Shown piece after piece: positions 1 through 64,000 of a stretch of 64,000 nt of DNA. The position numbers and the translations under genes were made by a program. The notes beneath the pieces are model-generated. The model saw only the letters and a list, made by a program, of their open reading frames with translations, was not told the DNA's origin and made no database searches. The stretch lies in contig NC_036464.1 of NCBI RefSeq assembly GCF_002775205.1, positions 2,386,501 through 2,450,500 of the forward strand, read 5' to 3'. Source of the stretch: Xiphophorus maculatus. Lineage: Eukaryota; Chordata; Actinopteri; Cyprinodontiformes; Poeciliidae. Numbering within the stretch: position 1 is the stretch's first letter; every line of letters starts with the position of its first letter.

Positions 1-3000
1 TTCAGGATTTCAGCTGATATTTATTAAACTAACAGAAATCAGTTTGATCCGCTTTCTGGACCGGTTCAGGTGAGCTAACAAAGAGCTGGGGCCCCTGAAT
101 ACTTTCAACTTGGGGATTTTGTCCTTAAAGCTTCCTGCTAGCATAGCAGTGAATGGAAGCAGCTAAAAATCCCACACTTTCACACTAACTGATCAGTTTT
201 GGTTCCTATTCCCATGGTAATGGGTCTGTTCAGCTTATTGACACGATGTTCTGGATCCGTTGGAGGCTGTAAGCAAAGTGTTTTGTTTACATCATCAGCT
301 AAAGCTAACTCCAGTTAAAAAGCATCTTTTACCTGAACAACAATAAATAAAATATGTAATATTTCATGTCTGTCTTAACTTTTACAATCTTTTATTTTTG
401 GGGGGCTTATTATTTTCCCTTTTTAAGTATATAAAATGTTTTAAATTATTATCAGAAAAGAAAATAAGAATTTTCTTCTACAAACTTTGCTGTATTTACT
501 GAAATATAATGGTTGGTGCGACTACGTCTGTTTTTGAGTACAAACTTGCCAGATGTTTGTAATAAAACTTATTATGAGATAAAATTAAAACAATAAAGGC
601 TGAGAAAAATTCTTTGTTGTTCTTAACTTTTCCCATTTAAGAAGAAATCAACAGAAAACTTCCTCCTAAATATTCCAGAATGTGTCGGAGGGCCGAACTG
701 CGGTCCGAGCCCAAACAAGGGCCAAGAGCCACAAATGGCCCTCGGACCTCACTTTGGACACCCAGCTATGAACCCTGCTGTACTTTAACTAGACTCCAGC
801 AGCGTCTGTTTATGAGTGAAACCAGTGTAGCGTCAAGTGGGCAGAACCGGGCCCAAACAGAACCAAGTCTTCCTCTCCATTGTTCCACATGTGGCTGTGA
901 TGCAACAAGTGAAACAGAACCGGATCAGAAACAGGAAGTTGGACTCCCTGAGTCAGTAGTTACTGAGTGGAAGGACAGCTGGTCCCACTCAGAACCACAA
1001 CTGGTTTAACTGGACACCAACAGAACCGGCTCCTCCAAGCTAAAACCCAAATGCTGCTGAGTGTTAGTCGGATCAGAACCGGAGCTCCTGGCCTTCATTC
1101 CTCTGTCTGCCTGGATTTCCTGCTGCTCTGGCCCGGGTCCAAACCAGCAGCACCGCTCCGGCAGATGGAGATTTAACTCCACACCTGCCGGTCCCGGTCT
1201 GCAGAACCATCTGGTTCTGGCGCTCCCAGCTGCTCCAAACCTCCAGTTCTCTGAATAAATGAAGCTGGTTCTGGTTCTGGACGAATCAACATGAAAATAA
1301 AACATTTCAGACGAAATGATGAAAAACTCATTAAAATGATTTTTATGGTTCTTTGGGTTCTGGTTCTTCCTTTCACTTCAGTCCAAACAGGCGGTTCTGA
1401 ATACCGATGTTTTGGATCAATCATTTGCGGAACAAGCCAGTACTGAACTCCAGACAGAACCCAGATGACGACCAGAACCGCCCCCTCTGTCTGGACCGGA
1501 TTGTTCTGACAGAACCAGGTGGTACTGAAGCTCAGAGGAAGGCTTTCATCACAGATACATGAACGGGTCGGGTCGGTTCTGGTCTTCATGATCCCATGAC
1601 TGTGAGCTGCTGAGGAGCAGAGAGCATGTGATCGGACCTGGAGCAGAGCGGACGGTTCTGCTCAGTTAAACGGTCTGGATCAAATCATAAAGTTCTGGTC
1701 CAAATCAACAGTAAAGGTCCTTTTAATGCAGAACTTTGTATTAATTGTTGCTTTAATAATATTATGTTGATAAACGTTTTGGTTCTGCTCATTTGGACTC
1801 GGTTCAGGATAAAACTTCACCTGAACCCGACCTGGACCCGACCTGGACCCGACCCAGTCAGCGTTAACTCGGAACCTAAACTGCAGACTCGGATCTTCCT
1901 GCTTCTGTTCAGTACAAATAAAGTTCAGCTGAAAGCAGATCAGAGGGTTAAAGTGATCGGGTCAGAACCAAACCATCACAATAATTATTATTTCCATTCT
2001 GATTCTTCAGATCCGTTTACAGAGACTTTAAAATCTATTTTATTTATTGTTTTGTTTACTTTTTGAAACGTCTTCCAGCCTTAAATGTTTGTTATTGTTT
2101 TGCATTTTTTTAATGATCTGAAGTCAAAAATATGATCATTTATTTCAATAAGTTCTGGAATTATAAACCATCCAGTAAAACTTGTTATGATGACAGTCCA
2201 GTTTTCACACTGAATAAATTTAATCTGTCACATAAATAAAACCTGCAGCAGCTGAGTTCTGGAGCAGAGGGAACTCTGGGTCGGTTCAGCAGAACCCGGC
2301 TGGTTCTGCAGACAGACAGACAGAGAGGTCCGGATGTAGAAACTGAAATTATTACTTCAAAATGAATCCTGACACCTGAGTTAGATTATAATAGCAGCTG
2401 ATGTTGACATTTAGAGCAACATTGGACCGATCAGAACCAGAACCAGCTGAACTTCTTCTAAACAACAACAAATATTCTGAAGGATCAGCAGCCGTTTCTC
2501 TCAGACTGGATTTGTTTATATTTGTTTCCAGACTTTATCCAAGTGGGTCTGATGGTTTCAGTCCAGAACCATGAGTCCAGATTCTGCAATCAGAACCGGG
2601 TCTGGGCTCCTTTTGCATGAAATCCTGCATCAGTGCGGCGTGGCATGGTTCTGCTGAGGTTCTGGAACACCAGATTGCTCTGTTGGCTGCCTTCAGGTCG
2701 TCTGCATCGTCGGTTCTGGTGTCTCTCATCCTGACTTCTGAAAACCCAGTGGACCAGAACCAGCAGACGACCTGGCGACCCAGATCATCACTGATAGTGG
2801 AAATTTTATTCTGGACTTAAAGCAACATGATTTCTGGTCCTCCAGGTTCAGGAACTCTGACATGAAAACTGTGTGACTTTGGACCTCTGACTAGCGGTCC
2901 GGTTCTGGTTCTGGTTCTCCTCAGCCCAGATCAGAAGCTTGAAGCCCATGTTTAGGATCCATCCGAGTAGAGCGGATCTAGATGTTCTGACTAATCTACC

Positions 3001-3189
3001 CTTTGAAGGGGAAGTTTTGTTTTGCATCTTTTTGACTACATTTTTTCCTTCCACTGAACTTTTCATGAAAACGTCTGGCTCTCGGTGAACAACCAGCTCT
3101 GTTAGAAATGACCTTTGGAAGTCAAACCTCCTCCTGGTGGAACTGGACCTGGTACCTGGAGGGGTTAAAGGTTAAACCCGGACCCTTAC
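1..3189. other. Probable intron 1 of the tbc1d12-like gene; no exon recognised
   Basis: This stretch follows the splice donor of the minus-strand exon at 3190-4145 and is therefore presumed intronic. I see no exon with coding character and flanking splice sites. It is rich in scattered GGTTCTG / CAGAACC words, which create several short meaningless open frames. A small tandem repeat of the 11-mer CTGGACCCGAC (first copy with one change) lies at 1821-1853. The left part (1-660) is AT-rich and featureless. Confidence 0.5.
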
Positions 3190-4145
3190 CTGGTGAAGAA
3201 GTCAGCGATGCCGAACCTTTTGGGCATCACTTTGAGCTCCGAACCCCCGGTCTCCTCACTCAGCTTGTCCGGGGCGCTCTGCCTCCGACCCGCCTCGGGG
3301 TCAAAGTTGAACCCCCCGTCCTCATCGGGGGACAGCGGGGTGGCGTCACAGCTGCGGGACACGCTGGCTGCGGGGTTAGTCCTCAGACTCTGCGGCCTGG
3401 CGGGAACATCCGGGTCACCGAGCGGCTCCTCGTGCCGGGTGTTGGGCTCGGACAGCGGGCTGGACGGGCAGGGCGACGCGGGGCCGGGGCTCGGTTCCGG
3501 GGTGAATGGTGGGCCGGATCTGGGGTCGCCCCAGCTGGGGGAGCGGTTCCGCCTGAACCCCGGGTCAGAGTGTCTGTTTACAGGGAAGTAATCGGAACCG
3601 GGCCACTCAGAACCGGGGTCCATCATGTGCAAACCACCGTTAGCTACTTTCACCTCCTCACAGCCCAGCTCACACTGATCCAGTCTCCGACCCAGACACC
3701 GGACCGCCGCCTCAGGACTGTCAGCTACCCCGTTGGACATGTTTACACCCGCGGGGGTCCGGTTCGGTCTCCCTGGACATGAGCGTTGGTCCTGGGGGGG
3801 AGAAGAGTCTCCTTCCTCCTGGAGCGCAGCTGGACAGGAAGCGGCCGGACCTCCTTCTTCCAGGGAAAACCCGTTCACACCGCCCAACACCTCCGGGCCG
3901 GACAGGTACCCGTCCTCCGCAGCCACCAGCATGATCTCCGGGTCTCTGGCTGCGTTCCTCCCGTGTAAATCCACCGGATTCCGGGTCCAGCCCGCCGCCT
4001 GACCCCCGCTGACACCGGCCAGCAGCGTCAGGCTGCGCTCCTTCAGGTTCCTGGGACCCGGTTTCCCCTCCAAACCCACCGGCTCATCTTCGTTTTCGTT
4101 CAGATCCACAGAAACCGAGCCTCCGTTCTCCTTCGGCGTTTCCAT
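3190..4145 (-). CDS. tbc1d12: First coding exon of a TBC1D12-like Rab GTPase-activating protein (partial gene)
   Basis: The exon encodes 318 complete codons plus part of the next, beginning at ATG 4145-4143. It ends at a good donor: exon ...ACCAG followed by intron GTAAGG at 3189-3184. The N-terminal region is long, Pro/Ser/Gly-rich and apparently disordered. It ends with the motif MPKRFGIADFFTR. From memory, human TBC1D12 has a matching GGFADFFTRNLF segment just before its conserved region, and the related TBC1D14 has a weaker version; that motif and the disordered acidic N-terminus are the basis of the call. The catalytic TBC domain would lie in exons beyond the left edge. Family role (known): TBC1D12/14 act on Rab11-type recycling endosomes. 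The exon is GC-rich, as a CpG-island first exon should be. The main alternative is another TBC1D12/14 paralogue. The start is the first ATG of the open frame; I did not find a better one. Confidence 0.65.
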
Positions 4146-4455
4146 GACCCCCTCAGTCCGCCGCAGACGCCTCGGCCCCGGCCGTAAGATCCTCCGGCTC
4201 GGTGGGCCGAACTCCGCAGCAGCTTCTGTTGTTCTCCGAGGATCCGGCTACCATTTTAACCGGAGGGACACCACAGGGTTACCGGGCTCTGACCGGGTCT
4301 ACTGGGCTCATATTTGGGTTCAGAACCTGAAGTATTCGGTCCGTGGAGGAAACAGGAACTCGCTGCCGGCTGGAAGATTAATTAAATCCCTTCAGCTTGT
4401 TGCTGCGGCAACATTCCTCTGACCGCCCAGCGCCATCTTTAGCATTCCCCAACAA

Positions 4456-4463
4456 TGACGTCA
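4456..4463. promoter_or_regulatory. Perfect CRE (TGACGTCA) upstream of the tbc1d12-like exon
   Basis: A full palindromic CREB/ATF site lies about 310 bp upstream of the start codon at 4145. It sits at the edge of the GC-rich 3190-4440 island, where a promoter is expected. The site is seen directly; its use is inferred. Confidence 0.45.
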
Positions 4464-5415
4464 ATCTGACCCAAATACGCTCACAGCGACACCCGGTGTT
4501 CACTCTGTGTAACTGCCTCTCTCTGATGATCACTGTGTGGGTCTGCCTCCCTCTGCTGGGCACTGTGTGGAACTACAACAGAATTACCCTGTTAAATCAG
4601 ACGGAAGCGTTCAGCTTCCTTCGTAAGAAAAAATTCAGCTACAAAAAAACGTAACATTACAAAAACACATATAAATTATTATGAATGTAAAGGGTATGAA
4701 CCATTCTTAAGTGGTCTTGCAAAAATATTAATAAATGTCAAAATTCTATGTATTCATGGGGCTTTTATGTGGTGCATAGTTGGGAAGTAGCAAAAATGAT
4801 TCAAGTTATTGGAAACTTTAAAAAGTGTTGTGCATATCATACTTTTATTTTGATAACCCAAATAAAGTCTAGTGCAACCACTTACCTTCAGAAGTCAGTC
4901 TGTAAAAAGAAGCTATTCTGGTTTATTAGTGAACATCAGTGAACAAACGGCACGAAGACCAAGGAACTCAGTGAGACTGTTATCTGTGGACGTTCAAAGC
5001 TGGTCTTAGTGAATGGCGCTTTGTAGCACCGACCTGAATATAAAACCATTTGTGTCCAGGATGTGTGGGGTCTGTAGAAATGTTAAAATTTACTTTTCAA
5101 TAACATTCTAATTAATTGAACCATAAAACAGACTTGAAACGCAGATCATTCTCAAGCTTTAGATCTGCTTTCTCAAAAAGAAGATTCATAAAAATGCAGA
5201 ACACAATAAGCACACAAATCGGACAGGAAACAAAAACCACAAGCTTCTTGTTTTTAATAACATGCACCAGGAGTACAAAATGAGGAGGCTGATTTGGAGC
5301 TGAAGTACATAAACAGCTGCACTTTTATGTACTACTTTTAATGCAAAGTTTCTATTGTATGAATTATCTAAGCTTCCCTCCTCTTAAGCACAGCTCAAAC
5401 ATTCCTGAAGTAAAG
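4464..5415. other. Intergenic; nothing recognised
   Basis: AT-rich sequence between the tbc1d12-like promoter and the 3' end of the first Ig gene. The part nearest 5415 would be 3' UTR of the minus-strand Ig gene. No RNA gene, repeat family or coding exon is recognised. Confidence 0.5.
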
Positions 5416-6168
5416 CTAAGCTTGGCTATCCTCTTTGGTTCTGCACCTACACATGGTGTTCCGGTTCTGCCAAAAGAACCAAACAGCGATACTGGACAGA
5501 ACCAGGAGAGCCACAGATCTCATCACAACACCCAGAACCTCAGAAATGAAGCTGCAACCTGGAGGGAAGAGGAGATTCTGCAGAGGTCCGCTCTCCCTCT
5601 CACTGATCGGGTTCTGAATTTTGCAGATGATCTTTTCAACCAATGCCTTCTGCATCGCTGTGAACATCCAGTCCTGTTCTGCTTTCAACCAGGGTCCATA
5701 TTCTCCCAGCTTCCAGAAGTACCGAACTGGTCCAGAGTCTCTGATGTCTCCCTTGCAGGTCAAATTGCACGAGTCCGAGTTCTTGTAGCATGTCGGATTA
5801 TTCAGAACCAGTACAGGTTCAGGGACAGACTTGACCCCCACAACGTTAAATCTGATAGGAAGGACTCTGTTGTTGACCTCCACCGTGAACTGCCCGTCGT
5901 CAGATTTTCTCATGTTGCTGATGGTCAGTATTGCGGTGGTCACGTTCAGTTTTAATCGGCCTTTTATGTTACCCAGATATTCCAGAGGAACCGCATCCTT
6001 AATGTATTCAACAGCAATGTTCCCCTTATGCTTCCATGTGATGGCGATGATGGCCTCAGAAGGCTTTGGGTCGAGCTCCAGATTTCCGCCGATCTCAAAG
6101 TATTTAACCTCCTGAGCCGCGGCCTGCAGCGCCAGCAGCAGCAGCATAGCAGCAGATTGAACCTCCAT
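5416..6168 (-). CDS. Intronless CD2/CD58-like Ig-superfamily receptor, copy 1 (short Cys-rich tail)
   Basis: A single uninterrupted frame of 250 aa from the ATG at 6168-6166 (MEVQ...). An in-frame ATG at 6201 adds 11 residues, but the MEVQ start places the hydrophobic leader (residues 1-19, ending AAAQ) at the N-terminus. Residues 20-113 form a V-like domain with no cysteine, containing TWKHKG, KGRLKL and the SDDGQF motif. Residues 118-195 form a C2-like domain with four cysteines at 127, 134, 138 and 182. A membrane segment spans about 209-232 and is followed by a 17-residue tail with CRC (possible palmitoylation). A Cys-less first domain and a four-Cys second domain are known hallmarks of CD2, CD48 and CD58, hence the call; the likely role is cell-cell adhesion between leukocytes. 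No tyrosine switch motif is present. Mammalian relatives have several exons, so the intronless form suggests a retrocopy. It lies 46 kb from its two relatives, all on the same strand. Confidence 0.7.
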   Translation of the reverse strand: MEVQSAAMLLLLALQAAAQEVKYFEIGGNLELDPKPSEAIIAITWKHKGNIAVEYIKDAVPLEYLGNIKGRLKLNVTTAILTISNMRKSDDGQFTVEVNNRVLPIRFNVVGVKSVPEPVLVLNNPTCYKNSDSCNLTCKGDIRDSGPVRYFWKLGEYGPWLKAEQDWMFTAMQKALVEKIICKIQNPISERESGPLQNLLFPPGCSFISEVLGVVMRSVALLVLSSIAVWFFWQNRNTMCRCRTKEDSQA

Positions 6169-6329
6169 GTTCTCAACTGTTTGAAATGTTGACCGAAACA
6201 CCCTGAAAGGACCAATATAGCCTTAGAGCCACATCCCCTCCAGGCTTCCTGTTCTGGTTACTGGCAGAAAACTGAACCTTTCTGAAGAATACAGCAGAGC
6301 TGCGTGGTAACGGCTCACATTTACTGAAG

Positions 6330-6690
6330 TAATTTTGGAAAAAAAATGTTACTTTTAGGAGTATTTTATACTGTGTACACATTACCATATGTATTAATTA
6401 AATTGATTTTATTCAGAATAACTAATTTGGGAAAACGTCTCTTCTCCCTGAATGTTGTAACGTATTTATGTTGATTTTTGTTCGTCTAAAACATGAGAAT
6501 TTGCACAAAACTTTACATTTTTGTCAGTATGACATCATTTTAAATATTAAATCTAATATTACTTGAGTAGCTTTTTTTATCAAATACTTTAGTTATTTAG
6601 ATGGCTACGTTTTACTTTTACATGAGTAAAAATGCATAGAAGTTACTATTGAGTAACATTTTTTGATTCTCTACTTACCTATGATTACAC
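6330..6690. repeat. Degenerate copy of a fish dispersed repeat (hAT-like, ACTCAAGTAA-rich)
   Basis: Words such as TTACTTTTAGGAGTATTTT, CTTGAGTAGC and TTACATGAGTAAAAATG match the internal sequence of the better preserved elements at 53094-53645, 61042-61548 and 63277-63775. No terminal repeats survive here. Confidence 0.45.
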
Positions 6691-7214
6691 CTGTGATGCA
6701 GCAGAAATAATTTTCTATAACTTCATGTTCTGCATGGTAACAGTTTTATCTCTATCAGCAGATGGATTTCATCCTTTCAACCACAGAAGGTTGTTTTTAG
6801 ACTTCCTGCTGAGTATAAAGTCCTCACTGCAGAATTTAACCCACAACCCCACAGCAGAGCTTCAGCTTGAAACATTCACAGCAGTCAACTAAATAACTTA
6901 TTGAAAAAATATCAAGAAAGAGACACCAAGTCTGAACTTTCCTGCTGCCTAATCTGACTCACATCTAAGTGGATTCATTTAAATCACTACTGGAGGTTCA
7001 ACACTTTCTCAGGCAGATATGATTTAGTCCTGGGTCTGATCACATGACATGAGCATGCCCTCTGATTGGCTGAACCTCGTTTAATAATCTGATACTTTCA
7101 GGTACGACTGTCAGATTTTAAGGCCCTGATACAACAAACCAAGTAGGTGTTAAAGGTCTGAATAAAATTTACTCTTCACTGTAAAAGAACAAAAATACAA
7201 CTAACAGTCAAATA
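6691..7214. other. Left flank of the macrosatellite; nothing recognised
   Basis: Unique-looking AT-rich sequence. The repeat array begins abruptly at the CTAG at 7215. The last flank bases (CAGTCAAATA) share only the short word AATA with the right flank, so no convincing target-site duplication is visible. Confidence 0.5.
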
Positions 7215-9710
7215 CTAGAAAATTTCGGAAGAAATTTAGCCGGGGCCTGCCAAGGCGCGCCCGTCGGGCATGGGCCCGGCGTCGTCGCGCCACAAATCGG
7301 CGTCGACGCCAAAGGACGCCGCGACGTGATCAGTGGCACGCGGAGAACCGCAAGAACGTTAAGCGAGGCGGACGTGCACCGTTCGGTACGATTTAAAATG
7401 TTGTCAAGGCTTTTATTTTGGAAGTTTTGTTAACCTTCATTTCAAAGGGCCAAACTAATCCCATGCGTAATAGTCCTTGGGTTAAAATAGTTATATAATG
7501 CTCAAAACACAAGTAGCTGATGTAAAAATATTCAAGGCTTTTATTTTGAAATTTTCAGTATGCTTCATTTCAAAGGGCCAAACTAATACCACGTGTAACA
7601 GTGCTTTGGATGAAAAAGTCAAATAAAGCCAAAAAGAGCAATTACGTCATGTAAAATTATTCAAGGCTTTTATTTTGAAATTTTCAGAATGCTTCATTTC
7701 AAAGGGCCAAACTAATACCACGTGTAACAGTGCTTTGGATGAAAAAGTCAAATAAAGCCAAAAAGAGCAATTACCTGATGTAAAAATATTCAAGGCTTTT
7801 ATTTTGAAATTATTATTATGCTCCATTTTAAAGTTCCAAACTAATCCCATGTGTAACAGTGCTTTGGATGAAAAAGTCATATAAAGCCAAAAACAGCAAT
7901 TACCTGATGTAAAAATATTCAAGGCTTTTATTTTGAAATTTTCAGTATGCTTCATTTCAAAGTTCCAAAGTAATCCCATGTGTAACAGTGCTTTGGATGA
8001 AAACGTCAAATAAAGCCAAAAACAGCAATTACCTGATGTAAAAATATTCAAGGCTTTTATTTTGAAATTATTATTATGCTCCATTTTAAAGTTCCGAACT
8101 AATCCCATGTGTAACATTGCTTTGGATGAAAAAGTCATATACGGCCAAAAAGAGCAATTACTTCATGTAAAATATTCAAGGCTTTTATTTTGAAATTTTC
8201 AGTATGCTTCATTTTAAAGTTCTGAACTAATACCACGTGTAAGAGTGCTTTGGATGAAAAAGTCAAATAAAGCCAAAAAGAGCAATTACGTCATGTAAAA
8301 ATATTCAAGGCTTTTATTTTGAAACTTTTGTTAAGCTTCATTTCAAAGGGCCAAACTAATACCACGTGTAACAGTGCTTTGGATGAAAAAGTCAAATAAA
8401 GCCAAAAAGAGCAATTACATGATGTAAAAATATTCAAGGCTTTAATTTTGAAATTTTTGTTAATATTCATTTCAAAGGGCCAAACTAATACCATGTGTAA
8501 CAGTGCTTTGGATGAAAAAGTCAAATAAAGCCAAAAAGAGCAATTACGTCATGTAAAAATATTCAAGGCTTTTATTTTGAAATTTGCAGGATGCTTCATT
8601 TCAAAGGGCCAAACTAATCCCATGCGTAATAGTCCTTCGGTTAAAATAGTTATATAATGCTCAAAACACAAGTAGCTGATGTAAAAATATTCAAGGCTTT
8701 TATTTTGAAATTTTTGTTAAGCTTCATTTTAAAGGGCCAAACTAATACCATGTGTAACAGTGCTTTGGATGAAAAAGTCAAATAAAGCCAAAAAAGAGCA
8801 ATTACGTCATGTAAAAATATTCAGGGCTTTTATTGTGAAATTTTCAATATGCTTAATTTTAAAGTGTAAAACTAATCCCATGTGTAACAGTTACTGAGTT
8901 AAATCAGTTATATACAGCCCAAAGCAGCAAGTAGTTGTAAAGGCCAGTTCTCAGTCCTGATCTGTTTCAACTGAGGATAGATAGAACTACAACGATGCGT
9001 ATTCGTAGTCCTAACCAGCAGCCAATAGCCTCTTGAGTTCCGTTGCTATGGCAAATAATGGTCTCAGCAGGTGTGAGCTCTGAGCTGTGAGCTCTCAAAC
9101 ACACAAGTGTGTTTGAGCAAACACACTTTACTGAAAAAAAGCATTGGAAACAAATCCTTCTTGTTCGGGAACCGTAATACATATTCGAAAAGCGTTTTAA
9201 GCGTATGACAGTTCAATGTGTCTTCTGCGATAGTCCCGAGATTCATATCTGTACCTCACTCAGAGCATTTACAGTGATGAGAGAAAGAAATGTTGTGCCC
9301 AGATATGAACCGAGGTCGGCTGTCACTCTAATATGAGCAAAAATGAGAAACTTTGGGTCGCTTAGAGGCAAATTGTGGACAAACCATAACTGGTATCGAC
9401 GAGCCGTCTTCACTTTCGAAGAGATCACAGACGTATCTACAAAATGAAATTTGAATGGCATTTCTAGGTGAATTTGTGACGACACAGCAAATCCTCAAAA
9501 ATAGGGTATTTCTAGGATTTTTCCCATTGAGTTATAATGGGGTTTTTTTCGTAGTTTTTTGCGAATTATGTCGCCATGTTAATCCCGAATCCCACCAAAA
9601 GTAATAGCTGGAATGGCGTGAATTTTCTGCACGTTTTGATACCTCTTTTGTAGGTGTGCACGCAGCGGTATGAGCCGCATTAACGGTTACGGATGAAAAA
9701 TAAAGAATAA
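7215..9710 (+). repeat. Macrosatellite unit 1 (short-form conserved block)
   Basis: GC module 7215-7400; about 12 copies of the 129-bp repeat to about 8888; conserved block 8889-9710, short form (lacks the internal 137-codon frame). No hairpin module at its end. Its right half is nearly identical to unit 9, including the shared variant TTAATCCCGAATCCCACC. Confidence 0.9.
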
Positions 9711-12604
9711 CTAGAAAATTTCGGAAGAAATTTAGCCGGGGCCTGCCGAGGCGCGCCCGTCGGGCATGGGCCCGGCGTCGTCGCGCCACAAATCGGCGTT
9801 GACGCCAAAGAACGCCGCGACGTGATCAGTGGCACGCGGAGAACCGCAAGAACGTTAAGCGAGGCGGACGTGCACCGTTCGGTACGATTTAAAATGTTGT
9901 CGAGGCTTTTATTTTGGAAGTTTTGTTAAACTTCATTTCAAAGGGCCAAACTAATCCCAAGCGTAATAGTCCTTGGGTTAAAATAGTTATATAATGCTCA
10001 AAACACAAGTAGCTGATGTAAAAGTATTCAAGGCTTTTATTTTGAAATTTTCAGTATGCTTCATTTTAAAGTTCTGAACTAATACCACGTGTAAGAGTGC
10101 TTTGGATGAAAAAGTCAAATAAAGCCAAAAAGAGCTATTACGTCATGTAAAAATATTCAAGGCTTTTATTTTGAAATTTTCAGTATGCTTCATTTCAAAG
10201 GGCCAAACTAATACCACGTGTAACAGTACTTTGGATGAAAAAGTCAAATAAAGCCAAAAAGAGCAATTACATGATGTCAAAATATTCAAGGCTTTTATTT
10301 TGAAATTTTTGTTAATCTTCATTTCAAAGGGCCAAACTAATACCATGTGTAACAGTGCTTTGGATGAAAAAGTCATACAAAGCCAAAAACAGCAATTGCA
10401 TGATGTAAAAATATTCAAGGCTTTTATTTTGAAATTATTACTTTGCTCCATTTTAAAGTTCCAAACTAATCCCATGTGTAACAGTGCTGTGGATGAAAAA
10501 GTCATATACGGCCAAAAAAAGCAATTACATGATGTAAAAATATTCAAGGCTTTTATTTTGAAATTTTCAGTATGCTTCATTTCAGAGGGCCAAACTAATA
10601 CCACGTGTAACAGTGCTTTGGATGAAAAAGTCACATAAAGCCAAAAACAGCAATTACCTGATGTAAAAATATTCAAGGCTTTTATTTTGAAATTATTATT
10701 ATGCTCCATTTTAAAGTTCCGAACTAATCCCATGTGTAACATTGCTTTGGATGAAAAAGTCATATACGGCCAAAAAGAGCAATTACTTCATGTAAAATAT
10801 TCAAGGCTTTTATTTTGAAATTTTCAGTATGCTTCATTTTAAAGTTCTGAACTAATACCACGTGTAAGAGTGCTTTGGATGAAAAAGTCAAATAAAGCCA
10901 AAAAGAGCAATTACGTCATGTAAAAATATTCAAGGCTTTTATTTTGAAATTTTCAGTATGCTTCATTTCAAAGGGCCAAACTAATACCATGTGTAACAGT
11001 GCTTTGGATGAAAAAGTCAAATAAAGCCAAAAAGAGCAATTACATGATGTAAAAATATTCAAGGCTTTTATTTTGAAATTTTTGTTAATCTTCATTTCAA
11101 AGGGCCAAACTAATACCATGTGTAACAGTGCTGTGGATGAAAAAGTCATATACGGCCAAAAAAAGCAATTACATGATGTAAAAATATTCAAGGCTTTTAT
11201 TTTGAAATTTTCAGTATGCTTCATTTCAGAGGGCCAAACTAATACCACGTGTAACAGTGCTTTGGATGAAAAAGTCACATAAAGCCAAAAACAGCAATTA
11301 CCTGATGTAAAAATATTCAAGGCTTTTATTTTGAAATTATTATTATGCTCCATTTTAAAGTTCCGAACTAATCCCATGTGTAACATTGCTTTGGATGAAA
11401 AAGTCATATACGGCCAAAAAGAGCAATTACTTCATGTAAAAATATTCAAGGCTTTTATTTTGAAATTTGCAGGATGCTTCATTTCAAAGGGCCAAAGTAA
11501 TCCCATGCGTAATAGTCCTTCGGTTAAAATAGTTATATAATGCTCAAAACACAAGTAGCTGATGTAAAAATATTCAAGGCTTTTATTTAGAAATTTTTGT
11601 TAAGCTTCATTTTAAAGGGCCAAACTAATACCATGTGTAACAGTGCTTTGGATGAAAAAGTCAAATAAAGCCAAAAAAGAGCAATTACGTCATGTAAAAA
11701 TATTCAGGGCTTTTATTGTGAAATTTTCAATATGCTTAATTTTAAAGTGTAAAACTAATCCCATGTGTAACAGTTACTGAGTTAAATCAGTTATATACAG
11801 CCCATAGCAGCAGTAGTTCTAAAGGCCAGTTCTCAGTCCTGATCTGTTTCAACTGAGGATAGATAGAACTACAGTGATGCGTATTCGTAGTCCAAATCAG
11901 CAGCCAATAGCCTCTTGAGATCCGTTGCTATGGCAAATAATGGTCTCAGCAGGTGTGAGCTGTGAGCGCTGAGCTCTCAAACACACAAGTGTGTTTGAGC
12001 AAACACACTTTACTGAAAAAAAGCATTGGAAACAAATCCTTCTTGTTCGGGAACCGTAATACATATTCGAAAAGCGTTTTAAGCGTATGACAGTTCAATG
12101 TGTCTTCTGCGATAGTCCCGAGATTCATATCTGTACCTCACTCAGAGCATTTACAGTGATGAGAGAAAGAAATGTTGTGCCCATATCTGATCCGAGGTCG
12201 GCTGTCACTCTAATATGAGCAAAAATGAGAAACTTTGGGTCGCTTAGAGGCAAATTGTGGACAAACCGTAACTGGTATCGACGAGCCGTCTTCACTTTCG
12301 AAGAGATCACAGACGTATCTACAAAATGAAATTTGAATGGCATTTCTAGGTGAATTTGTGACGACACAGCAAATCCTCAAAAATAGGGTATTTCTAGGAT
12401 TTTTCCCATTGAGTTATAATGGGGTTTTTTTCGTAGTTTTTTGCGAATTATGTCGCCACGTTAAGCCCAAATCCCACCAGAAGTAATAGCTCCAATGGCG
12501 TGAATTTTCTGCACGTTTTGATACCTCATTTGTAGGTGTGCACCCAGCGGTACGAGCCGCATTAACGGTTACGGAAGAAAAATAAAGTTCTATAATAATA
12601 ATAA
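9711..12604 (+). repeat. Macrosatellite unit 2 (short form)
   Basis: GC module 9711-9895; about 15 copies of the 129-bp repeat; conserved block from 11771, short form. It ends in an ATAATAATAA stretch without the hairpin module. Confidence 0.9.
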
Positions 12605-15600
12605 CTAGAAAATTTCGGAAGAAATTTAGCCGGGGCCTGCCAAGGCGCGCCCGTCGGGCATGGTCCCGGCGTCGTCGCGCCACAAATCGGCGTCGACGCC
12701 AAAGGACGCCGCGACGTGATCAGTGGCACGCGGAGAACCGCAAGAACGTTAAGCGAGGCGGACGTGCACCGTTCGGTACGATTTAAAATGTTGTCAAGGC
12801 TTTTATTTTGGAAGTTTTGTTAACCTTCATTTCAAAGGGCCAAACTAATCCCAAGCGTAATAGTCCTTGGGTTAAAATAGTTATATAATGCTCAAAACAC
12901 AAGTAGCTGATGTAAAAATATTCAAGGCTTTTATTTTGAAATTTTCAGTATGCTTCATTTCAAAGGGCCAAACTAATACCACGTGTAACAGTGCTTTGGA
13001 TGAAAAAGTCAAATAAAGCCAAAAAGAGCAATTACGTCATGTAAAATTATTCAAGGCTTTTATTTTGAAATTTTCAGAATGCTTCATTTCAAAGGGCCAA
13101 ACTAATACCACGTGTAACAGTGCTTTGGATGAAAAAGTCAAATAAAGCCAAAAAGAGCAATTACCTGATGTAAAAATATTCAAGGCTTTTATTTTGAAAT
13201 TATTATTATGCTCCATTTTAAAGTTCCAAACTAATCCCATGTGTAACAGTGCTTTGGATGAAAAAGTCATATAAAGCCAAAAACAGCAATTACCTGATGT
13301 AAAAATATTCAAGGCTTTTATTTTGAAATTATTATTATTCTCCATTTTAAAGTTCCAAAGTAATCCCATGTGTAACAGTGCTTTGGATGAAAACGTCAAA
13401 TAAAGCCAAAAACAGCAATTACCTGATGTAAAAATATTCAAGGCTTTTATTTTGAAATTATTATTATGCTCCATTTTAAAGTTCCGAACTAATCCCATGT
13501 GTAACATTGCTTTGGATGAAAAAGTCATATACGGCCAAAAAGAGCAATTACTTCATGTAAAATATTCAAGGCTTTTATTTTGAAATTTTCAGTATGCTTC
13601 ATTTTAAAGTTCTGAACTAATACCACGTGTAAGAGTGCTTTGGATGAAAAAGTCAAATAAAGCCAAAAAGAGCAATTACGTCATGTAAAAATATTCAAGG
13701 CTTTTATTTTGAAACTTTTGTTAAGCTTCATTTCAAAGGGCCAAACTAATACCACGTGTAACAGTGCTTTGGATGAAAAAGTCAAATAAAGCCAAAAAGA
13801 GCAATTACATGATGTAAAAATATTCAAGGCTTTTATTTTGAAATTTTTGTTAATATTCATTTCAAAGGGCCAAACTAATACCATGTGTAACAGTGCTTTG
13901 GATGAAAAAGTCAAATAAAGCCAAAAAGAGCAATTACGTCATGTAAAAATATTCAAGGCTTTTATTTTGAAATTATTATTATTCTCCATTTTAAAGTTCC
14001 AAAGTAATCCCATGTGTAACAGTGCTTTGGATGAAAACGTCAAATAAAGCCAAAAACAGCAATTACCTGATGTAAAAATATTCAAGGCTTTTATTTTGAA
14101 ATTATTATTATGCTCCATTTTAAAGTTCCAAACTAATCCCATGTGTAACAGTGCTTTGGATGAAAAAGTCATATAAAGCCAAAAACAGCAATTACCTGAT
14201 GTAAAAATATTCAAGGCTTTTATTTTGAAATTATTATTATTCTCCATTTTAAAGTTCCAAACTAATCCCATGTGTAACATTGCTTTGGATGAAAAAGTCA
14301 TATACGGCCAAAAAAAGCAATTACCTGATGTAAAAATATTCAAGGCTTTTATTTTGAAATTATTATTATTCTCCATTTTAAAGTTCCAAAGTAATCCCAT
14401 GTGTAACAGTGATTTGGATGAAAACGTCAAATAAAGCCAAAAACAGCAATTACCTGATGTAAAAATATTCAAGGCTTTTATTTTGAAATTATTATTCTCC
14501 ATTTTAAAGTTCCAAACTAATCCCATGTGTAACATTGCTTTGGATGAAAAAGTCATATACGGCCAAAAAAAGCAATTACCTGATGTGAAAATATTCAAGG
14601 CTTTTATTTTGAAATTATTATTCTCCATTTTAAAGTTCCAAAGTAATCCCATGTGTAACAGTGCTTTGGATGAAAACGTCAAATAAAGCCAAAAACAGCA
14701 ATTACCTGATGTAAAAATATTCAAGGCTTTTATTTTGAAATTATTATTATGCTCCATTTTAAAGTTCCAAACTAATCCCATGTGTAACAGTTACTGAGTT
14801 AAATCAGTTATATACAGCCCATAGCAGCAGTAGTTCTAAAGGCCAGTTCTCAGTCCTGATCTGTTTCAACTGAGGATAGATAGAACTACAGTGATGCGTA
14901 TTCGTAGTCCTAACCAGCAGCCAATAGCCTCTTGAGTTCCGTTGCTATGGCAAATAATGGTCTCAGCAGGTGTGAGCTCTGAGCTGTGAGCTCTCAAACA
15001 CACAAGTGTGTTTGAGCAAACACACTTTACTGAAAAAAAGCATTGGAAACAAATCCTTCTTGTTCGGGAACCGTAATACATATTCGAAAAGCGTTTCGAG
15101 CGTATGACAGTTCAATGTGTCTTCTGCGATAGTCCCGAGATTCATATCTGTACCTCACTCAGAGCATTTACAGCGATGAGAGAAAGAAATGTTGTGCCCA
15201 TATCTGATCCGAGGTCGGCTGTCACTCTAATATGAGCAAAAATGAGAAACTTTGGGTCGCTTAGAGGCAAATTGTGGACAAACCATAACTGGTATCGACG
15301 AGCCGTCTTCACTTTCGAAGAGATCACAGACGTATCTACAAAATGAAATTTGAATGGCATTTCTAGGTGAATTTGTGACGACACAGCAAATCCTCAAAAA
15401 TAGGGTATTTCTAGGATTTTTCCCATTGAGTTATAATGGGGTTTTTTTCGTAGTTTTTTGCGAATTATGTCGCCACGTTAAGCCCAAATCCCACCAGAAG
15501 TAATAGCTCCAATGGCGTGAATTTTCTGCACGTTTTGATACCTCATTTGTAGGTGTGCACCCAGCGGTATGAGCCGCATTAACGGTTACGGAAGAAAAAT

Positions 15601-15699
15601 AAAGTTCTATAATAATAATAATAATAATAATATTAAAGAGACGCTTCTCTCCGACAATAGTAATAGGTTCCTGCCATTGCTTTGCATGGCAGGCCCCAA
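12605..15699 (+). repeat. Macrosatellite unit 3 (short form, ends with hairpin module)
   Basis: GC module from 12605; about 16 copies of the 129-bp repeat, the last part alternating two subtypes (see findings); conserved block from 14788, short form; hairpin module at the end. Confidence 0.9.
15630..15697 (+). repeat. Hairpin module, end of unit 3
   Basis: An ATAATATTAAAGAGACGC... linker followed by an 8-bp perfect stem CCTGCCAT / ATGGCAGG (15670-15677 and 15686-15693) with loop TGCTTTGC, then CCCC. It is inserted between the AATAAA-rich end of the conserved block and CTAG. Confidence 0.8.
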
Positions 15700-17063
15700 C
15701 TAGAAAATTTCGGAAGAAATTTAGCCGGGGCCTGCCAAGGCGCGCCCGTGGGGTTCGGGCCCGGCGTCGTCACGCCACAAATCGGCATCGACGCTAAAGA
15801 ACGCCGCAACGTAATCAATGGCACGCGGAGAACCGCAAGAACGTTAAGCGAGGCGGACGTGCACCATTCAGTACGATTTAAAATTTTTGTCAAGGCTTTT
15901 ATTTTGGAAGTTTTGTTAAACTTCATTTTAAAGTTCCGAACTAATACCATGTGTAACAGTGCTTTGGATGAAAAAGTCATACAAAGCCAAAAACAGCAAT
16001 TGCATGATGTAAAAATATTCAAGGCTTTTATTTTGAAATTTTCAGTATGCTCCATTTTAAAGTTTTGAACGAATCCCATGTGTAACAGTGCTTTGGATAA
16101 AAAAGTCACATAAAGCCAAAAAGCGCAATTACCTGATGTAAAAATATTCAAGGCTTTTATTTTGAAATTATTATTATGCTCCATTTTAAAGTTCCGAACT
16201 AATCCCATGTGTAACATTGCTTTGGATGAAAAAGTCAAATAAAGCTCAAAAGAGCAATTACATGATGTAAAAATATTCAAGGCTTTTATTTTGAAATTTT
16301 TGTTAAGCTTCATTTTAAAGTTCAAAACTAATCCCATGTGTAACAGTGCTTTGGATGAAAACATCATATACGGCCAAAAAAAGCAATTACATTATGTAAA
16401 AATATTCAAGGCTTTTATTTTGAAATTATTATTATGCTCCATTTTAAAGTTCCGAACTAATCCCATGTGTAACATTGCTTTGGATGAAAAAGTCATATAC
16501 GGCCAATAAGAGCAATTACGTCATGTAAAATATTCAAGGCTTTTATTTTGAAATTATTATTATGCTCCATTTTAAAGTTCCGAACTAATCCCATGTGTAA
16601 CATTGCTTTGGATGAAAAAGTCATATACGGCCAATAAGAGCAATTACGTCATGTAAAATATTCAAGGCTTTTATTTTGAAATTATTATTATGCTCCATTT
16701 TAAAGTTCCAAACTAATCCCATGTGTAACATTGCTTTGGATGAAAAAGTCATATACGGCCAAAAAGAGCAATTACGTCATGTAAAATATTCAAGGCTTTT
16801 ATTTTGAAATTTTCAGTATGCTTAATTTTAAAGTTCCAAACTAATCCCATGTGTAACAGTTACTGAGTTAAATCAGTTATATACAGCCCATAGCAGCAGG
16901 TAGTTCTAAAGGCCAGTTCTCAGTCCTGATCTGTTTCAACTGAGGATAGATAGAACTACAGCGATGCGTATCTGTAGTCCAAATCAGCAGCCAATAGCCT
17001 CTTGAGTTCCGTTGCTATGGTAAATAATGGTCTCAGCAGGGTGTGAGCTCTGAGCGCTGAGCT

Positions 17064-17089
17064 CTCAAACACACAATTGTGTGTTTGAG
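17064..17089. repeat. Perfect 26-bp palindrome in the conserved block (one per unit)
   Basis: CTCAAACACACAA followed directly by its exact reverse complement. Long-form units carry this version. Short-form units carry an 11-bp-arm version centred on AA (for example 9094-9117). It lies at a fixed place, about 200 bp after the end of the 129-bp array, in every unit except unit 10. Confidence 0.85.
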
Positions 17090-17927
17090 CAAACACATTT
17101 TACTGACAAAAAAGCATTGGAAACAAATCCTTCTTGTTCGGGAACCGTAATACATATTCGAAAAGCGTTTGCAGCGTATGACAGTTCAATGTGTCTTCTG
17201 CGATAGTCCCGAGATTCATATCTGTACCTCACTCAGAGCATTTACAGTGATGAGAGAAAGAAATGTTGTGCCCAGATCTGAAATTCTATTCAAATACATG
17301 GGAGAGAGCCTCAGACAGCCTCAGAAAATCCTGTCGCATGACTTTGCTCTGAAGCACCGTGACAGAAAACCGTACGGTCTAGATAAATTTCGAAAACATT
17401 TTACCGGAGCAGACAGGCGTATCAATGTCAGGACCGATTTTGATACTAATCGTGCGATATTTGTGGGCGTGATGGCGATTTCAAAAATGATTTGGGTTGA
17501 AAAAGTTGTCTTCATCTCTCACTCTAAGCAGCCAGAAACGCACTCTAACTTGAGCAAAAATGAGAAACTTTGGGTCGCTTAGAGGCAAATTGTGGACAAA
17601 CCGTAACTGGTATCGACGAGCCGTCTTCACTTTCGAAGAGATCACAGACGTATCTACAAAATGAAATTTGAATGGCATTTCTAGGTGAATTTGTGACGAC
17701 ACAGCAAATCCTCAAAAATAGGGTATTTCTAGGATTTTTCCCATTGAGTTATAATGGGGTTTTTTTCGCAGTTTTTTGCGAATTATGTCGCCACGTTAAG
17801 CCCAAATCCCACCAAAAATAATAGCTCCAATGGCGTGAATTTTCTGCACGTTTTGATACCTCATTTGTAGGTGTGCACCCAGCGGTATGAGCCGCATTAA
17901 CGGTGACGGAAGAAAAATAAAGAATTA

Positions 17928-17994
17928 TAATAAAGAGACACTTTGTTGGGTGTAGAGTAATAGGTTCCTGCCATTGCTTTGCATGGCAGGCCCC
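17928..17994 (+). repeat. Hairpin module, end of unit 4
   Basis: Same stem and loop; linker variant ATAAAGAGACACTTTGTTGG. Confidence 0.8.
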
Positions 17995-19466
17995 AACTAG
18001 AAAATTTCGGAAGAAATTTAGCCGGGGCCTGCCAAGGCGCGCCCGTGGGGTTCGGGCCCGGCGTCGTCACGCCACAAATCGGCATCGACGCTAAAGAACG
18101 CCGCAACGTAATCAATGGCACGCGGAGAACCGCAAGAACGTTAAGCGAGGCGGACGTGCACCATTCAGTACGATTTAAAATTTTTGTCAAGGCTTTTATT
18201 TTGGAAGTTTTGTTAAACTTCATTTTAAAGTTCCGAACTAATCCCATGTGTAACAGTGCTTTGGATGAAAAAGTCATACAAAGCCAAAAACAGCAATTGC
18301 ATGATGTAAAAACTATTCAAGGCTTTTATTTTGAAATTTTCAGTATGCTCCATTTTAAAGTTCTGAACGAATCCCATGTGTAACAGTGCTTTGGATAAAA
18401 AAGTCACATAAAGCCAAAAAGCGCAATTACCTGATGTAAAAATATGCAAGGCTTTTATTTTGAAATTATTATTATGCTCCATTTTAAAGTTCCGAACTAA
18501 TCCCATGTGTAACAGTGCTTTGGATGAAAAAGTCACATAAAGCCAAAAAGCGCAATTACCTGATGTAAAAATATTCAAGGCTTTTATTTTGAAATTATTA
18601 TTATGCTCCATTTTAAAGTTCCGAACAAATCCCATGTGTAACAGTGCTTTGGATGAAAAAGTCATATACGGCCAAAAAGAGCAATTACATGACATAAAAA
18701 TATTCAAGGCTTTTATTTTGAAATTTTCAGTATGCTTCATTTCAGAGGGCCAAACTATTCCATTGTGTAACAGTGCTTTGGATAAAAAAGTCACATAAAG
18801 CCAAAAAGCGCAATTACCTGATGTAAAAATATTCAAGGCTTTTATTTTGAAATTATTATTATGCTCCATTTTAAAGTTCCGAACTAATCCCATGTGTAAC
18901 ATTGCTTTGGATGAAAAAGTCATATACGGCCAATAAGAGCAATTACGTCATGTAAAATATTCAAGGCTTTTATTTTGAAATTATTATTATGCTCCATTTT
19001 AAAGTTCCAAACTAATCCCATGTGTAACATTGCTTTGGATGAAAAAGTCATATACGGCCAAAAAGAGCAATTACGTCATGTAAAATATTCAAGGCTTTTA
19101 TTTTGAAATTTTCAGTATGCTTAATTTTAAAGTTCCAAACTAATCCCATGTGTAACAGTTACTGAGTTCAATCAGTTATATACAGCCCATAGCAGCAGGT
19201 AGTTCTAAAGGCCAGTTCTCAGTCCTGATCTGTTTCAACTGAGGATAGATAGAACTACAGCGATGCGTATCTGTAGTCCAAATCAGCAGCCAATAGCCTC
19301 TTGAGTTCCGTTGCTATGGTAAATAATGGTCTCAGCAGGTGTGAGCTCTGAGCGCTGAGCTCTCAAACACACAATTGTGTGTTTGAGCAAACACATTTTA
19401 CTGACAAAAAAGCATTGGAAACAAATCCTTCTTGTTCGGGAACCGTAATACATATTCGAAAAGCGT

Positions 19467-19880
19467 TTGCAGCGTATGACAGTTCAATGTGTCTTCTGCG
19501 ATAGTCCCGAGATTCATATCTGTACCTCACTCAGAACATTTACAGCGATGAGAGAAAGAAATGTTGTGCCCAGATCTGAAATTCTATTCAAATACATGGG
19601 AGAGAGCCTCAGACAGCCTCAGAAAATCCTGTCGCATGACTTTGCTCTGAAGCACCGTGACAGAAAACCGTACGGTCTAGATAAATTTCGAAAACATTTT
19701 ACCGGAGCAGACAGGCGTATCAATGTCAGGACCGATTTTGATACTAATCGTGCGATATTTGTGGGCGTGATGGCGATTTCAAAAATGATTTGGGTTGAAA
19801 AAGTTGTCTTCATCTCTCACTCTAAGCAGCCAGAAACGCACTCTAACTTGAGCAAAAATGAGAAACTTTGGGTCGCTTAG
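19467..19880 (+). other. Recurrent 137-codon open frame in long-form units; function unknown, coding doubtful
   Basis: The frame runs from ATG (MQRMTVQCVFCDSPEIHICT...) to a TAG just after KNEKLWVA. It recurs at 17169-17582, 19467-19880, 24960-25373 and 27191-27604, as a slightly shorter version at 21525-21929, and as a tail at 33382-33633. Short-form units lack about 250 bp of it, always with the same junction. No known domain, signal peptide or membrane segment is visible; a CVFCDSPEIHIC segment has three cysteines and a histidine but no complete zinc-finger pattern. Differences between copies (A/T, V/A, F/C) are few and mostly change the amino acid, which does not suggest protein constraint. 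Most likely a chance frame kept open by recent amplification. Confidence 0.2.
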
Positions 19881-20226
19881 AGGCAAATTGTGGACAAACC
19901 GTAACTGGTATCGACGAGCCGTCTTCACTTTCGAAGAGATCACAGACGTATCTACAAAATGAAATTTGAATGGCATTTCTAGGTGAATTTGTGACGACAC
20001 AGCAAATCCTCAAAAATAGGGTATTTCTAGGATTTTTCCCATTGAGTTATAATGGGGTTTTTTTCGCAGTTTTTTGCGAATTATGTCGCCACGTTAAGCC
20101 CAAATCCCACCAAAAATAATAGCTCCAATGGCGTGAATTTTCTGCACGTTTTGATACCTCATTTGTAGGTGTGCACCCAGCGGTACGAGCCGCATTAACG
20201 GTTACGGAAGAAAAATAAAGAATTAT

Positions 20227-20297
20227 AATAATATTAAAGAGACGCTTGTTGGGTGTAGAGTAATAGGTTCCTGCCATTGCTTTGCATGGCAGGCCCC
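20227..20297 (+). repeat. Hairpin module, end of unit 5
   Basis: Same stem and loop; linker variant with GACGCTTGTTGGGTGTAG. Confidence 0.8.
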
Positions 20298-20299
20298 AA

Positions 20300-22339
20300 C
20301 TAGAAAAACAAAATTTCTGAAGAAATTTAGCCGGGGCCTGCCAAGGCGCGCCCGTGGGGTTTGGGCCCGGCGTCGTCACGCCACAAATTTGCATCGACGC
20401 TAAAGAACGCCGCTACGTAATCAGTGGCATGCGGAGAACCGCAAGAACGTTAAGTGAGGTGGACGTGCACCATTCGGTACGATTTAAAATTTTCTCAAGG
20501 CTTTTATTTTGGAAGTTTTGTTAAACTTCATTTCAAAGGGCCAAACTAATCCCATGCGTAATAGTCCTTGGGTTAAAATAGTTATATAATGCTCAAAACA
20601 CAAGTAGCTGATGTAAAAATATTCAAGGCTTTTATTTTGAAATTTTCAGTATGCTTCATTTTAAAGTTCCGAACTAATACCACGTGTAAGAGTGCTTTGG
20701 ATGAAAAAGTCAAATAAAGCCAAAAAGAGCAATTACGTCATGTAAAAATATTCAAGGCTTTTATTTTGAAATTTTCAGTATGCTTCATTTCAAAGGGCCA
20801 AACTAATACCATGTGTAACAGTGCTTTGGATGAAAAAGTCAAATAAAGCCAAAAAGAGCAATTACATGATGTAAAAATATTCAAGGCTTTTATTTTGAAA
20901 TTTTCAGTATGCTTCATTTTAAAGTTCTGAACTAATACCACGTGTAAGAGTGCTTTGGATGAAAAAGTCAAATAAAGCCAAAAAGAGCAATTACGTCATG
21001 TAAAAATATTCAAGGCTTTTATTTTGAAATTTTCAGTATGCTTCATTTTAAAGTTCTGAACTAATACCACGTGTAAGAGTGGTTTGGATGAAAAAGTCAA
21101 ATAAAGCCAAAAAGAGCAATTACCTGATGTAAAAATATTCAAGGCTTTTATTTTGAAATTTTCAGTATGCTTAATTTTAAAGTTCCAAAATAATCCCATG
21201 TGTAACAGTTACTGAGTTAAATCAGTTATATACAGCCCATAGCAGCGGGTAGTTCTAAAGGCCAGTTCTCAGTCCTGATCTGTTTCAACTGAGGATAGAT
21301 AGAACTACAGCGATGCGAATTTGTAGTCCAAATCAGCAGCCAACAGCCTCTTGAGTTCCGTTGCCATGGTAAATAATGGTCTCAGCAGGTGTGAGCTGTG
21401 AGTCATACATGCTCAAACACACAATTGTGTGTTTGAGCCAACACGGTTTACTGAAAAAAAGCATTGGAAACAAATCCTTCTTGTTCGGGAACCGTAATAC
21501 ATATTCGAAAAGCGTTTCGAGCGTATGAGAGGCCTATGTGTCGTCTGCGATAGTCCCGAGATTCATATCTGTACCTCACTCAGAGCATTTACAGTGATGA
21601 GAGAAAGAAATGTTGTGCCCAGATCTGAAATTCTATTCAAATACATGGGAGAGAGCCTCAGACAGCCTCAGAAAATCCTGTCGCATGACTTTGCTCTGAA
21701 GCACCGTGACAGAAAACCGTACGGTCTAGATAAATTTCGAAAACATTTTACCGGAGCAGACAGGCGTATCAATGTCAGGACCGATTTTGATACTAATCGT
21801 GCGATATTTGTGGGCGTGATGGCGATTTCAAAAATGATTTGGGCTGAAAAAGTTGTCTTCATCTCTCACTCTAAGCAGCCAGAGACGCACTCTAACTTTA
21901 GGAAAAATGAGAAAGTTTGGGTCGCTTAGAGGCAAATTGTGGACAAACCGTAACTGGTATCGACGAGCCGTCTTCACTTTCGAAGAGATCACAGACGTAT
22001 CTACAAAATGAAATTTGAATGGCATTTCTAGGTGAATTTGTGACGACACAGCAAATCCTCAAAAATAGGGTATTTCTAGGATTTTTCCCATTGAGTTATA
22101 ATGGGGTTTTTTTCGTAGTTTTTTGCGAATTATGTCGCCACGTTAAGGCCAAATCCCACCAGAAGTAATAGCTGGAATGGCGTGAATTTTCTGCAGGTTT
22201 TGATACCTCATTTGTAGGTGTGCACCAAGCGGTATGAGCCGCATTAACGGTTACGGAAGAAAAATAAAGAAGAATAAAGAAACACTTTCTCCGACAATAA
22301 CAATAGGTTCCTGCCATTGCTTTGCATGGCAGGCCCCAA
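20300..22339 (+). repeat. Macrosatellite unit 6 (long form, shortest unit)
   Basis: Its start carries a small insertion after CTAG (AAAAACAAAATTTCTG). About 6 copies of the 129-bp repeat, the fewest of any unit; conserved block from 21206, long form, with a frame at 21525-21929 that differs at its N-terminus; hairpin module at the end. Confidence 0.9.
22271..22337 (+). repeat. Hairpin module, end of unit 6
   Basis: Same stem and loop; linker variant AATAAAGAAACACTTTCTCC. Confidence 0.8.
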
Positions 22340-25300
22340 CTAGAAAATTTCGGAAGAAATTTAGCCGGGGCCTGCCAAGGCGCGGCCGTGGAGTTCGGGC
22401 CCGGCATCGTCGCGCCACAAATCGGCGTCGACGCCAAAGAACGCCGCGACGTAAGCAGTGGCACGCGGAGAACCGCAAGAACGTTAAGCGAGGCGGACGT
22501 GCACCGTTCGGTACGATTTAAAATGTTGTCAAGGCTTTTATTTTGGAAGTTTTGTTAAACTTCATTTCAAAGGGCCAAACTAATCCCATGAGTAATAGTC
22601 CTTGGGTTAAAATAGTTATATAATGCTCAAAACACAAGTAGCTGATGTAAAAAATATTCAAGGCTTTTATTTTGAAATTTTCAGTATGCTTCATTTCAAA
22701 GGGCCAAACTAATACCACGTGTAACAGTGCTTTGGATGAAAAAGTCAAATAAAGCCAAAAAGAGCAATTACGTCATGTAAAATTATTCAAGGCTTTTATT
22801 TTGAAATTTTCAGAATGCTTCATTTCAAAGGGCCAAACTAATACCACGTGTAACAGTGCTTTGGATGAAAAAGTCAAATAAAGCCAAAAAGAGCAATTAC
22901 CTGATGTAAAAATATTCAAGGCTTTTATTTTGAAATTATTATTATGCTCCATTTTAAAGTTCCAAACTAATCCCATGTGTAACAGTGCTTTGGATGAAAA
23001 AGTCATATAAAGCCAAAAACAGCAATTACCTGATGTAAAAATATTCAAGGCTTTTATTTTGAAATTATTATTATGCTCCATTTTAAAGTTCCAAACTAAT
23101 CCCATGTGTAACAGTGCTTTGGATGAAAAAGTCATATAAAGCCAAAAACAGCAATTACCTGATGTAAAAATATTCAAGGCTTTTATTTTGAAATTATTAT
23201 TATTCTCCATTTTAAAGTTCCTAAGTAATCCCATGTGTAACAGTGCTTTGGATGAAAACGTCAAATAAAGCCAAAAACAGCAATTACCTGATGTAAAACT
23301 ATTCAAGGCTTTTATTTTGAAATTATTATTCTCCATTTTAAAGTTCCAAACTAATCCCATGTGTAACATTGCTTTGGATGAAAAAGTCATATACGGCCAA
23401 AAAAAGCAATTACCTGATGTAAAATTATTCAAGGCTTTTATTTTGAAATTATTATTATTCTCCATTTTAAAGTTCCAAAGTAATCCCATGTGTAACAGTG
23501 CTTTGGATGAAAACGTCAAATAAAGCCAAAAACAGCAATTACCTGATGTAAAAATATTCAAGGCTTTTATTTTGAAATTATTATTCTCCATTTTAAAGTT
23601 CCAAACTAATCCCATGTGTAACATTGCTTTGGATGAAAAAGTCATTTACGGCCAAAAAAAGCAATTACCTGATGTGAAAATATTCAAGGCTTTTATTTTG
23701 AAATTATTATTCTCCATTTTAAAGTTCCGAACTAATCCCATGTGTAACAGTGCTTTGGATGAAAAAGTCATACAAAGCCAAAAACAGCAATTGCATGATG
23801 TAAAAATATTCAAGGCTTTTATTTTGAAATTTTCAGTATGCTCCATTTTAAAGTTCTGAACGAATCCCATGTGTAACAGTGCTTTGGATAAAAAAGTCAC
23901 ATAAAGCCAAAAAGAGCAATTACCTGATGTAAAAATATGCAAGGCTTTTATTTTGAAATTATTATTATGCTCCATTTTAAAGTTCCGAACTAATCCCATG
24001 TGTAACAGTGCTTTGGATGAAAAAGTCACATAAAGCCAAAAAGCGCAATTACCTGATGTAAAAATATTCAAGGCTTTTATTTTGAAATTATTATTATGCT
24101 CCATTTTAAAGTTCCGAACAAATCCCATGTGTAACAGTGCTTTGGATGAAAAAGTCATATACGGCCAAAAAGAGCAATTACATGACGTAAAAATATTCAA
24201 GGCTTTTATTTTGAAATTTTCAGTATGCTTCATTTCAGAGGGCCAAACTATTCCATTGTGTAACAGTGCTTTGGATAAAAAAGTCACATAAAGCCAAAAA
24301 GCGCAATTACCTGATGTAAAAATATTCAAGGCTTTTATTTTGAAATTATTATTATGCTCCATTTTAAAGTTCCGAACTAATCCCATGTGTAACATTGCTT
24401 TGGATGAAAAAGTCATATACGGCCAATAAGAGCAATTACGTCATGTAAAATATTCAAGGCTTTTATTTTGAAATTATTATTATGCTCCATTTTAAAGTTC
24501 CAAACTAATCCCATGTGTAACATTGCTTTGGATGAAAAAGTCATATACGGCCAAAAAGAGCAATTACGTCATGTAAAATATTCAAGGCTTTTATTTTGAA
24601 ATTTTCAGTATGCTTAATTTTAAAGTTCCAAACTAATCCCATGTGTAACAGTTACTGAGTTCAATCAGTTATATACAGCCCATAGCAGCAGGTAGTTCTA
24701 AAGGCCAGTTCTCAGTCCTGATCTGTTTCAACTGAGGATAGATAGAACTACAGCGATGCGTATCTGTAGTCCAAATCAGCAGCCAATAGCCTCTTGAGGT
24801 CCGTTGCTATGGTAAATAATGGTCTCAGCAGGTGTGAGCTCTGAGCGCTGAGCTCTCAAACACACAATTGTGTGTTTGAGCAAACACATTTTACTGACAA
24901 AAAAGCATTGGAAACAAATCCTTCTTGTTCGGGAACCGTAATACATATTCGAAAAGCGTTTGCAGCGTATGACAGTTCAATGTGTCTTCTGCGATAGTCC
25001 CGAGATTCATATCTGTACCTCACTCAGAACATTTACAGCGATGAGAGAAAGAAATGTTGTGCCCAGATCTGAAATTCTATTCAAATACATGGGAGAGAGC
25101 CTCAGACAGCCTCAGAAAATCCTGTCGCATGACTTTGCTCTGAAGCACCGTGACAGAAAACCGTACGGTCTAGATAAATTTCGAAAACATTTTACCGGAG
25201 CAGACAGGCGTATCAATGTCAGGACCGATTGTGATACTAATCGTGCGATATTTGTGGGCGTGATGGCGATTTCAAAAATGATTTGGGTTGAAAAAGTTGT

Positions 25301-25721
25301 CTTCATCTCTCACTCTAAGCAGCCAGAAACGCACTCTAACTTGAGCAAAAATGAGAAACTTTGGGTCGCTTAGAGGCAAATTGTGGACAAACCGTAACTG
25401 GTATCGACGAGCCGTCTTCACTTTCGAAGAGATCACAGACGTATCTACAAAATGAAATTTGAATGGCATTTCTAGGTGAATTTGTGACGACACAGCAAAT
25501 CCTCAAAAATAGGGTATTTCTAGGATTTTTCCCATTGAGTTATAATGGGGTTTTTTTCGCAGTTTTTTGCGAATTATGTCGCCACGTTAAGCCCAAATCC
25601 CACCAAAAATAATAGCTCCAATGGCGTGAATTTTCTGCACGTTTTGATACCTCATTTGTAGGTGTGCACCCAGCGGTACGAGCCGCATTAACGGTTACGG
25701 AAGAAAAATAAAGAATTATAA
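22340..25721 (+). repeat. Macrosatellite unit 7 (long form, longest unit)
   Basis: About 17 copies of the 129-bp repeat. The left part resembles units 1, 3 and 9; the right part, from about 23730, matches units 5 and 8, so this unit looks like a recombinant. Conserved block from 24649, long form, frame 24960-25373. No hairpin module at its end. Confidence 0.9.
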
Positions 25722-28094
25722 CTAGAAAATTTCGGAAGAAATTTAGCCGGGGCCTGCCAAGGCGCGCCCGTGGGGTTCGGGCCCGGCGTCGTCACGCCAC
25801 AAATCGGCATCGACGCTAAAGAACGCCGCGACGTAATCAATGGCACGCGGAGAACCGCAAGAACGTTAAGCGAGGCGGACGTGCACCATTCAGTACGATT
25901 TAAAATTTTTGTCAAGGCTTTTATTTTGGAAGTTTTGTTAAACTTCATTTTAAAGTTCCGAACTAATCCCATGTGTAACAGTGCTTTGGATGAAAAAGTC
26001 ATACAAAGCCAAAAACAGCAATTGCATGATGTAAAAATATTCAAGGCTTTTATTTTGAAATTTTCAGTATGCTCCATTTTAAAGTTCTGAACGAATCCCA
26101 TGTGTAACAGTGCTTTGGATAAAAAAGTCACATAAAGCCAAAAAGCGCAATTACCTGATGTAAAAATATGCAAGGCTTTTATTTTGAAATTATTATTATG
26201 CTCCATTTTAAAGTTCCGAACTAATCCCATGTGTAACAGTGCTTTGGATGAAAAAGTCACATAAAGCCAAAAAGCGCAATTACCTGATGTAAAAATATTC
26301 AAGGCTTTTATTTTGAAATTATTATTATGCTCCATTTTAAAGTTCCGAACAAATCCCATGTGTAACAGTGCTTTGGATGAAAAAGTCATATACGGCCAAA
26401 AAGAGCAATTACATGACGTAAAAATATTCAAGGCTTTTATTTTGAAATTTTCAGTATGCTTCATTTCAGAGGGCCAAACTATTCCATTGTGTAACAGTGC
26501 TTTGGATAAAAAAGTCACATAAAGCCAAAAAGCGCAATTACCTGATGTAAAAATATTCAAGGCTTTTATTTTGAAATTATTATTATGCTCCATTTTAAAG
26601 TTCCGAACTAATCCCATGTGTAACATTGCTTTGGATGAAAAAGTCATATACGGCCAATAAGAGCAATTACGTCATGTAAAATATTCAAGGCTTTTATTTT
26701 GAAATTATTATTATGCTCCATTTTAAAGTTCCAAACTAATCCCATGTGTAACATTGCTTTGGATGAAAAAGTCATATACGGCCAAAAAGAGCAATTACGT
26801 CATGTAAAATATTCAAGGCTTTTATTTTGAAATTTTCAGTATGCTTAATTTTAAAGTTCCAAACTAATCCCATGTGTAACAGTTACTGAGTTCAATCAGT
26901 TATATACAGCCCATAGCAGCAGGTAGTTCTAAAGGCCAGTTCTCAGTCCTGATCTGTTTCAACTGAGGATAGATAGAACTACAGCGATGCGTATCTGTAG
27001 TCCAAATCAGCAGCCAATAGCCTCTTGAGTTCCGTTGCTATGGTAAATAATGGTCTCAGCAGGTGTGAGCTCTGAGCGCTGAGCTCTCAAACACACAATT
27101 GTGTGTTTGAGCAAACACATTTTACTGACAAAAAAGCATTGGAAACAAATCCTTCTTGTTCGGGAACCGTAATACATATTCGAAAAGCGTTTGCAGCGTA
27201 TGACAGTTCAATGTGTCTTCTGCGATAGTCCCGAGATTCATATCTGTACCTCACTCAGAACATTTACAGCGATGAGAGAAAGAAATGTTGTGCCCAGATC
27301 TGAAATTCTATTCAAATACATGGGAGAGAGCCTCAGACAGCCTCAGAAAATCCTGTCGCATGACTTTGCTCTGAAGCACCGTGACAGAAAACCGTATGGT
27401 CTAGATAAATTTCGAAAACATTTTACCGGAGCAGACAGGCGTATCAATGTCAGGACCGATTTTGATACTAATCGTGCGATATTTGTGGGCGTGATGGCGA
27501 TTTCAAAAATGATTTGGGTTGAAAAAGTTGTCTTCATCTCTCACTCTAAGCAGCCAGAAACGCACTCTAACTTGAGCAAAAATGAGAAACTTTGGGTCGC
27601 TTAGAGGCAAATTGTGGACAAACCGTAACTGGTATCGACGAGCCGTCTTCACTTTCGAAGAGATCACAGACGTATCTACAAAATGAAATTTGAATGGCAT
27701 TTCTAGGTGAATTTGTGACGACACAGCAAATCCTCAAAAATAGGGTATTTCTAGGATTTTTCCCATTGAGTTATAATGGGGTTTTTTTCGCAGTTTTTTG
27801 CGAATTATGTCGCCACGTTAAGCCCAAATCCCACCAAAAATAATAGCTCCAATGGCGTGAATTTTCTGCACGTTTTGATACCTCATTTGTAGGTGTGCAC
27901 CCAGCGGTACGAGCCGCATTAACGGTTACGGAAGAAAAATAAAGAATTATAATAATATTAAAGAGACGCTTGTTGGGTGTAGAGTAATAGGTTCCTGCCA
28001 TTGCTTTGCATGGCAGGCCCCAATAATATTAAAGAGACGCTTGTTGGGTGTAGAGTAATAGGTTCCTGCCATTGCTTTGCATGGCAGGCCCCAA
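25722..28094 (+). repeat. Macrosatellite unit 8 (long form, double hairpin module)
   Basis: About 8 copies; conserved block from 26880, long form, frame 27191-27604. The unit ends in two almost identical hairpin modules in tandem (27950-28092). Confidence 0.9.
27950..28092 (+). repeat. Two tandem hairpin modules, end of unit 8
   Basis: Two near-identical copies of about 71 bp (27950-28020 and 28021-28092). This shows that the module itself can duplicate in tandem, independently of the big unit. Confidence 0.85.
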
Positions 28095-31094
28095 CTAGAA
28101 AATTTCGGAAGAAATTTAGCCGGGGCCTGCCAAGGCGCGGCCGTGGGGTTCGGGCCCGGCGTCGTCGCGCCACAAATCGGCGTCGACGCCAAAGAACGCC
28201 GCGACGTAAGCAGTGGCACGCGGAGAACCGCAAGAACGTTAAGCGAGGCGGACGTGCATCGTTCGGTACGATTTAAAATGTTGTCGAGGCTTTTATTTTG
28301 GAAGTTTTGTTAAACTTCATTTCAAAGGGCCAAACTAATCCCATGCGTAATAGTCCTTGGGTTAAAATAGTTATATAATGCTCAAAACACAAGTAGCTGA
28401 TGTAAAAATATTCAAGGCTTTTATTTTGAAATTTTGAGTATGCTTCATTTCAAAGGGCCAAACTAATACCACGTGTAACAGTGCTTTGGATGAAAAAGTC
28501 AAATAAAGCCAAAAAGAGCAATTACGTCATGTAAAATTATTCAAGGCTTTTATTTTGAAATTTTCAGTATGCTTCATTTCAAAGGGCCAAACTAATACCA
28601 CGTGTAACAGTGCTTTGGATGAAAAAGTCAAATAAAGCCAAAAAGAGCAATTACCTGATGTAAAAATATTCAAGGCTTTTATTTTGAAATTATTATTATT
28701 CTCCATTTTAAAGTTCCAAAGTAATCCCATGTGTAACAGTGCTTTGGATGAAAACGTCAAATAAAGCCAAAAACAGCAATTACCTGATGTAAAAATATTC
28801 AAGGCTTTTATTTTGAAATTATTATTATTCTCCATTTTAAAGTTCCAAAGTAATCCCATGTGTAACAGTGCTTTGGATGAAAACGTCAAATAAAGCCAAA
28901 AACAGCAATTACCTGATGTAAAAATATTCAAGGCTTTTATTTTGAAATTATTATTCTCCATTTTAAAGTTCCAAACTAATCCCATGTGTAACAGTGCTTT
29001 GGATGAAAACGTCAAATAAAGCCAAAAACAGCAATTACCTGATGTAAAAATATTCAAGGCTTTTATTTTGAAATTATTATTCTCCATTTTAAAGTTCCAA
29101 ACTAATCCCATGTGTAACATTGCTTTGGATGAAAAAGTCATATACGGCCAAAAAAAGCAATTACCTGATGTAAAAATATTCAAGGCTTTTATTTTGAAAT
29201 TATTATTATTCTCCATTTTAAAGTTCCAAAGTAATCCCATGTGTAACAGTGATTTGGATGAAAACGTCAAATAAAGCCAAAAACAGCAATTACCTGATGT
29301 AAAAATATTCAAGGCTTTTATTTTGAAATTATTATTCTCCATTTTAAAGTTCCAAACTAATCCCATGTGTAACATTGCTTTGGATGAAAAAGTCATATAC
29401 GGCCAAAAAAAGCAATTACCTGATGTGAAAATATTCAAGGCTTTTATTTTGAAATTATTATTCTCCATTTTAAAGTTCCAAAGTAATCCCATGTGTAACA
29501 TTGCTTTGGATGAAAAAGTCATATACGGCCAAAAAGAGCAATTACTTCATGTAAAATATTCAAGGCTTTTATTTTGAAATTTTCAGTATGCTTCATTTTA
29601 AAGTTCTGAACTAATACCACGTGTAAGAGTGCTTTGGATGAAAAAGTCAAATAAAGCCAAAAAGAGCAATTACGTCATGTAAAAATATTCAAGGCTTTTA
29701 TTTTGAAACTTTTGTTAAGCTTCATTTCAAAGGGCCAAACTAATACCACGTGTAACAGTGCTTTGGATGAAAAAGTCAAATAAAGCCAAAAAGAGCAATT
29801 ACATGATGTAAAAATATTCAAGGCTTTAATTTTGAAATTTTTGTTAATATTCATTTCAAAGGGCCAAACTAATACCATGTGTAACAGTGCTTTGGATGAA
29901 AAAGTCAAATAAAGCCAAAAAGAGCAATTACGTCATGTAAAAATATTCAAGGCTTTTATTTTGAAATTTGCAGGATGCTTCATTTCAAAGGGCCAAACTA
30001 ATCCCATGCGTAATAGTCCTTCGGTTAAAATAGTTATATAATGCTCAAAACACAAGTAGCTGATGTAAAAATATTCAAGGCTTTTATTTTGAAATTTTTG
30101 TTAAGCTTCATTTTAAAGGGCCAAACTAATACCATGTGTAACAGTGCTTTGGATGAAAAAGTCAAATAAAGCCAAAAAAGAGCAATTACGTCATGTAAAA
30201 ATATTCAGGGCTTTTATTGTGAAATTTTCAATATGCTTAATTTTAAAGTGTAAAACTAATCCCATGTGTAACAGTTACTGAGTTAAATCAGTTATATACA
30301 GCCCAAAGCAGCAAGTAGTTGTAAAGGCCAGTTCTCAGTCCTGATCTGTTTCAACTGAGGATAGATAGAACTACAACGATGCGTATTCGTAGTCCTAACC
30401 AGCAGCCAATAGCCTCTTGAGTTCCGTTGCTATGGCAAATAATGGTCTCAGCAGGTGTGAGCTCTGAGCTGTGAGCTCTCAAACACACAAGTGTGTTTGA
30501 GCAAACACACTTTACTGAAAAAAAGCATTGGAAACAAATCCTTCTTGTTCGGGAACCGTAATACATATTCGAAAAGCGTTTTAAGCGTATGACAGTTCAA
30601 TGTGTCTTCTGCGATAGTCCCGAGATTCATATCTGTACCTCACTCAGAGCATTTACAGTGATGAGAGAAAGAAATGTTGTGCCCAGATATGAACCGAGGT
30701 CGGCTGTCACTCTAATATGAGCAAAAATGAGAAACTTTGGGTCGCTTAGAGGCAAATTGTGGACAAACCATAACTGGTATCGACGAGCCGTCTTCACTTT
30801 CGAAGAGATCACAGACGTATCTACAAAATGAAATTTGAATGGCATTTCTAGGTGAATTTGTGACGACACAGCAAATCCTCAAAAATAGGGTATTTCTAGG
30901 ATTTTTCCCATTGAGTTATAATGGGGTTTTTTTCGTAGTTTTTTGCGAATTATGTCGCCATGTTAATCCCGAATCCCACCAAAAGTAATAGCTGGAATGG
31001 CGTGAATTTTCTGCACGTTTTGATACCTCTTTTGTAGGTGTGCACGCAGCGGTATGAGCCGCATTAACGGTTACGGATGAAAAATAAAGAATAA
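28095..31094 (+). repeat. Macrosatellite unit 9 (short form)
   Basis: About 16 copies, with alternating subtypes in the middle; conserved block from 30272, short form, nearly identical to unit 1. No hairpin module at the end. Confidence 0.9.
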
Positions 31095-34046
31095 CTAGAA
31101 AATTTCTGAAGAAATTTAGCCGGGGCCTGCCAAGGCGCGCCCGTCGGGCTTGGGCCCGGCGTCGTCACGGCACAAATTGGCGTCGATGCTAAAGAACGCC
31201 GCAACGTAATCAGTGGCACGCGGAGAACCGCAAGAACGTTAAGCGAGGCGGACGTGCACCATTCAGTATGATTTAAAATGTTGTCAAGGCTTTTATTTTG
31301 GAAGTTTTGTTAAACTTCATTTCAAAGGGCCAAACTAATCCCATGCGTAACAGTCATTGGGTTAAAATAGTTATATAATGCTCAAAACACAAGTAGCTGA
31401 TGTAAAAATATTCAAGGCTTTTATTTTGAAATGTTTGTTAAGCTTCATTTCAAAGCGCCAAACTAATCCTATGTTTATCAGTGCTTTGGATGAAAACGTC
31501 AAATAAAGCCAAAAAGAGCAATTACGTCATGTAAAAATATTCAAGGCTTTTATTTTGAAATTTTCAGTATGCTTCATTTCAAAGGGCCAAACTAATACCA
31601 TGTGTAACAGTGCTTTGGATGAAAAAGTCAAATAAAGCCAAAAAGAGCAATTACGTCATGTAAAAATATTCAAGGCTTTTATTTTGAAATTTGCAGGATG
31701 CTTCATTTCAAAGGGCCAAACTAATACCATGTGTAACAGTGCTTTGGATGAAAAAGTCAAATAAAGCCAAAAAGAGCAATTACATGATGTAAAAAGTATT
31801 CAAGGCTTTTATTTTGAAATTTTTGTTAAGCTTCATTTCAAAGGGCCAAACTAATACCATGTGTAACAGTGCTTTGGATGAAAAAGTCAAATAAAGCCAC
31901 AAAGAGCAATTACGTCATGTAAAAATATTCAAGGCTTTTATTGTGAAATTTTCAGTATGCTTCATTTCAAAGGGCCAAACTAATACCATGTGTAACAGTG
32001 CTTTGGATGAAAAAGTCAAATAAAGCCAAAAAGAGCAATTACATGATGTAAAAAGTATTCAAGGCTTTTATTTTGAAATTTTTGTTAAGCTTCATTTCAA
32101 AGGGCCAAACTAATACCATGTGTAACAGTGCTTTGGATGAAAAAGTCAAATAAAGCCACAAAGAGCAATTACGTCATGTAAAAATATTCAAGGCTTTTAT
32201 TGTGAAATTTTCAGTATGCTTCATTTCAAAGGGCCAAACTAATACCATGTGTAACAGTGCTTTGGATGAAAAAGTCAAATAAAGCCAAAAAGAGCAATGA
32301 CGTCATGTAAAAATATTCAAGGCTTTTATTTTGGAATTTTTGTGAAACTTCATTTCAAAGGGCCAAACTAATACCATGTGTAACAGTGCTTTGGATGAAA
32401 AAGTCAAATAAAGCCAAAAAGAGCAATTACATGATGTAAAAATATTCAAGGCTTTTATTTTGGAATTTTTGTTAAACTTCATTTCAAAATGCCAACCTTA
32501 TCCCATGAATAACAGTCATTGGATAAAATTAGTTATATAGTGCTCAAAAAAGCAATAATCTTATGTAAAAATTCTCAAGGCTTTTATTTTGAAATTTTCA
32601 GTATGCTTCATTTCAAAGGGCCAAACTAATACCATGTGTAACAGTGCTTTGGATGAAAAAGTCAAATAAAGCCAAAAAGAGCAATTACATGATGTAAAAA
32701 TATTCAAGGCTTTTATTTTGAAATTTTCAGTATGCTTCATTTCAAAGGGCCAAACTAATACCATGTGTAACAGTGCTTTGGATGAAAAAGTCAAATAAAG
32801 CCAAAAAGAGCAATTACATGATGTAAAAATATTCAAGGCTTTTATTTTGAAATTTTTGTTAAGCTTCATTTCAAAGGGCCAAACTAATACCATGTGTAAC
32901 AGTGCTTTGGATGAAAACGTGAAATAATGCCAAAAACAGCAATTACCTGATGTAAAAATATTCAAGGCTTTTATTTTGAAATTTTCATCAAGCTTAATTT
33001 TAAATTGCCACACTAATCCCATGTGTAACAATTGCTGGGTTAAATCAGTTATATACAGCTCAAAAGAGCAATTTTCTGATGTAAAAATATTCAAGGCTTT
33101 TATTGTGAAATTTTTGTTAAGCTTCATTTTAAAGTTCAAAACTAATCCCATGTGTAACAGTTACTAAGTTAAATCAGTTATATACAGCCCATAGCAGCAA
33201 TTAGTTCTAAAGGCCAGTTCAGTCCTGATCTGTTTCAACTGAGGATAGATAGAACTACAACGATGCGTATTTGTAGTCCAAATCAGCAGCCAATAGCCTC
33301 TTGAGTTCCGTTGCTATGTTAAATAAGTTTCTCACCAAGGTGTGAAATGTCAGTGAGACAGCCTGAGAGCCTCAGAAAATCTTGTCGCATCACTTTGCTC
33401 TGAAGCACCGTGACAGAAAACCGTACGGTCTAGATAAATTTCGAAAACATTTTACCGGAGCAGACAGGCGTATCAATGTCAGGACCGATTTTGATACCAA
33501 TCGTGCGATATTTGTGGCCGTGATGGCGATTTCAAAAATGATTTGGGTTGAAAAAGTTGTCTTGATCTCTCACTCTAAGCAGCGAGAGAAGCACTCTAAC
33601 TTTAGGAAAAATGAGAAACTTTGGGTCGCTTAGAGGCAAATTGTGGACAAACCGTAACTGGTATCGACGAGCCGTCTTCACTTTGGAAGAGATCACAGAC
33701 GTATCTACAAAATGAAATTTGAATGGCATTTCTAGGTGAATTTGTGACGACACAGCAAATCCTCAAAAATAGGGTATTTCCAGGATTTTTCCCATTGACT
33801 TATAATGGGGTTTTTTTCGTAGTTTTTTGCGAATTATGTCGCCACGTTAACCCCAAATCCCACCAAAAATAATAGCTCCAATGGCGTGAATTTTCTGCAC
33901 GTTTTGATACCTCATTTGTAGGTGTGCACCCAGCGGTATGAGCCGCATTAACGGTGACGGAAGAAAAATAAAGAATTATAATAAAGAGACGCTTGTTGGG
34001 TGTAGAGTAATAGGTTCCTGCCATTGCTTTGCATGGCAGGCCCCAA
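31095..34046 (+). repeat. Macrosatellite unit 10 (divergent, partial long form)
   Basis: About 15 copies of more diverged 129-bp repeats, including repeated pairs around 31790-32280. Conserved block from 33158 keeps only the second half of the long form (frame 33382-33633) and lacks the CTCAAACACAC palindrome. Hairpin module at the end. Confidence 0.85.
33977..34044 (+). repeat. Hairpin module, end of unit 10
   Basis: Same stem and loop; linker GACGCTTGTTGGGTGTAG. Confidence 0.8.
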
Positions 34047-36815
34047 CTAGAAAATTTCGGAAGAAATTTAGCCGGGGCCTGCCAAGGCGCGCCCGTGGGG
34101 TTTTGGGCCCGGCGTCGTCACGCCACAAGTCGGCGTCGACGCTAAAGAACGCCGCGACGTGACCAGCGGCACGCGGAGAACCGCAAGAACGTTAAGCGAG
34201 GCGGACATGCACCATTCGGTACGATTTAAAATTTTCTCAAGGCTTTTATTTTGGAAGTTTTGTTAAACTTCATTTCAAAGGGCCAAACTAATCCCATGCG
34301 TAATAGTCCTTGGGTTAAAATAGTTATATAATGCTGAAAACAGCAATTACATGATGTAAAAATATTCAAGGTTTTTATTTTGAAATTATTATTATGCTTA
34401 ATTTTAAAGTTACGAACTAATCACATGTGTAACAGTGCTTTGGATGAAAAAGTCATACAAAGACAAAAACAGCAATTGCATGATGTAAAAATATTCAAGG
34501 CTTTTATTTTGAAATTATTATTATGCTCCATTTTAAAGTTCCGAACTAATACCACGTGTAACATTGCTTTGGATGAAAAAGTCACATAAAGCCAAAAACA
34601 GCAATTACCTGATGTAACAACATTCAAGGCTTTTATTTTGAAATTATTATTATGCTCCATTTTAAAGTTCCGAACTAATCCCATGTGTAACATTGCTTTG
34701 GATGAAAAAGTCATATACGGCCAAAAAGAGCAATTACTTCATGTAAAATATTCAAGGCTTTTATTTTGAAATTTTCAGTATGCTTCATTTTAAAGTTCTG
34801 AACTAATACCACGTGTAAGAGTGCTGTGGATGAAAAAGTCAAATAAAGCCAAAAAGAGCAATTACGTCATGTAAAAATATTCAAGGCTTTTATTTTGAAA
34901 TTTTTGTTAAGCTTCATTTTAAAGGGCCAAACTAATACCACGTGTAACAGTGCTTTGGATGAAAAAGTCACATAAAGCCAAAAACAGCAATTACCTGATG
35001 TAAAAATATTCAAGGCTTTTATTTTGAAATTATTATTATTCTCCATTTTAAAGTTCCAAAGTAATCCAATGTGTAACAGTGCTTTGGATGAAAACGTCAA
35101 ATAAAGCCAAAAACAGCAATTACCTGATGTAAAACTATTCAAGGCTTTTATTTTGAAATTATTATTATGCTCCATTTTAAAGTTCCAAAGTAATCCCATG
35201 TGTAACAGTGCTTTGGATGAAAACGTCAAATAAAGCCAAAAAAAGCAATTACCTGATGTAAAAATATTCAAGGCTTTTATTTTGAAATTATTATTATTCT
35301 CCATTTTAAAGTTCCAAAGTAATCCCATGTGTAACAGTGCTTTGGATGAAAACGTCAAATAAAGCCAAAAACAGCAATTACCTGATGTAAAACTATTCAA
35401 GGCTTTTATTTTGAAATTATTATTATTCTCCATTTTAAAGTTCCAAAGTAATCCCATGTGTAACAGTGCTTTGGATGAAAACGTCAAATAAAGCCAAAAA
35501 CAGCAATTACCTGATGTAAAAATATTCAAGGCTTTTATTTTGAAATTATTATTCTCCATTTTAAAGTTCCAAACTAATCCCATGTGTAACATTGCTTTGG
35601 ATGAAAAAGTCATATACGGCCAAAAAAAGCAATTACCTGATGTAAAAATATTCAAGGCTTTTATTTTGAAATTATTATTATTCTCCATTTTAAAGTTCCA
35701 AAGTAATCCCATGTGTAACAGTGCTTTGGATGAAAACGTCAAATAAAGCCAAAAACAGCAATTACCTGATGTAAAACTATTCAAGGCTTTTATTTTGAAA
35801 TTATTATTATGCTCCATTTTAAAGTTCCAAACTAATCCCATGTGTAACAGTTACTGAGTTAAATCAGTTATATACAGCCCATAGCAGCAGTAGTTCTAAA
35901 GGCCAGTTCTCAGTCCTGATCTGTTTCAACTGAGGATAGATAGAACTACAGCGATGCGTATTCGTAGTCCAAATCAGCAGCCAATAGCCTCTTGAGTTCC
36001 GTTGCTATGGCAAATAATGGTCTCAGCAGGTGTGAGCTCTGAGCTGTGAGCTCTCAAACACACAAGTGTGTTTGAGCAAACACACTTTACTGAAAAAAAG
36101 CATTGGAAACAAATCCTTCTTGTTCGGGAACCGTAATACATATTCGAAAAGCGTTTCGAGCGTATGACAGTTCAATGTGTCTTCTGCGATAGTCCCGAGA
36201 TTCATATCTGTACCTCACTCAGAGCATTTACAGTGATGAGAGAAAGAAATGTTGTGCCCAGATATGAACCGAGATGGGCTGTCACTCTAATTTGAAGAAA
36301 AATGAGAAACTTTGGGTCGCTTAGAGGCAAATTGTGGACAAACCGTAACTGGTATCGACGAGCCGTCTTCACTTTCGAAGAGATCACAGACGTATCTACA
36401 AAATGAAATTTGAATGGCATTTCTAGGTGAATTTGTGACGACACAGCAAATCCTCAAAAATAGGGTATTTCTAGGATTTTTCCCATTGAGTTATAATGGG
36501 GTTTTTTTCGCAGTTTTTTGCGAATTATGTCGCCACGTTAAGCCCAAATCCCACCAAAAATAATAGCTCCAATGGCGTGAATTTTCTGCACGTTTTGATA
36601 CCTCATTTGTAGGTGTGCACCCAGCGGTATGAGCCGCATTAACGGTTACGGAAGAAAAATAAAGAATTATAATAAAGAGACGCTTCTCTCCGACAATAGT
36701 AATAGGTTCCTGCCATTGCTTTGCATGGCAGGCCCCAATAATAATAAAGAAACTTTTCTTGGGAGAATAGCAATAGGTTCCTGCCATTGCTTTGCATGGC
36801 AGGCCCCAATAATAG
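34047..36815 (+). repeat. Macrosatellite unit 11 (short form, array end, double hairpin)
   Basis: About 13 copies; conserved block from 35848, short form. Two hairpin modules in tandem close the array, which stops after AATAATAG at about 36815. No further CTAGAAAATTTC follows. Confidence 0.9.
36670..36807 (+). repeat. Two tandem hairpin modules closing the array
   Basis: Two modules (36670-36737 and 36738-36807) with clearly different linkers (GACGCTTCTCTCCGACAATA versus AACTTTTCTTGGGAGAATAG) but the same hairpin half from AATAGGTTCCTGCC to GGCCCC. Confidence 0.85.
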
Positions 36816-37158
36816 AATTTAATGTTGAAAATACATCATTAAATAAAATTTGTCTGCACAACAAAATACAAACGAAGCTGAAGTTGGTTTCCAATTCCAG
36901 CTTCTGATTCGGGAAATGGCTAAAGGGCGATTCCACCTAATTTTTCACTACCTTCCGCATCTTTAATCGACTCTAGTTTAAAAACTACAACACCTAGAAA
37001 CTTCAAACCTGGACTGGATTATTCTGCTCTGATACCAGGCTGAGCTGCTGTGTTCAGCCTGGATGAAGCAGCAAAGAGGAGCAGCAGCTTCATCACCACG
37101 TCTGTTTGGCCCTGATCCAGTGTGAACGCTGTGTGAAAGGGGCTGTGGACACTTAGAG
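36816..37158. other. Right flank of the macrosatellite; nothing recognised
   Basis: Unique-looking sequence between the array end and a small secretory-type open frame. No repeat or coding exon is recognised. Confidence 0.5.
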
Positions 37159-37290
37159 ATGGTGACCTCACCTCTGACCTTTGCTCTGGCTCTCATCTTC
37201 ACACTGATCCATGCTGCTGAATTCACATCAGCTCACACACACTTTCTACCTTCACCTGCAGAGGAAACACACATCATTGATCAGCTCTGA
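37159..37290 (+). pseudogene. Orphan signal-peptide-like frame, possible relic of an Ig/TCR-type leader exon
   Basis: A 43-codon frame begins MVTSPLTFALALIFTLIHAA: a polar start, a strongly hydrophobic core of about 12 residues and a small-residue end, the form of a cleavable signal peptide. Leader exons of fish immunoglobulin-type V genes look like this. However, no GT donor stands at the expected place and no V domain follows downstream, so if it is a leader exon it is orphaned or decayed. It could also be a chance frame. Confidence 0.25.
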
Positions 37291-40024
37291 TCATCCTTTA
37301 CATCATTAGAGCTGGAAAAAGATCAGCTGCTGCTCTGATTGGCTCTTCTTCTCTGCTTCATGTCAGTGTCAGTTGAATGCAGTCAGAGGAAGCTGCATCA
37401 GCTGCTGCACTTCTACTGTCAGGCCACTAGATGGAGACACGGAGACACTTTTACATTCACTGATTCACTGACTGAACAGCAGGAACTATTTTATTTCATA
37501 AACAAACTCTATAAATGGATTATCCAACCAAGAGTAACAATTTAATAATCTGACTGAATCAAACAGATTTTAACGTTAATATTTTTATTTTGAAAGTACT
37601 AACAGGAAACAGCTGGAAGTTGTTGCATCTGACTTTAATGGTGGACAGAAAGTTTGTTCAGAGAAACCAAAGAATCATCAGCTGATCATCGTGATGTTTG
37701 ATTCCTGTTCATCAATAATCAATAATCCTGTAGATTAATCTTCAAACAGATTAAACGTTGATCTGAAATCAGAAGTGAACATTTTCTCCGAACATCAGAG
37801 AAACAAGCAGGAAAATTCCTGAAGACAAAATTCAAGTAGGAAACAAAACAAACTTACAGTTTATTCAGACGGTCCAAAGATCTGAAGAATGAAATGAAAC
37901 TTTATTTTGAAGATGATGGTATGAAATCATGCACAAGAACAAGGAATGCTAAAGGCATTTTTGTACCACAGTAATCTCAACATGTTTGAAAAGGAGTAGG
38001 AAGAAGAAAGAAACTTTTTACTGAATATCTGAACAGACTGAGACCCAACAGAACCAGGAGGCCTCTAAGAACCACTGTCCTTAGCTACAGGTAAAACAAT
38101 TTATATCAGCTAAAATCACAATTAGCAGTCAGACATTTTAAAGATCAGTAGTCTTGATCAACATTACCAAGAGACATAAAAACGTCTCTTTTGTCTTCTT
38201 CTTGTTTCCCTTTTCACAACGTTGTTCTGCTAACTTCTCTTCCTGTTAGTCGTCCAGTCAGGGTGAGCTGCATGCCACCGCTCTGAGTCGTTTCATTTCA
38301 TTTATCTGGATATTAACCTCCAGAGAAATCTTCATTTCTACTGCCTGAGGTTTCTATAACAGTGAGCTGGTCGTTTATTCTGTTAAACTTATTCTCATCA
38401 TTTTATTTACATTTTTTTAATAGAAACACCGCAATTGTGAAAATCGGAAAGGATTTTTGCAGATTTGTAATGTTTTGTTTCAGGCTGAACAAATAAACAT
38501 CAATGTCTATATTTTTCTTCAACATTTATTGTAAAATGTTTTTAGTTTTGTCTTCTCGACCCACTTCTGGTACCAGTTAAAATGCATCCATCGTGTTTAC
38601 CCAGCTCTCCTTACTGGTCCGGTTCGGCCCACTGACTTCAAACCACAAACCTCAGGATCAGAGATTCCCACAGCATGACACCTGCTTTACCGTGCTTCAG
38701 AGGTTTGGATGAGTGTTGATTCATCTAAGGCAGAGAAATTATCTAGTTTTAAACTGATGAAGATTTTTCTGCTCATTAAACCACAAAGACAGAAAAGAAG
38801 AACAAAGGAAGAGAAAATTCATATTTTTACTCAAAGTTAAACCAAAGATTCCTGTAAATACAATAACATCCATTTAGTAACGTTATATTCATTTCAGTAT
38901 TTACAGAGTAAACAAAAGGCTTTCAGGAATGTTGCAGTGTTTTTAGTCCAGGAGCTTTGATCCCTTTAAAAAATCCTTAATTATCATTAAAATGAACATT
39001 AATCCAACTCATTTTACATCCATTATTACTGGAAAAAAAAACAGGATTTAACATGTCAAAATATATCAGAATTTACTACAAAACTAACTTTTAAATCAAA
39101 TTCAAATATTTAGGATTGGTCCCATAAATGTGCAGATTTAAAGTTCAGAGATTTTCTGACCTAGGAGAGTTAAAGACGCTGCAACATGAACCAGGAATTC
39201 ATCTTTAGAGGCTTTTATCAAAAATTAAAGGTTTTTATTCCAATTTTAGGATTCAATCAGTAGAAAAACTCTGATAGTTTGAACCCTGAACCTGATGTTG
39301 GTCTGAAATCTGGCTGGGAAAAGTGACGTTTTATGGAATATCAGGAAGTAAACAGGAAATAAATAAATCTATTATTGGTTGTTTTCAGGATGTTTGATGA
39401 TAAACATGAACGCAGCAAAAACAAAATATTACCAAGAATTTCTGTCTAGTTCTTGTGTAAATATCTTAGTGCACTTGAAATATGATTAAAGTAACTTTCC
39501 AATGTAATATAGGAGATTAATTTAAGGAAACAATTTAACAACGAGTTACACCAGCTGAGTATTTCACTAAAATGTCTGTCATTCAGTTTAAAACTATCAA
39601 TATCTTGCTGAAAATGTACGTGTAAGTTAGTTTTGTCTGATGTCCAGTGAGACGTTTGGACCAGAAACCAGACAGAAATCCTTGGTGATATTTGGTGTTT
39701 TTGAGTGTCTGGTTCTCATTATGGCTGTTGAACATCAGAGAGGAACAGTTATTACCAACCACAGTTTCTCCTGCAGTTCAAAATGATTTCCGGTAGAAAA
39801 ACATCCACTGGAGTTCAGGAAGCTGTGAAAAACTCGATTTCAACGTGTAAACAGGTCAGATTAGATCTACATGTGATCATGAAACTTTCTGCTGCGGCTT
39901 CAATCTGATCACTTTCACTTCCTGGTCGTCTGAAAAAGCCAAAGCAGCCAGTGACTCAGCATCACCTCTGCTTTTAAAAATAATCTGATTCCGTCCGGCT
40001 CGGCTTCCTGGCCTGCACTGGCAG
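37291..40024. other. Intergenic region downstream of slc22a15
   Basis: Mostly AT-rich, unassigned sequence. It contains one LINE-tail-like repeat (annotated separately) and a CTCF-like word CCACTAGATGG at 37424-37434. No coding exon is recognised. Confidence 0.5.
37887..38015 (-). repeat. LINE-like 3' tail (fish retroposon fragment)
   Basis: Read on the minus strand, it holds CTCCTTTTCAAACATG and then ends GGCATTCC...TCATACCATCATC...AATAAAGTTTCATTTC, the style of a truncated fish LINE 3' end. The word TGTTTGAAAAGGAG is shared with the block at 53740-54370. The clade is not certain. Confidence 0.4.
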
Positions 40025-40038
40025 CCACCAGGGGGCAG
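40025..40038 (+). promoter_or_regulatory. Strong CTCF-type motif
   Basis: CCACCAGGGGGCAG matches the CTCF core consensus CCASYAGRKGGCRS. It lies about 430 bp beyond the slc22a15 stop codon. Confidence 0.45.
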
Positions 40039-40471
40039 TAGAAGCTTGATTCATATAAAACGCTTCATGGAAAATATGAAACATCACTTGATCCATCACT
40101 TGAGCCGCCATTAAACCGCGTTACATCACCGCTTTCACTGAAAGCGAAAAAAGTTTCTCTAACGGATCAGAACCACGACCCGGTCCCGGCTCAGATTAAA
40201 GCTCTGCTCCCAGCAGATCACGTTTCCCAGCTGATCATCAGCTTCTGGGTTCAGTGAACTTTGACCTGGCTCTCTGGCCACAGGAATGTTTAAAGTTTGT
40301 GCTTCACTTCCTGCCAGCGGCAGCAACATCTGGACTGAAGCCAGGAGAGAAAAACCTGAGAGGAACCGAGGAGAACCCTGCAGGCGGCGACCCGGAGACT
40401 CCCCGTCTTAAAGGGACGGTACGCCGCTCTGAAGCGGCCGCTCCCTCTGGACCGAAACGAAGACCAGAGCT

Positions 40472-43400
40472 TCACTTGTGGTTTGATTTCAGTTTCTCCT
40501 CTTCGTACAGCAGAGCCTGCAGAGAGAAACGAGACACTGGAGATAAAAATCTGGGTGTTTAATCTGATGACGATTTGAAGGGTTCTGGATCTGCAGCATC
40601 ACCTTGTTCTCCAGAACCCGGCTGCCGCTCGGGCCGCTCAGCTCCTCCAGAGTGTCGGCTGCAGGTCTGTTCAGGGTCTCGGGCAGCAGGAGGCCCAGGC
40701 AGCCTGCAGACAAACCGCTCAGGCAGAACACGGTGAAGGGCATGGAGGCGTGGAGCGCGCGCTGAAACACAGAGACGGTTTCACTACAGCAACACCTGAG
40801 GGACAAAAATACACTGACCTTTAAACTCCTGACCTTTAAACTCCTGACCTTTACGGGATAAATTACACGTTTCCAGTTTAAACCTGAAAACTGCATTTAA
40901 ATAGAAGAAGAAGTTTTTTCTAATAGTGTCTAAAAACTTTTGACTGATGACTAAAAAATGATTGAATCTAAATATTTACAGTGAAAATCTAGAAGCTGTG
41001 AATCTTTTGTCTAAAGATTCTGCTTTTGGTCTTCATCACCGTTTCCCTGAAGGCAGCAGTTCATGCAGATCTTTAACGAGTCGCCAACAGCAGTCAAAAC
41101 TTTATATTTCATGACTTTCTATCATTTTCTAACAATCCAGGCAACTTGTTTGATTTCACTTCAGTGATTCCCAACTGCTGCGTCTCGGTTCCTCAAAGTT
41201 AAATCTTTCTATGTTTTTTAGTTTTGAGGTGAAAAACGGATAAAACTGTTTATATCTGCAGTTCTCAGAGGCGCCACTAGGGGTCGTCACATGCTCAGGG
41301 TGCAAATGGAGCGGAAAGTCCCGAGGTTCTGTTTAAATGGGTAGATTCTTGGGGATTTTTCACCTCAGGTCAAACATTGTGCTGCAGTTTAATGAGATGT
41401 TAAAGTTATCTCTGAGGAAAGGTCGACGAGTGCAGCGGCTTCAGATGGAGGGTGTGGTCGATTGTTTACATAAACATCTCCATGGCGACGCTGTCCTGAC
41501 ACTAGAAACGTTACTGTGGTTCAGTTTTCAGCTACAATCATGTAGCAGCTGCAGCTGCAGCGTAAATTCATGTTCAGGCAGCTTCCACTCGGCATCTCTG
41601 CAGCCAAACGCTTTCTATCTGGTGCAGCCCACGCTGCTGTCCTCCTACAGCCATGTTTCCAATCAGAACGACGGTCAGACTCCATCAGAGGCCAGCGGGT
41701 GAGTCATGAAATGACTTGATGGAATTCAGACGACCAACGCCCTGAAAAATCTGAAACGGGCTGGAAGGAGGAGTTCGGTTCTGAACTATGTTCTCTGTGA
41801 AGCGGCTGTCAGAATGCAGCAGAGAGAAACCACAGAATTACATGGTGTCAAACACACTCCTCTCATTTAAAACCAGCAGTCAGAATGTTATGAGGGGAAT
41901 GACGAAGCTGAACCTGACTGGGCTCATGTCTCTGCATGCTGCCAGTTAGCAGAGGAAATGACCTGAAAATAACTCTTTGCACTGAGTTGCTGGAAACATT
42001 TGATGTCAGACAAAAACTGATTGTAAAAATAAATATTAAAGTGCGTTTTGACTCTGGAAGAGGAACCTCAGCTCTGGTCGATCACGAACAGACAGTTTCT
42101 AACTTCCTCTGGTCCATTTTAAGGATGTTATGAAAGTCTAAGAAGTGGAAATGTTTAAGAAAGTTTTCCATTACTGCAAGACGCGTTTGTATATTTTTAT
42201 ATTTTCCCTTGAATCAAATCCTCCGAGTGAAAAATCACCGTCACACAAACATGTTTGGGTTTATTTACAGGCATCTCCTGGTTTTCTGAACCATAAAATT
42301 AGCATCTAATCCTTTTTACCCATTTTAATAACTTTATTTAATAGCTATATCAAAGCATTAGCATTGCTGCTGTTATATTTAGCAGCTTCTTAAAGGAAAC
42401 ATCGGCTGTTGGAGGTCAGATCCGGTTCAGTTATTTAAGTAACTCAAATATGCAGTAAGCCAAAACCTTGGGTGTTAGCATGCTAACAATAGCAGCATTG
42501 TTATGATGTTGAGTCATTAAATCATCTTTCCTCTGAACTCTGAAGTCAATGTTGCCACTGCTGGAAACTGATGATTAACCTGCTGCTTCAGTCACTGAAA
42601 ATAAGGCGTGGTCATCAAGAAACGCTGGACAACATCCAATCAGTCGCATTTATTACAGAGATCACAAAGAGAGAAAGAGAAAGAGAAGGGGAGCGAGAAA
42701 GAGATAATTAGAGACAGAGATAGAAAGAAAGAGTTAGAGAAAGAAAAATATAGAGATGTACAAGGAGAGAGAGAAAAAAGAGAGATGGAGAGAGAAAGAT
42801 ACAGGAAGGAAGAGAGAGAAGAAGAGATAGATTTAGAGAAAGACTCTATGACCTCTGACCCCTCCTGCAGCCTCTGCAGCATTTAATGATGAATGCAATC
42901 TGACATGCTGCAGCAAAGATTCAAAATGGCTGCTCAGCCCGGTCCAACATCCTGTTCTACTACCAAGGTCCAAAGAGTTCTGGATTTCTCACTTTGAGCT
43001 CACATCCCAGTATGAAAAGGTTCAGCCCCAGTATAAAGCCTGACCCTGTTATACTGGGAGTTTCAGTGCAGAGAAGCAGAAAGCATGACAGAAACCGAAG
43101 AGGAAGAAACACTTCAGTGGTTTTCTTCAGACTTAAACAAACAAAATACTGAAACTAAAAGCAGACGATCTGCAGTAGAACCGGATCAAACATCGGCTTC
43201 GTTTTCCCTGAAGAACCGACCAGAACTCACCATGGAGGGAACAAACGGCGCCAGGATTCCTCCGACTCGGCAGGACATGGAGCACACTCCCAGCCCGGCG
43301 TTCCTGCAGCACAAACGGCTCGTTTAACCTCTGACCCCACCCAAACCCAGCCCAGGTGTGGCTGAACGCCTCCAGGTCACCTGATCACAGTCGGGTAGAG

Positions 43401-46400
43401 CTCTGAGGTGTAAACGTAGGCGATGTTGAACGCAGCGCTGACCATCAGCTTCCCCAGCAGAGCCAGAGACGTGATGCTCAGCAGAGACCCTGAGAGGAGG
43501 AAGGAAAGGAGGAAGGAGGGATGGAAGGAGAGGAAGAAAAGAAGTCAAGTTTATTTGTACGTCACATTTCAGCAACAATTCAGGTCAAAGAACTTTACAT
43601 GATAAAAACATCATTCAGTCACCAGTTATGAACAAGCAACAAACATTACATCAAAATCACACAAATGTGTTTACCAATGTTACATTTATTACTAATCAAA
43701 GGCAAGAAGGAAGGAATAAAAGGGAAGGAGGGAATGATGGATAAAGAAAAAAGGAGTAATAATGAAAAAAGGAAAGCAGTAAGAGAGGAAGATCACACAG
43801 AGCTGACAGAAGCTAAACGAACATCTGATGACAGGAAGGTTCTGTCGGCTTCTGAATAATTTATTAAGAGGAACCAACATCCTGGACCTCAGATGGCCCT
43901 CTCTCCACTTCATCATCATCTTCAGACCTGAGGAGGTCTGAGCCGTGTCCACCTGCAGCAGCAGGAACCGGAACCTCACCTGAGTTCTCTGGGATGAGCG
44001 TGGTGCAGAGGCAGGCGGAGCCGGCCAGGAACAGGAAGCTGGACATGCTCTTCCTCCTGCCGGCCCTGGAAACAGGAAACCAGCAGCAGATCAGCAGCAG
44101 GAGCAGCAGAGGAACCGTCTGCTGCTCCTGGAGCCCTGGAGGGCTCTGGCTGCAGGCGCCGGTCCGGCTGCGACCGGAGCCTGCAGGCGTGTCGGCCTCT
44201 CACCAGCTCTTATTGATGAAGTAGATGCAGAGCGGATAGGCCGGCAGCTCCACCAGGCCGTACATGGCCACGTTAACGAAGCGACTCCCCGACGTGGCGC
44301 TGGCTCCCAGGGTGAGGCCGTAATACACCAGACTGCAGCAGTACCTGCAGCACGTACACACACACACATACACACACACACACACACACAGGTAGAGTCT
44401 GAGGCGTAACCTGAGATCTGCTGAATGGGTCTCAGTTCCAGCTTTTACTATCAGATCAGGAACATTGAGCTCAGATGGAGCTGGAAGAAAATCAACGCTA
44501 CAGAAAAACGTTCGCTGTCGTGTTTTTGACCAGGCTGAAAATACGAACTCTGCTCGTCTCAAAGGACATTTAGCTTTTAGATCCACACCCTGCTGACATC
44601 ATGTCATACAGCAGATGATGTCATTGAGATGAACCCTAACAAGATGTTTCAGTCCAACCATCTGCTAGAAAACAGCAGCAAGAAGAGAAGAAACTGGAGG
44701 CATGTTGGAAAATAAATGAATTTATAAATGAAAAACGAACATTTACGAAGCATTAATGCCAGGCTGAGAAAAAAAGAAACTTAGGAGCCTAAAGTCACAT
44801 TACTGCAGAAAGATTTGTCTCAATTATACAGGAATGAAGTCGTATTATAAAAAATAAAGTAAAAAGTAATTAAGATAAAGTCATATTACCAGAATAAAAT
44901 ACGACTGATTCAAGACTAAACTCATATTATTACAATAAAGTCTCAATAATACGAGAAATAAACAAAAATAGTAACAGAAGAAAAAGTAATAAGAATAAAT
45001 TCCTTAAGTAATTTTAAAAAATCACAATAATAAGAGAAAGTCATATTTTATAAAGTAAAACTAAAATATTGTCTTTAGAGGTAAAAACAGATTTCCTGAA
45101 TCAAAAACTAAAACTTGTCTCAGTTCCAGATCAGAGGTTCATTTATCTGGACTGAGGGTTAAAACGGCCCAACAGAACCGGCGGTCCGATACTCACCACA
45201 CGTACATGAGCACCATCGTCCTGAGGCGCAGGACCGGATGGACCGCCAGCTGCAGGACGCCGCCCCGCCTGCTCACCGGGCCGCCGGGCTTGGCGGCGCC
45301 GACCCGCTGCAGAACCAGGTTGGTGGCGTTGCTGCCGTTCCTCACCGCCATGTAGCGCAGAACCTCACATTACAAACAGAAACATGTTTAAATTCAGTCA
45401 GAAAAGCTATAAAAACAAGAAACCTGCAGAGTCATCGGGTTTGTCCTGAAGAGGAAATGAAATCTGAGATCAACTTTATCCGCCTATAAAACCTCAGAGA
45501 CTGTTTTTAGTTTTACTCTGGACGGAACCGCTGAACCCAAATCATCCAGGGACAAACGTCCCGACTCGTTTTGATCACTGATCCAGCCTGTTCTAAATAA
45601 ATTAAATAATAGCTAAATAATTAAAGAAGAAATATGTAAGAAAATTAAATATTAAGAGAAATGAAAAGAGAAATTTTATTTTTAATAAATATAATAAGAA
45701 AAAGAACAAAGAAATGTAATATGCAAATAAAGCTAAAGAGAACTAAATAAAGAAAACAAAACTAAACAAATACATCAGAAATTATAGAATGGATAGCTAA
45801 ATAGGGGACAAGTTAAAAACTAAATAAGACATGTGTAACAAATTGATGAATATATAAGAAAATTCAACTGGAAAGAAACAAAATTTAGAAACTCGTGTTT
45901 CTGAATGTATTTAATTGTTTTTATCTTGCAGAGATGATCAGCATAAATCAATATGAACTGAGTGAATCAGCCAATCAGCTGAGCAGTCCGGAGACTCTGA
46001 TGAACATCAGGGAGGTTTGCTGCAACGCCGCGCCCTCTGCTGCAGCTGCTGCCACGTTTGGCTCAATAAGACAGAAAAAAGCAAACAGATGCATTGTGGG
46101 AGTTTTAGTTTGTTGGGTCAGAAGTTAAACTGCTCCAGTTTGATGATTTCTAATGTTATCATTAAAAAGAATGCAGTTAAATCTGGAATCCACCGACAGA
46201 CCCTCAGAAGGCGTAAAGAATGTCTGGCTGGAAGCAATCCTTCCCATAATGCCTTGCAGGACGCAAACAGACGACCCGGGTCAGAAACACAAGCCTTTGA
46301 GTGAGGAAACAAATCCCTCATTCTGCTCCAACGCCTCAGAGTTCAGCAGAAACACCTTCGAGACGCACGCTTCCAGGGAAACCATGGCAACGAGTCAGGA

Positions 46401-49400
46401 GACACACACACACACACACACACTCCTGCTGTAGGACGAGGACGCCTCTGACCCAGGACGATGATAAATCTGAACGCTGATGCAGCCGTCTCTCCTCAGG
46501 ACTGACAGATTATCCCATCAGAGCTGAATTTGTCTCAAACAGGAAGTGACATCACTCCCTCAGATTACTGCAGTCAGCTTCAGCCACAGACCAAAACCAC
46601 AAAACTCACAGGAAACTCCCCACCCACCTTCAGAACAGCTGTGATCCAGTAGCCGGGTTCTGAGGTATCAGCGGCCATGTTGGAACTTCCAGTGTTGCAT
46701 TCAATGACAGTTGGGAACAATAACCGCTCCTCATTCTCTCAGCTCTTTTTTAGAATGAGGAAATGCCGAAATAACGACAATGTCTCTGAGATTAGTGCAG
46801 AGGAAGTGATGTCAGGATGTGTGTGCAGAGGAAGTGATGCGTCTGCAGGTGTCCTTACCTCTTCGGCTCGCTCCGTCTGTCCCTGAGAATAAAGCCAGCG
46901 AGGAGATTCTGGAAGAGTTCTGCAGGAAAACACAGACGGGACGCACTAATCAGCAACAGATATTTCATCTGCAGGTTTTATTCTATGAAAAAATCTCACA
47001 GCATCACCGTTTGTCGATTTTCTGACGATACAATGGCAGGCAAAACTATTCAAACCCACTAAACTTTTCCATATTTTGTCTTTCAGTTTTTATTCAATGT
47101 TTTATTTGTAAAAAATGTTTTGAATCATATAATTTTCTTTCTATTTCACAGTCGTATTACACTTTGTGTTGGTCTGTCACATTAAAATCCAATTAAATAT
47201 ACTGCTCAAAAAAATAAAGGGAACACTTTAAGTGTGAAACACCTGTTTAAGTGTTCCCTTTATTTTTTTGAGCAGTGTATATTTATGGTTGTAATGTGAC
47301 AAAATATAGAAAAATTAAAGGGGTATGAATACTTTTGAAAGCTTTTTATTAAGTTGCATTTAATCTGAAGCATTTTTGAACTGAACTGAGTTGTGAGGTC
47401 GTCTCCTCTGAATATCTGTGATAAAAACAGATCAGAGCTGAAACCAAACATGTTTGCTTCACACATCAGTTTATCTTCTCAGCTGCAGCAGCTTCATCTC
47501 CGTTCAATCAGATTTTATTTTCATGCAGGCATGTTTCATCTCCTCTGACACATCAACATGCAGCACAAATAAACTTTACAAATGAAATTAACCCAGAAAC
47601 ACATTTTAATGCTGATGTTTCAAACGTGGCTGAAAGAAACTTCAGCTTCCTGGACTTTAACCTCCAACCTTCGTCCTGTCCTGATCAACCTCAACGTTAT
47701 TTATAGAAAAGAGGAAGCCAGAGTGTTGCTCTGGTTTCTGCAGAGACTTTAAGACGACGACTATAGATAAATAAATCATAATCAGGATTAACTCAGCAAT
47801 GATTTAGCTAATTATTTCTGAAGGAAGATCAAACCTTCAGAGAAGTTCATCTCACCTCTGAGCATCTCAGAAATCTGCTCCTCCAGAGTTGTACTTTTTA
47901 AGGAGAAGTGTTTCAGCTGCTTTCTTCTCCAGATCTGAAGCTGCAGCGACCAACACTTTCTCTCTCTCTGTTAGTGTTTAGTTTACTCTGACGTTGTTGA
48001 GGAAAGCCCAGATCAGTTCCACTACCTGCAGAGGATTTCCTCCTCCTCCTCATGAGTTTATGACTGAGTTTTAAACAGAAACCAAAACAGATTTGATAAA
48101 TTCCCCAGCCTGATCCAGACCTTCAGTCACTCCCTGCCGTCATTCATGACTCACTGAAGGTCAGAACAAAAACTTTGTGGTTTATAAACTCTGCAGATGT
48201 TCCTCTTTCAGGTTCACTTCCTTGTTCTATAGAAAGGATCTTTTGATTTGGTTCAGAGCTCTGTCAGGACTTTTCAAGGAGTTCCAGGTGACCCATTATG
48301 CCTCCTTGAACAGATTAGGATTTCAATTTTTATACAAAATTATTCTTAGATAGTCAGGTTTTTATCTGCTCAGTTCTGCCTATTTTGAGCTGTTTAGGGG
48401 TCTCTGTCACTTTAAATCCACATAACCTGCTGCTGGCCACGCCCCCAGCTCAACGTTTACACTTGTAAGTGAAAATATCCCCAAACAGATGTGCAATTAT
48501 ACAACCATATATCTCTGAAAAGCGTCAGTAGAACCTGCAGCAAATTGTTTCTGGATGCCAAGTCAACAACAAAACACTTCTCATTTCCAGCAGCCATTGT
48601 ACAGCAGTAAACCCAGCTGACCAAACATGCTGGAGCTCAGTCTGGGTTGCTAGGTAACAGGTGTAGCTATTCTGGGGTTGTAGGTTTGATCATTTATCCA
48701 GACACCAAAAAACATTAAATTATTGCCTTGGTGATTTTTTAAGCGCTTGGGATGTTTTTAGAAACAGTTCAGACCCAAATGGAAGTACAAAAATTTACAA
48801 ATGTGAATTTTGCGTAATAGTTTGAACTTCATGCTAACCTTAGACTTTTAAAGTAAAAATTTCAGATTTTACTCAAAATACTAGCTTAGCTTCATAAATT
48901 CTTAGCTTATTATAAAAGGAAGTTGACATTTCAAATTCAAATACTTTATTAATCCCAAAGGGAAATTAAACCATTATGCAGCTGAGTTTCTACTCACACA
49001 GAGAGCAGAAAGAACAGGACGCCGGAGGAGTTGGCCACCATGGCCAGAGTCCTCCAGGGCCGGACAAAGTAGCCCAGCGCTCCGAACAGAGCAATGCCGA
49101 CGGCGAAGATCATGCTGGTCAGCGTCCCTGCAGAGACAAGCAGCTGCAGCTAACAGAGTCTAGGCAGCAGGGCGAGCGAGCGGGTCAGCGGCGCCGTACC
49201 GGTCATGGCCCAGTAGGACTTCCCCACGTACTCCTGGGTGAGGACGAAGCAGACGAGGCCGATGCCGCCGTTCATCAGCCCCACCAGGAGCCGAGAGGCG
49301 GCAAAGACCTCGTAGCTGGGCGCCAGGGCGGTGAGGTAGCCGAACATCACCTCAAAGAACAGACCTGGGGGGCAAAGGGGGCGGAGCATGAGGAGGAGAA

Positions 49401-50958
49401 CCCAACAGAGCCTGGAGGAGGCGCATAATTTAATTATTGATATCTGAAATAAATGCTTCAGATTGTCAGTAATTGATTGTATACGTCTTGGATTAAAGTC
49501 TCCATTAAACTTAATAATAAATCATTTACAGTAGTCAGAATGTAATTAGACTTGTCTTAATTATTAATACATCTAGTCATAAACCAATTTCAAATATCTG
49601 GAACATAAGTGTGGTGAAGCAGATTTTATGCTAAAACTGCCTGCCGTAGCCTCCTGGTTACACAGAGTGCTGCTGGAGTAAAACATCCCAGCTATGTGAT
49701 GATTAAAGCTCTCCGAGTGAAACTCCTCCACCTCTGATCCCATCTGCTTGTTCATTCCTGCAGGAATTCATTGAACCTTCAGGCTGATTCCTGACACACT
49801 GGGATACAGCGTTGCAGGCTGTTGCAGGTTGGGAGCAACGCAACAACCTCAGGCAACGGTAAAGCAACAAGCAACCCTGATCCTGCTGGTCACACTGAAG
49901 GAAAACCAACCGGATCCCCGTTTTCCCTCACCTGTCAGGTAGACGGGCCTCCGTCCGATCCGATCAGAGAGCGGCCCGAAGACGACATTCCCCACCAGCA
50001 GCCCGGTGAAGAACAGCGACCCGGCCAGGCTGACCTTATAGGCCTGCTGTCTGATGAGGACCCACTGAGGCGCACAGGGACAGGAGGAAACCCGTTAAAG
50101 CCTCAGTGTTTTACTTCCTGTCTGTGGACGTTCGGCTTTCCAGACCTCCGTGACGATGGAGTCCACATCCTCCGTGAAGATGACGTGCTGCTGCAGCTCC
50201 CGGTGGCCGGACGAACCACCGTCCTGCTTCTCGACCCGATACTCTGGTGTGTATCCGACCAGAACGATCAGCATGGACTGGCAGGCCATGTAGACCTGAA
50301 ACACAGAAAACCAGAACATACTCCAACAACACGGAGATTTAAAGACAAGCAGCAAAAGCAGTGCTTGCCACTTTCTTCAGTCAGAGGCTTCATCAGATTG
50401 ATTGCAACACTGACTGCTCACTGCATCAACATCATACCAACAGAACCAGTTTTCTTCCAGAATTTTATGCTTTTTAATTTAAGACACTGAGCCTTAATAC
50501 AAACTGTTCTTAGGTTGTTACATGACTCAGATCTTCTTGACTGAAATTAAACTGTTCTGCTGGTTTATAAAGCTTTAAATCGGTTTCATTTACCTTCATA
50601 AGGTCACATTTTAGACTGAAACGTTCATAAAACGGACACTTAGAATAAATTGACCCATTCTTATAACCTACACGACCTTATAGGTTTGTGGTAAACTCGC
50701 CAACAGTCTGAAGTATTTATGGAAGATTCATTTTCACACCAGGCTCAATATTTGTTGTTGTTTTGGGCTCATTCTGAAAGCCACGTAGCGCTGCAGCTAG
50801 TGCTAGCAGAGAGTTTCCTGTCTGGTTTTTTTCTATTTAATCGCTTAAAATATAAATATTTAAAGGTGACGAACCTGCGCCAGAACCAGCACGGTGACCG
50901 CCCGCTTCTGGTACGGCCCAAACTCTCCAACCGTGTGGAAAGCAGTCTCTATATCCAT
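40472..50958 (-). CDS. slc22a15: SLC22A15-like organic cation/zwitterion transporter, complete 13-exon gene
   Basis: Thirteen coding exons with consistent phases give a 500-aa protein: 50958-50875, 50295-50146, 50064-49932, 49364-49200, 49127-48998, 46919-46859, 45363-45197, 44344-44204, 44065-43980, 43489-43381, 43303-43231, 40761-40603 and 40516-40472. All introns are GT-AG; the acceptor of exon 7 (TGTGAG) is weak. It starts [17 protein letters not shown] and has the MFS signature [14 protein letters not shown], the SLC22 motif [22 protein letters not shown], and [11 protein letters not shown] before the last helices. It ends LLLPETLN, an acidic stretch and [13 protein letters not shown]. 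These segments align in order with human SLC22A15 (547 aa, recalled). Known role: a 12-helix plasma-membrane carrier of zwitterions and cations such as ergothioneine and carnitine. The first extracellular loop (exon 2) has no Asn, so it lacks the N-glycosylation sites of the human loop. If the exon 12 donor is not used, an alternative C-terminus runs to 40489. Introns carry repeats listed separately. Confidence 0.93.
42655..42845 (+). repeat. Long purine (GA/GAAA) tract in slc22a15 intron 11
   Basis: About 190 bp of almost pure AG on the plus strand (polypyrimidine on the gene's strand), built from GAGAAAGA-type words. It creates a meaningless Arg/Glu/Lys-rich frame. A further GGAA-rich tract lies at 43490-43545. 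Confidence 0.85.
44355..44391. repeat. CA microsatellite next to the exon 8 acceptor of slc22a15
   Basis: A near-pure CA repeat ending about 10 bp upstream (gene sense) of the acceptor at 44345. It forms the polypyrimidine-poor TG tract before the splice site. Confidence 0.9.
46401..46423. repeat. CA microsatellite
   Basis: Short pure CA run in slc22a15 intron 6. Confidence 0.9.
47031..47343 (-). mobile_element. Old non-autonomous Tc1/mariner-like element (internally deleted)
   Basis: The right end reads GGGGTATGAATACTTTTG and the left end GGCAGGCAAAACTATTC, inverted versions of each other. The inside carries TTTTTCTATATTTTGTCACATTACAACC in pieces, sequence I recall from common fish Tc1-like terminal repeats. 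No transposase remains. It sits in slc22a15 intron 5 and is split by a younger element at 47200-47279. Confidence 0.6.
47200..47279. mobile_element. Palindromic TIR-only Tc1-like element nested in the older one
   Basis: Two inverted arms of about 29 bp (CTGCTCAAAAAAATAAAGGG... and its reverse complement) are separated by only about 20 bp. The element is bordered by TA, the usual Tc1/mariner target. It is a minimal deletion derivative consisting of little more than its terminal repeats. Confidence 0.75.
48290..48680. repeat. Possible dispersed repeat in slc22a15 intron 5
   Basis: Segments such as CTGCTGGCCACGCCCCC followed by AGCTCAACGTTTACACTTG, and GTCAGTAGAACCTGC, resemble a common dispersed fish sequence. 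The ends are not defined and I cannot name a family. Confidence 0.3.
48932..48970 (-). repeat. LINE 3'-tail-like fragment
   Basis: On the minus strand AATTTCCCTTTGGGATTAAT then AAAGTATTTG, a tail shared by many fish retroposons. A second copy lies at 59731-59772. Confidence 0.45.
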
Positions 50959-51979
50959 GCCACCGAGGCCGAGCCGAGCTGGCTGCTAGCCAAGCTAGCA
51001 TCGCAGCACAAAGATGAGCTGCACGAGCAAGATGGTTGGCTTCTTTAACTTCCGGGTTCACTTCCCCGTAAATCTATATTTTCATTTGAATTTATTCTAA
51101 AGCTTCGGACAGCAACACAGCTAAGAACTCAAACTGATATGCTAACTTAAATGTTTTTGTTTGTTTGTTTTACTTGAATGTTTGTGCAGTTTTAGCGCAA
51201 TATGTTGCGTCTGAGCCAAATCAAGAGTGTGCCCTGCCTTAATGTCCGAGTTCGCTTCAGTTCAGTTTGAGTGACGAAACGAAATTTATTCAAGAAAGCA
51301 AGTTACAGAGCAGTGGAAAAACAAATGAATACACGAGTAGCACAGGATACTGGCATTTCCGGTCCAACGCAAAAATAAATGAGACGCTTATTACTGTTGT
51401 TGTTTTAACTCTGGATACTGACAGTCAGACATGCATTACAGAGACTTTACGCAAAATCAAGAAAATTATGGACAGCATCCTGTTAAGCTGCGTTAACAAT
51501 AGAACTGAGCAAATTGTTGTTGCAAAAATAATTCACTTAATGGAAACAAGCCAATTTCGGGGAAAAGATTTTTTTGATAAAAGAAAAAAGAAAGAAAATG
51601 CGCTAGGATTAGAATGTTTAAAGTATCCAAATGAATATATTTGCACAACTGCAATAGAAATACTTTTTCTGAAGCGAGTCAGGTGATCACCAGCTGGACG
51701 TTACTACTAGCGAAAACCACAAAGAAGACGACAGGAATTAGTCTTATTCATGGTTCGTAGTTAGTTTTCTCCCAGACTTCGGCCAGCTGGCTTCACCAGA
51801 GATCTCACGGCATCGCACAGTTCATAAAAAGTTGTATTTAAAACATAACTCTTCTGTAAAATGGCTGACTACAATTTCCCCAAATAATATTTAAGTGTTT
51901 ACATCCATGAAGTTTAATAACTTCTACTGCATAACTTATTATTTACCTTGTGGGCGAAATAAAGTATTCTTGTAATTAA

Positions 51980-52000
51980 TTTTTTTTTTTTTTTTTTTTT
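51980..52000 (-). other. A21 tract 50 bp downstream of Ig gene copy 2
   Basis: On the gene's strand this is a run of about 21 A, starting 50 bp after the stop codon at 52051. It could be the remnant poly(A) tail of a retroposed mRNA. There is no AATAAA between stop and tract, so it may also be an unrelated A run. Confidence 0.4.
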
Positions 52001-52050
52001 CACCATGTAAACCAAAAGGATTTTTGAACAAATGGCGGGTTCTTGATAAG

Positions 52051-52752
52051 TCAAACAATAACTGCTGCTCCAATTGCTAAAACGGCCACAAGCAGAACCG
52101 CAGGCAACGGAACCGGACCGCTGCTGGGTTCCTTCTTGAAGGGGTTCGCTTTTGGGTCGCTCTCCTTCTCGCTGAATAGATTCTTCACTTTGCAGGTGTA
52201 GCGTGGAAAACTCGAAGTCTTCTTGGTAATAGAAATGCTGATCGTCTTTCCCCCCTCCTTCCATTGTCCCGTTTTTCCTTTCTTCCAGAAGTACTGGACG
52301 GGTTCGGCACCTTCAAACGTTCCACCACAAACCAGGGTGCATTTCCTAGAGGTCAGGCTGCTGCAGCCCTGCGGCCTCACGGTGATTTGAACAGGGTAGT
52401 CGTCCAGCTTCCTGACCCCCACAACGTTAAATCTGACAGGAAGGACTCTGTTGTTGACCTCCACCGTGAACTGCCCGTCGTCAGATTTTCTCATGTTGCT
52501 GATGGTCAGTATTGCGGTGGTCGGGTCCAGGTGTAATCGGCCTTTTAAGTCACCCAGATATTCCACAGGAGCATTTTTCGTAAAGTATTCAGCAGCAAGG
52601 TTCCCCTTATGCTTCCATGTGATGGCGGTGATGGCCTGCTGGTACTTTGGGTCGAGCTTCAGACTCTTTCCGACCTCAAAGTAAATGAGGTCCTGAGCAG
52701 CGGCCGGCAGCGCCATCAGCACCAGGAGGGAGAGACCAGCCGTCACTGCCAT
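52051..52752 (-). CDS. Intronless CD2/CD58-like Ig receptor, copy 2 (probable GPI-anchored form)
   Basis: One exon, 233 aa from the ATG at 52752. The open frame extends 70 codons upstream, but that part is Arg-rich and overlaps the promoter repeats. MAVTAGLSLLVLMALPAAAQ is a clear signal peptide, as in copy 3. Residues 21-114 form a Cys-free V-like domain ending NRVLPVRFNVVGVRKL. Residues 120-200 form a C2-like domain with cysteines at 130, 138, 142 and 187. The protein ends in a hydrophobic run (about 213-233, ...LLVAVLAIGAAVIV) with no cytoplasmic residues, after a small-residue stretch PSSGP (209-213). That is the pattern of a GPI-attachment signal, as in CD48 and one form of CD58. The likely role is adhesion or ligand function at the leukocyte surface. 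It is bounded by slc22a15 on its 3' side and by a duplicated promoter element on its 5' side. Confidence 0.75.
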   Translation of the reverse strand: MAVTAGLSLLVLMALPAAAQDLIYFEVGKSLKLDPKYQQAITAITWKHKGNLAAEYFTKNAPVEYLGDLKGRLHLDPTTAILTISNMRKSDDGQFTVEVNNRVLPVRFNVVGVRKLDDYPVQITVRPQGCSSLTSRKCTLVCGGTFEGAEPVQYFWKKGKTGQWKEGGKTISISITKKTSSFPRYTCKVKNLFSEKESDPKANPFKKEPSSGPVPLPAVLLVAVLAIGAAVIV

Positions 52753-52821
52753 GACGGAGCGTCTCCGCCGCCCTGAATATCCACGTCTAACTTGAACAAC
52801 TCCACACCATCTAGCCCGCGG

Positions 52822-53032
52822 TTCTTTGTGATCAAAATGGCGGCCGCTCGTTGTCCTTGGCGGTTGGAAAGAAACGTAACGGTTTGTATGTAACGGCTCG
52901 CAGCTGTAGCTGCGTTGAGACAACAGCCGTAAAAACGACGTTTTACTAGAAGAGCTCCACAACCACAGAGCCTGAGGCTCTTTATGATCAAAATGGCGGC
53001 CGCTCGTTGTCCTTGGCGGTTGGAAAGAACTG
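52822..53032 (-). promoter_or_regulatory. Promoter of Ig copy 2 with two duplicated YY1-type blocks
   Basis: A block of about 50 bp containing GATCAAAATGGCGGCCGCTC occurs twice, 156 bp apart (52822-52873 and 52977-53030). Each holds AAAATGGCGGC (52834-52844 and 52990-53000), close to the YY1 consensus AAGATGGCGGC found near many CpG promoters. It lies 70-280 bp upstream of the start codon. Function is inferred. Confidence 0.5.
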
Positions 53033-53093
53033 TTAAGGTTTCTGAAATGGAGTGAGCCTCAAAATGTCTTAATTTATACAAATATCATCATTC

Positions 53094-53645
53094 CAGAGGC
53101 GGGCAGAGTGTCCAAAAACGGTTCTGAAGTAAGAGTATCACTACTTCAGCATATTTCTACTAGTAAATGTAGCCGTAAAAAGTATTTGGTAAAAAGTTTA
53201 CTCAAGTACTGAGTAACTGATCAAATTATGATTTAATACTTAAAAATTACATCATCAAAATATAGTTAAGTGAAAATGTTGGTATTCTAATGATTGAAAT
53301 GACAATTATATCTAAGAAACAAAAAATATCAAAACCAGGCAAATCCAAATAAGTTTCTTTCAATAAAAAACTTATGAATCTTTAAGGAAAACAGCAAGAG
53401 TGTGTCTGAGTCTGGTGATTTTTTTATTTTATTTTTTTATTAAAACATGTTTGTTTTTCATTTAGTGGGTAGAAAATCCAGAAATTTTGCTCAACTTAGA
53501 GTAGAAACACTTCATAATAAAATTACTCAAATAAAAGCAGAAAGTATATTAAAAAATACTCCTAAACGTAATCTTTTTTCAAAAAAGTTACTCAATTAAA
53601 TGTAATTGAGTAAACTAGTAACTAGTTACTACCCAACTTATTCTG
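53094..53645 (+). mobile_element. hAT-like non-autonomous fish element
   Basis: It starts CAGAGGCGGGCAGAG and ends TTACTACCCAACTTATTCTG, degenerate versions of the CAGAGGTGGGTAG... inverted ends. The inside is full of ACTCAAGTACTGAGTAACTG and related words shared with 61042-61548 and 63277-63775. It is non-coding. Confidence 0.6.
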
Positions 53646-53739
53646 ACTCTATGTGAGTAAAACAGCAGATCCTGTCTCCTCCTCTGCTTTAGGGCTGAAA
53701 ATTAAACTGATTGTTAAAAATAACCAAGCAGTGTTAAAG

Positions 53740-54370
53740 AGTGAATTTCTCAGTCACGTTTATTAACATCTCAAACAGACAAAAAGTAAAAACAGAAACA
53801 AATAAATGAATAAAACAAAGCTATCAGGCCCATTGCATGTAATTTTGCATAATTTGTTTGAAAAGGAGCAGGTAGAAAAAGATCTTCTGATTTCCTGCCC
53901 TTTATACTTATCAACCTACAAACATTTAAATCTAATCATTTAAATTATTCCCACACTGAATGACACTTAAAACTCACATTCTCATAATTAAATTTACAAT
54001 GTTCATAAATTATTAATATCAATAATATCCCTTTTGGTCTTTGAGACATCTGTCCTACACAACATATTTCCCAATAATCTCCTTTTTGAACAGATTTTAA
54101 ATCAGGTTTATAGTTTTACTTTGTTTAAACTCATCATTTAATCCATTCCATAAATCTGCCACACATATTGATAAACAAACCCTTTTATTTTATTTCCTTC
54201 CCTCTTAAATTATAATCCCCTATTCTGACAAAACATTTTTTGAATATTATGCGGAAGTTGATGGTTTCTTACTTTTAACATGAATTGCATAGTTTTGAAT
54301 CTTACAAGGAACATTTGATTAAAAAAACAATAATGGGTTTGTATGTTCCCAATATCAACAAATGATCCAC
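53740..54370 (-). repeat. LINE-like fragment, degenerate
   Basis: AT-rich block. On the minus strand it contains TTTTCTACCTGCTCCTTTTC, a word also present in the LINE tail at 37887-38015. There is no usable reverse-transcriptase frame. The family is not determined. Confidence 0.4.
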
Positions 54371-54374
54371 TGTT

Positions 54375-55880
54375 GGGCTTCCAGTGTTGCATTCAATGAC
54401 AGCTGGGAACTATCGCCTCTCTTCTCATGCTGTCATTTTTTATTAGGGTGAGGAAACACCCTAATAAAAGGGTGAGGTTACTGAGATTAGTACAGAGAAA
54501 GTGGTGTCATGATGCGTCTGCAGGTGTCTTTACCTCTTCCCCGTCAGAATAAAGCCAGCCAGGAGATTCTGGAGGCTCTGCAGAAAAACACAGACAGGAC
54601 GCACTAATCAGCAACAACAAATCTGCAAATAAAAGTGTTGGTTTACAACAAAGAAACAATAAGTATTAATCTGATTTATTCAAGTCTGGACAGAAACATA
54701 AAGAGGAGCAGAAAAACCAAAGGAGGTGGATTAGCAGTGGAATTGATTGCAACACTGACTGCTACTGGAGATCCTTCCTGCTCACAGCATCAACATCAAA
54801 CCAACAGAACCAGTTTTCTCCCAGCATTTTGTGCTTTCAATTGAAGACACTGCGCTCATTTTAAATAAAACATCTGCAGGATGATTTACAGCTTCTCGAC
54901 TGAAAGAAAACTATTCTGCTGATTCTATTACACGTTTAACTCGGTTTTATTCAGCTTTAAAAGTGACGTTTTAGCCTGAAACGTCAATTGAATTTGATAA
55001 AACAAATTTAGTCATTTGTATAACTAACACGAACTTATTAACTCGCCAACAGTCTTAAGTGTTCATGGAATGTTGCTTTTCACAACTAGAATTAATATTT
55101 AGATGTTTATTGTTGTTTCCAGTCTCCTTTTCTCTCTTTAACCACCTAAAATGTAATTATTTAAGTGTGACAAACCTGCGCGTGGAAAGCCGTCTCTATA
55201 GCCAAGCTAAGCTAAACCAGCACCGCCATACAAAGATGATCTGAACGAGCAAGATAGATAGCTGCTGTCATTTCCGAGTTCATTTCCTCATAGATTCGTA
55301 TTTTCTGTTCAGTTCATTCAAAAGCTTTAGACAGCAGCACAGCTGAGAACTCAAACTAATATGTTAAATTAAAGTTGTGTGTGGATTTTTTATATTTTAC
55401 CGCATTCAGCGGCGCCTCCAACCGGTGCGGTTTAAGCAACACTCCGAGCTAGCAGCTACATTTAGATCACACCCTGCATTAGCTTTCAGAGACTGCTTCT
55501 AGGTAAACATACAACCGTTATTTCAGTTTATTATTAAGCTCCAGACAGCAACACAACTAAGACCTCTCATTAATATGCTAAATTGAAAGGTATTTGCATA
55601 TTTTTCCAATTTTAGCTGCATCTGGAACCGATGTTTAAGCGTCACTCCGAGCTAGCAGCTAAATTAAGAGTGTGCCCTGCCTAAACTTCCGGAGTTGCTT
55701 CACAGCGACTTTCATGTAATGCCTTTAAGTTTTTTTTGGTTTTAGAGAAATATAGGCTTCAGACTCAGCGACGCAGCGAATTATTTATTTCACAAGGTAC
55801 GTTACAGAGCAGTGGAAAAAAGAATAAATACAGGAGTAGCACTGAAAACAGGCATTTACAGTCCAACACAAAAATAAGAT
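54375..55880 (-). pseudogene. Decayed partial duplicate of slc22a15
   Basis: Three blocks match slc22a15 in the same order and strand. 54375-54620 matches 46668-46960 and contains an exon 6 relic at 54534-54577, still flanked by CTGCAG and GTAAAG but internally shortened. 54740-55260 matches 50395-51060 and contains an exon 1 relic at about 55176-55204 that has lost its start codon and most of its middle. 55690-55880 matches 51240-51400. Exons 2-5 are absent, and exons 7-13 are not present in this copy. Promoter-like pieces near 55320-55440 and 55540-55670 repeat each other. The block lies directly 3' of Ig copy 3, as real slc22a15 lies 3' of Ig copy 2, so it marks a segmental duplication. 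It cannot encode a transporter. Confidence 0.8.
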
Positions 55881-55907
55881 GCTTAACAGTTTTTTGCATC
55901 CATCAAT

Positions 55908-55909
55908 CA

Positions 55910-55951
<42 letters not shown>

Positions 55952-55952
55952 A
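55908..55952. repeat. TC/AC compound microsatellite
   Basis: A CT run followed directly by a CA run. Confidence 0.9.
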
Positions 55953-56730
55953 AGGGTAAGTTAAACAGGTCACACTCATTTTAAAGCCTAAGCTTCCACT
56001 AGAAACAGCTCACTATCTTCCTATTGTCCTCCTGAGCAATTTATTCCAGTACATTCAAAAACAAACTTAAAAAGCATATTGCATCTAAGGTAATATTAGT
56101 CAATCCATGGCTTTATCATGATATATATACAGATGAGAATACGTCATATGATGCTTAAATAAAATGCAATCCTGTGCAACAATTGAGTCACATTGAATCC
56201 GTTTTAGCAGAAAGGCACAGTGGACAGATTCTCTCTAAAAATGGGTTTTAAAAATGAGGTTTTTGCAACGTGACAGCATTAAATAGATATGAATAACACA
56301 TTGCATTCATTACATCTCAGTTTCTCATCATTACTGTTCATTATCCAAACAGGTCTTTAAAGCAATGTTCTTATGCTTTCTAAAACTCCTGATTCACATG
56401 CAGATTAACAAACTGCTAAAATGATGGAAAATAAAACAATTCAACATATTCATATGAAAAAAAACTGGAAAGAAAGAAAGAGTTCACGTTTAAGCGCCGC
56501 AGATTTTTTTTTCCCTTCATAATTAATCCGAACATGATGGTCAAATGGAAGATCCAGACAGATATAAACACTGAAGAGCTTTGCCCTCGCTGACAGGAGG
56601 AATCTGTAATAATGTGTACATTCACATAGATGCAGGAGGGCAGAAGGATTTATAACCAGTGTGTTCCTCTGGGAAGGCAAACAGAACAAGTTGGAGTTCT
56701 GGTCGAGAAGGATCCACAGTGGTCAGGCCC

Positions 56731-57570
56731 TCATAACTCTGAGTTGGCGTCTTTACCAGGCTCTGGCATATTCAAAGCTCTACTCTCATCCCCATTGGCT
56801 TTCTCTCCATCGCCTTGTCTTGCTGGTGCAGAATCCTCATTCTTCTTTGGATATATATATTTCCTGTAGATAAAAAATCCAACGGCTAAACTTAGTAGAA
56901 TAATAACAATAACGATCCCAGCCACCAGACCTCCATTGACCCCTGAAGATTCCTTGTCTTTGAAGGGGTTCACTAACGGGCCGCTCTCCTTCTCGCTGAA
57001 TTTGTTCTTCGCTTTGCAGGTGAAGGTTCTGAAGCCCAGTTTCTTCTCCACCTCGCTGAAAATTGTGATTGTCTTCTCATCCTCCTTCCATTCTTCCGTT
57101 TCTCCTTTCTTCCAGAAGTACTGGACGGGCTCAGCGTCTTTAAAGTCCTCACCACATGATAGGGTGCAGTTGGGGGATTCGCTCTTGCACGTCAGAGGCC
57201 TCAAGATGACTTCAACAGTTACCAGCTTCCTGACCCCCACAACGTTAAATTTGACAGGAAGGACTCTGTTGTTGACCTCCACCGTGAACTGCCCGTCATC
57301 AGATTTTGTTATGTTGCTGATGGTCAGTATTCCGGTGGTCACGTCCAGTTTTAATCGGCCTTTTAAGTCACCCAGATATTCCAGAGGAACCGCATCCTTA
57401 ATGTATTCAGCAGCAATGTTCCCCTTATGCTTCCATGTGATGGCGTTGATGGCCTCAGAAGACTTTGGGTCGAGATTCAGATTCTTGCCGATCTCAACGT
57501 ATAAAGGCTCCTGAGCCGCGGCCTGCAGCGCCAGCAGTGTCAGGAGGGAGAGACCAGCCGTCAGAGCCAT
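56731..57570 (-). CDS. Intronless CD2/CD58-like Ig receptor, copy 3 (transmembrane, long tail)
   Basis: A single exon of 279 aa with a good start context (AAAATCATGG). Signal peptide 1-20. Cys-free V-like domain 21-114 with sequon N86 (NIT). C2-like domain about 118-197 with cysteines at 128, 135, 139 and 185 and sequon N134 (NCT). Stalk about 198-213. Membrane helix 214-235 (VAGIVIVIILLSLAVGFFIY). A 44-residue charged tail carries KEN-, EK- and DAN-rich polar sequence. The tail has no TxYxxV/I switch motif of SLAM receptors and no Pro-rich CD2-like motif, so this is more like a ligand-side molecule such as CD58 than a signalling receptor (inference). It is a paralogue of copies 1 and 2: the V domain is very similar and the second domain diverged. 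The intron-free structure again suggests descent from a retrocopy. Confidence 0.78.
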   Translation of the reverse strand: MALTAGLSLLTLLALQAAAQEPLYVEIGKNLNLDPKSSEAINAITWKHKGNIAAEYIKDAVPLEYLGDLKGRLKLDVTTGILTISNITKSDDGQFTVEVNNRVLPVKFNVVGVRKLVTVEVILRPLTCKSESPNCTLSCGEDFKDAEPVQYFWKKGETEEWKEDEKTITIFSEVEKKLGFRTFTCKAKNKFSEKESGPLVNPFKDKESSGVNGGLVAGIVIVIILLSLAVGFFIYRKYIYPKKNEDSAPARQGDGEKANGDESRALNMPEPGKDANSEL

Positions 57571-57760
57571 GATTTTGAGCGGTTCTACTGGGTAAATACC
57601 GTCATATCAGCCGGAATGATCGACGTTGTGCCAGAAGAGCTTCACTCCCTTCGAAGTCTTTGAGAAAATGGCGCCCGCTCCAAACCCGTCCGAGACAAGG
57701 CCACACCCTTGGCTCCGCTCCTTACCCGTCTGCCGGTGTGTGGACCGGCAGATTAATTGT
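57571..57760 (-). promoter_or_regulatory. CpG-rich promoter region of Ig copy 3
   Basis: GC-rich sequence directly upstream of the start codon, containing GAGAAAATGGCGCCCGCTCC, the diverged counterpart of the YY1-type block upstream of copy 2. Promoter function is inferred from position. Confidence 0.4.
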
Positions 57761-57899
57761 GAGGAGCATTACTGTCACATGCTGATCTGGACTGTAGTGT
57801 AGTCGGTACATGTATATATTTTCTCTAAAATATCTTTGCTCTTGACAAATAAAAATGTTATTGAGTTAAAATTTCTTTAGCTGCTCATTTACTGTCTAA

Positions 57900-58140
57900 A
57901 AGTGAGACCCCGCCCACCGCGCTGCTTCCCTCACCGGCTGAAAGGATATGGAAGTACCTCAGTTTCAATATGGCGTACAGATTACGTCATCGCGTACCGA
58001 GAAATGGGAGGGAACGCATGAACGTCTTCCAAAAACCTTCAGAATGTTTCTGGAATCAGGTCCATTACAGAAACTGAATCCGGCTGGTTGTTGTGTTAAA
58101 CCTCTCAATCATTTACATTTCAGGTTGGGAGAATGTGACT
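57900..58140. other. Possible CpG-type regulatory region with an ATTACGTCAT site
   Basis: The sequence around 57975-57985 (GATTACGTCATCGCG) holds an ATF/CREB-type half site with flanking CpGs. A short plus-strand frame here (from 57948) shows no protein features. Confidence 0.25.
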
Positions 58141-60343
58141 AAATTCTGACAAATAATTATATTAAAACCGACGTGGATCTACAAGTAAGTGAGTTGAAAC
58201 ATATTTTAGTAGTATAAAATAAAACTTTAGGTCTGTTTGTGATCATAAAATGCATTTAAAACATGAACATAATTATTGATTTGTGGATTAAATCATGATT
58301 AGTGAACTAGAAGTTTCTTTCTTTACCTTCATTCCTACAGGAGATTCTTAAAGAACTATTAACTATCCTTTTACTGTCATTGTGCACGAAATTAAGCACA
58401 ACAAAATTTTAAAAATAGGAACTCGAAGGCAAGTTACATAAATTGATAAAATAATAATAGATAAGTATATCTCAATGAATGTTAAAATATAGTAGAAACA
58501 CAAAAACCACTGGGATGTTAAGAATAAATAAATGTGTTTTTAAGCAACGATGCCAAAATATTATTTATTTTTGCGTTTTGTACATAATGATTATAATACA
58601 TGTATTTCCTGTGATAACTGTAGTGTTAAATAGTGATTAATTTTTTTTTTTTAAAACCTATAATAGTTAAAATATGGCACCTGAAAATAGTGAGATTAGA
58701 TATGGAGCTCCACAAGGCTGCTCTTTAAGCCCAGTCCTTTTCAGAATTCAAAGACATTATGAACCATAACAATAAGATCCATTTCAATGCTTTTTAGTTT
58801 AAGATACACATAAAATAGAACAGTTGGCTGACTGTGGCTTTGATACTGACTCTTCTAGGCATAATGTGAGCAAACAGTAGCCTGTTTCCAGGACTCTTCT
58901 GTTTTATAGGTAAAAATTAATCTGATTAATAGTGGGTTAATTAATTACCAAATAATTAATAATAAAACCCAGTTTATTATGAACCACATAGACAAATTTG
59001 ATTTCATTTGCCATTTAATTATGATATAGTATAGTTACATAATAATGACACTGTACATATTATTTGCGTATATCTTAAAGAGATTCAGAAAATATAAAGA
59101 TTTGTATTTAGAAACATGCATTTTTTTAAGTAAAGCTTAATAGGAGGAAGGTACTTTTGATTAAAATTAAACCTTATGTGTAAAAATAAATCAGCAAAAA
59201 GGGGAAATAAACACATGAATGATTTATGTTAGCGGGGGAAACTGTTGTTTAAATATTAGCTGATATTGATATCCGATATTAATACTGCTGTTATGGCCGA
59301 TTATCATTATTTAACAACATTATCGTTTTCCAACACTTTCAACACTATAAAAGCAACGAAACCAGTAGATTACCTCTGCTACAGTTAAACTCCCATAATC
59401 CTGTGCTTCATCACTATCAGAGTCACATGACCGACCCAAACAACAAGATGGAAATAAACTCAGATTATTTATATCAGCCCAGGTTTACTAATCAGATCGA
59501 TACGGATATGTTACTATATGACTAACATTGGTCGATACTGATATTATTGCCAATATGTGTATCTATTAACTGGTACTGCATGTAAACAACATGAGCTCAA
59601 AATGCCACACCTACAGTTAGCCTCCCAAAGGATTGTGTTTAATAATGGATAAGAGGCTTATTAATTATTATTTAATAACGTGTCACTCAAAGAAAAGCTG
59701 AGGATTACAGCTACTTCCATGATACTATTTGTATTTAATTTCCCTTTGGGATAAATACAGTAGTTTTGAACTAGAAAGGAGGAATTCAGGTCTGCAGGAA
59801 TATTTTTTTAGTTTCTTGTGTTGAGTTGCAGAACGTTTGTCTTTAGAAAACTAAAACGGTACGAAGCAGGTAGATCTCTGTCTGCCGGTCCTGGACCTGC
59901 GGTCAGCACTGACCAACTTCATCTTAACACCAAAAACAGAATTATTTTCCATTGTTTGGGCTGAAAGAAAATTATTGTTTCCTCCAAAGCCACTCAAGTC
60001 TATTTTTCTTTTATGTTTCTAAATCACAAATGTGCATACTTGTAGTAAAGAACAACTTATTTTTTGATCTCCACGTTTTCCATCTCAGAAGAGCTTAGAA
60101 TCTTCAGAATCACAAAACGTCCCAGACTTGTTCATGGTTTCGTTGTGGTCAGTCACATTTACAAAGCATCACCACCTTAGGAGGAACAAAGAAAACAGTA
60201 ACTGATATAAAAGATTAATATTTTCATTCCAGGTTGTATATATAAGAATGTTGTGTTATTGGAGTTTCATGTTAGGTGTTTGTTAGTTAATGGGTTAAGT
60301 AATCCTCAGCTGGAAAGGTTTGGGGCAGCAATGGCCAAAAGGC
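58141..60343. other. AT-rich intergenic region
   Basis: No coding exon seen. It contains retroposon tail-like words at about 58370-58440 (TTTTACTGTCATTGTGCACG) and a LINE tail at 59731-59772; the rest is unassigned. Confidence 0.5.
59731..59772 (+). repeat. LINE 3'-tail-like fragment
   Basis: AATTTCCCTTTGGGATAAAT then ACAGTA, same family of tails as 48932-48970 but on the opposite strand. Confidence 0.4.
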
Positions 60344-60627
60344 TCAGAAGGAGGATTTCTTGTAGAAGGGGTTGACAGTCGGGTCGCTCTCCTTCTCACT
60401 GAATGGGTTCTTCACTTTGCAGGTGATGGTTTCAAAACTCCAAGTCTCTTCAGAAATGGTGATCACCTTTTCCCCCTCCTTCCATTCTCCAGCTTCTCCT
60501 TTCTTCCAGAAGTACTGGACAGGCTCAGCGTCTTTAAAGTCGACACCACAAGCCAGGATGCATTCAGTGTAACAGTGTATCGCATGTCAGAGGCCTCATG
60601 ATGACTTCAACAGGGTAGTCGTCCAGC
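60344..60627 (-). pseudogene. Fragment of a fourth CD2/CD58-like Ig gene (second domain only)
   Basis: Minus-strand sequence equivalent to LDDYPVEVIMRPLTC ... DAEPVQYFWKKGEAGEWKEG ... TCKVKNPFSEKESDP. It matches the C2-like domain of copies 2 and 3. There is a frameshift between the first and second cysteines, a stop (TGA 60346-60344) soon after NPFYKK, no signal peptide or V domain upstream and no membrane segment downstream. It is a broken piece left by duplication of the cluster. Confidence 0.85.
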
Positions 60628-60711
60628 GGTGAAGAAACTCTCAGTTACAAAAAGGTTTGTGATTCCTGTCCTAAAGTCACTGTTTGGTGTAATCTCCATT
60701 TTAGCATAAAT

Positions 60712-61041
60712 CAGGGGCGATTCTAGGATCTGACCTTTAGGGGGGCTGAGCCCCCAGCAGGGCTAAGACCCATGAGAAGATATTCGTTGGTGCAGTTTTC
60801 TAAATCCAACTGCACCATTCACAGAATAAAAGAACAATGTTCATTTTACTCTAACATATACTTATAGAGTAAAATCAGAGAAACTTTACATTATTTCCAG
60901 AGGTGTATGAACTCAGTTTGAAACAGAATCTCTAGATCACATCATAGCTGCTAACATCTGCTAACATTAATGAGACACAAGCAGCTGTGGAGTCACTCAG
61001 TCCTAGAGTGGAAATGAAAATAAAATCTACTGATTTACACC
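60712..61041. repeat. Possible dispersed element beginning CAGGGGCGATTCTAGG
   Basis: The start, with GGGGGGCTGAGCCCCC close by, looks like the terminal part of a common fish repeat, possibly hAT-like. The other end is not defined. Confidence 0.3.
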
Positions 61042-61548
61042 CAGAGGTGGGTAAGGTACCAAACATTTACTCTGGTAGAAAGTAAACATTGAAGAAATGA
61101 CTCAAGTAAGAGTAAAATAGTATTTGGTTAAAAGTCTAATCAATTACTGAATAACTGATCAAATTATCAATCATTTAATATTTAAAAATTGCGTCATCAG
61201 ACAGAACAAAATACAAAGTTAAGAGGAAATTTTACTATTTTAAGGACTAAAATGACAATAATTCATATAACAAACACAAACAACAGTCAGACAAAATAAT
61301 TTTCCAAATCAGTTTCTTTCAATAAAAACACTTATAAAACTTTAATAAGAGCTGCAGATGTGTGTCTGGTGAACTTTTGATTAAAACATGTTTGTTTTTC
61401 ATTCAAAGGGTAGAAAAGATAGAAATACTTTAAAATATATTTACTCAAAGTACTGCGCACTAAAAATACTCCTAAAAGTTGCTTTTGTTTTTTTTTTCAA
61501 AAAATTACTCAAGTAAATGTAACTAGTTTCTATAACTAGTACACTCTG
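61042..61548 (+). mobile_element. hAT-like non-autonomous fish element
   Basis: It begins CAGAGGTGGGTAAGGTACC and ends TAGTACACTCTG, imperfect inverted ends. The inside (ACTCAAGTAAGAGTAAAATAG, CTGAATAACTGATCAAATTA) matches the element at 53094-53645. No 8-bp target duplication is seen. Confidence 0.6.
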
Positions 61549-61567
61549 ACATCAGTTCTCTACTCAG

Positions 61568-61581
61568 CCAGCAGGGGGCAG
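61568..61581 (+). promoter_or_regulatory. CTCF-type motif
   Basis: CCAGCAGGGGGCAG fits the CTCF core consensus, with the same orientation as the site at 40025-40038. Confidence 0.4.
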
Positions 61582-62858
61582 CAGAGCGTCTGCTGGCTTT
61601 AATCTCTAATCTGTCATGTTGAGTTTCAGGGATTAAAAGGTTGTCAAACCATCACCGTCAGGAATCCCCACTTCTCCACCTTAATCTCAATCTGAACCAG
61701 AGAGATGAGGCTTCATGTTGTGGGTCCAGATGGACAGAACCGGGCCGCGCCGCAGCAACGCAGCGTCTCAGCAGTTAATCCTGCTGCTGCGGCTCGTTGC
61801 ATAACGTCTTTATACTCTTGTTGTTTTCCGTCAAAAGAGCTTAAAGAGTCCAGAACGCGGTTCAACACACACAACTGGATATGTGACCCGTTTGGGCCTC
61901 AGAACCAGAAACATGCCTGTAATCAACTCTGCATAATCTGGTTTATGGGACCAGAGGATGACTGGATCCAGTTTAAATCCAGCCGTAAACCTGAGCTAGC
62001 TAAACTATGAAGGCTTTTCACATGAAACCTGCAGGAAAAGCAGAACTTTCTATTAAAATAAAAGGTCAGGTGCAACTTATCTGTAAAGAAAAAGATTTTT
62101 CCAAAGAAAATAAGTTAATAGCTGCAAACTTAAATAGCTGGAGTGTAACAGCACAATGTTTAAAATAACATGAGGCAACATGAAAATATGACTCGCATCG
62201 TTAACTAGATTATTACTGACCTGCATTTGCTCTGATGTCTAATTTAATTTATATAAAAAGGGATTTAAGTCTTAAAAGAAGATTTATTAAAGCTCAATAT
62301 CTATTATGTTCAGTTTTAGCTGCGTTATATTTAACAATTCAAACTTTTTCAAACATTTTTCTCAGAATGGAGAACCTGAAGGAGCCTGCTGCAAAATGAT
62401 GTTTAAAAAGTTAAATCTGCATTTTGTTAAAATATGTAAGTGGTAGATCTGTATTAATTTATCCCACAATAAATGCAGTTTGTAGATTTTTGATACTTTT
62501 GTTTGTTCAGAACCAAAACCATCAATGAAATAAAGACACAATCAGACTTTATTCAAATAAACGATGGAGTTTTTAGTTTTAGGTTCTCTCACTCAGTAAC
62601 TACAGCAGCGTCATTTTTCTGTCTGTTTTTTAAGGTTTTATCGTTTTAATTTCATTCTAAAGTTAAGAAAAAAAATCTGGACTAGATTTAGTCGAATAAA
62701 AAAAACCCCGCAAAATTTAATTCAACAATGATGCAAAAAAAATATTGATTTATGAATAATAAATGAATATTATCTTACCATACATGAGGATGACTCCTTC
62801 AGCTCACATCCACACACCTGAGGAGATAATCCTTACACACACACACACACACGCACAC

Positions 62859-62898
<40 letters not shown>

Positions 62899-63030
62899 CA
62901 TCATGGCTCCGCCCACTTTGGTGGAGTTACAGGATCTGAGAGGAAAAATGTTCTGAAAGCTGGAAATGTTTTCAGATTAATAAGGAAGAATTGATTAATT
63001 GATTTATTATTGAATCTTTTAAATTTGCAG
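61582..63030. other. Intergenic region with an AC microsatellite
   Basis: Mostly AT-rich and unassigned. A long AC repeat lies at 62835-62895. Confidence 0.5.
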
Positions 63031-63117
63031 AACCTTCTAGATGCTGACCTTCTAGACGGCATCGCCGTGGCAACGACCGCAGATCCACAGGAGCAGAAGA
63101 AGAAGAGGCGGTCCTAA
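63031..63117 (+). other. Possible terminal exon (28 codons), unconfirmed
   Basis: After an acceptor-like TTTTAAATTTGCAG, the frame reads NLLDADLLDGIAVATTADPQ and then EQKKKRRS and stop. The composition is protein-like with a basic C-terminus, but no partner exon was found in the window and the family is not recognised. Confidence 0.2.
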
Positions 63118-63276
63118 AGTAGAAGAAGAAGAAAGGCTCTGTATTTAGTAAAAAATAAAAAGTGACAAAACAATAAAACATTTAATATTTAAAAATGACA
63201 AAATCAGATGGACCAAATTACAGATTTATGTGGAAATATTGTATTTTTGAAGACCAAATTTAAAATACTAAAAACT

Positions 63277-63775
63277 CAGAGATGGGTAGTAAGTAGTCAA
63301 AATTACTCAATTACATTGGAAAAATATACATTTATTAGTATTTTTACTAAGCTGTATTTTTTTCTACTTTTACTTGAAATATTTTATTCTGAAGTATTTC
63401 TACTCTTATTTGAGTAAAATTTGTGGGTTTTCCACCCACTGAATGAAAAATTCACCAGACACAGAAACACCTGCAGGTTTTGTTGAAGTTTCATAAGATT
63501 TTTTATTGAAAGAAACTGATATGGAAATTTTGTCTTTTGCCTGATTTTGCTACTTATATGAAATTATTGTAACTTTGGTCCTGAAAATGTCAAAATTTCC
63601 ACTTAACTTCACATTTTGGTCCATCTGATTATGTATTTTTTAAACATTAAATGATTGATAATTTTATCAGTTACTCAGTATTTGCCTAAACTTTTTAATA
63701 AGTACTTTTTTACTCTTGAGTATTTTTTTACTGCTATTTGAAGTACTGCTTCTCTTACTCGAGTATAATTTCCTC
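63277..63775 (-). mobile_element. hAT-like non-autonomous fish element, third copy
   Basis: It starts CAGAGATGGGTAGTAAG. The inside carries ATTACTCAATTACATTGG and TACTTTTTTACTCTTGAG, reverse complements of words in the other copies. The right end near 63775 is blurred. Confidence 0.5.
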
Positions 63776-63885
63776 TATCCGCCTGTTCTATAAGTTTTTA
63801 CTGCGTTTCTGCTCTTAAACCATCTTTGCGCGCAGGATTTATGCACAGACTTTGTTTTTAATGCACAAATTTTCTGTAACTTATG

Positions 63886-63999
63886 CTTCGTTGCCATGGT
63901 GATGATGGTCTCAGTCGTGGCGTGCTTCTCTTCCTCCATCCACGGGTCGTACCGGTCCAGCAGCTGCATCAGAGGCGGCGCCTCGGGGATGAGCTGGCG
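63886..63999 (-). CDS. Possible exon of an unidentified minus-strand gene running off the right edge
   Basis: In minus-strand frame it reads [20 protein letters not shown] then [18 protein letters not shown]. The composition is clearly protein-like and the sequence becomes GC-rich here, unlike the AT-rich surroundings. No convincing splice donor is seen after it (the nearest GT is weak), so the left limit is uncertain. I do not recognise the protein. Confidence 0.35.
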
Positions 64000-64000
64000 G

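What the first reader, a model, noticed from the sequence alone, without database searches (positions are those of the whole stretch)
7215..36815. Three-level macrosatellite: 129-bp repeat inside 2.0-3.4-kb units, 11 units head to tail
A non-coding element of fixed plan (GC module, expandable 129-bp array, conserved block with palindrome and hairpins) fills 29.6 kb. Internal copy number ranges from about 6 to 17 while the other parts keep their size. Head-to-tail arrangement with hairpins at the boundaries could reflect rolling-circle amplification or simple unequal exchange. I recognise no enzyme that would drive it. Parts of it look familiar to me as recurring fish genome sequence, but I cannot name a family.
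Basis: partly seen in the sequence, partly recalled or inferred. Interest (0 to 1): 0.8.

Follow-up and report, generated by a model that had tools for sequence, protein, structure and literature searches.

The report
Jumping gene that nests in itself
The 29.6-kb repeat block is a Russian doll of one transposon family (non-autonomous Helentrons) whose copies insert, in the same direction, into the front end of other copies; the same genome also holds an uninterrupted enzyme gene in a relative with the same ends, so the growth of such arrays can be tested directly.

Summary
In detail: 11 head-to-tail units, 7215-36809, with 134 internal monomers of about 129 bp. Read on the minus strand, each unit is a HINE (non-autonomous Helentron): TT, GGGGCCTGCCA repeat with hairpin, T-rich stretch, core, 6-17 central repeats, GC-rich end with the inverse repeat, palindrome, CTAG, TT.

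The 704-Mb genome holds 1,725 exact 5' tips and 1,134 exact 3' ends. One element on contig C2 has the family's ends and a 2,305-aa open frame with Rep, Pif1-helicase and endonuclease domains, the Helentron set.

The array grew largely by self-insertion. Unit 7's tail plus the spare tip of unit 8 equals intact tails (91 of 91 bases). The rejoined outer-host junction (34 nt) occurs uninterrupted 74 times. Of all 48 exact 3' ends on contig C1, 32 lie in or against another copy's 5' end; only 1 lies in an unrelated (TAA)n, though (TAA)5 is common. Copies of unit 5 are nearly identical, hence recent. Exchange between 129-bp arrays also shuffled units.

HINEs, tandem Helitrons and self-insertion with doubled 5' ends are published; the scale and self-preference look new. 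Two window units lack a matching tip, and a wrong-tip control did not discriminate.

The parts
7215..9710 (-). Unit 1: HINE body, 12 monomers, short core, 5' tip missing; 0 of 2,496 differences from bodies on contigs C23 and C20
9711..12604 (-). Unit 2: HINE body, 15 monomers, short core, 5' tip missing
12605..15699 (-). Unit 3: complete HINE, 16 monomers, short core
15700..17996 (-). Unit 4: complete HINE, 8 monomers, long core
17997..20299 (-). Unit 5: complete HINE, 8 monomers; 15 full-length copies with 0-2 mismatches (one also with a one-base gap) on 12 other contigs
20300..22339 (-). Unit 6: complete HINE, 6 monomers
22340..25721 (-). Unit 7: HINE body, 17 monomers, split in its 5' tail by unit 8
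25722..28023 (-). Unit 8: complete HINE, 99.8% identical to unit 5 from terminus to terminus, nested in unit 7
28024..28094 (-). Spare 71-bp 5' tip, identical to unit 8's own tip; read as the severed 5' end of unit 7
   Evidence: rejoined tail 0 of 91 differences from units 5 and 8
28095..31094 (-). Unit 9: HINE body, 16 monomers, mosaic (3' side like unit 7, 5' side like unit 1), tip missing
31095..34046 (-). Unit 10: complete HINE with a deleted core, 15 monomers
34047..36738 (-). Unit 11: complete HINE, 13 monomers, short core
36739..36809 (-). Outermost spare 5' tip, read as the severed 5' end of a unit 1/unit 9 type host; 71 of 71 letters found also at the C2 Helentron
7215..7252 (-). Example 3' terminus: subterminal inverted repeat TGGCAGGCCCC, palindrome AAATTTCTTCCGAAATTT, CTAG
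15626..15699 (-). Example 5' terminus: TT, GGGGCCTGCCA subterminal repeat, internal complementary repeat (hairpin), then the T-rich stretch in which other copies insert

Best explanation
Each unit is a non-autonomous Helentron (HINE) with satellite-like 129-bp central repeats. It is probably mobilised in trans by an autonomous Helentron of the same genome that carries the same ends. A new copy enters at TT within, or exactly at, the T-rich 5' end of a resident copy, in the same orientation. The host is split: its body is left without a tip on one side, and its 71-bp tip is stranded on the other side of the newcomer. Repetition gives head-to-tail arrays of bodies and stacks of tips (Russian dolls). 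Most likely the transposase recognises the 5' terminus of a resident copy (its own binding and nicking site) and uses TT there or nearby as target. Unequal exchange or template switching among the 129-bp arrays then changes monomer number and makes mosaic units. Shown by sequence: anatomy, nested junctions, near-identity of copies, presence of an autonomous type with the same ends. Inferred: trans-mobilisation, recognition of the resident 5' end, rolling-circle copying, present-day activity.
For: HINE anatomy: 11-nt inverted repeat 2 nt from the 5' and 27 nt from the 3' terminus of unit 4 (0 of 2,000 single-base shuffles of the two ends reach it) and a palindrome 5 nt from the 3' end, close to the published HINE plan (passages). 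TT adjoins CTAG in 10 of 11 window units. Unit 7 tail plus the spare tip of unit 8: 0 of 91 differences from the tails of units 5 and 8. Unit 8 matches unit 5 from terminus to terminus, identity ending 2 and 0 bp beyond. The rejoined junction of the outermost tip with the unit 1/9 tail (34 nt) occurs uninterrupted 74 times, reversed control 0. In 5 of 5 other loci whose array lies whole in the fetched stretch, bodies and tips balance like brackets. On C1, 32 of 48 exact 3' ends are in (23, 15 distinct junction strings) or abut (9) another copy's 5' end; 42 of 43 neighbour pairs on C1+C2 share strand. 1 of the 16 other sites (L048) is a (TAA)n stretch, though (TAA)5 has 57,100 matches. Sixteen copies of unit 5 (15 elsewhere, plus unit 8) have 0-3 mismatches in 2,303 bp. 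The C2 element has the family's 3' end, a 2,305-aa frame with Rep, Pif1-helicase and endonuclease domains, and the tail and 71-nt tip of window units 1/9 and the outermost tip.
Against: In the window two bodies (units 1 and 2 by the bracket parse) have no matching tip. A wrong-tip control did not discriminate: of 17 rejoined hosts, another locus's tip scored closer to an intact tail in 14, tied in 2 and was worse in 1, partly because the library of 10 intact tails lacked the host subfamilies. Abutting junctions (6 of 10 internal junctions in the window, 9 of 48 on C1) would look the same if made from end-joined circles. The doubled tip of unit 8 could also come from a 71-bp duplication, but then the loss of the same 71 bp from unit 7 needs a second event. 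The 14 large loci were the densest candidates of a ranked search; only the C1 set is free of that bias, and only for copies with an exact 27-nt 3' end. Some junction strings recur (15 distinct of 23), so copies are not all independent. Trans-mobilisation was not tested.
Confidence: 0.87

Rival explanations
1. Rolling-circle concatemers: a circle or a missed 3' end makes several units in one event, inserted together.
For: CTAG followed by TTGGGG is what end-joined circles would give; Helraiser makes such circles (passages) and tandem Helitrons are put down to bypassed termination (section read).
Against: Does not explain tipless bodies joined at differing points of the T-rich tail with a fitting tip beyond the neighbour, nor units of different subfamilies side by side (GC module identity 89.8-100%). 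Plant arrays of the concatemer type are reviewed as having many 5' and one 3' end (passage); here there are 11 3' ends and 9 tips.
Confidence: 0.2
2. Unequal crossing-over of an initial tandem pair built the array, as in an ordinary satellite.
For: Monomer barcodes show units 3, 7 and 9 as combinations of other units' array halves; unit 7's last 2,007 bp are 99.8% unit 8 while its GC module is 98.4% unit 9.
Against: Near-identical units sit on 13 contigs, with differing outer flanks in the 7 loci where these were printed; unit 8 begins and ends exactly at termini; junction points differ. Good as a second process only.
Confidence: 0.25
3. The insertions simply seek T-rich (TTA)n stretches, of which the family's own 5' tail is one.
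For: HINEs are known to insert in T-rich DNA at TT (passages); 14 of the 16 other sites on C1 also show TT.
Against: (TAA)5 has 57,100 overlapping matches, roughly 10,000 loci by extrapolation from 100 listed matches, yet 1 of 48 C1 sites is an unrelated (TAA)n against 23 in tails and 9 at the tip. (TAA)5 is not a stand-in for every T-rich site.
Confidence: 0.15
4. Assembly artefact.
For: Tandem repeats are prone to it; no reads were available here.
Against: Units differ (GC module 89.8-100%); nested structures with different junctions recur on many contigs.
Confidence: 0.03

Closest known systems
HINE / DINE-1 (non-autonomous Helentrons; Thomas et al. 2014, PMC4067079, passages and one section read)
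   Same: Subterminal inverted repeats near both ends, 3' palindrome, central tandem repeats in some, insertion at TT, no coding capacity; autonomous partner with Rep, helicase and endonuclease.
   Different: Clusters are mentioned there, but not self-insertion as the main fate in what I read; here 32 of 48 sampled copies sit in or against another copy's 5' end. 3' spacing is shorter (27 nt against 38-60; palindrome 5 nt from the end against 8-35).
Cg_HINE of the Pacific oyster (PMC7492417, passages read)
   Same: 5' repeat, its internal complement, microsatellite, satellite-like central repeats (140-180 bp), 3' repeat, palindrome.
   Different: Different host; arrays of whole elements by nesting were not in the passages I read.
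Fusarium oxysporum FoHeli self-insertion (PMC5148889, passages read)
   Same: Insertion near the 5' end of another copy; duplicated short 5' termini explained by self-insertion; one case of three copies in tandem in Metarhizium.
   Different: A few cases there; here 32 of 48 on one contig, and stacks of up to 8 tips.
Transposon dimers formed by insertion-site preference as satellite seeds (McGurk and Barbash 2018, seen only as cited in PMC12628747)
   Same: Tandem transposons arise from insertion-site preference.
   Different: Other transposons, in Drosophila melanogaster.
Centromeric Helitron arrays of plants (Xiong et al. 2016, seen only as cited in PMC12628747)
   Same: Tandem arrays of rolling-circle elements.
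   Different: Many 5' ends and a single 3' end there; here every unit keeps its 3' end and most keep a tip.

Membership tests
HINE (non-autonomous Helentron) | Subterminal inverted repeats close to both ends | tested here: met
   11-nt GGGGCCTGCCA / TGGCAGGCCCC in unit 4, 2 nt and 27 nt from the termini; 0 of 2,000 shuffles
HINE (non-autonomous Helentron) | Palindrome near the 3' end | tested here: met
   AAATTTC/GAAATTT stem 5 nt from the end; exact form in 9 of 11 units; the fold is only weakly better than shuffles (z -1.1, 26 of 200 as good)
HINE (non-autonomous Helentron) | Insertion at TT / T-rich DNA without larger target duplication | tested here: met
   TT beside the 3' end in 42 of 48 on C1; the rejoined sites show no duplication beyond an ambiguous TT
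HINE (non-autonomous Helentron) | Shares ends with an autonomous Helentron of the same genome | tested here: met
   One C2 element: 3' end 93% over 174 bp, core fragment 90% over 192 bp, tail and 71-nt tip identical to window units 1/9 and the outermost tip
Helentron (autonomous, C2) | Rep + helicase + endonuclease in one protein | tested here: met
   PF14214, PF05970 and PF03372, all above cut-off, in 2,103 aa of the 2,305-aa frame
Helentron (autonomous, C2) | Helentron-type Rep motif residues | not tested
   No alignment to reference Rep proteins was made
Canonical Helitron | 5' TC and insertion between A and T | tested here: not met
   5' end is TTGGGG; TT at 42 of 48 sites
Satellite DNA / macrosatellite | Tandem array grown by unequal exchange at one or few loci | tested here: not met
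   Over a thousand dispersed ends with nested junctions, although exchange also acts
HINE (non-autonomous Helentron) | Trans-mobilisation by the Helentron enzyme | not testable with these tools
   Needs an experiment

The most novel reading that the evidence does not exclude
A self-homing rolling-circle transposon: the Helentron transposase treats the 5' terminus of resident copies, its own start site, as the preferred target, so that each insertion splits a relative, separates its 5' tip from its body and leaves a new intact 5' end as the next target. Satellites then grow by orientation-fixed nesting, and the family largely spares other DNA.
Probability: 0.45. Interest if true: 0.78.

Novelty: new variant of a known kind. 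Interest (0 to 1): 0.6.

Why it matters
How Helitron-like elements form tandem arrays and seed satellites has been argued largely from truncated or decayed copies (as reviewed in PMC12628747, passages). Here a family with near-identical copies, readable junctions and an uninterrupted enzyme-coding relative sits in one genome, so target choice, circle formation and array growth can be tested. A transposon that mostly hits itself would also be a way of multiplying with little harm to its host.

Tried and rejected
Coding: the 143-aa plus-strand frame of the long-core units has no Pfam match above cut-off in the two copies scanned, and among units 4-8 its differences do not favour third codon positions; judged non-coding. 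A minus-strand array frame scored above the Pfam cut-off for phage Gp54 (58 against 27 bits, no stretch passing on its own); put down to the repeated frame. Rfam: 0 matches at gathering threshold in the window. Exact motif scans: viral contigs 0 in 4 scans, genome contigs 0 in 1 scan. My first reading, that the identity of units 1 and 9 and of units 5 and 8 shows exchange within the array, was weakened when the same bodies turned up on other contigs. A first bracket parse had a tie-sorting fault and was replaced.

Rejoin test, 17 hosts in all: differences from the nearest of 10 intact tails were 0 in three (L012, one body of L017, window unit 7), 2 in one body of L022, 3 in L013 and L016, 6 in L015 and the other body of L017, 8 in L019, 11-12 in L009, L010, L011, L014, L018, L020 and window unit 9, and 26 in the other body of L022. 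Putting on another locus's tip gave a lower number in 14 of 17, so this control does not show that each tip fits only its own host. The genome count of the rejoined 34-nt junction bears on the 11-12 group with that exact junction (L010, L011, L014, L020, window); L009 and L018 have slightly different junctions and were not counted.

Literature: 8 searches of the held library. In the listings I saw no fish HINE array of this kind; subscription papers and Repbase could not be searched, so the family may be catalogued there. Harttia catfish has one 150-bp satellite tied to Helitrons (passages).
Full report
CHECK. The array is real. Eleven units start with CTAGAAAA, are 2,040-3,382 bp long from start to start and hold 6-17 monomers of about 129 bp, 134 in all. 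BLAST with the end, tip, core and a monomer found no other copy in the window.

WHAT A UNIT IS. On the minus strand a complete unit reads: TT, GGGGCCTGCCA, an internal complementary repeat that makes a hairpin (DNA fold -10 kcal/mol, z -2.3), a T-rich stretch, a 0.8- or 1.05-kb core (0.93 in unit 10), the 129-bp array, a GC-rich end of about 187 bp holding TGGCAGGCCCC, a palindrome and CTAG, then TT. The 11-nt inverted repeat was reached by 0 of 2,000 single-base shuffles (unit 4). This is close to the published plan of HINEs, the non-autonomous Helentrons (passages of PMC4067079 and PMC7492417). Spacing at the 3' end is shorter than reported in mites.

THE ENZYME. The window lies in a 704-Mb, 101-contig assembly. 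That size, the chromosome-sized contigs seen (20-33 Mb) and an Ig-domain gene whose nearest solved structures are CD58 and CD48 fit a teleost; that is inference. The Helitron_like_N family matches 24 places: 14 at 128-138 bits (one with a stop inside; open frames otherwise mostly 2,251-2,341 aa, one 1,701 and one implausible 17,154), 9 at 110-113 bits (1,733-2,885 aa) and one fragment. One of the 14, on C2, sits among ends of this family. Its element begins with the family's 3' end at C2:152709 (93% over 174 bp), holds a 2,305-aa frame at C2:155192-162106 on the element's strand, and ends with a core fragment (90% over 192 bp) and the tail TGAAAAATAAAGAATAA. Another element follows that tail, and beyond it lies a tip whose 71 letters equal the outermost tip of the window; the tail equals that of window units 1 and 9. 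In 2,103 aa of the frame Pfam finds Helitron_like_N, PIF1 and Exo_endo_phos: Rep, helicase and endonuclease, the defining Helentron set. The other Rep copies' ends were not examined.

HOW THE ARRAY GREW. Four window units lack the tip and two carry a spare one. Joining the tail of unit 7 to the spare tip of unit 8 gives a sequence identical (91 of 91) to the tails of units 5 and 8. Unit 8 equals unit 5 (99.8%) from terminus to terminus, and the identity ends 2 bp and 0 bp beyond. So unit 8 most simply inserted at TT in the tail of unit 7. The outermost tip of the window, joined to the tail shared by units 1 and 9, gives a 34-nt junction that exists uninterrupted 74 times in the genome, against 0 for the reversed control.

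GENOME-WIDE. Exact tips: 1,725 (control 0). Exact 3' ends: 1,134 (control 0). In the 14 large loci fetched, the 15 copies of unit 5 all lie in, or in one case against, another copy's 5' end, with stacks of up to 6 tips; these loci were the densest candidates (14 scored of 1,652) and so are biased. In the 5 loci whose array lies whole in the fetched stretch (L009, L010, L011, L012, L018) bodies and tips balance like brackets, 5 of 5; six that are cut on the body side (L013, L015, L016, L017, L019, L022) show spare tips as expected; L014, L020 and L021 are cut too and were not counted. A set without that bias is all 48 exact 3' ends on C1: 23 in another copy's tail (15 distinct junction strings), 9 exactly against a tip, 16 in other DNA; 42 of 48 show TT. 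On C1 and C2, 54 of 72 3' ends lie within 10 kb of another on the same strand, and 42 of 43 neighbour pairs share strand; random placement gives a mean of 0.8 such pairs. On C1, 56 of 83 exact tips are in same-strand stacks, the largest of 8. By my arithmetic the exact tips with about 90 bp each make some 0.02% of the genome, yet take two thirds of the C1 sample.

WHY ITSELF. T-richness alone does not seem to explain it: (TAA)5 has 57,100 overlapping matches, roughly 10,000 loci by extrapolation, and 1 of 48 insertions is in an unrelated (TAA)n; of the 23 in tails only 2 show (TAA)5 on the body side of the junction. The likeliest cause is recognition of the resident 5' end by the transposase, which must bind and nick there to start its own copying (inference from Helitron biochemistry; passages of PMC5876387). 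Insertions exactly at the 5' border fit a nick at the resident's own start site; those in the tail fit a tethered enzyme choosing a nearby TT.

AGE. Sixteen copies of unit 5 (15 on other contigs, and unit 8) differ from it by 0-3 mismatches in 2,303 bp, and window unit 1 is identical over 2,496 bp to bodies on C23 and C20. Unit 5 entered that same body type at two different points (L009 against L011). The burst is recent; present activity is not shown.

SECOND PROCESS. Monomer barcodes show units as combinations of array halves: unit 9 has the start of unit 7 and the end of unit 1; unit 3 the start of unit 1 and the end of unit 11; unit 7 the start of unit 9 and the end of units 5 and 8. Exchange or template switching inside the 129-bp arrays thus changes length and mixes flanks.

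WHAT DOES NOT FIT. The bracket parse of the window leaves two bodies without a tip. Loss of tips by exchange or deletion is possible but not shown. Abutting junctions cannot be told from end-joined circles. Of 17 rejoined hosts only 3 match an intact tail of my small library exactly, and in 14 another locus's tip scored closer: tip subfamilies are too alike and the library too small for that control to decide.

KNOWN OR NEW. HINEs with central repeats, tandem Helitrons and self-insertion giving doubled 5' ends are all in print. What I did not find in the 8 searches made is a vertebrate family in which self-insertion is the commonest fate and builds such arrays, with an autonomous element nested in the same manner. 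I file it as a new variant of a known kind.

Noticed in passing
window 5416-6222, 52051-53058, 56731-57606 (minus strand), partial 60350-60626: Three immunoglobulin-domain genes, 53-62% identical to each other, with a fourth partial copy; the one searched resembles CD58/CD48. The array lies between members of this cluster.
   Followed up: partly
genome C6, C11, C14, C17, C18, C21, C25, C51, C67: A second group of 9 Helitron_like_N matches (109.8-113 bits, open frames 1,733-2,885 aa), apart from the 14 stronger ones; perhaps another rolling-circle family; its ends were not examined.
   Followed up: no
genome C1:19858444-19858982 and C1:4300166-4300634: Stacks of 8 tips (71-75 bp apart) and 7 tips (68-84 bp apart), a small satellite made of transposon 5' ends. 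Whether each tip has its own displaced body was not checked.
   Followed up: no
genome C15:4758936-4759535: Rep match reported inside an open frame of 17,154 aa; improbable length, perhaps an assembly or masking effect.
   Followed up: no
window 42001-46000: Strong A over T skew (0.20-0.25) with purine-rich short repeats.
   Followed up: no
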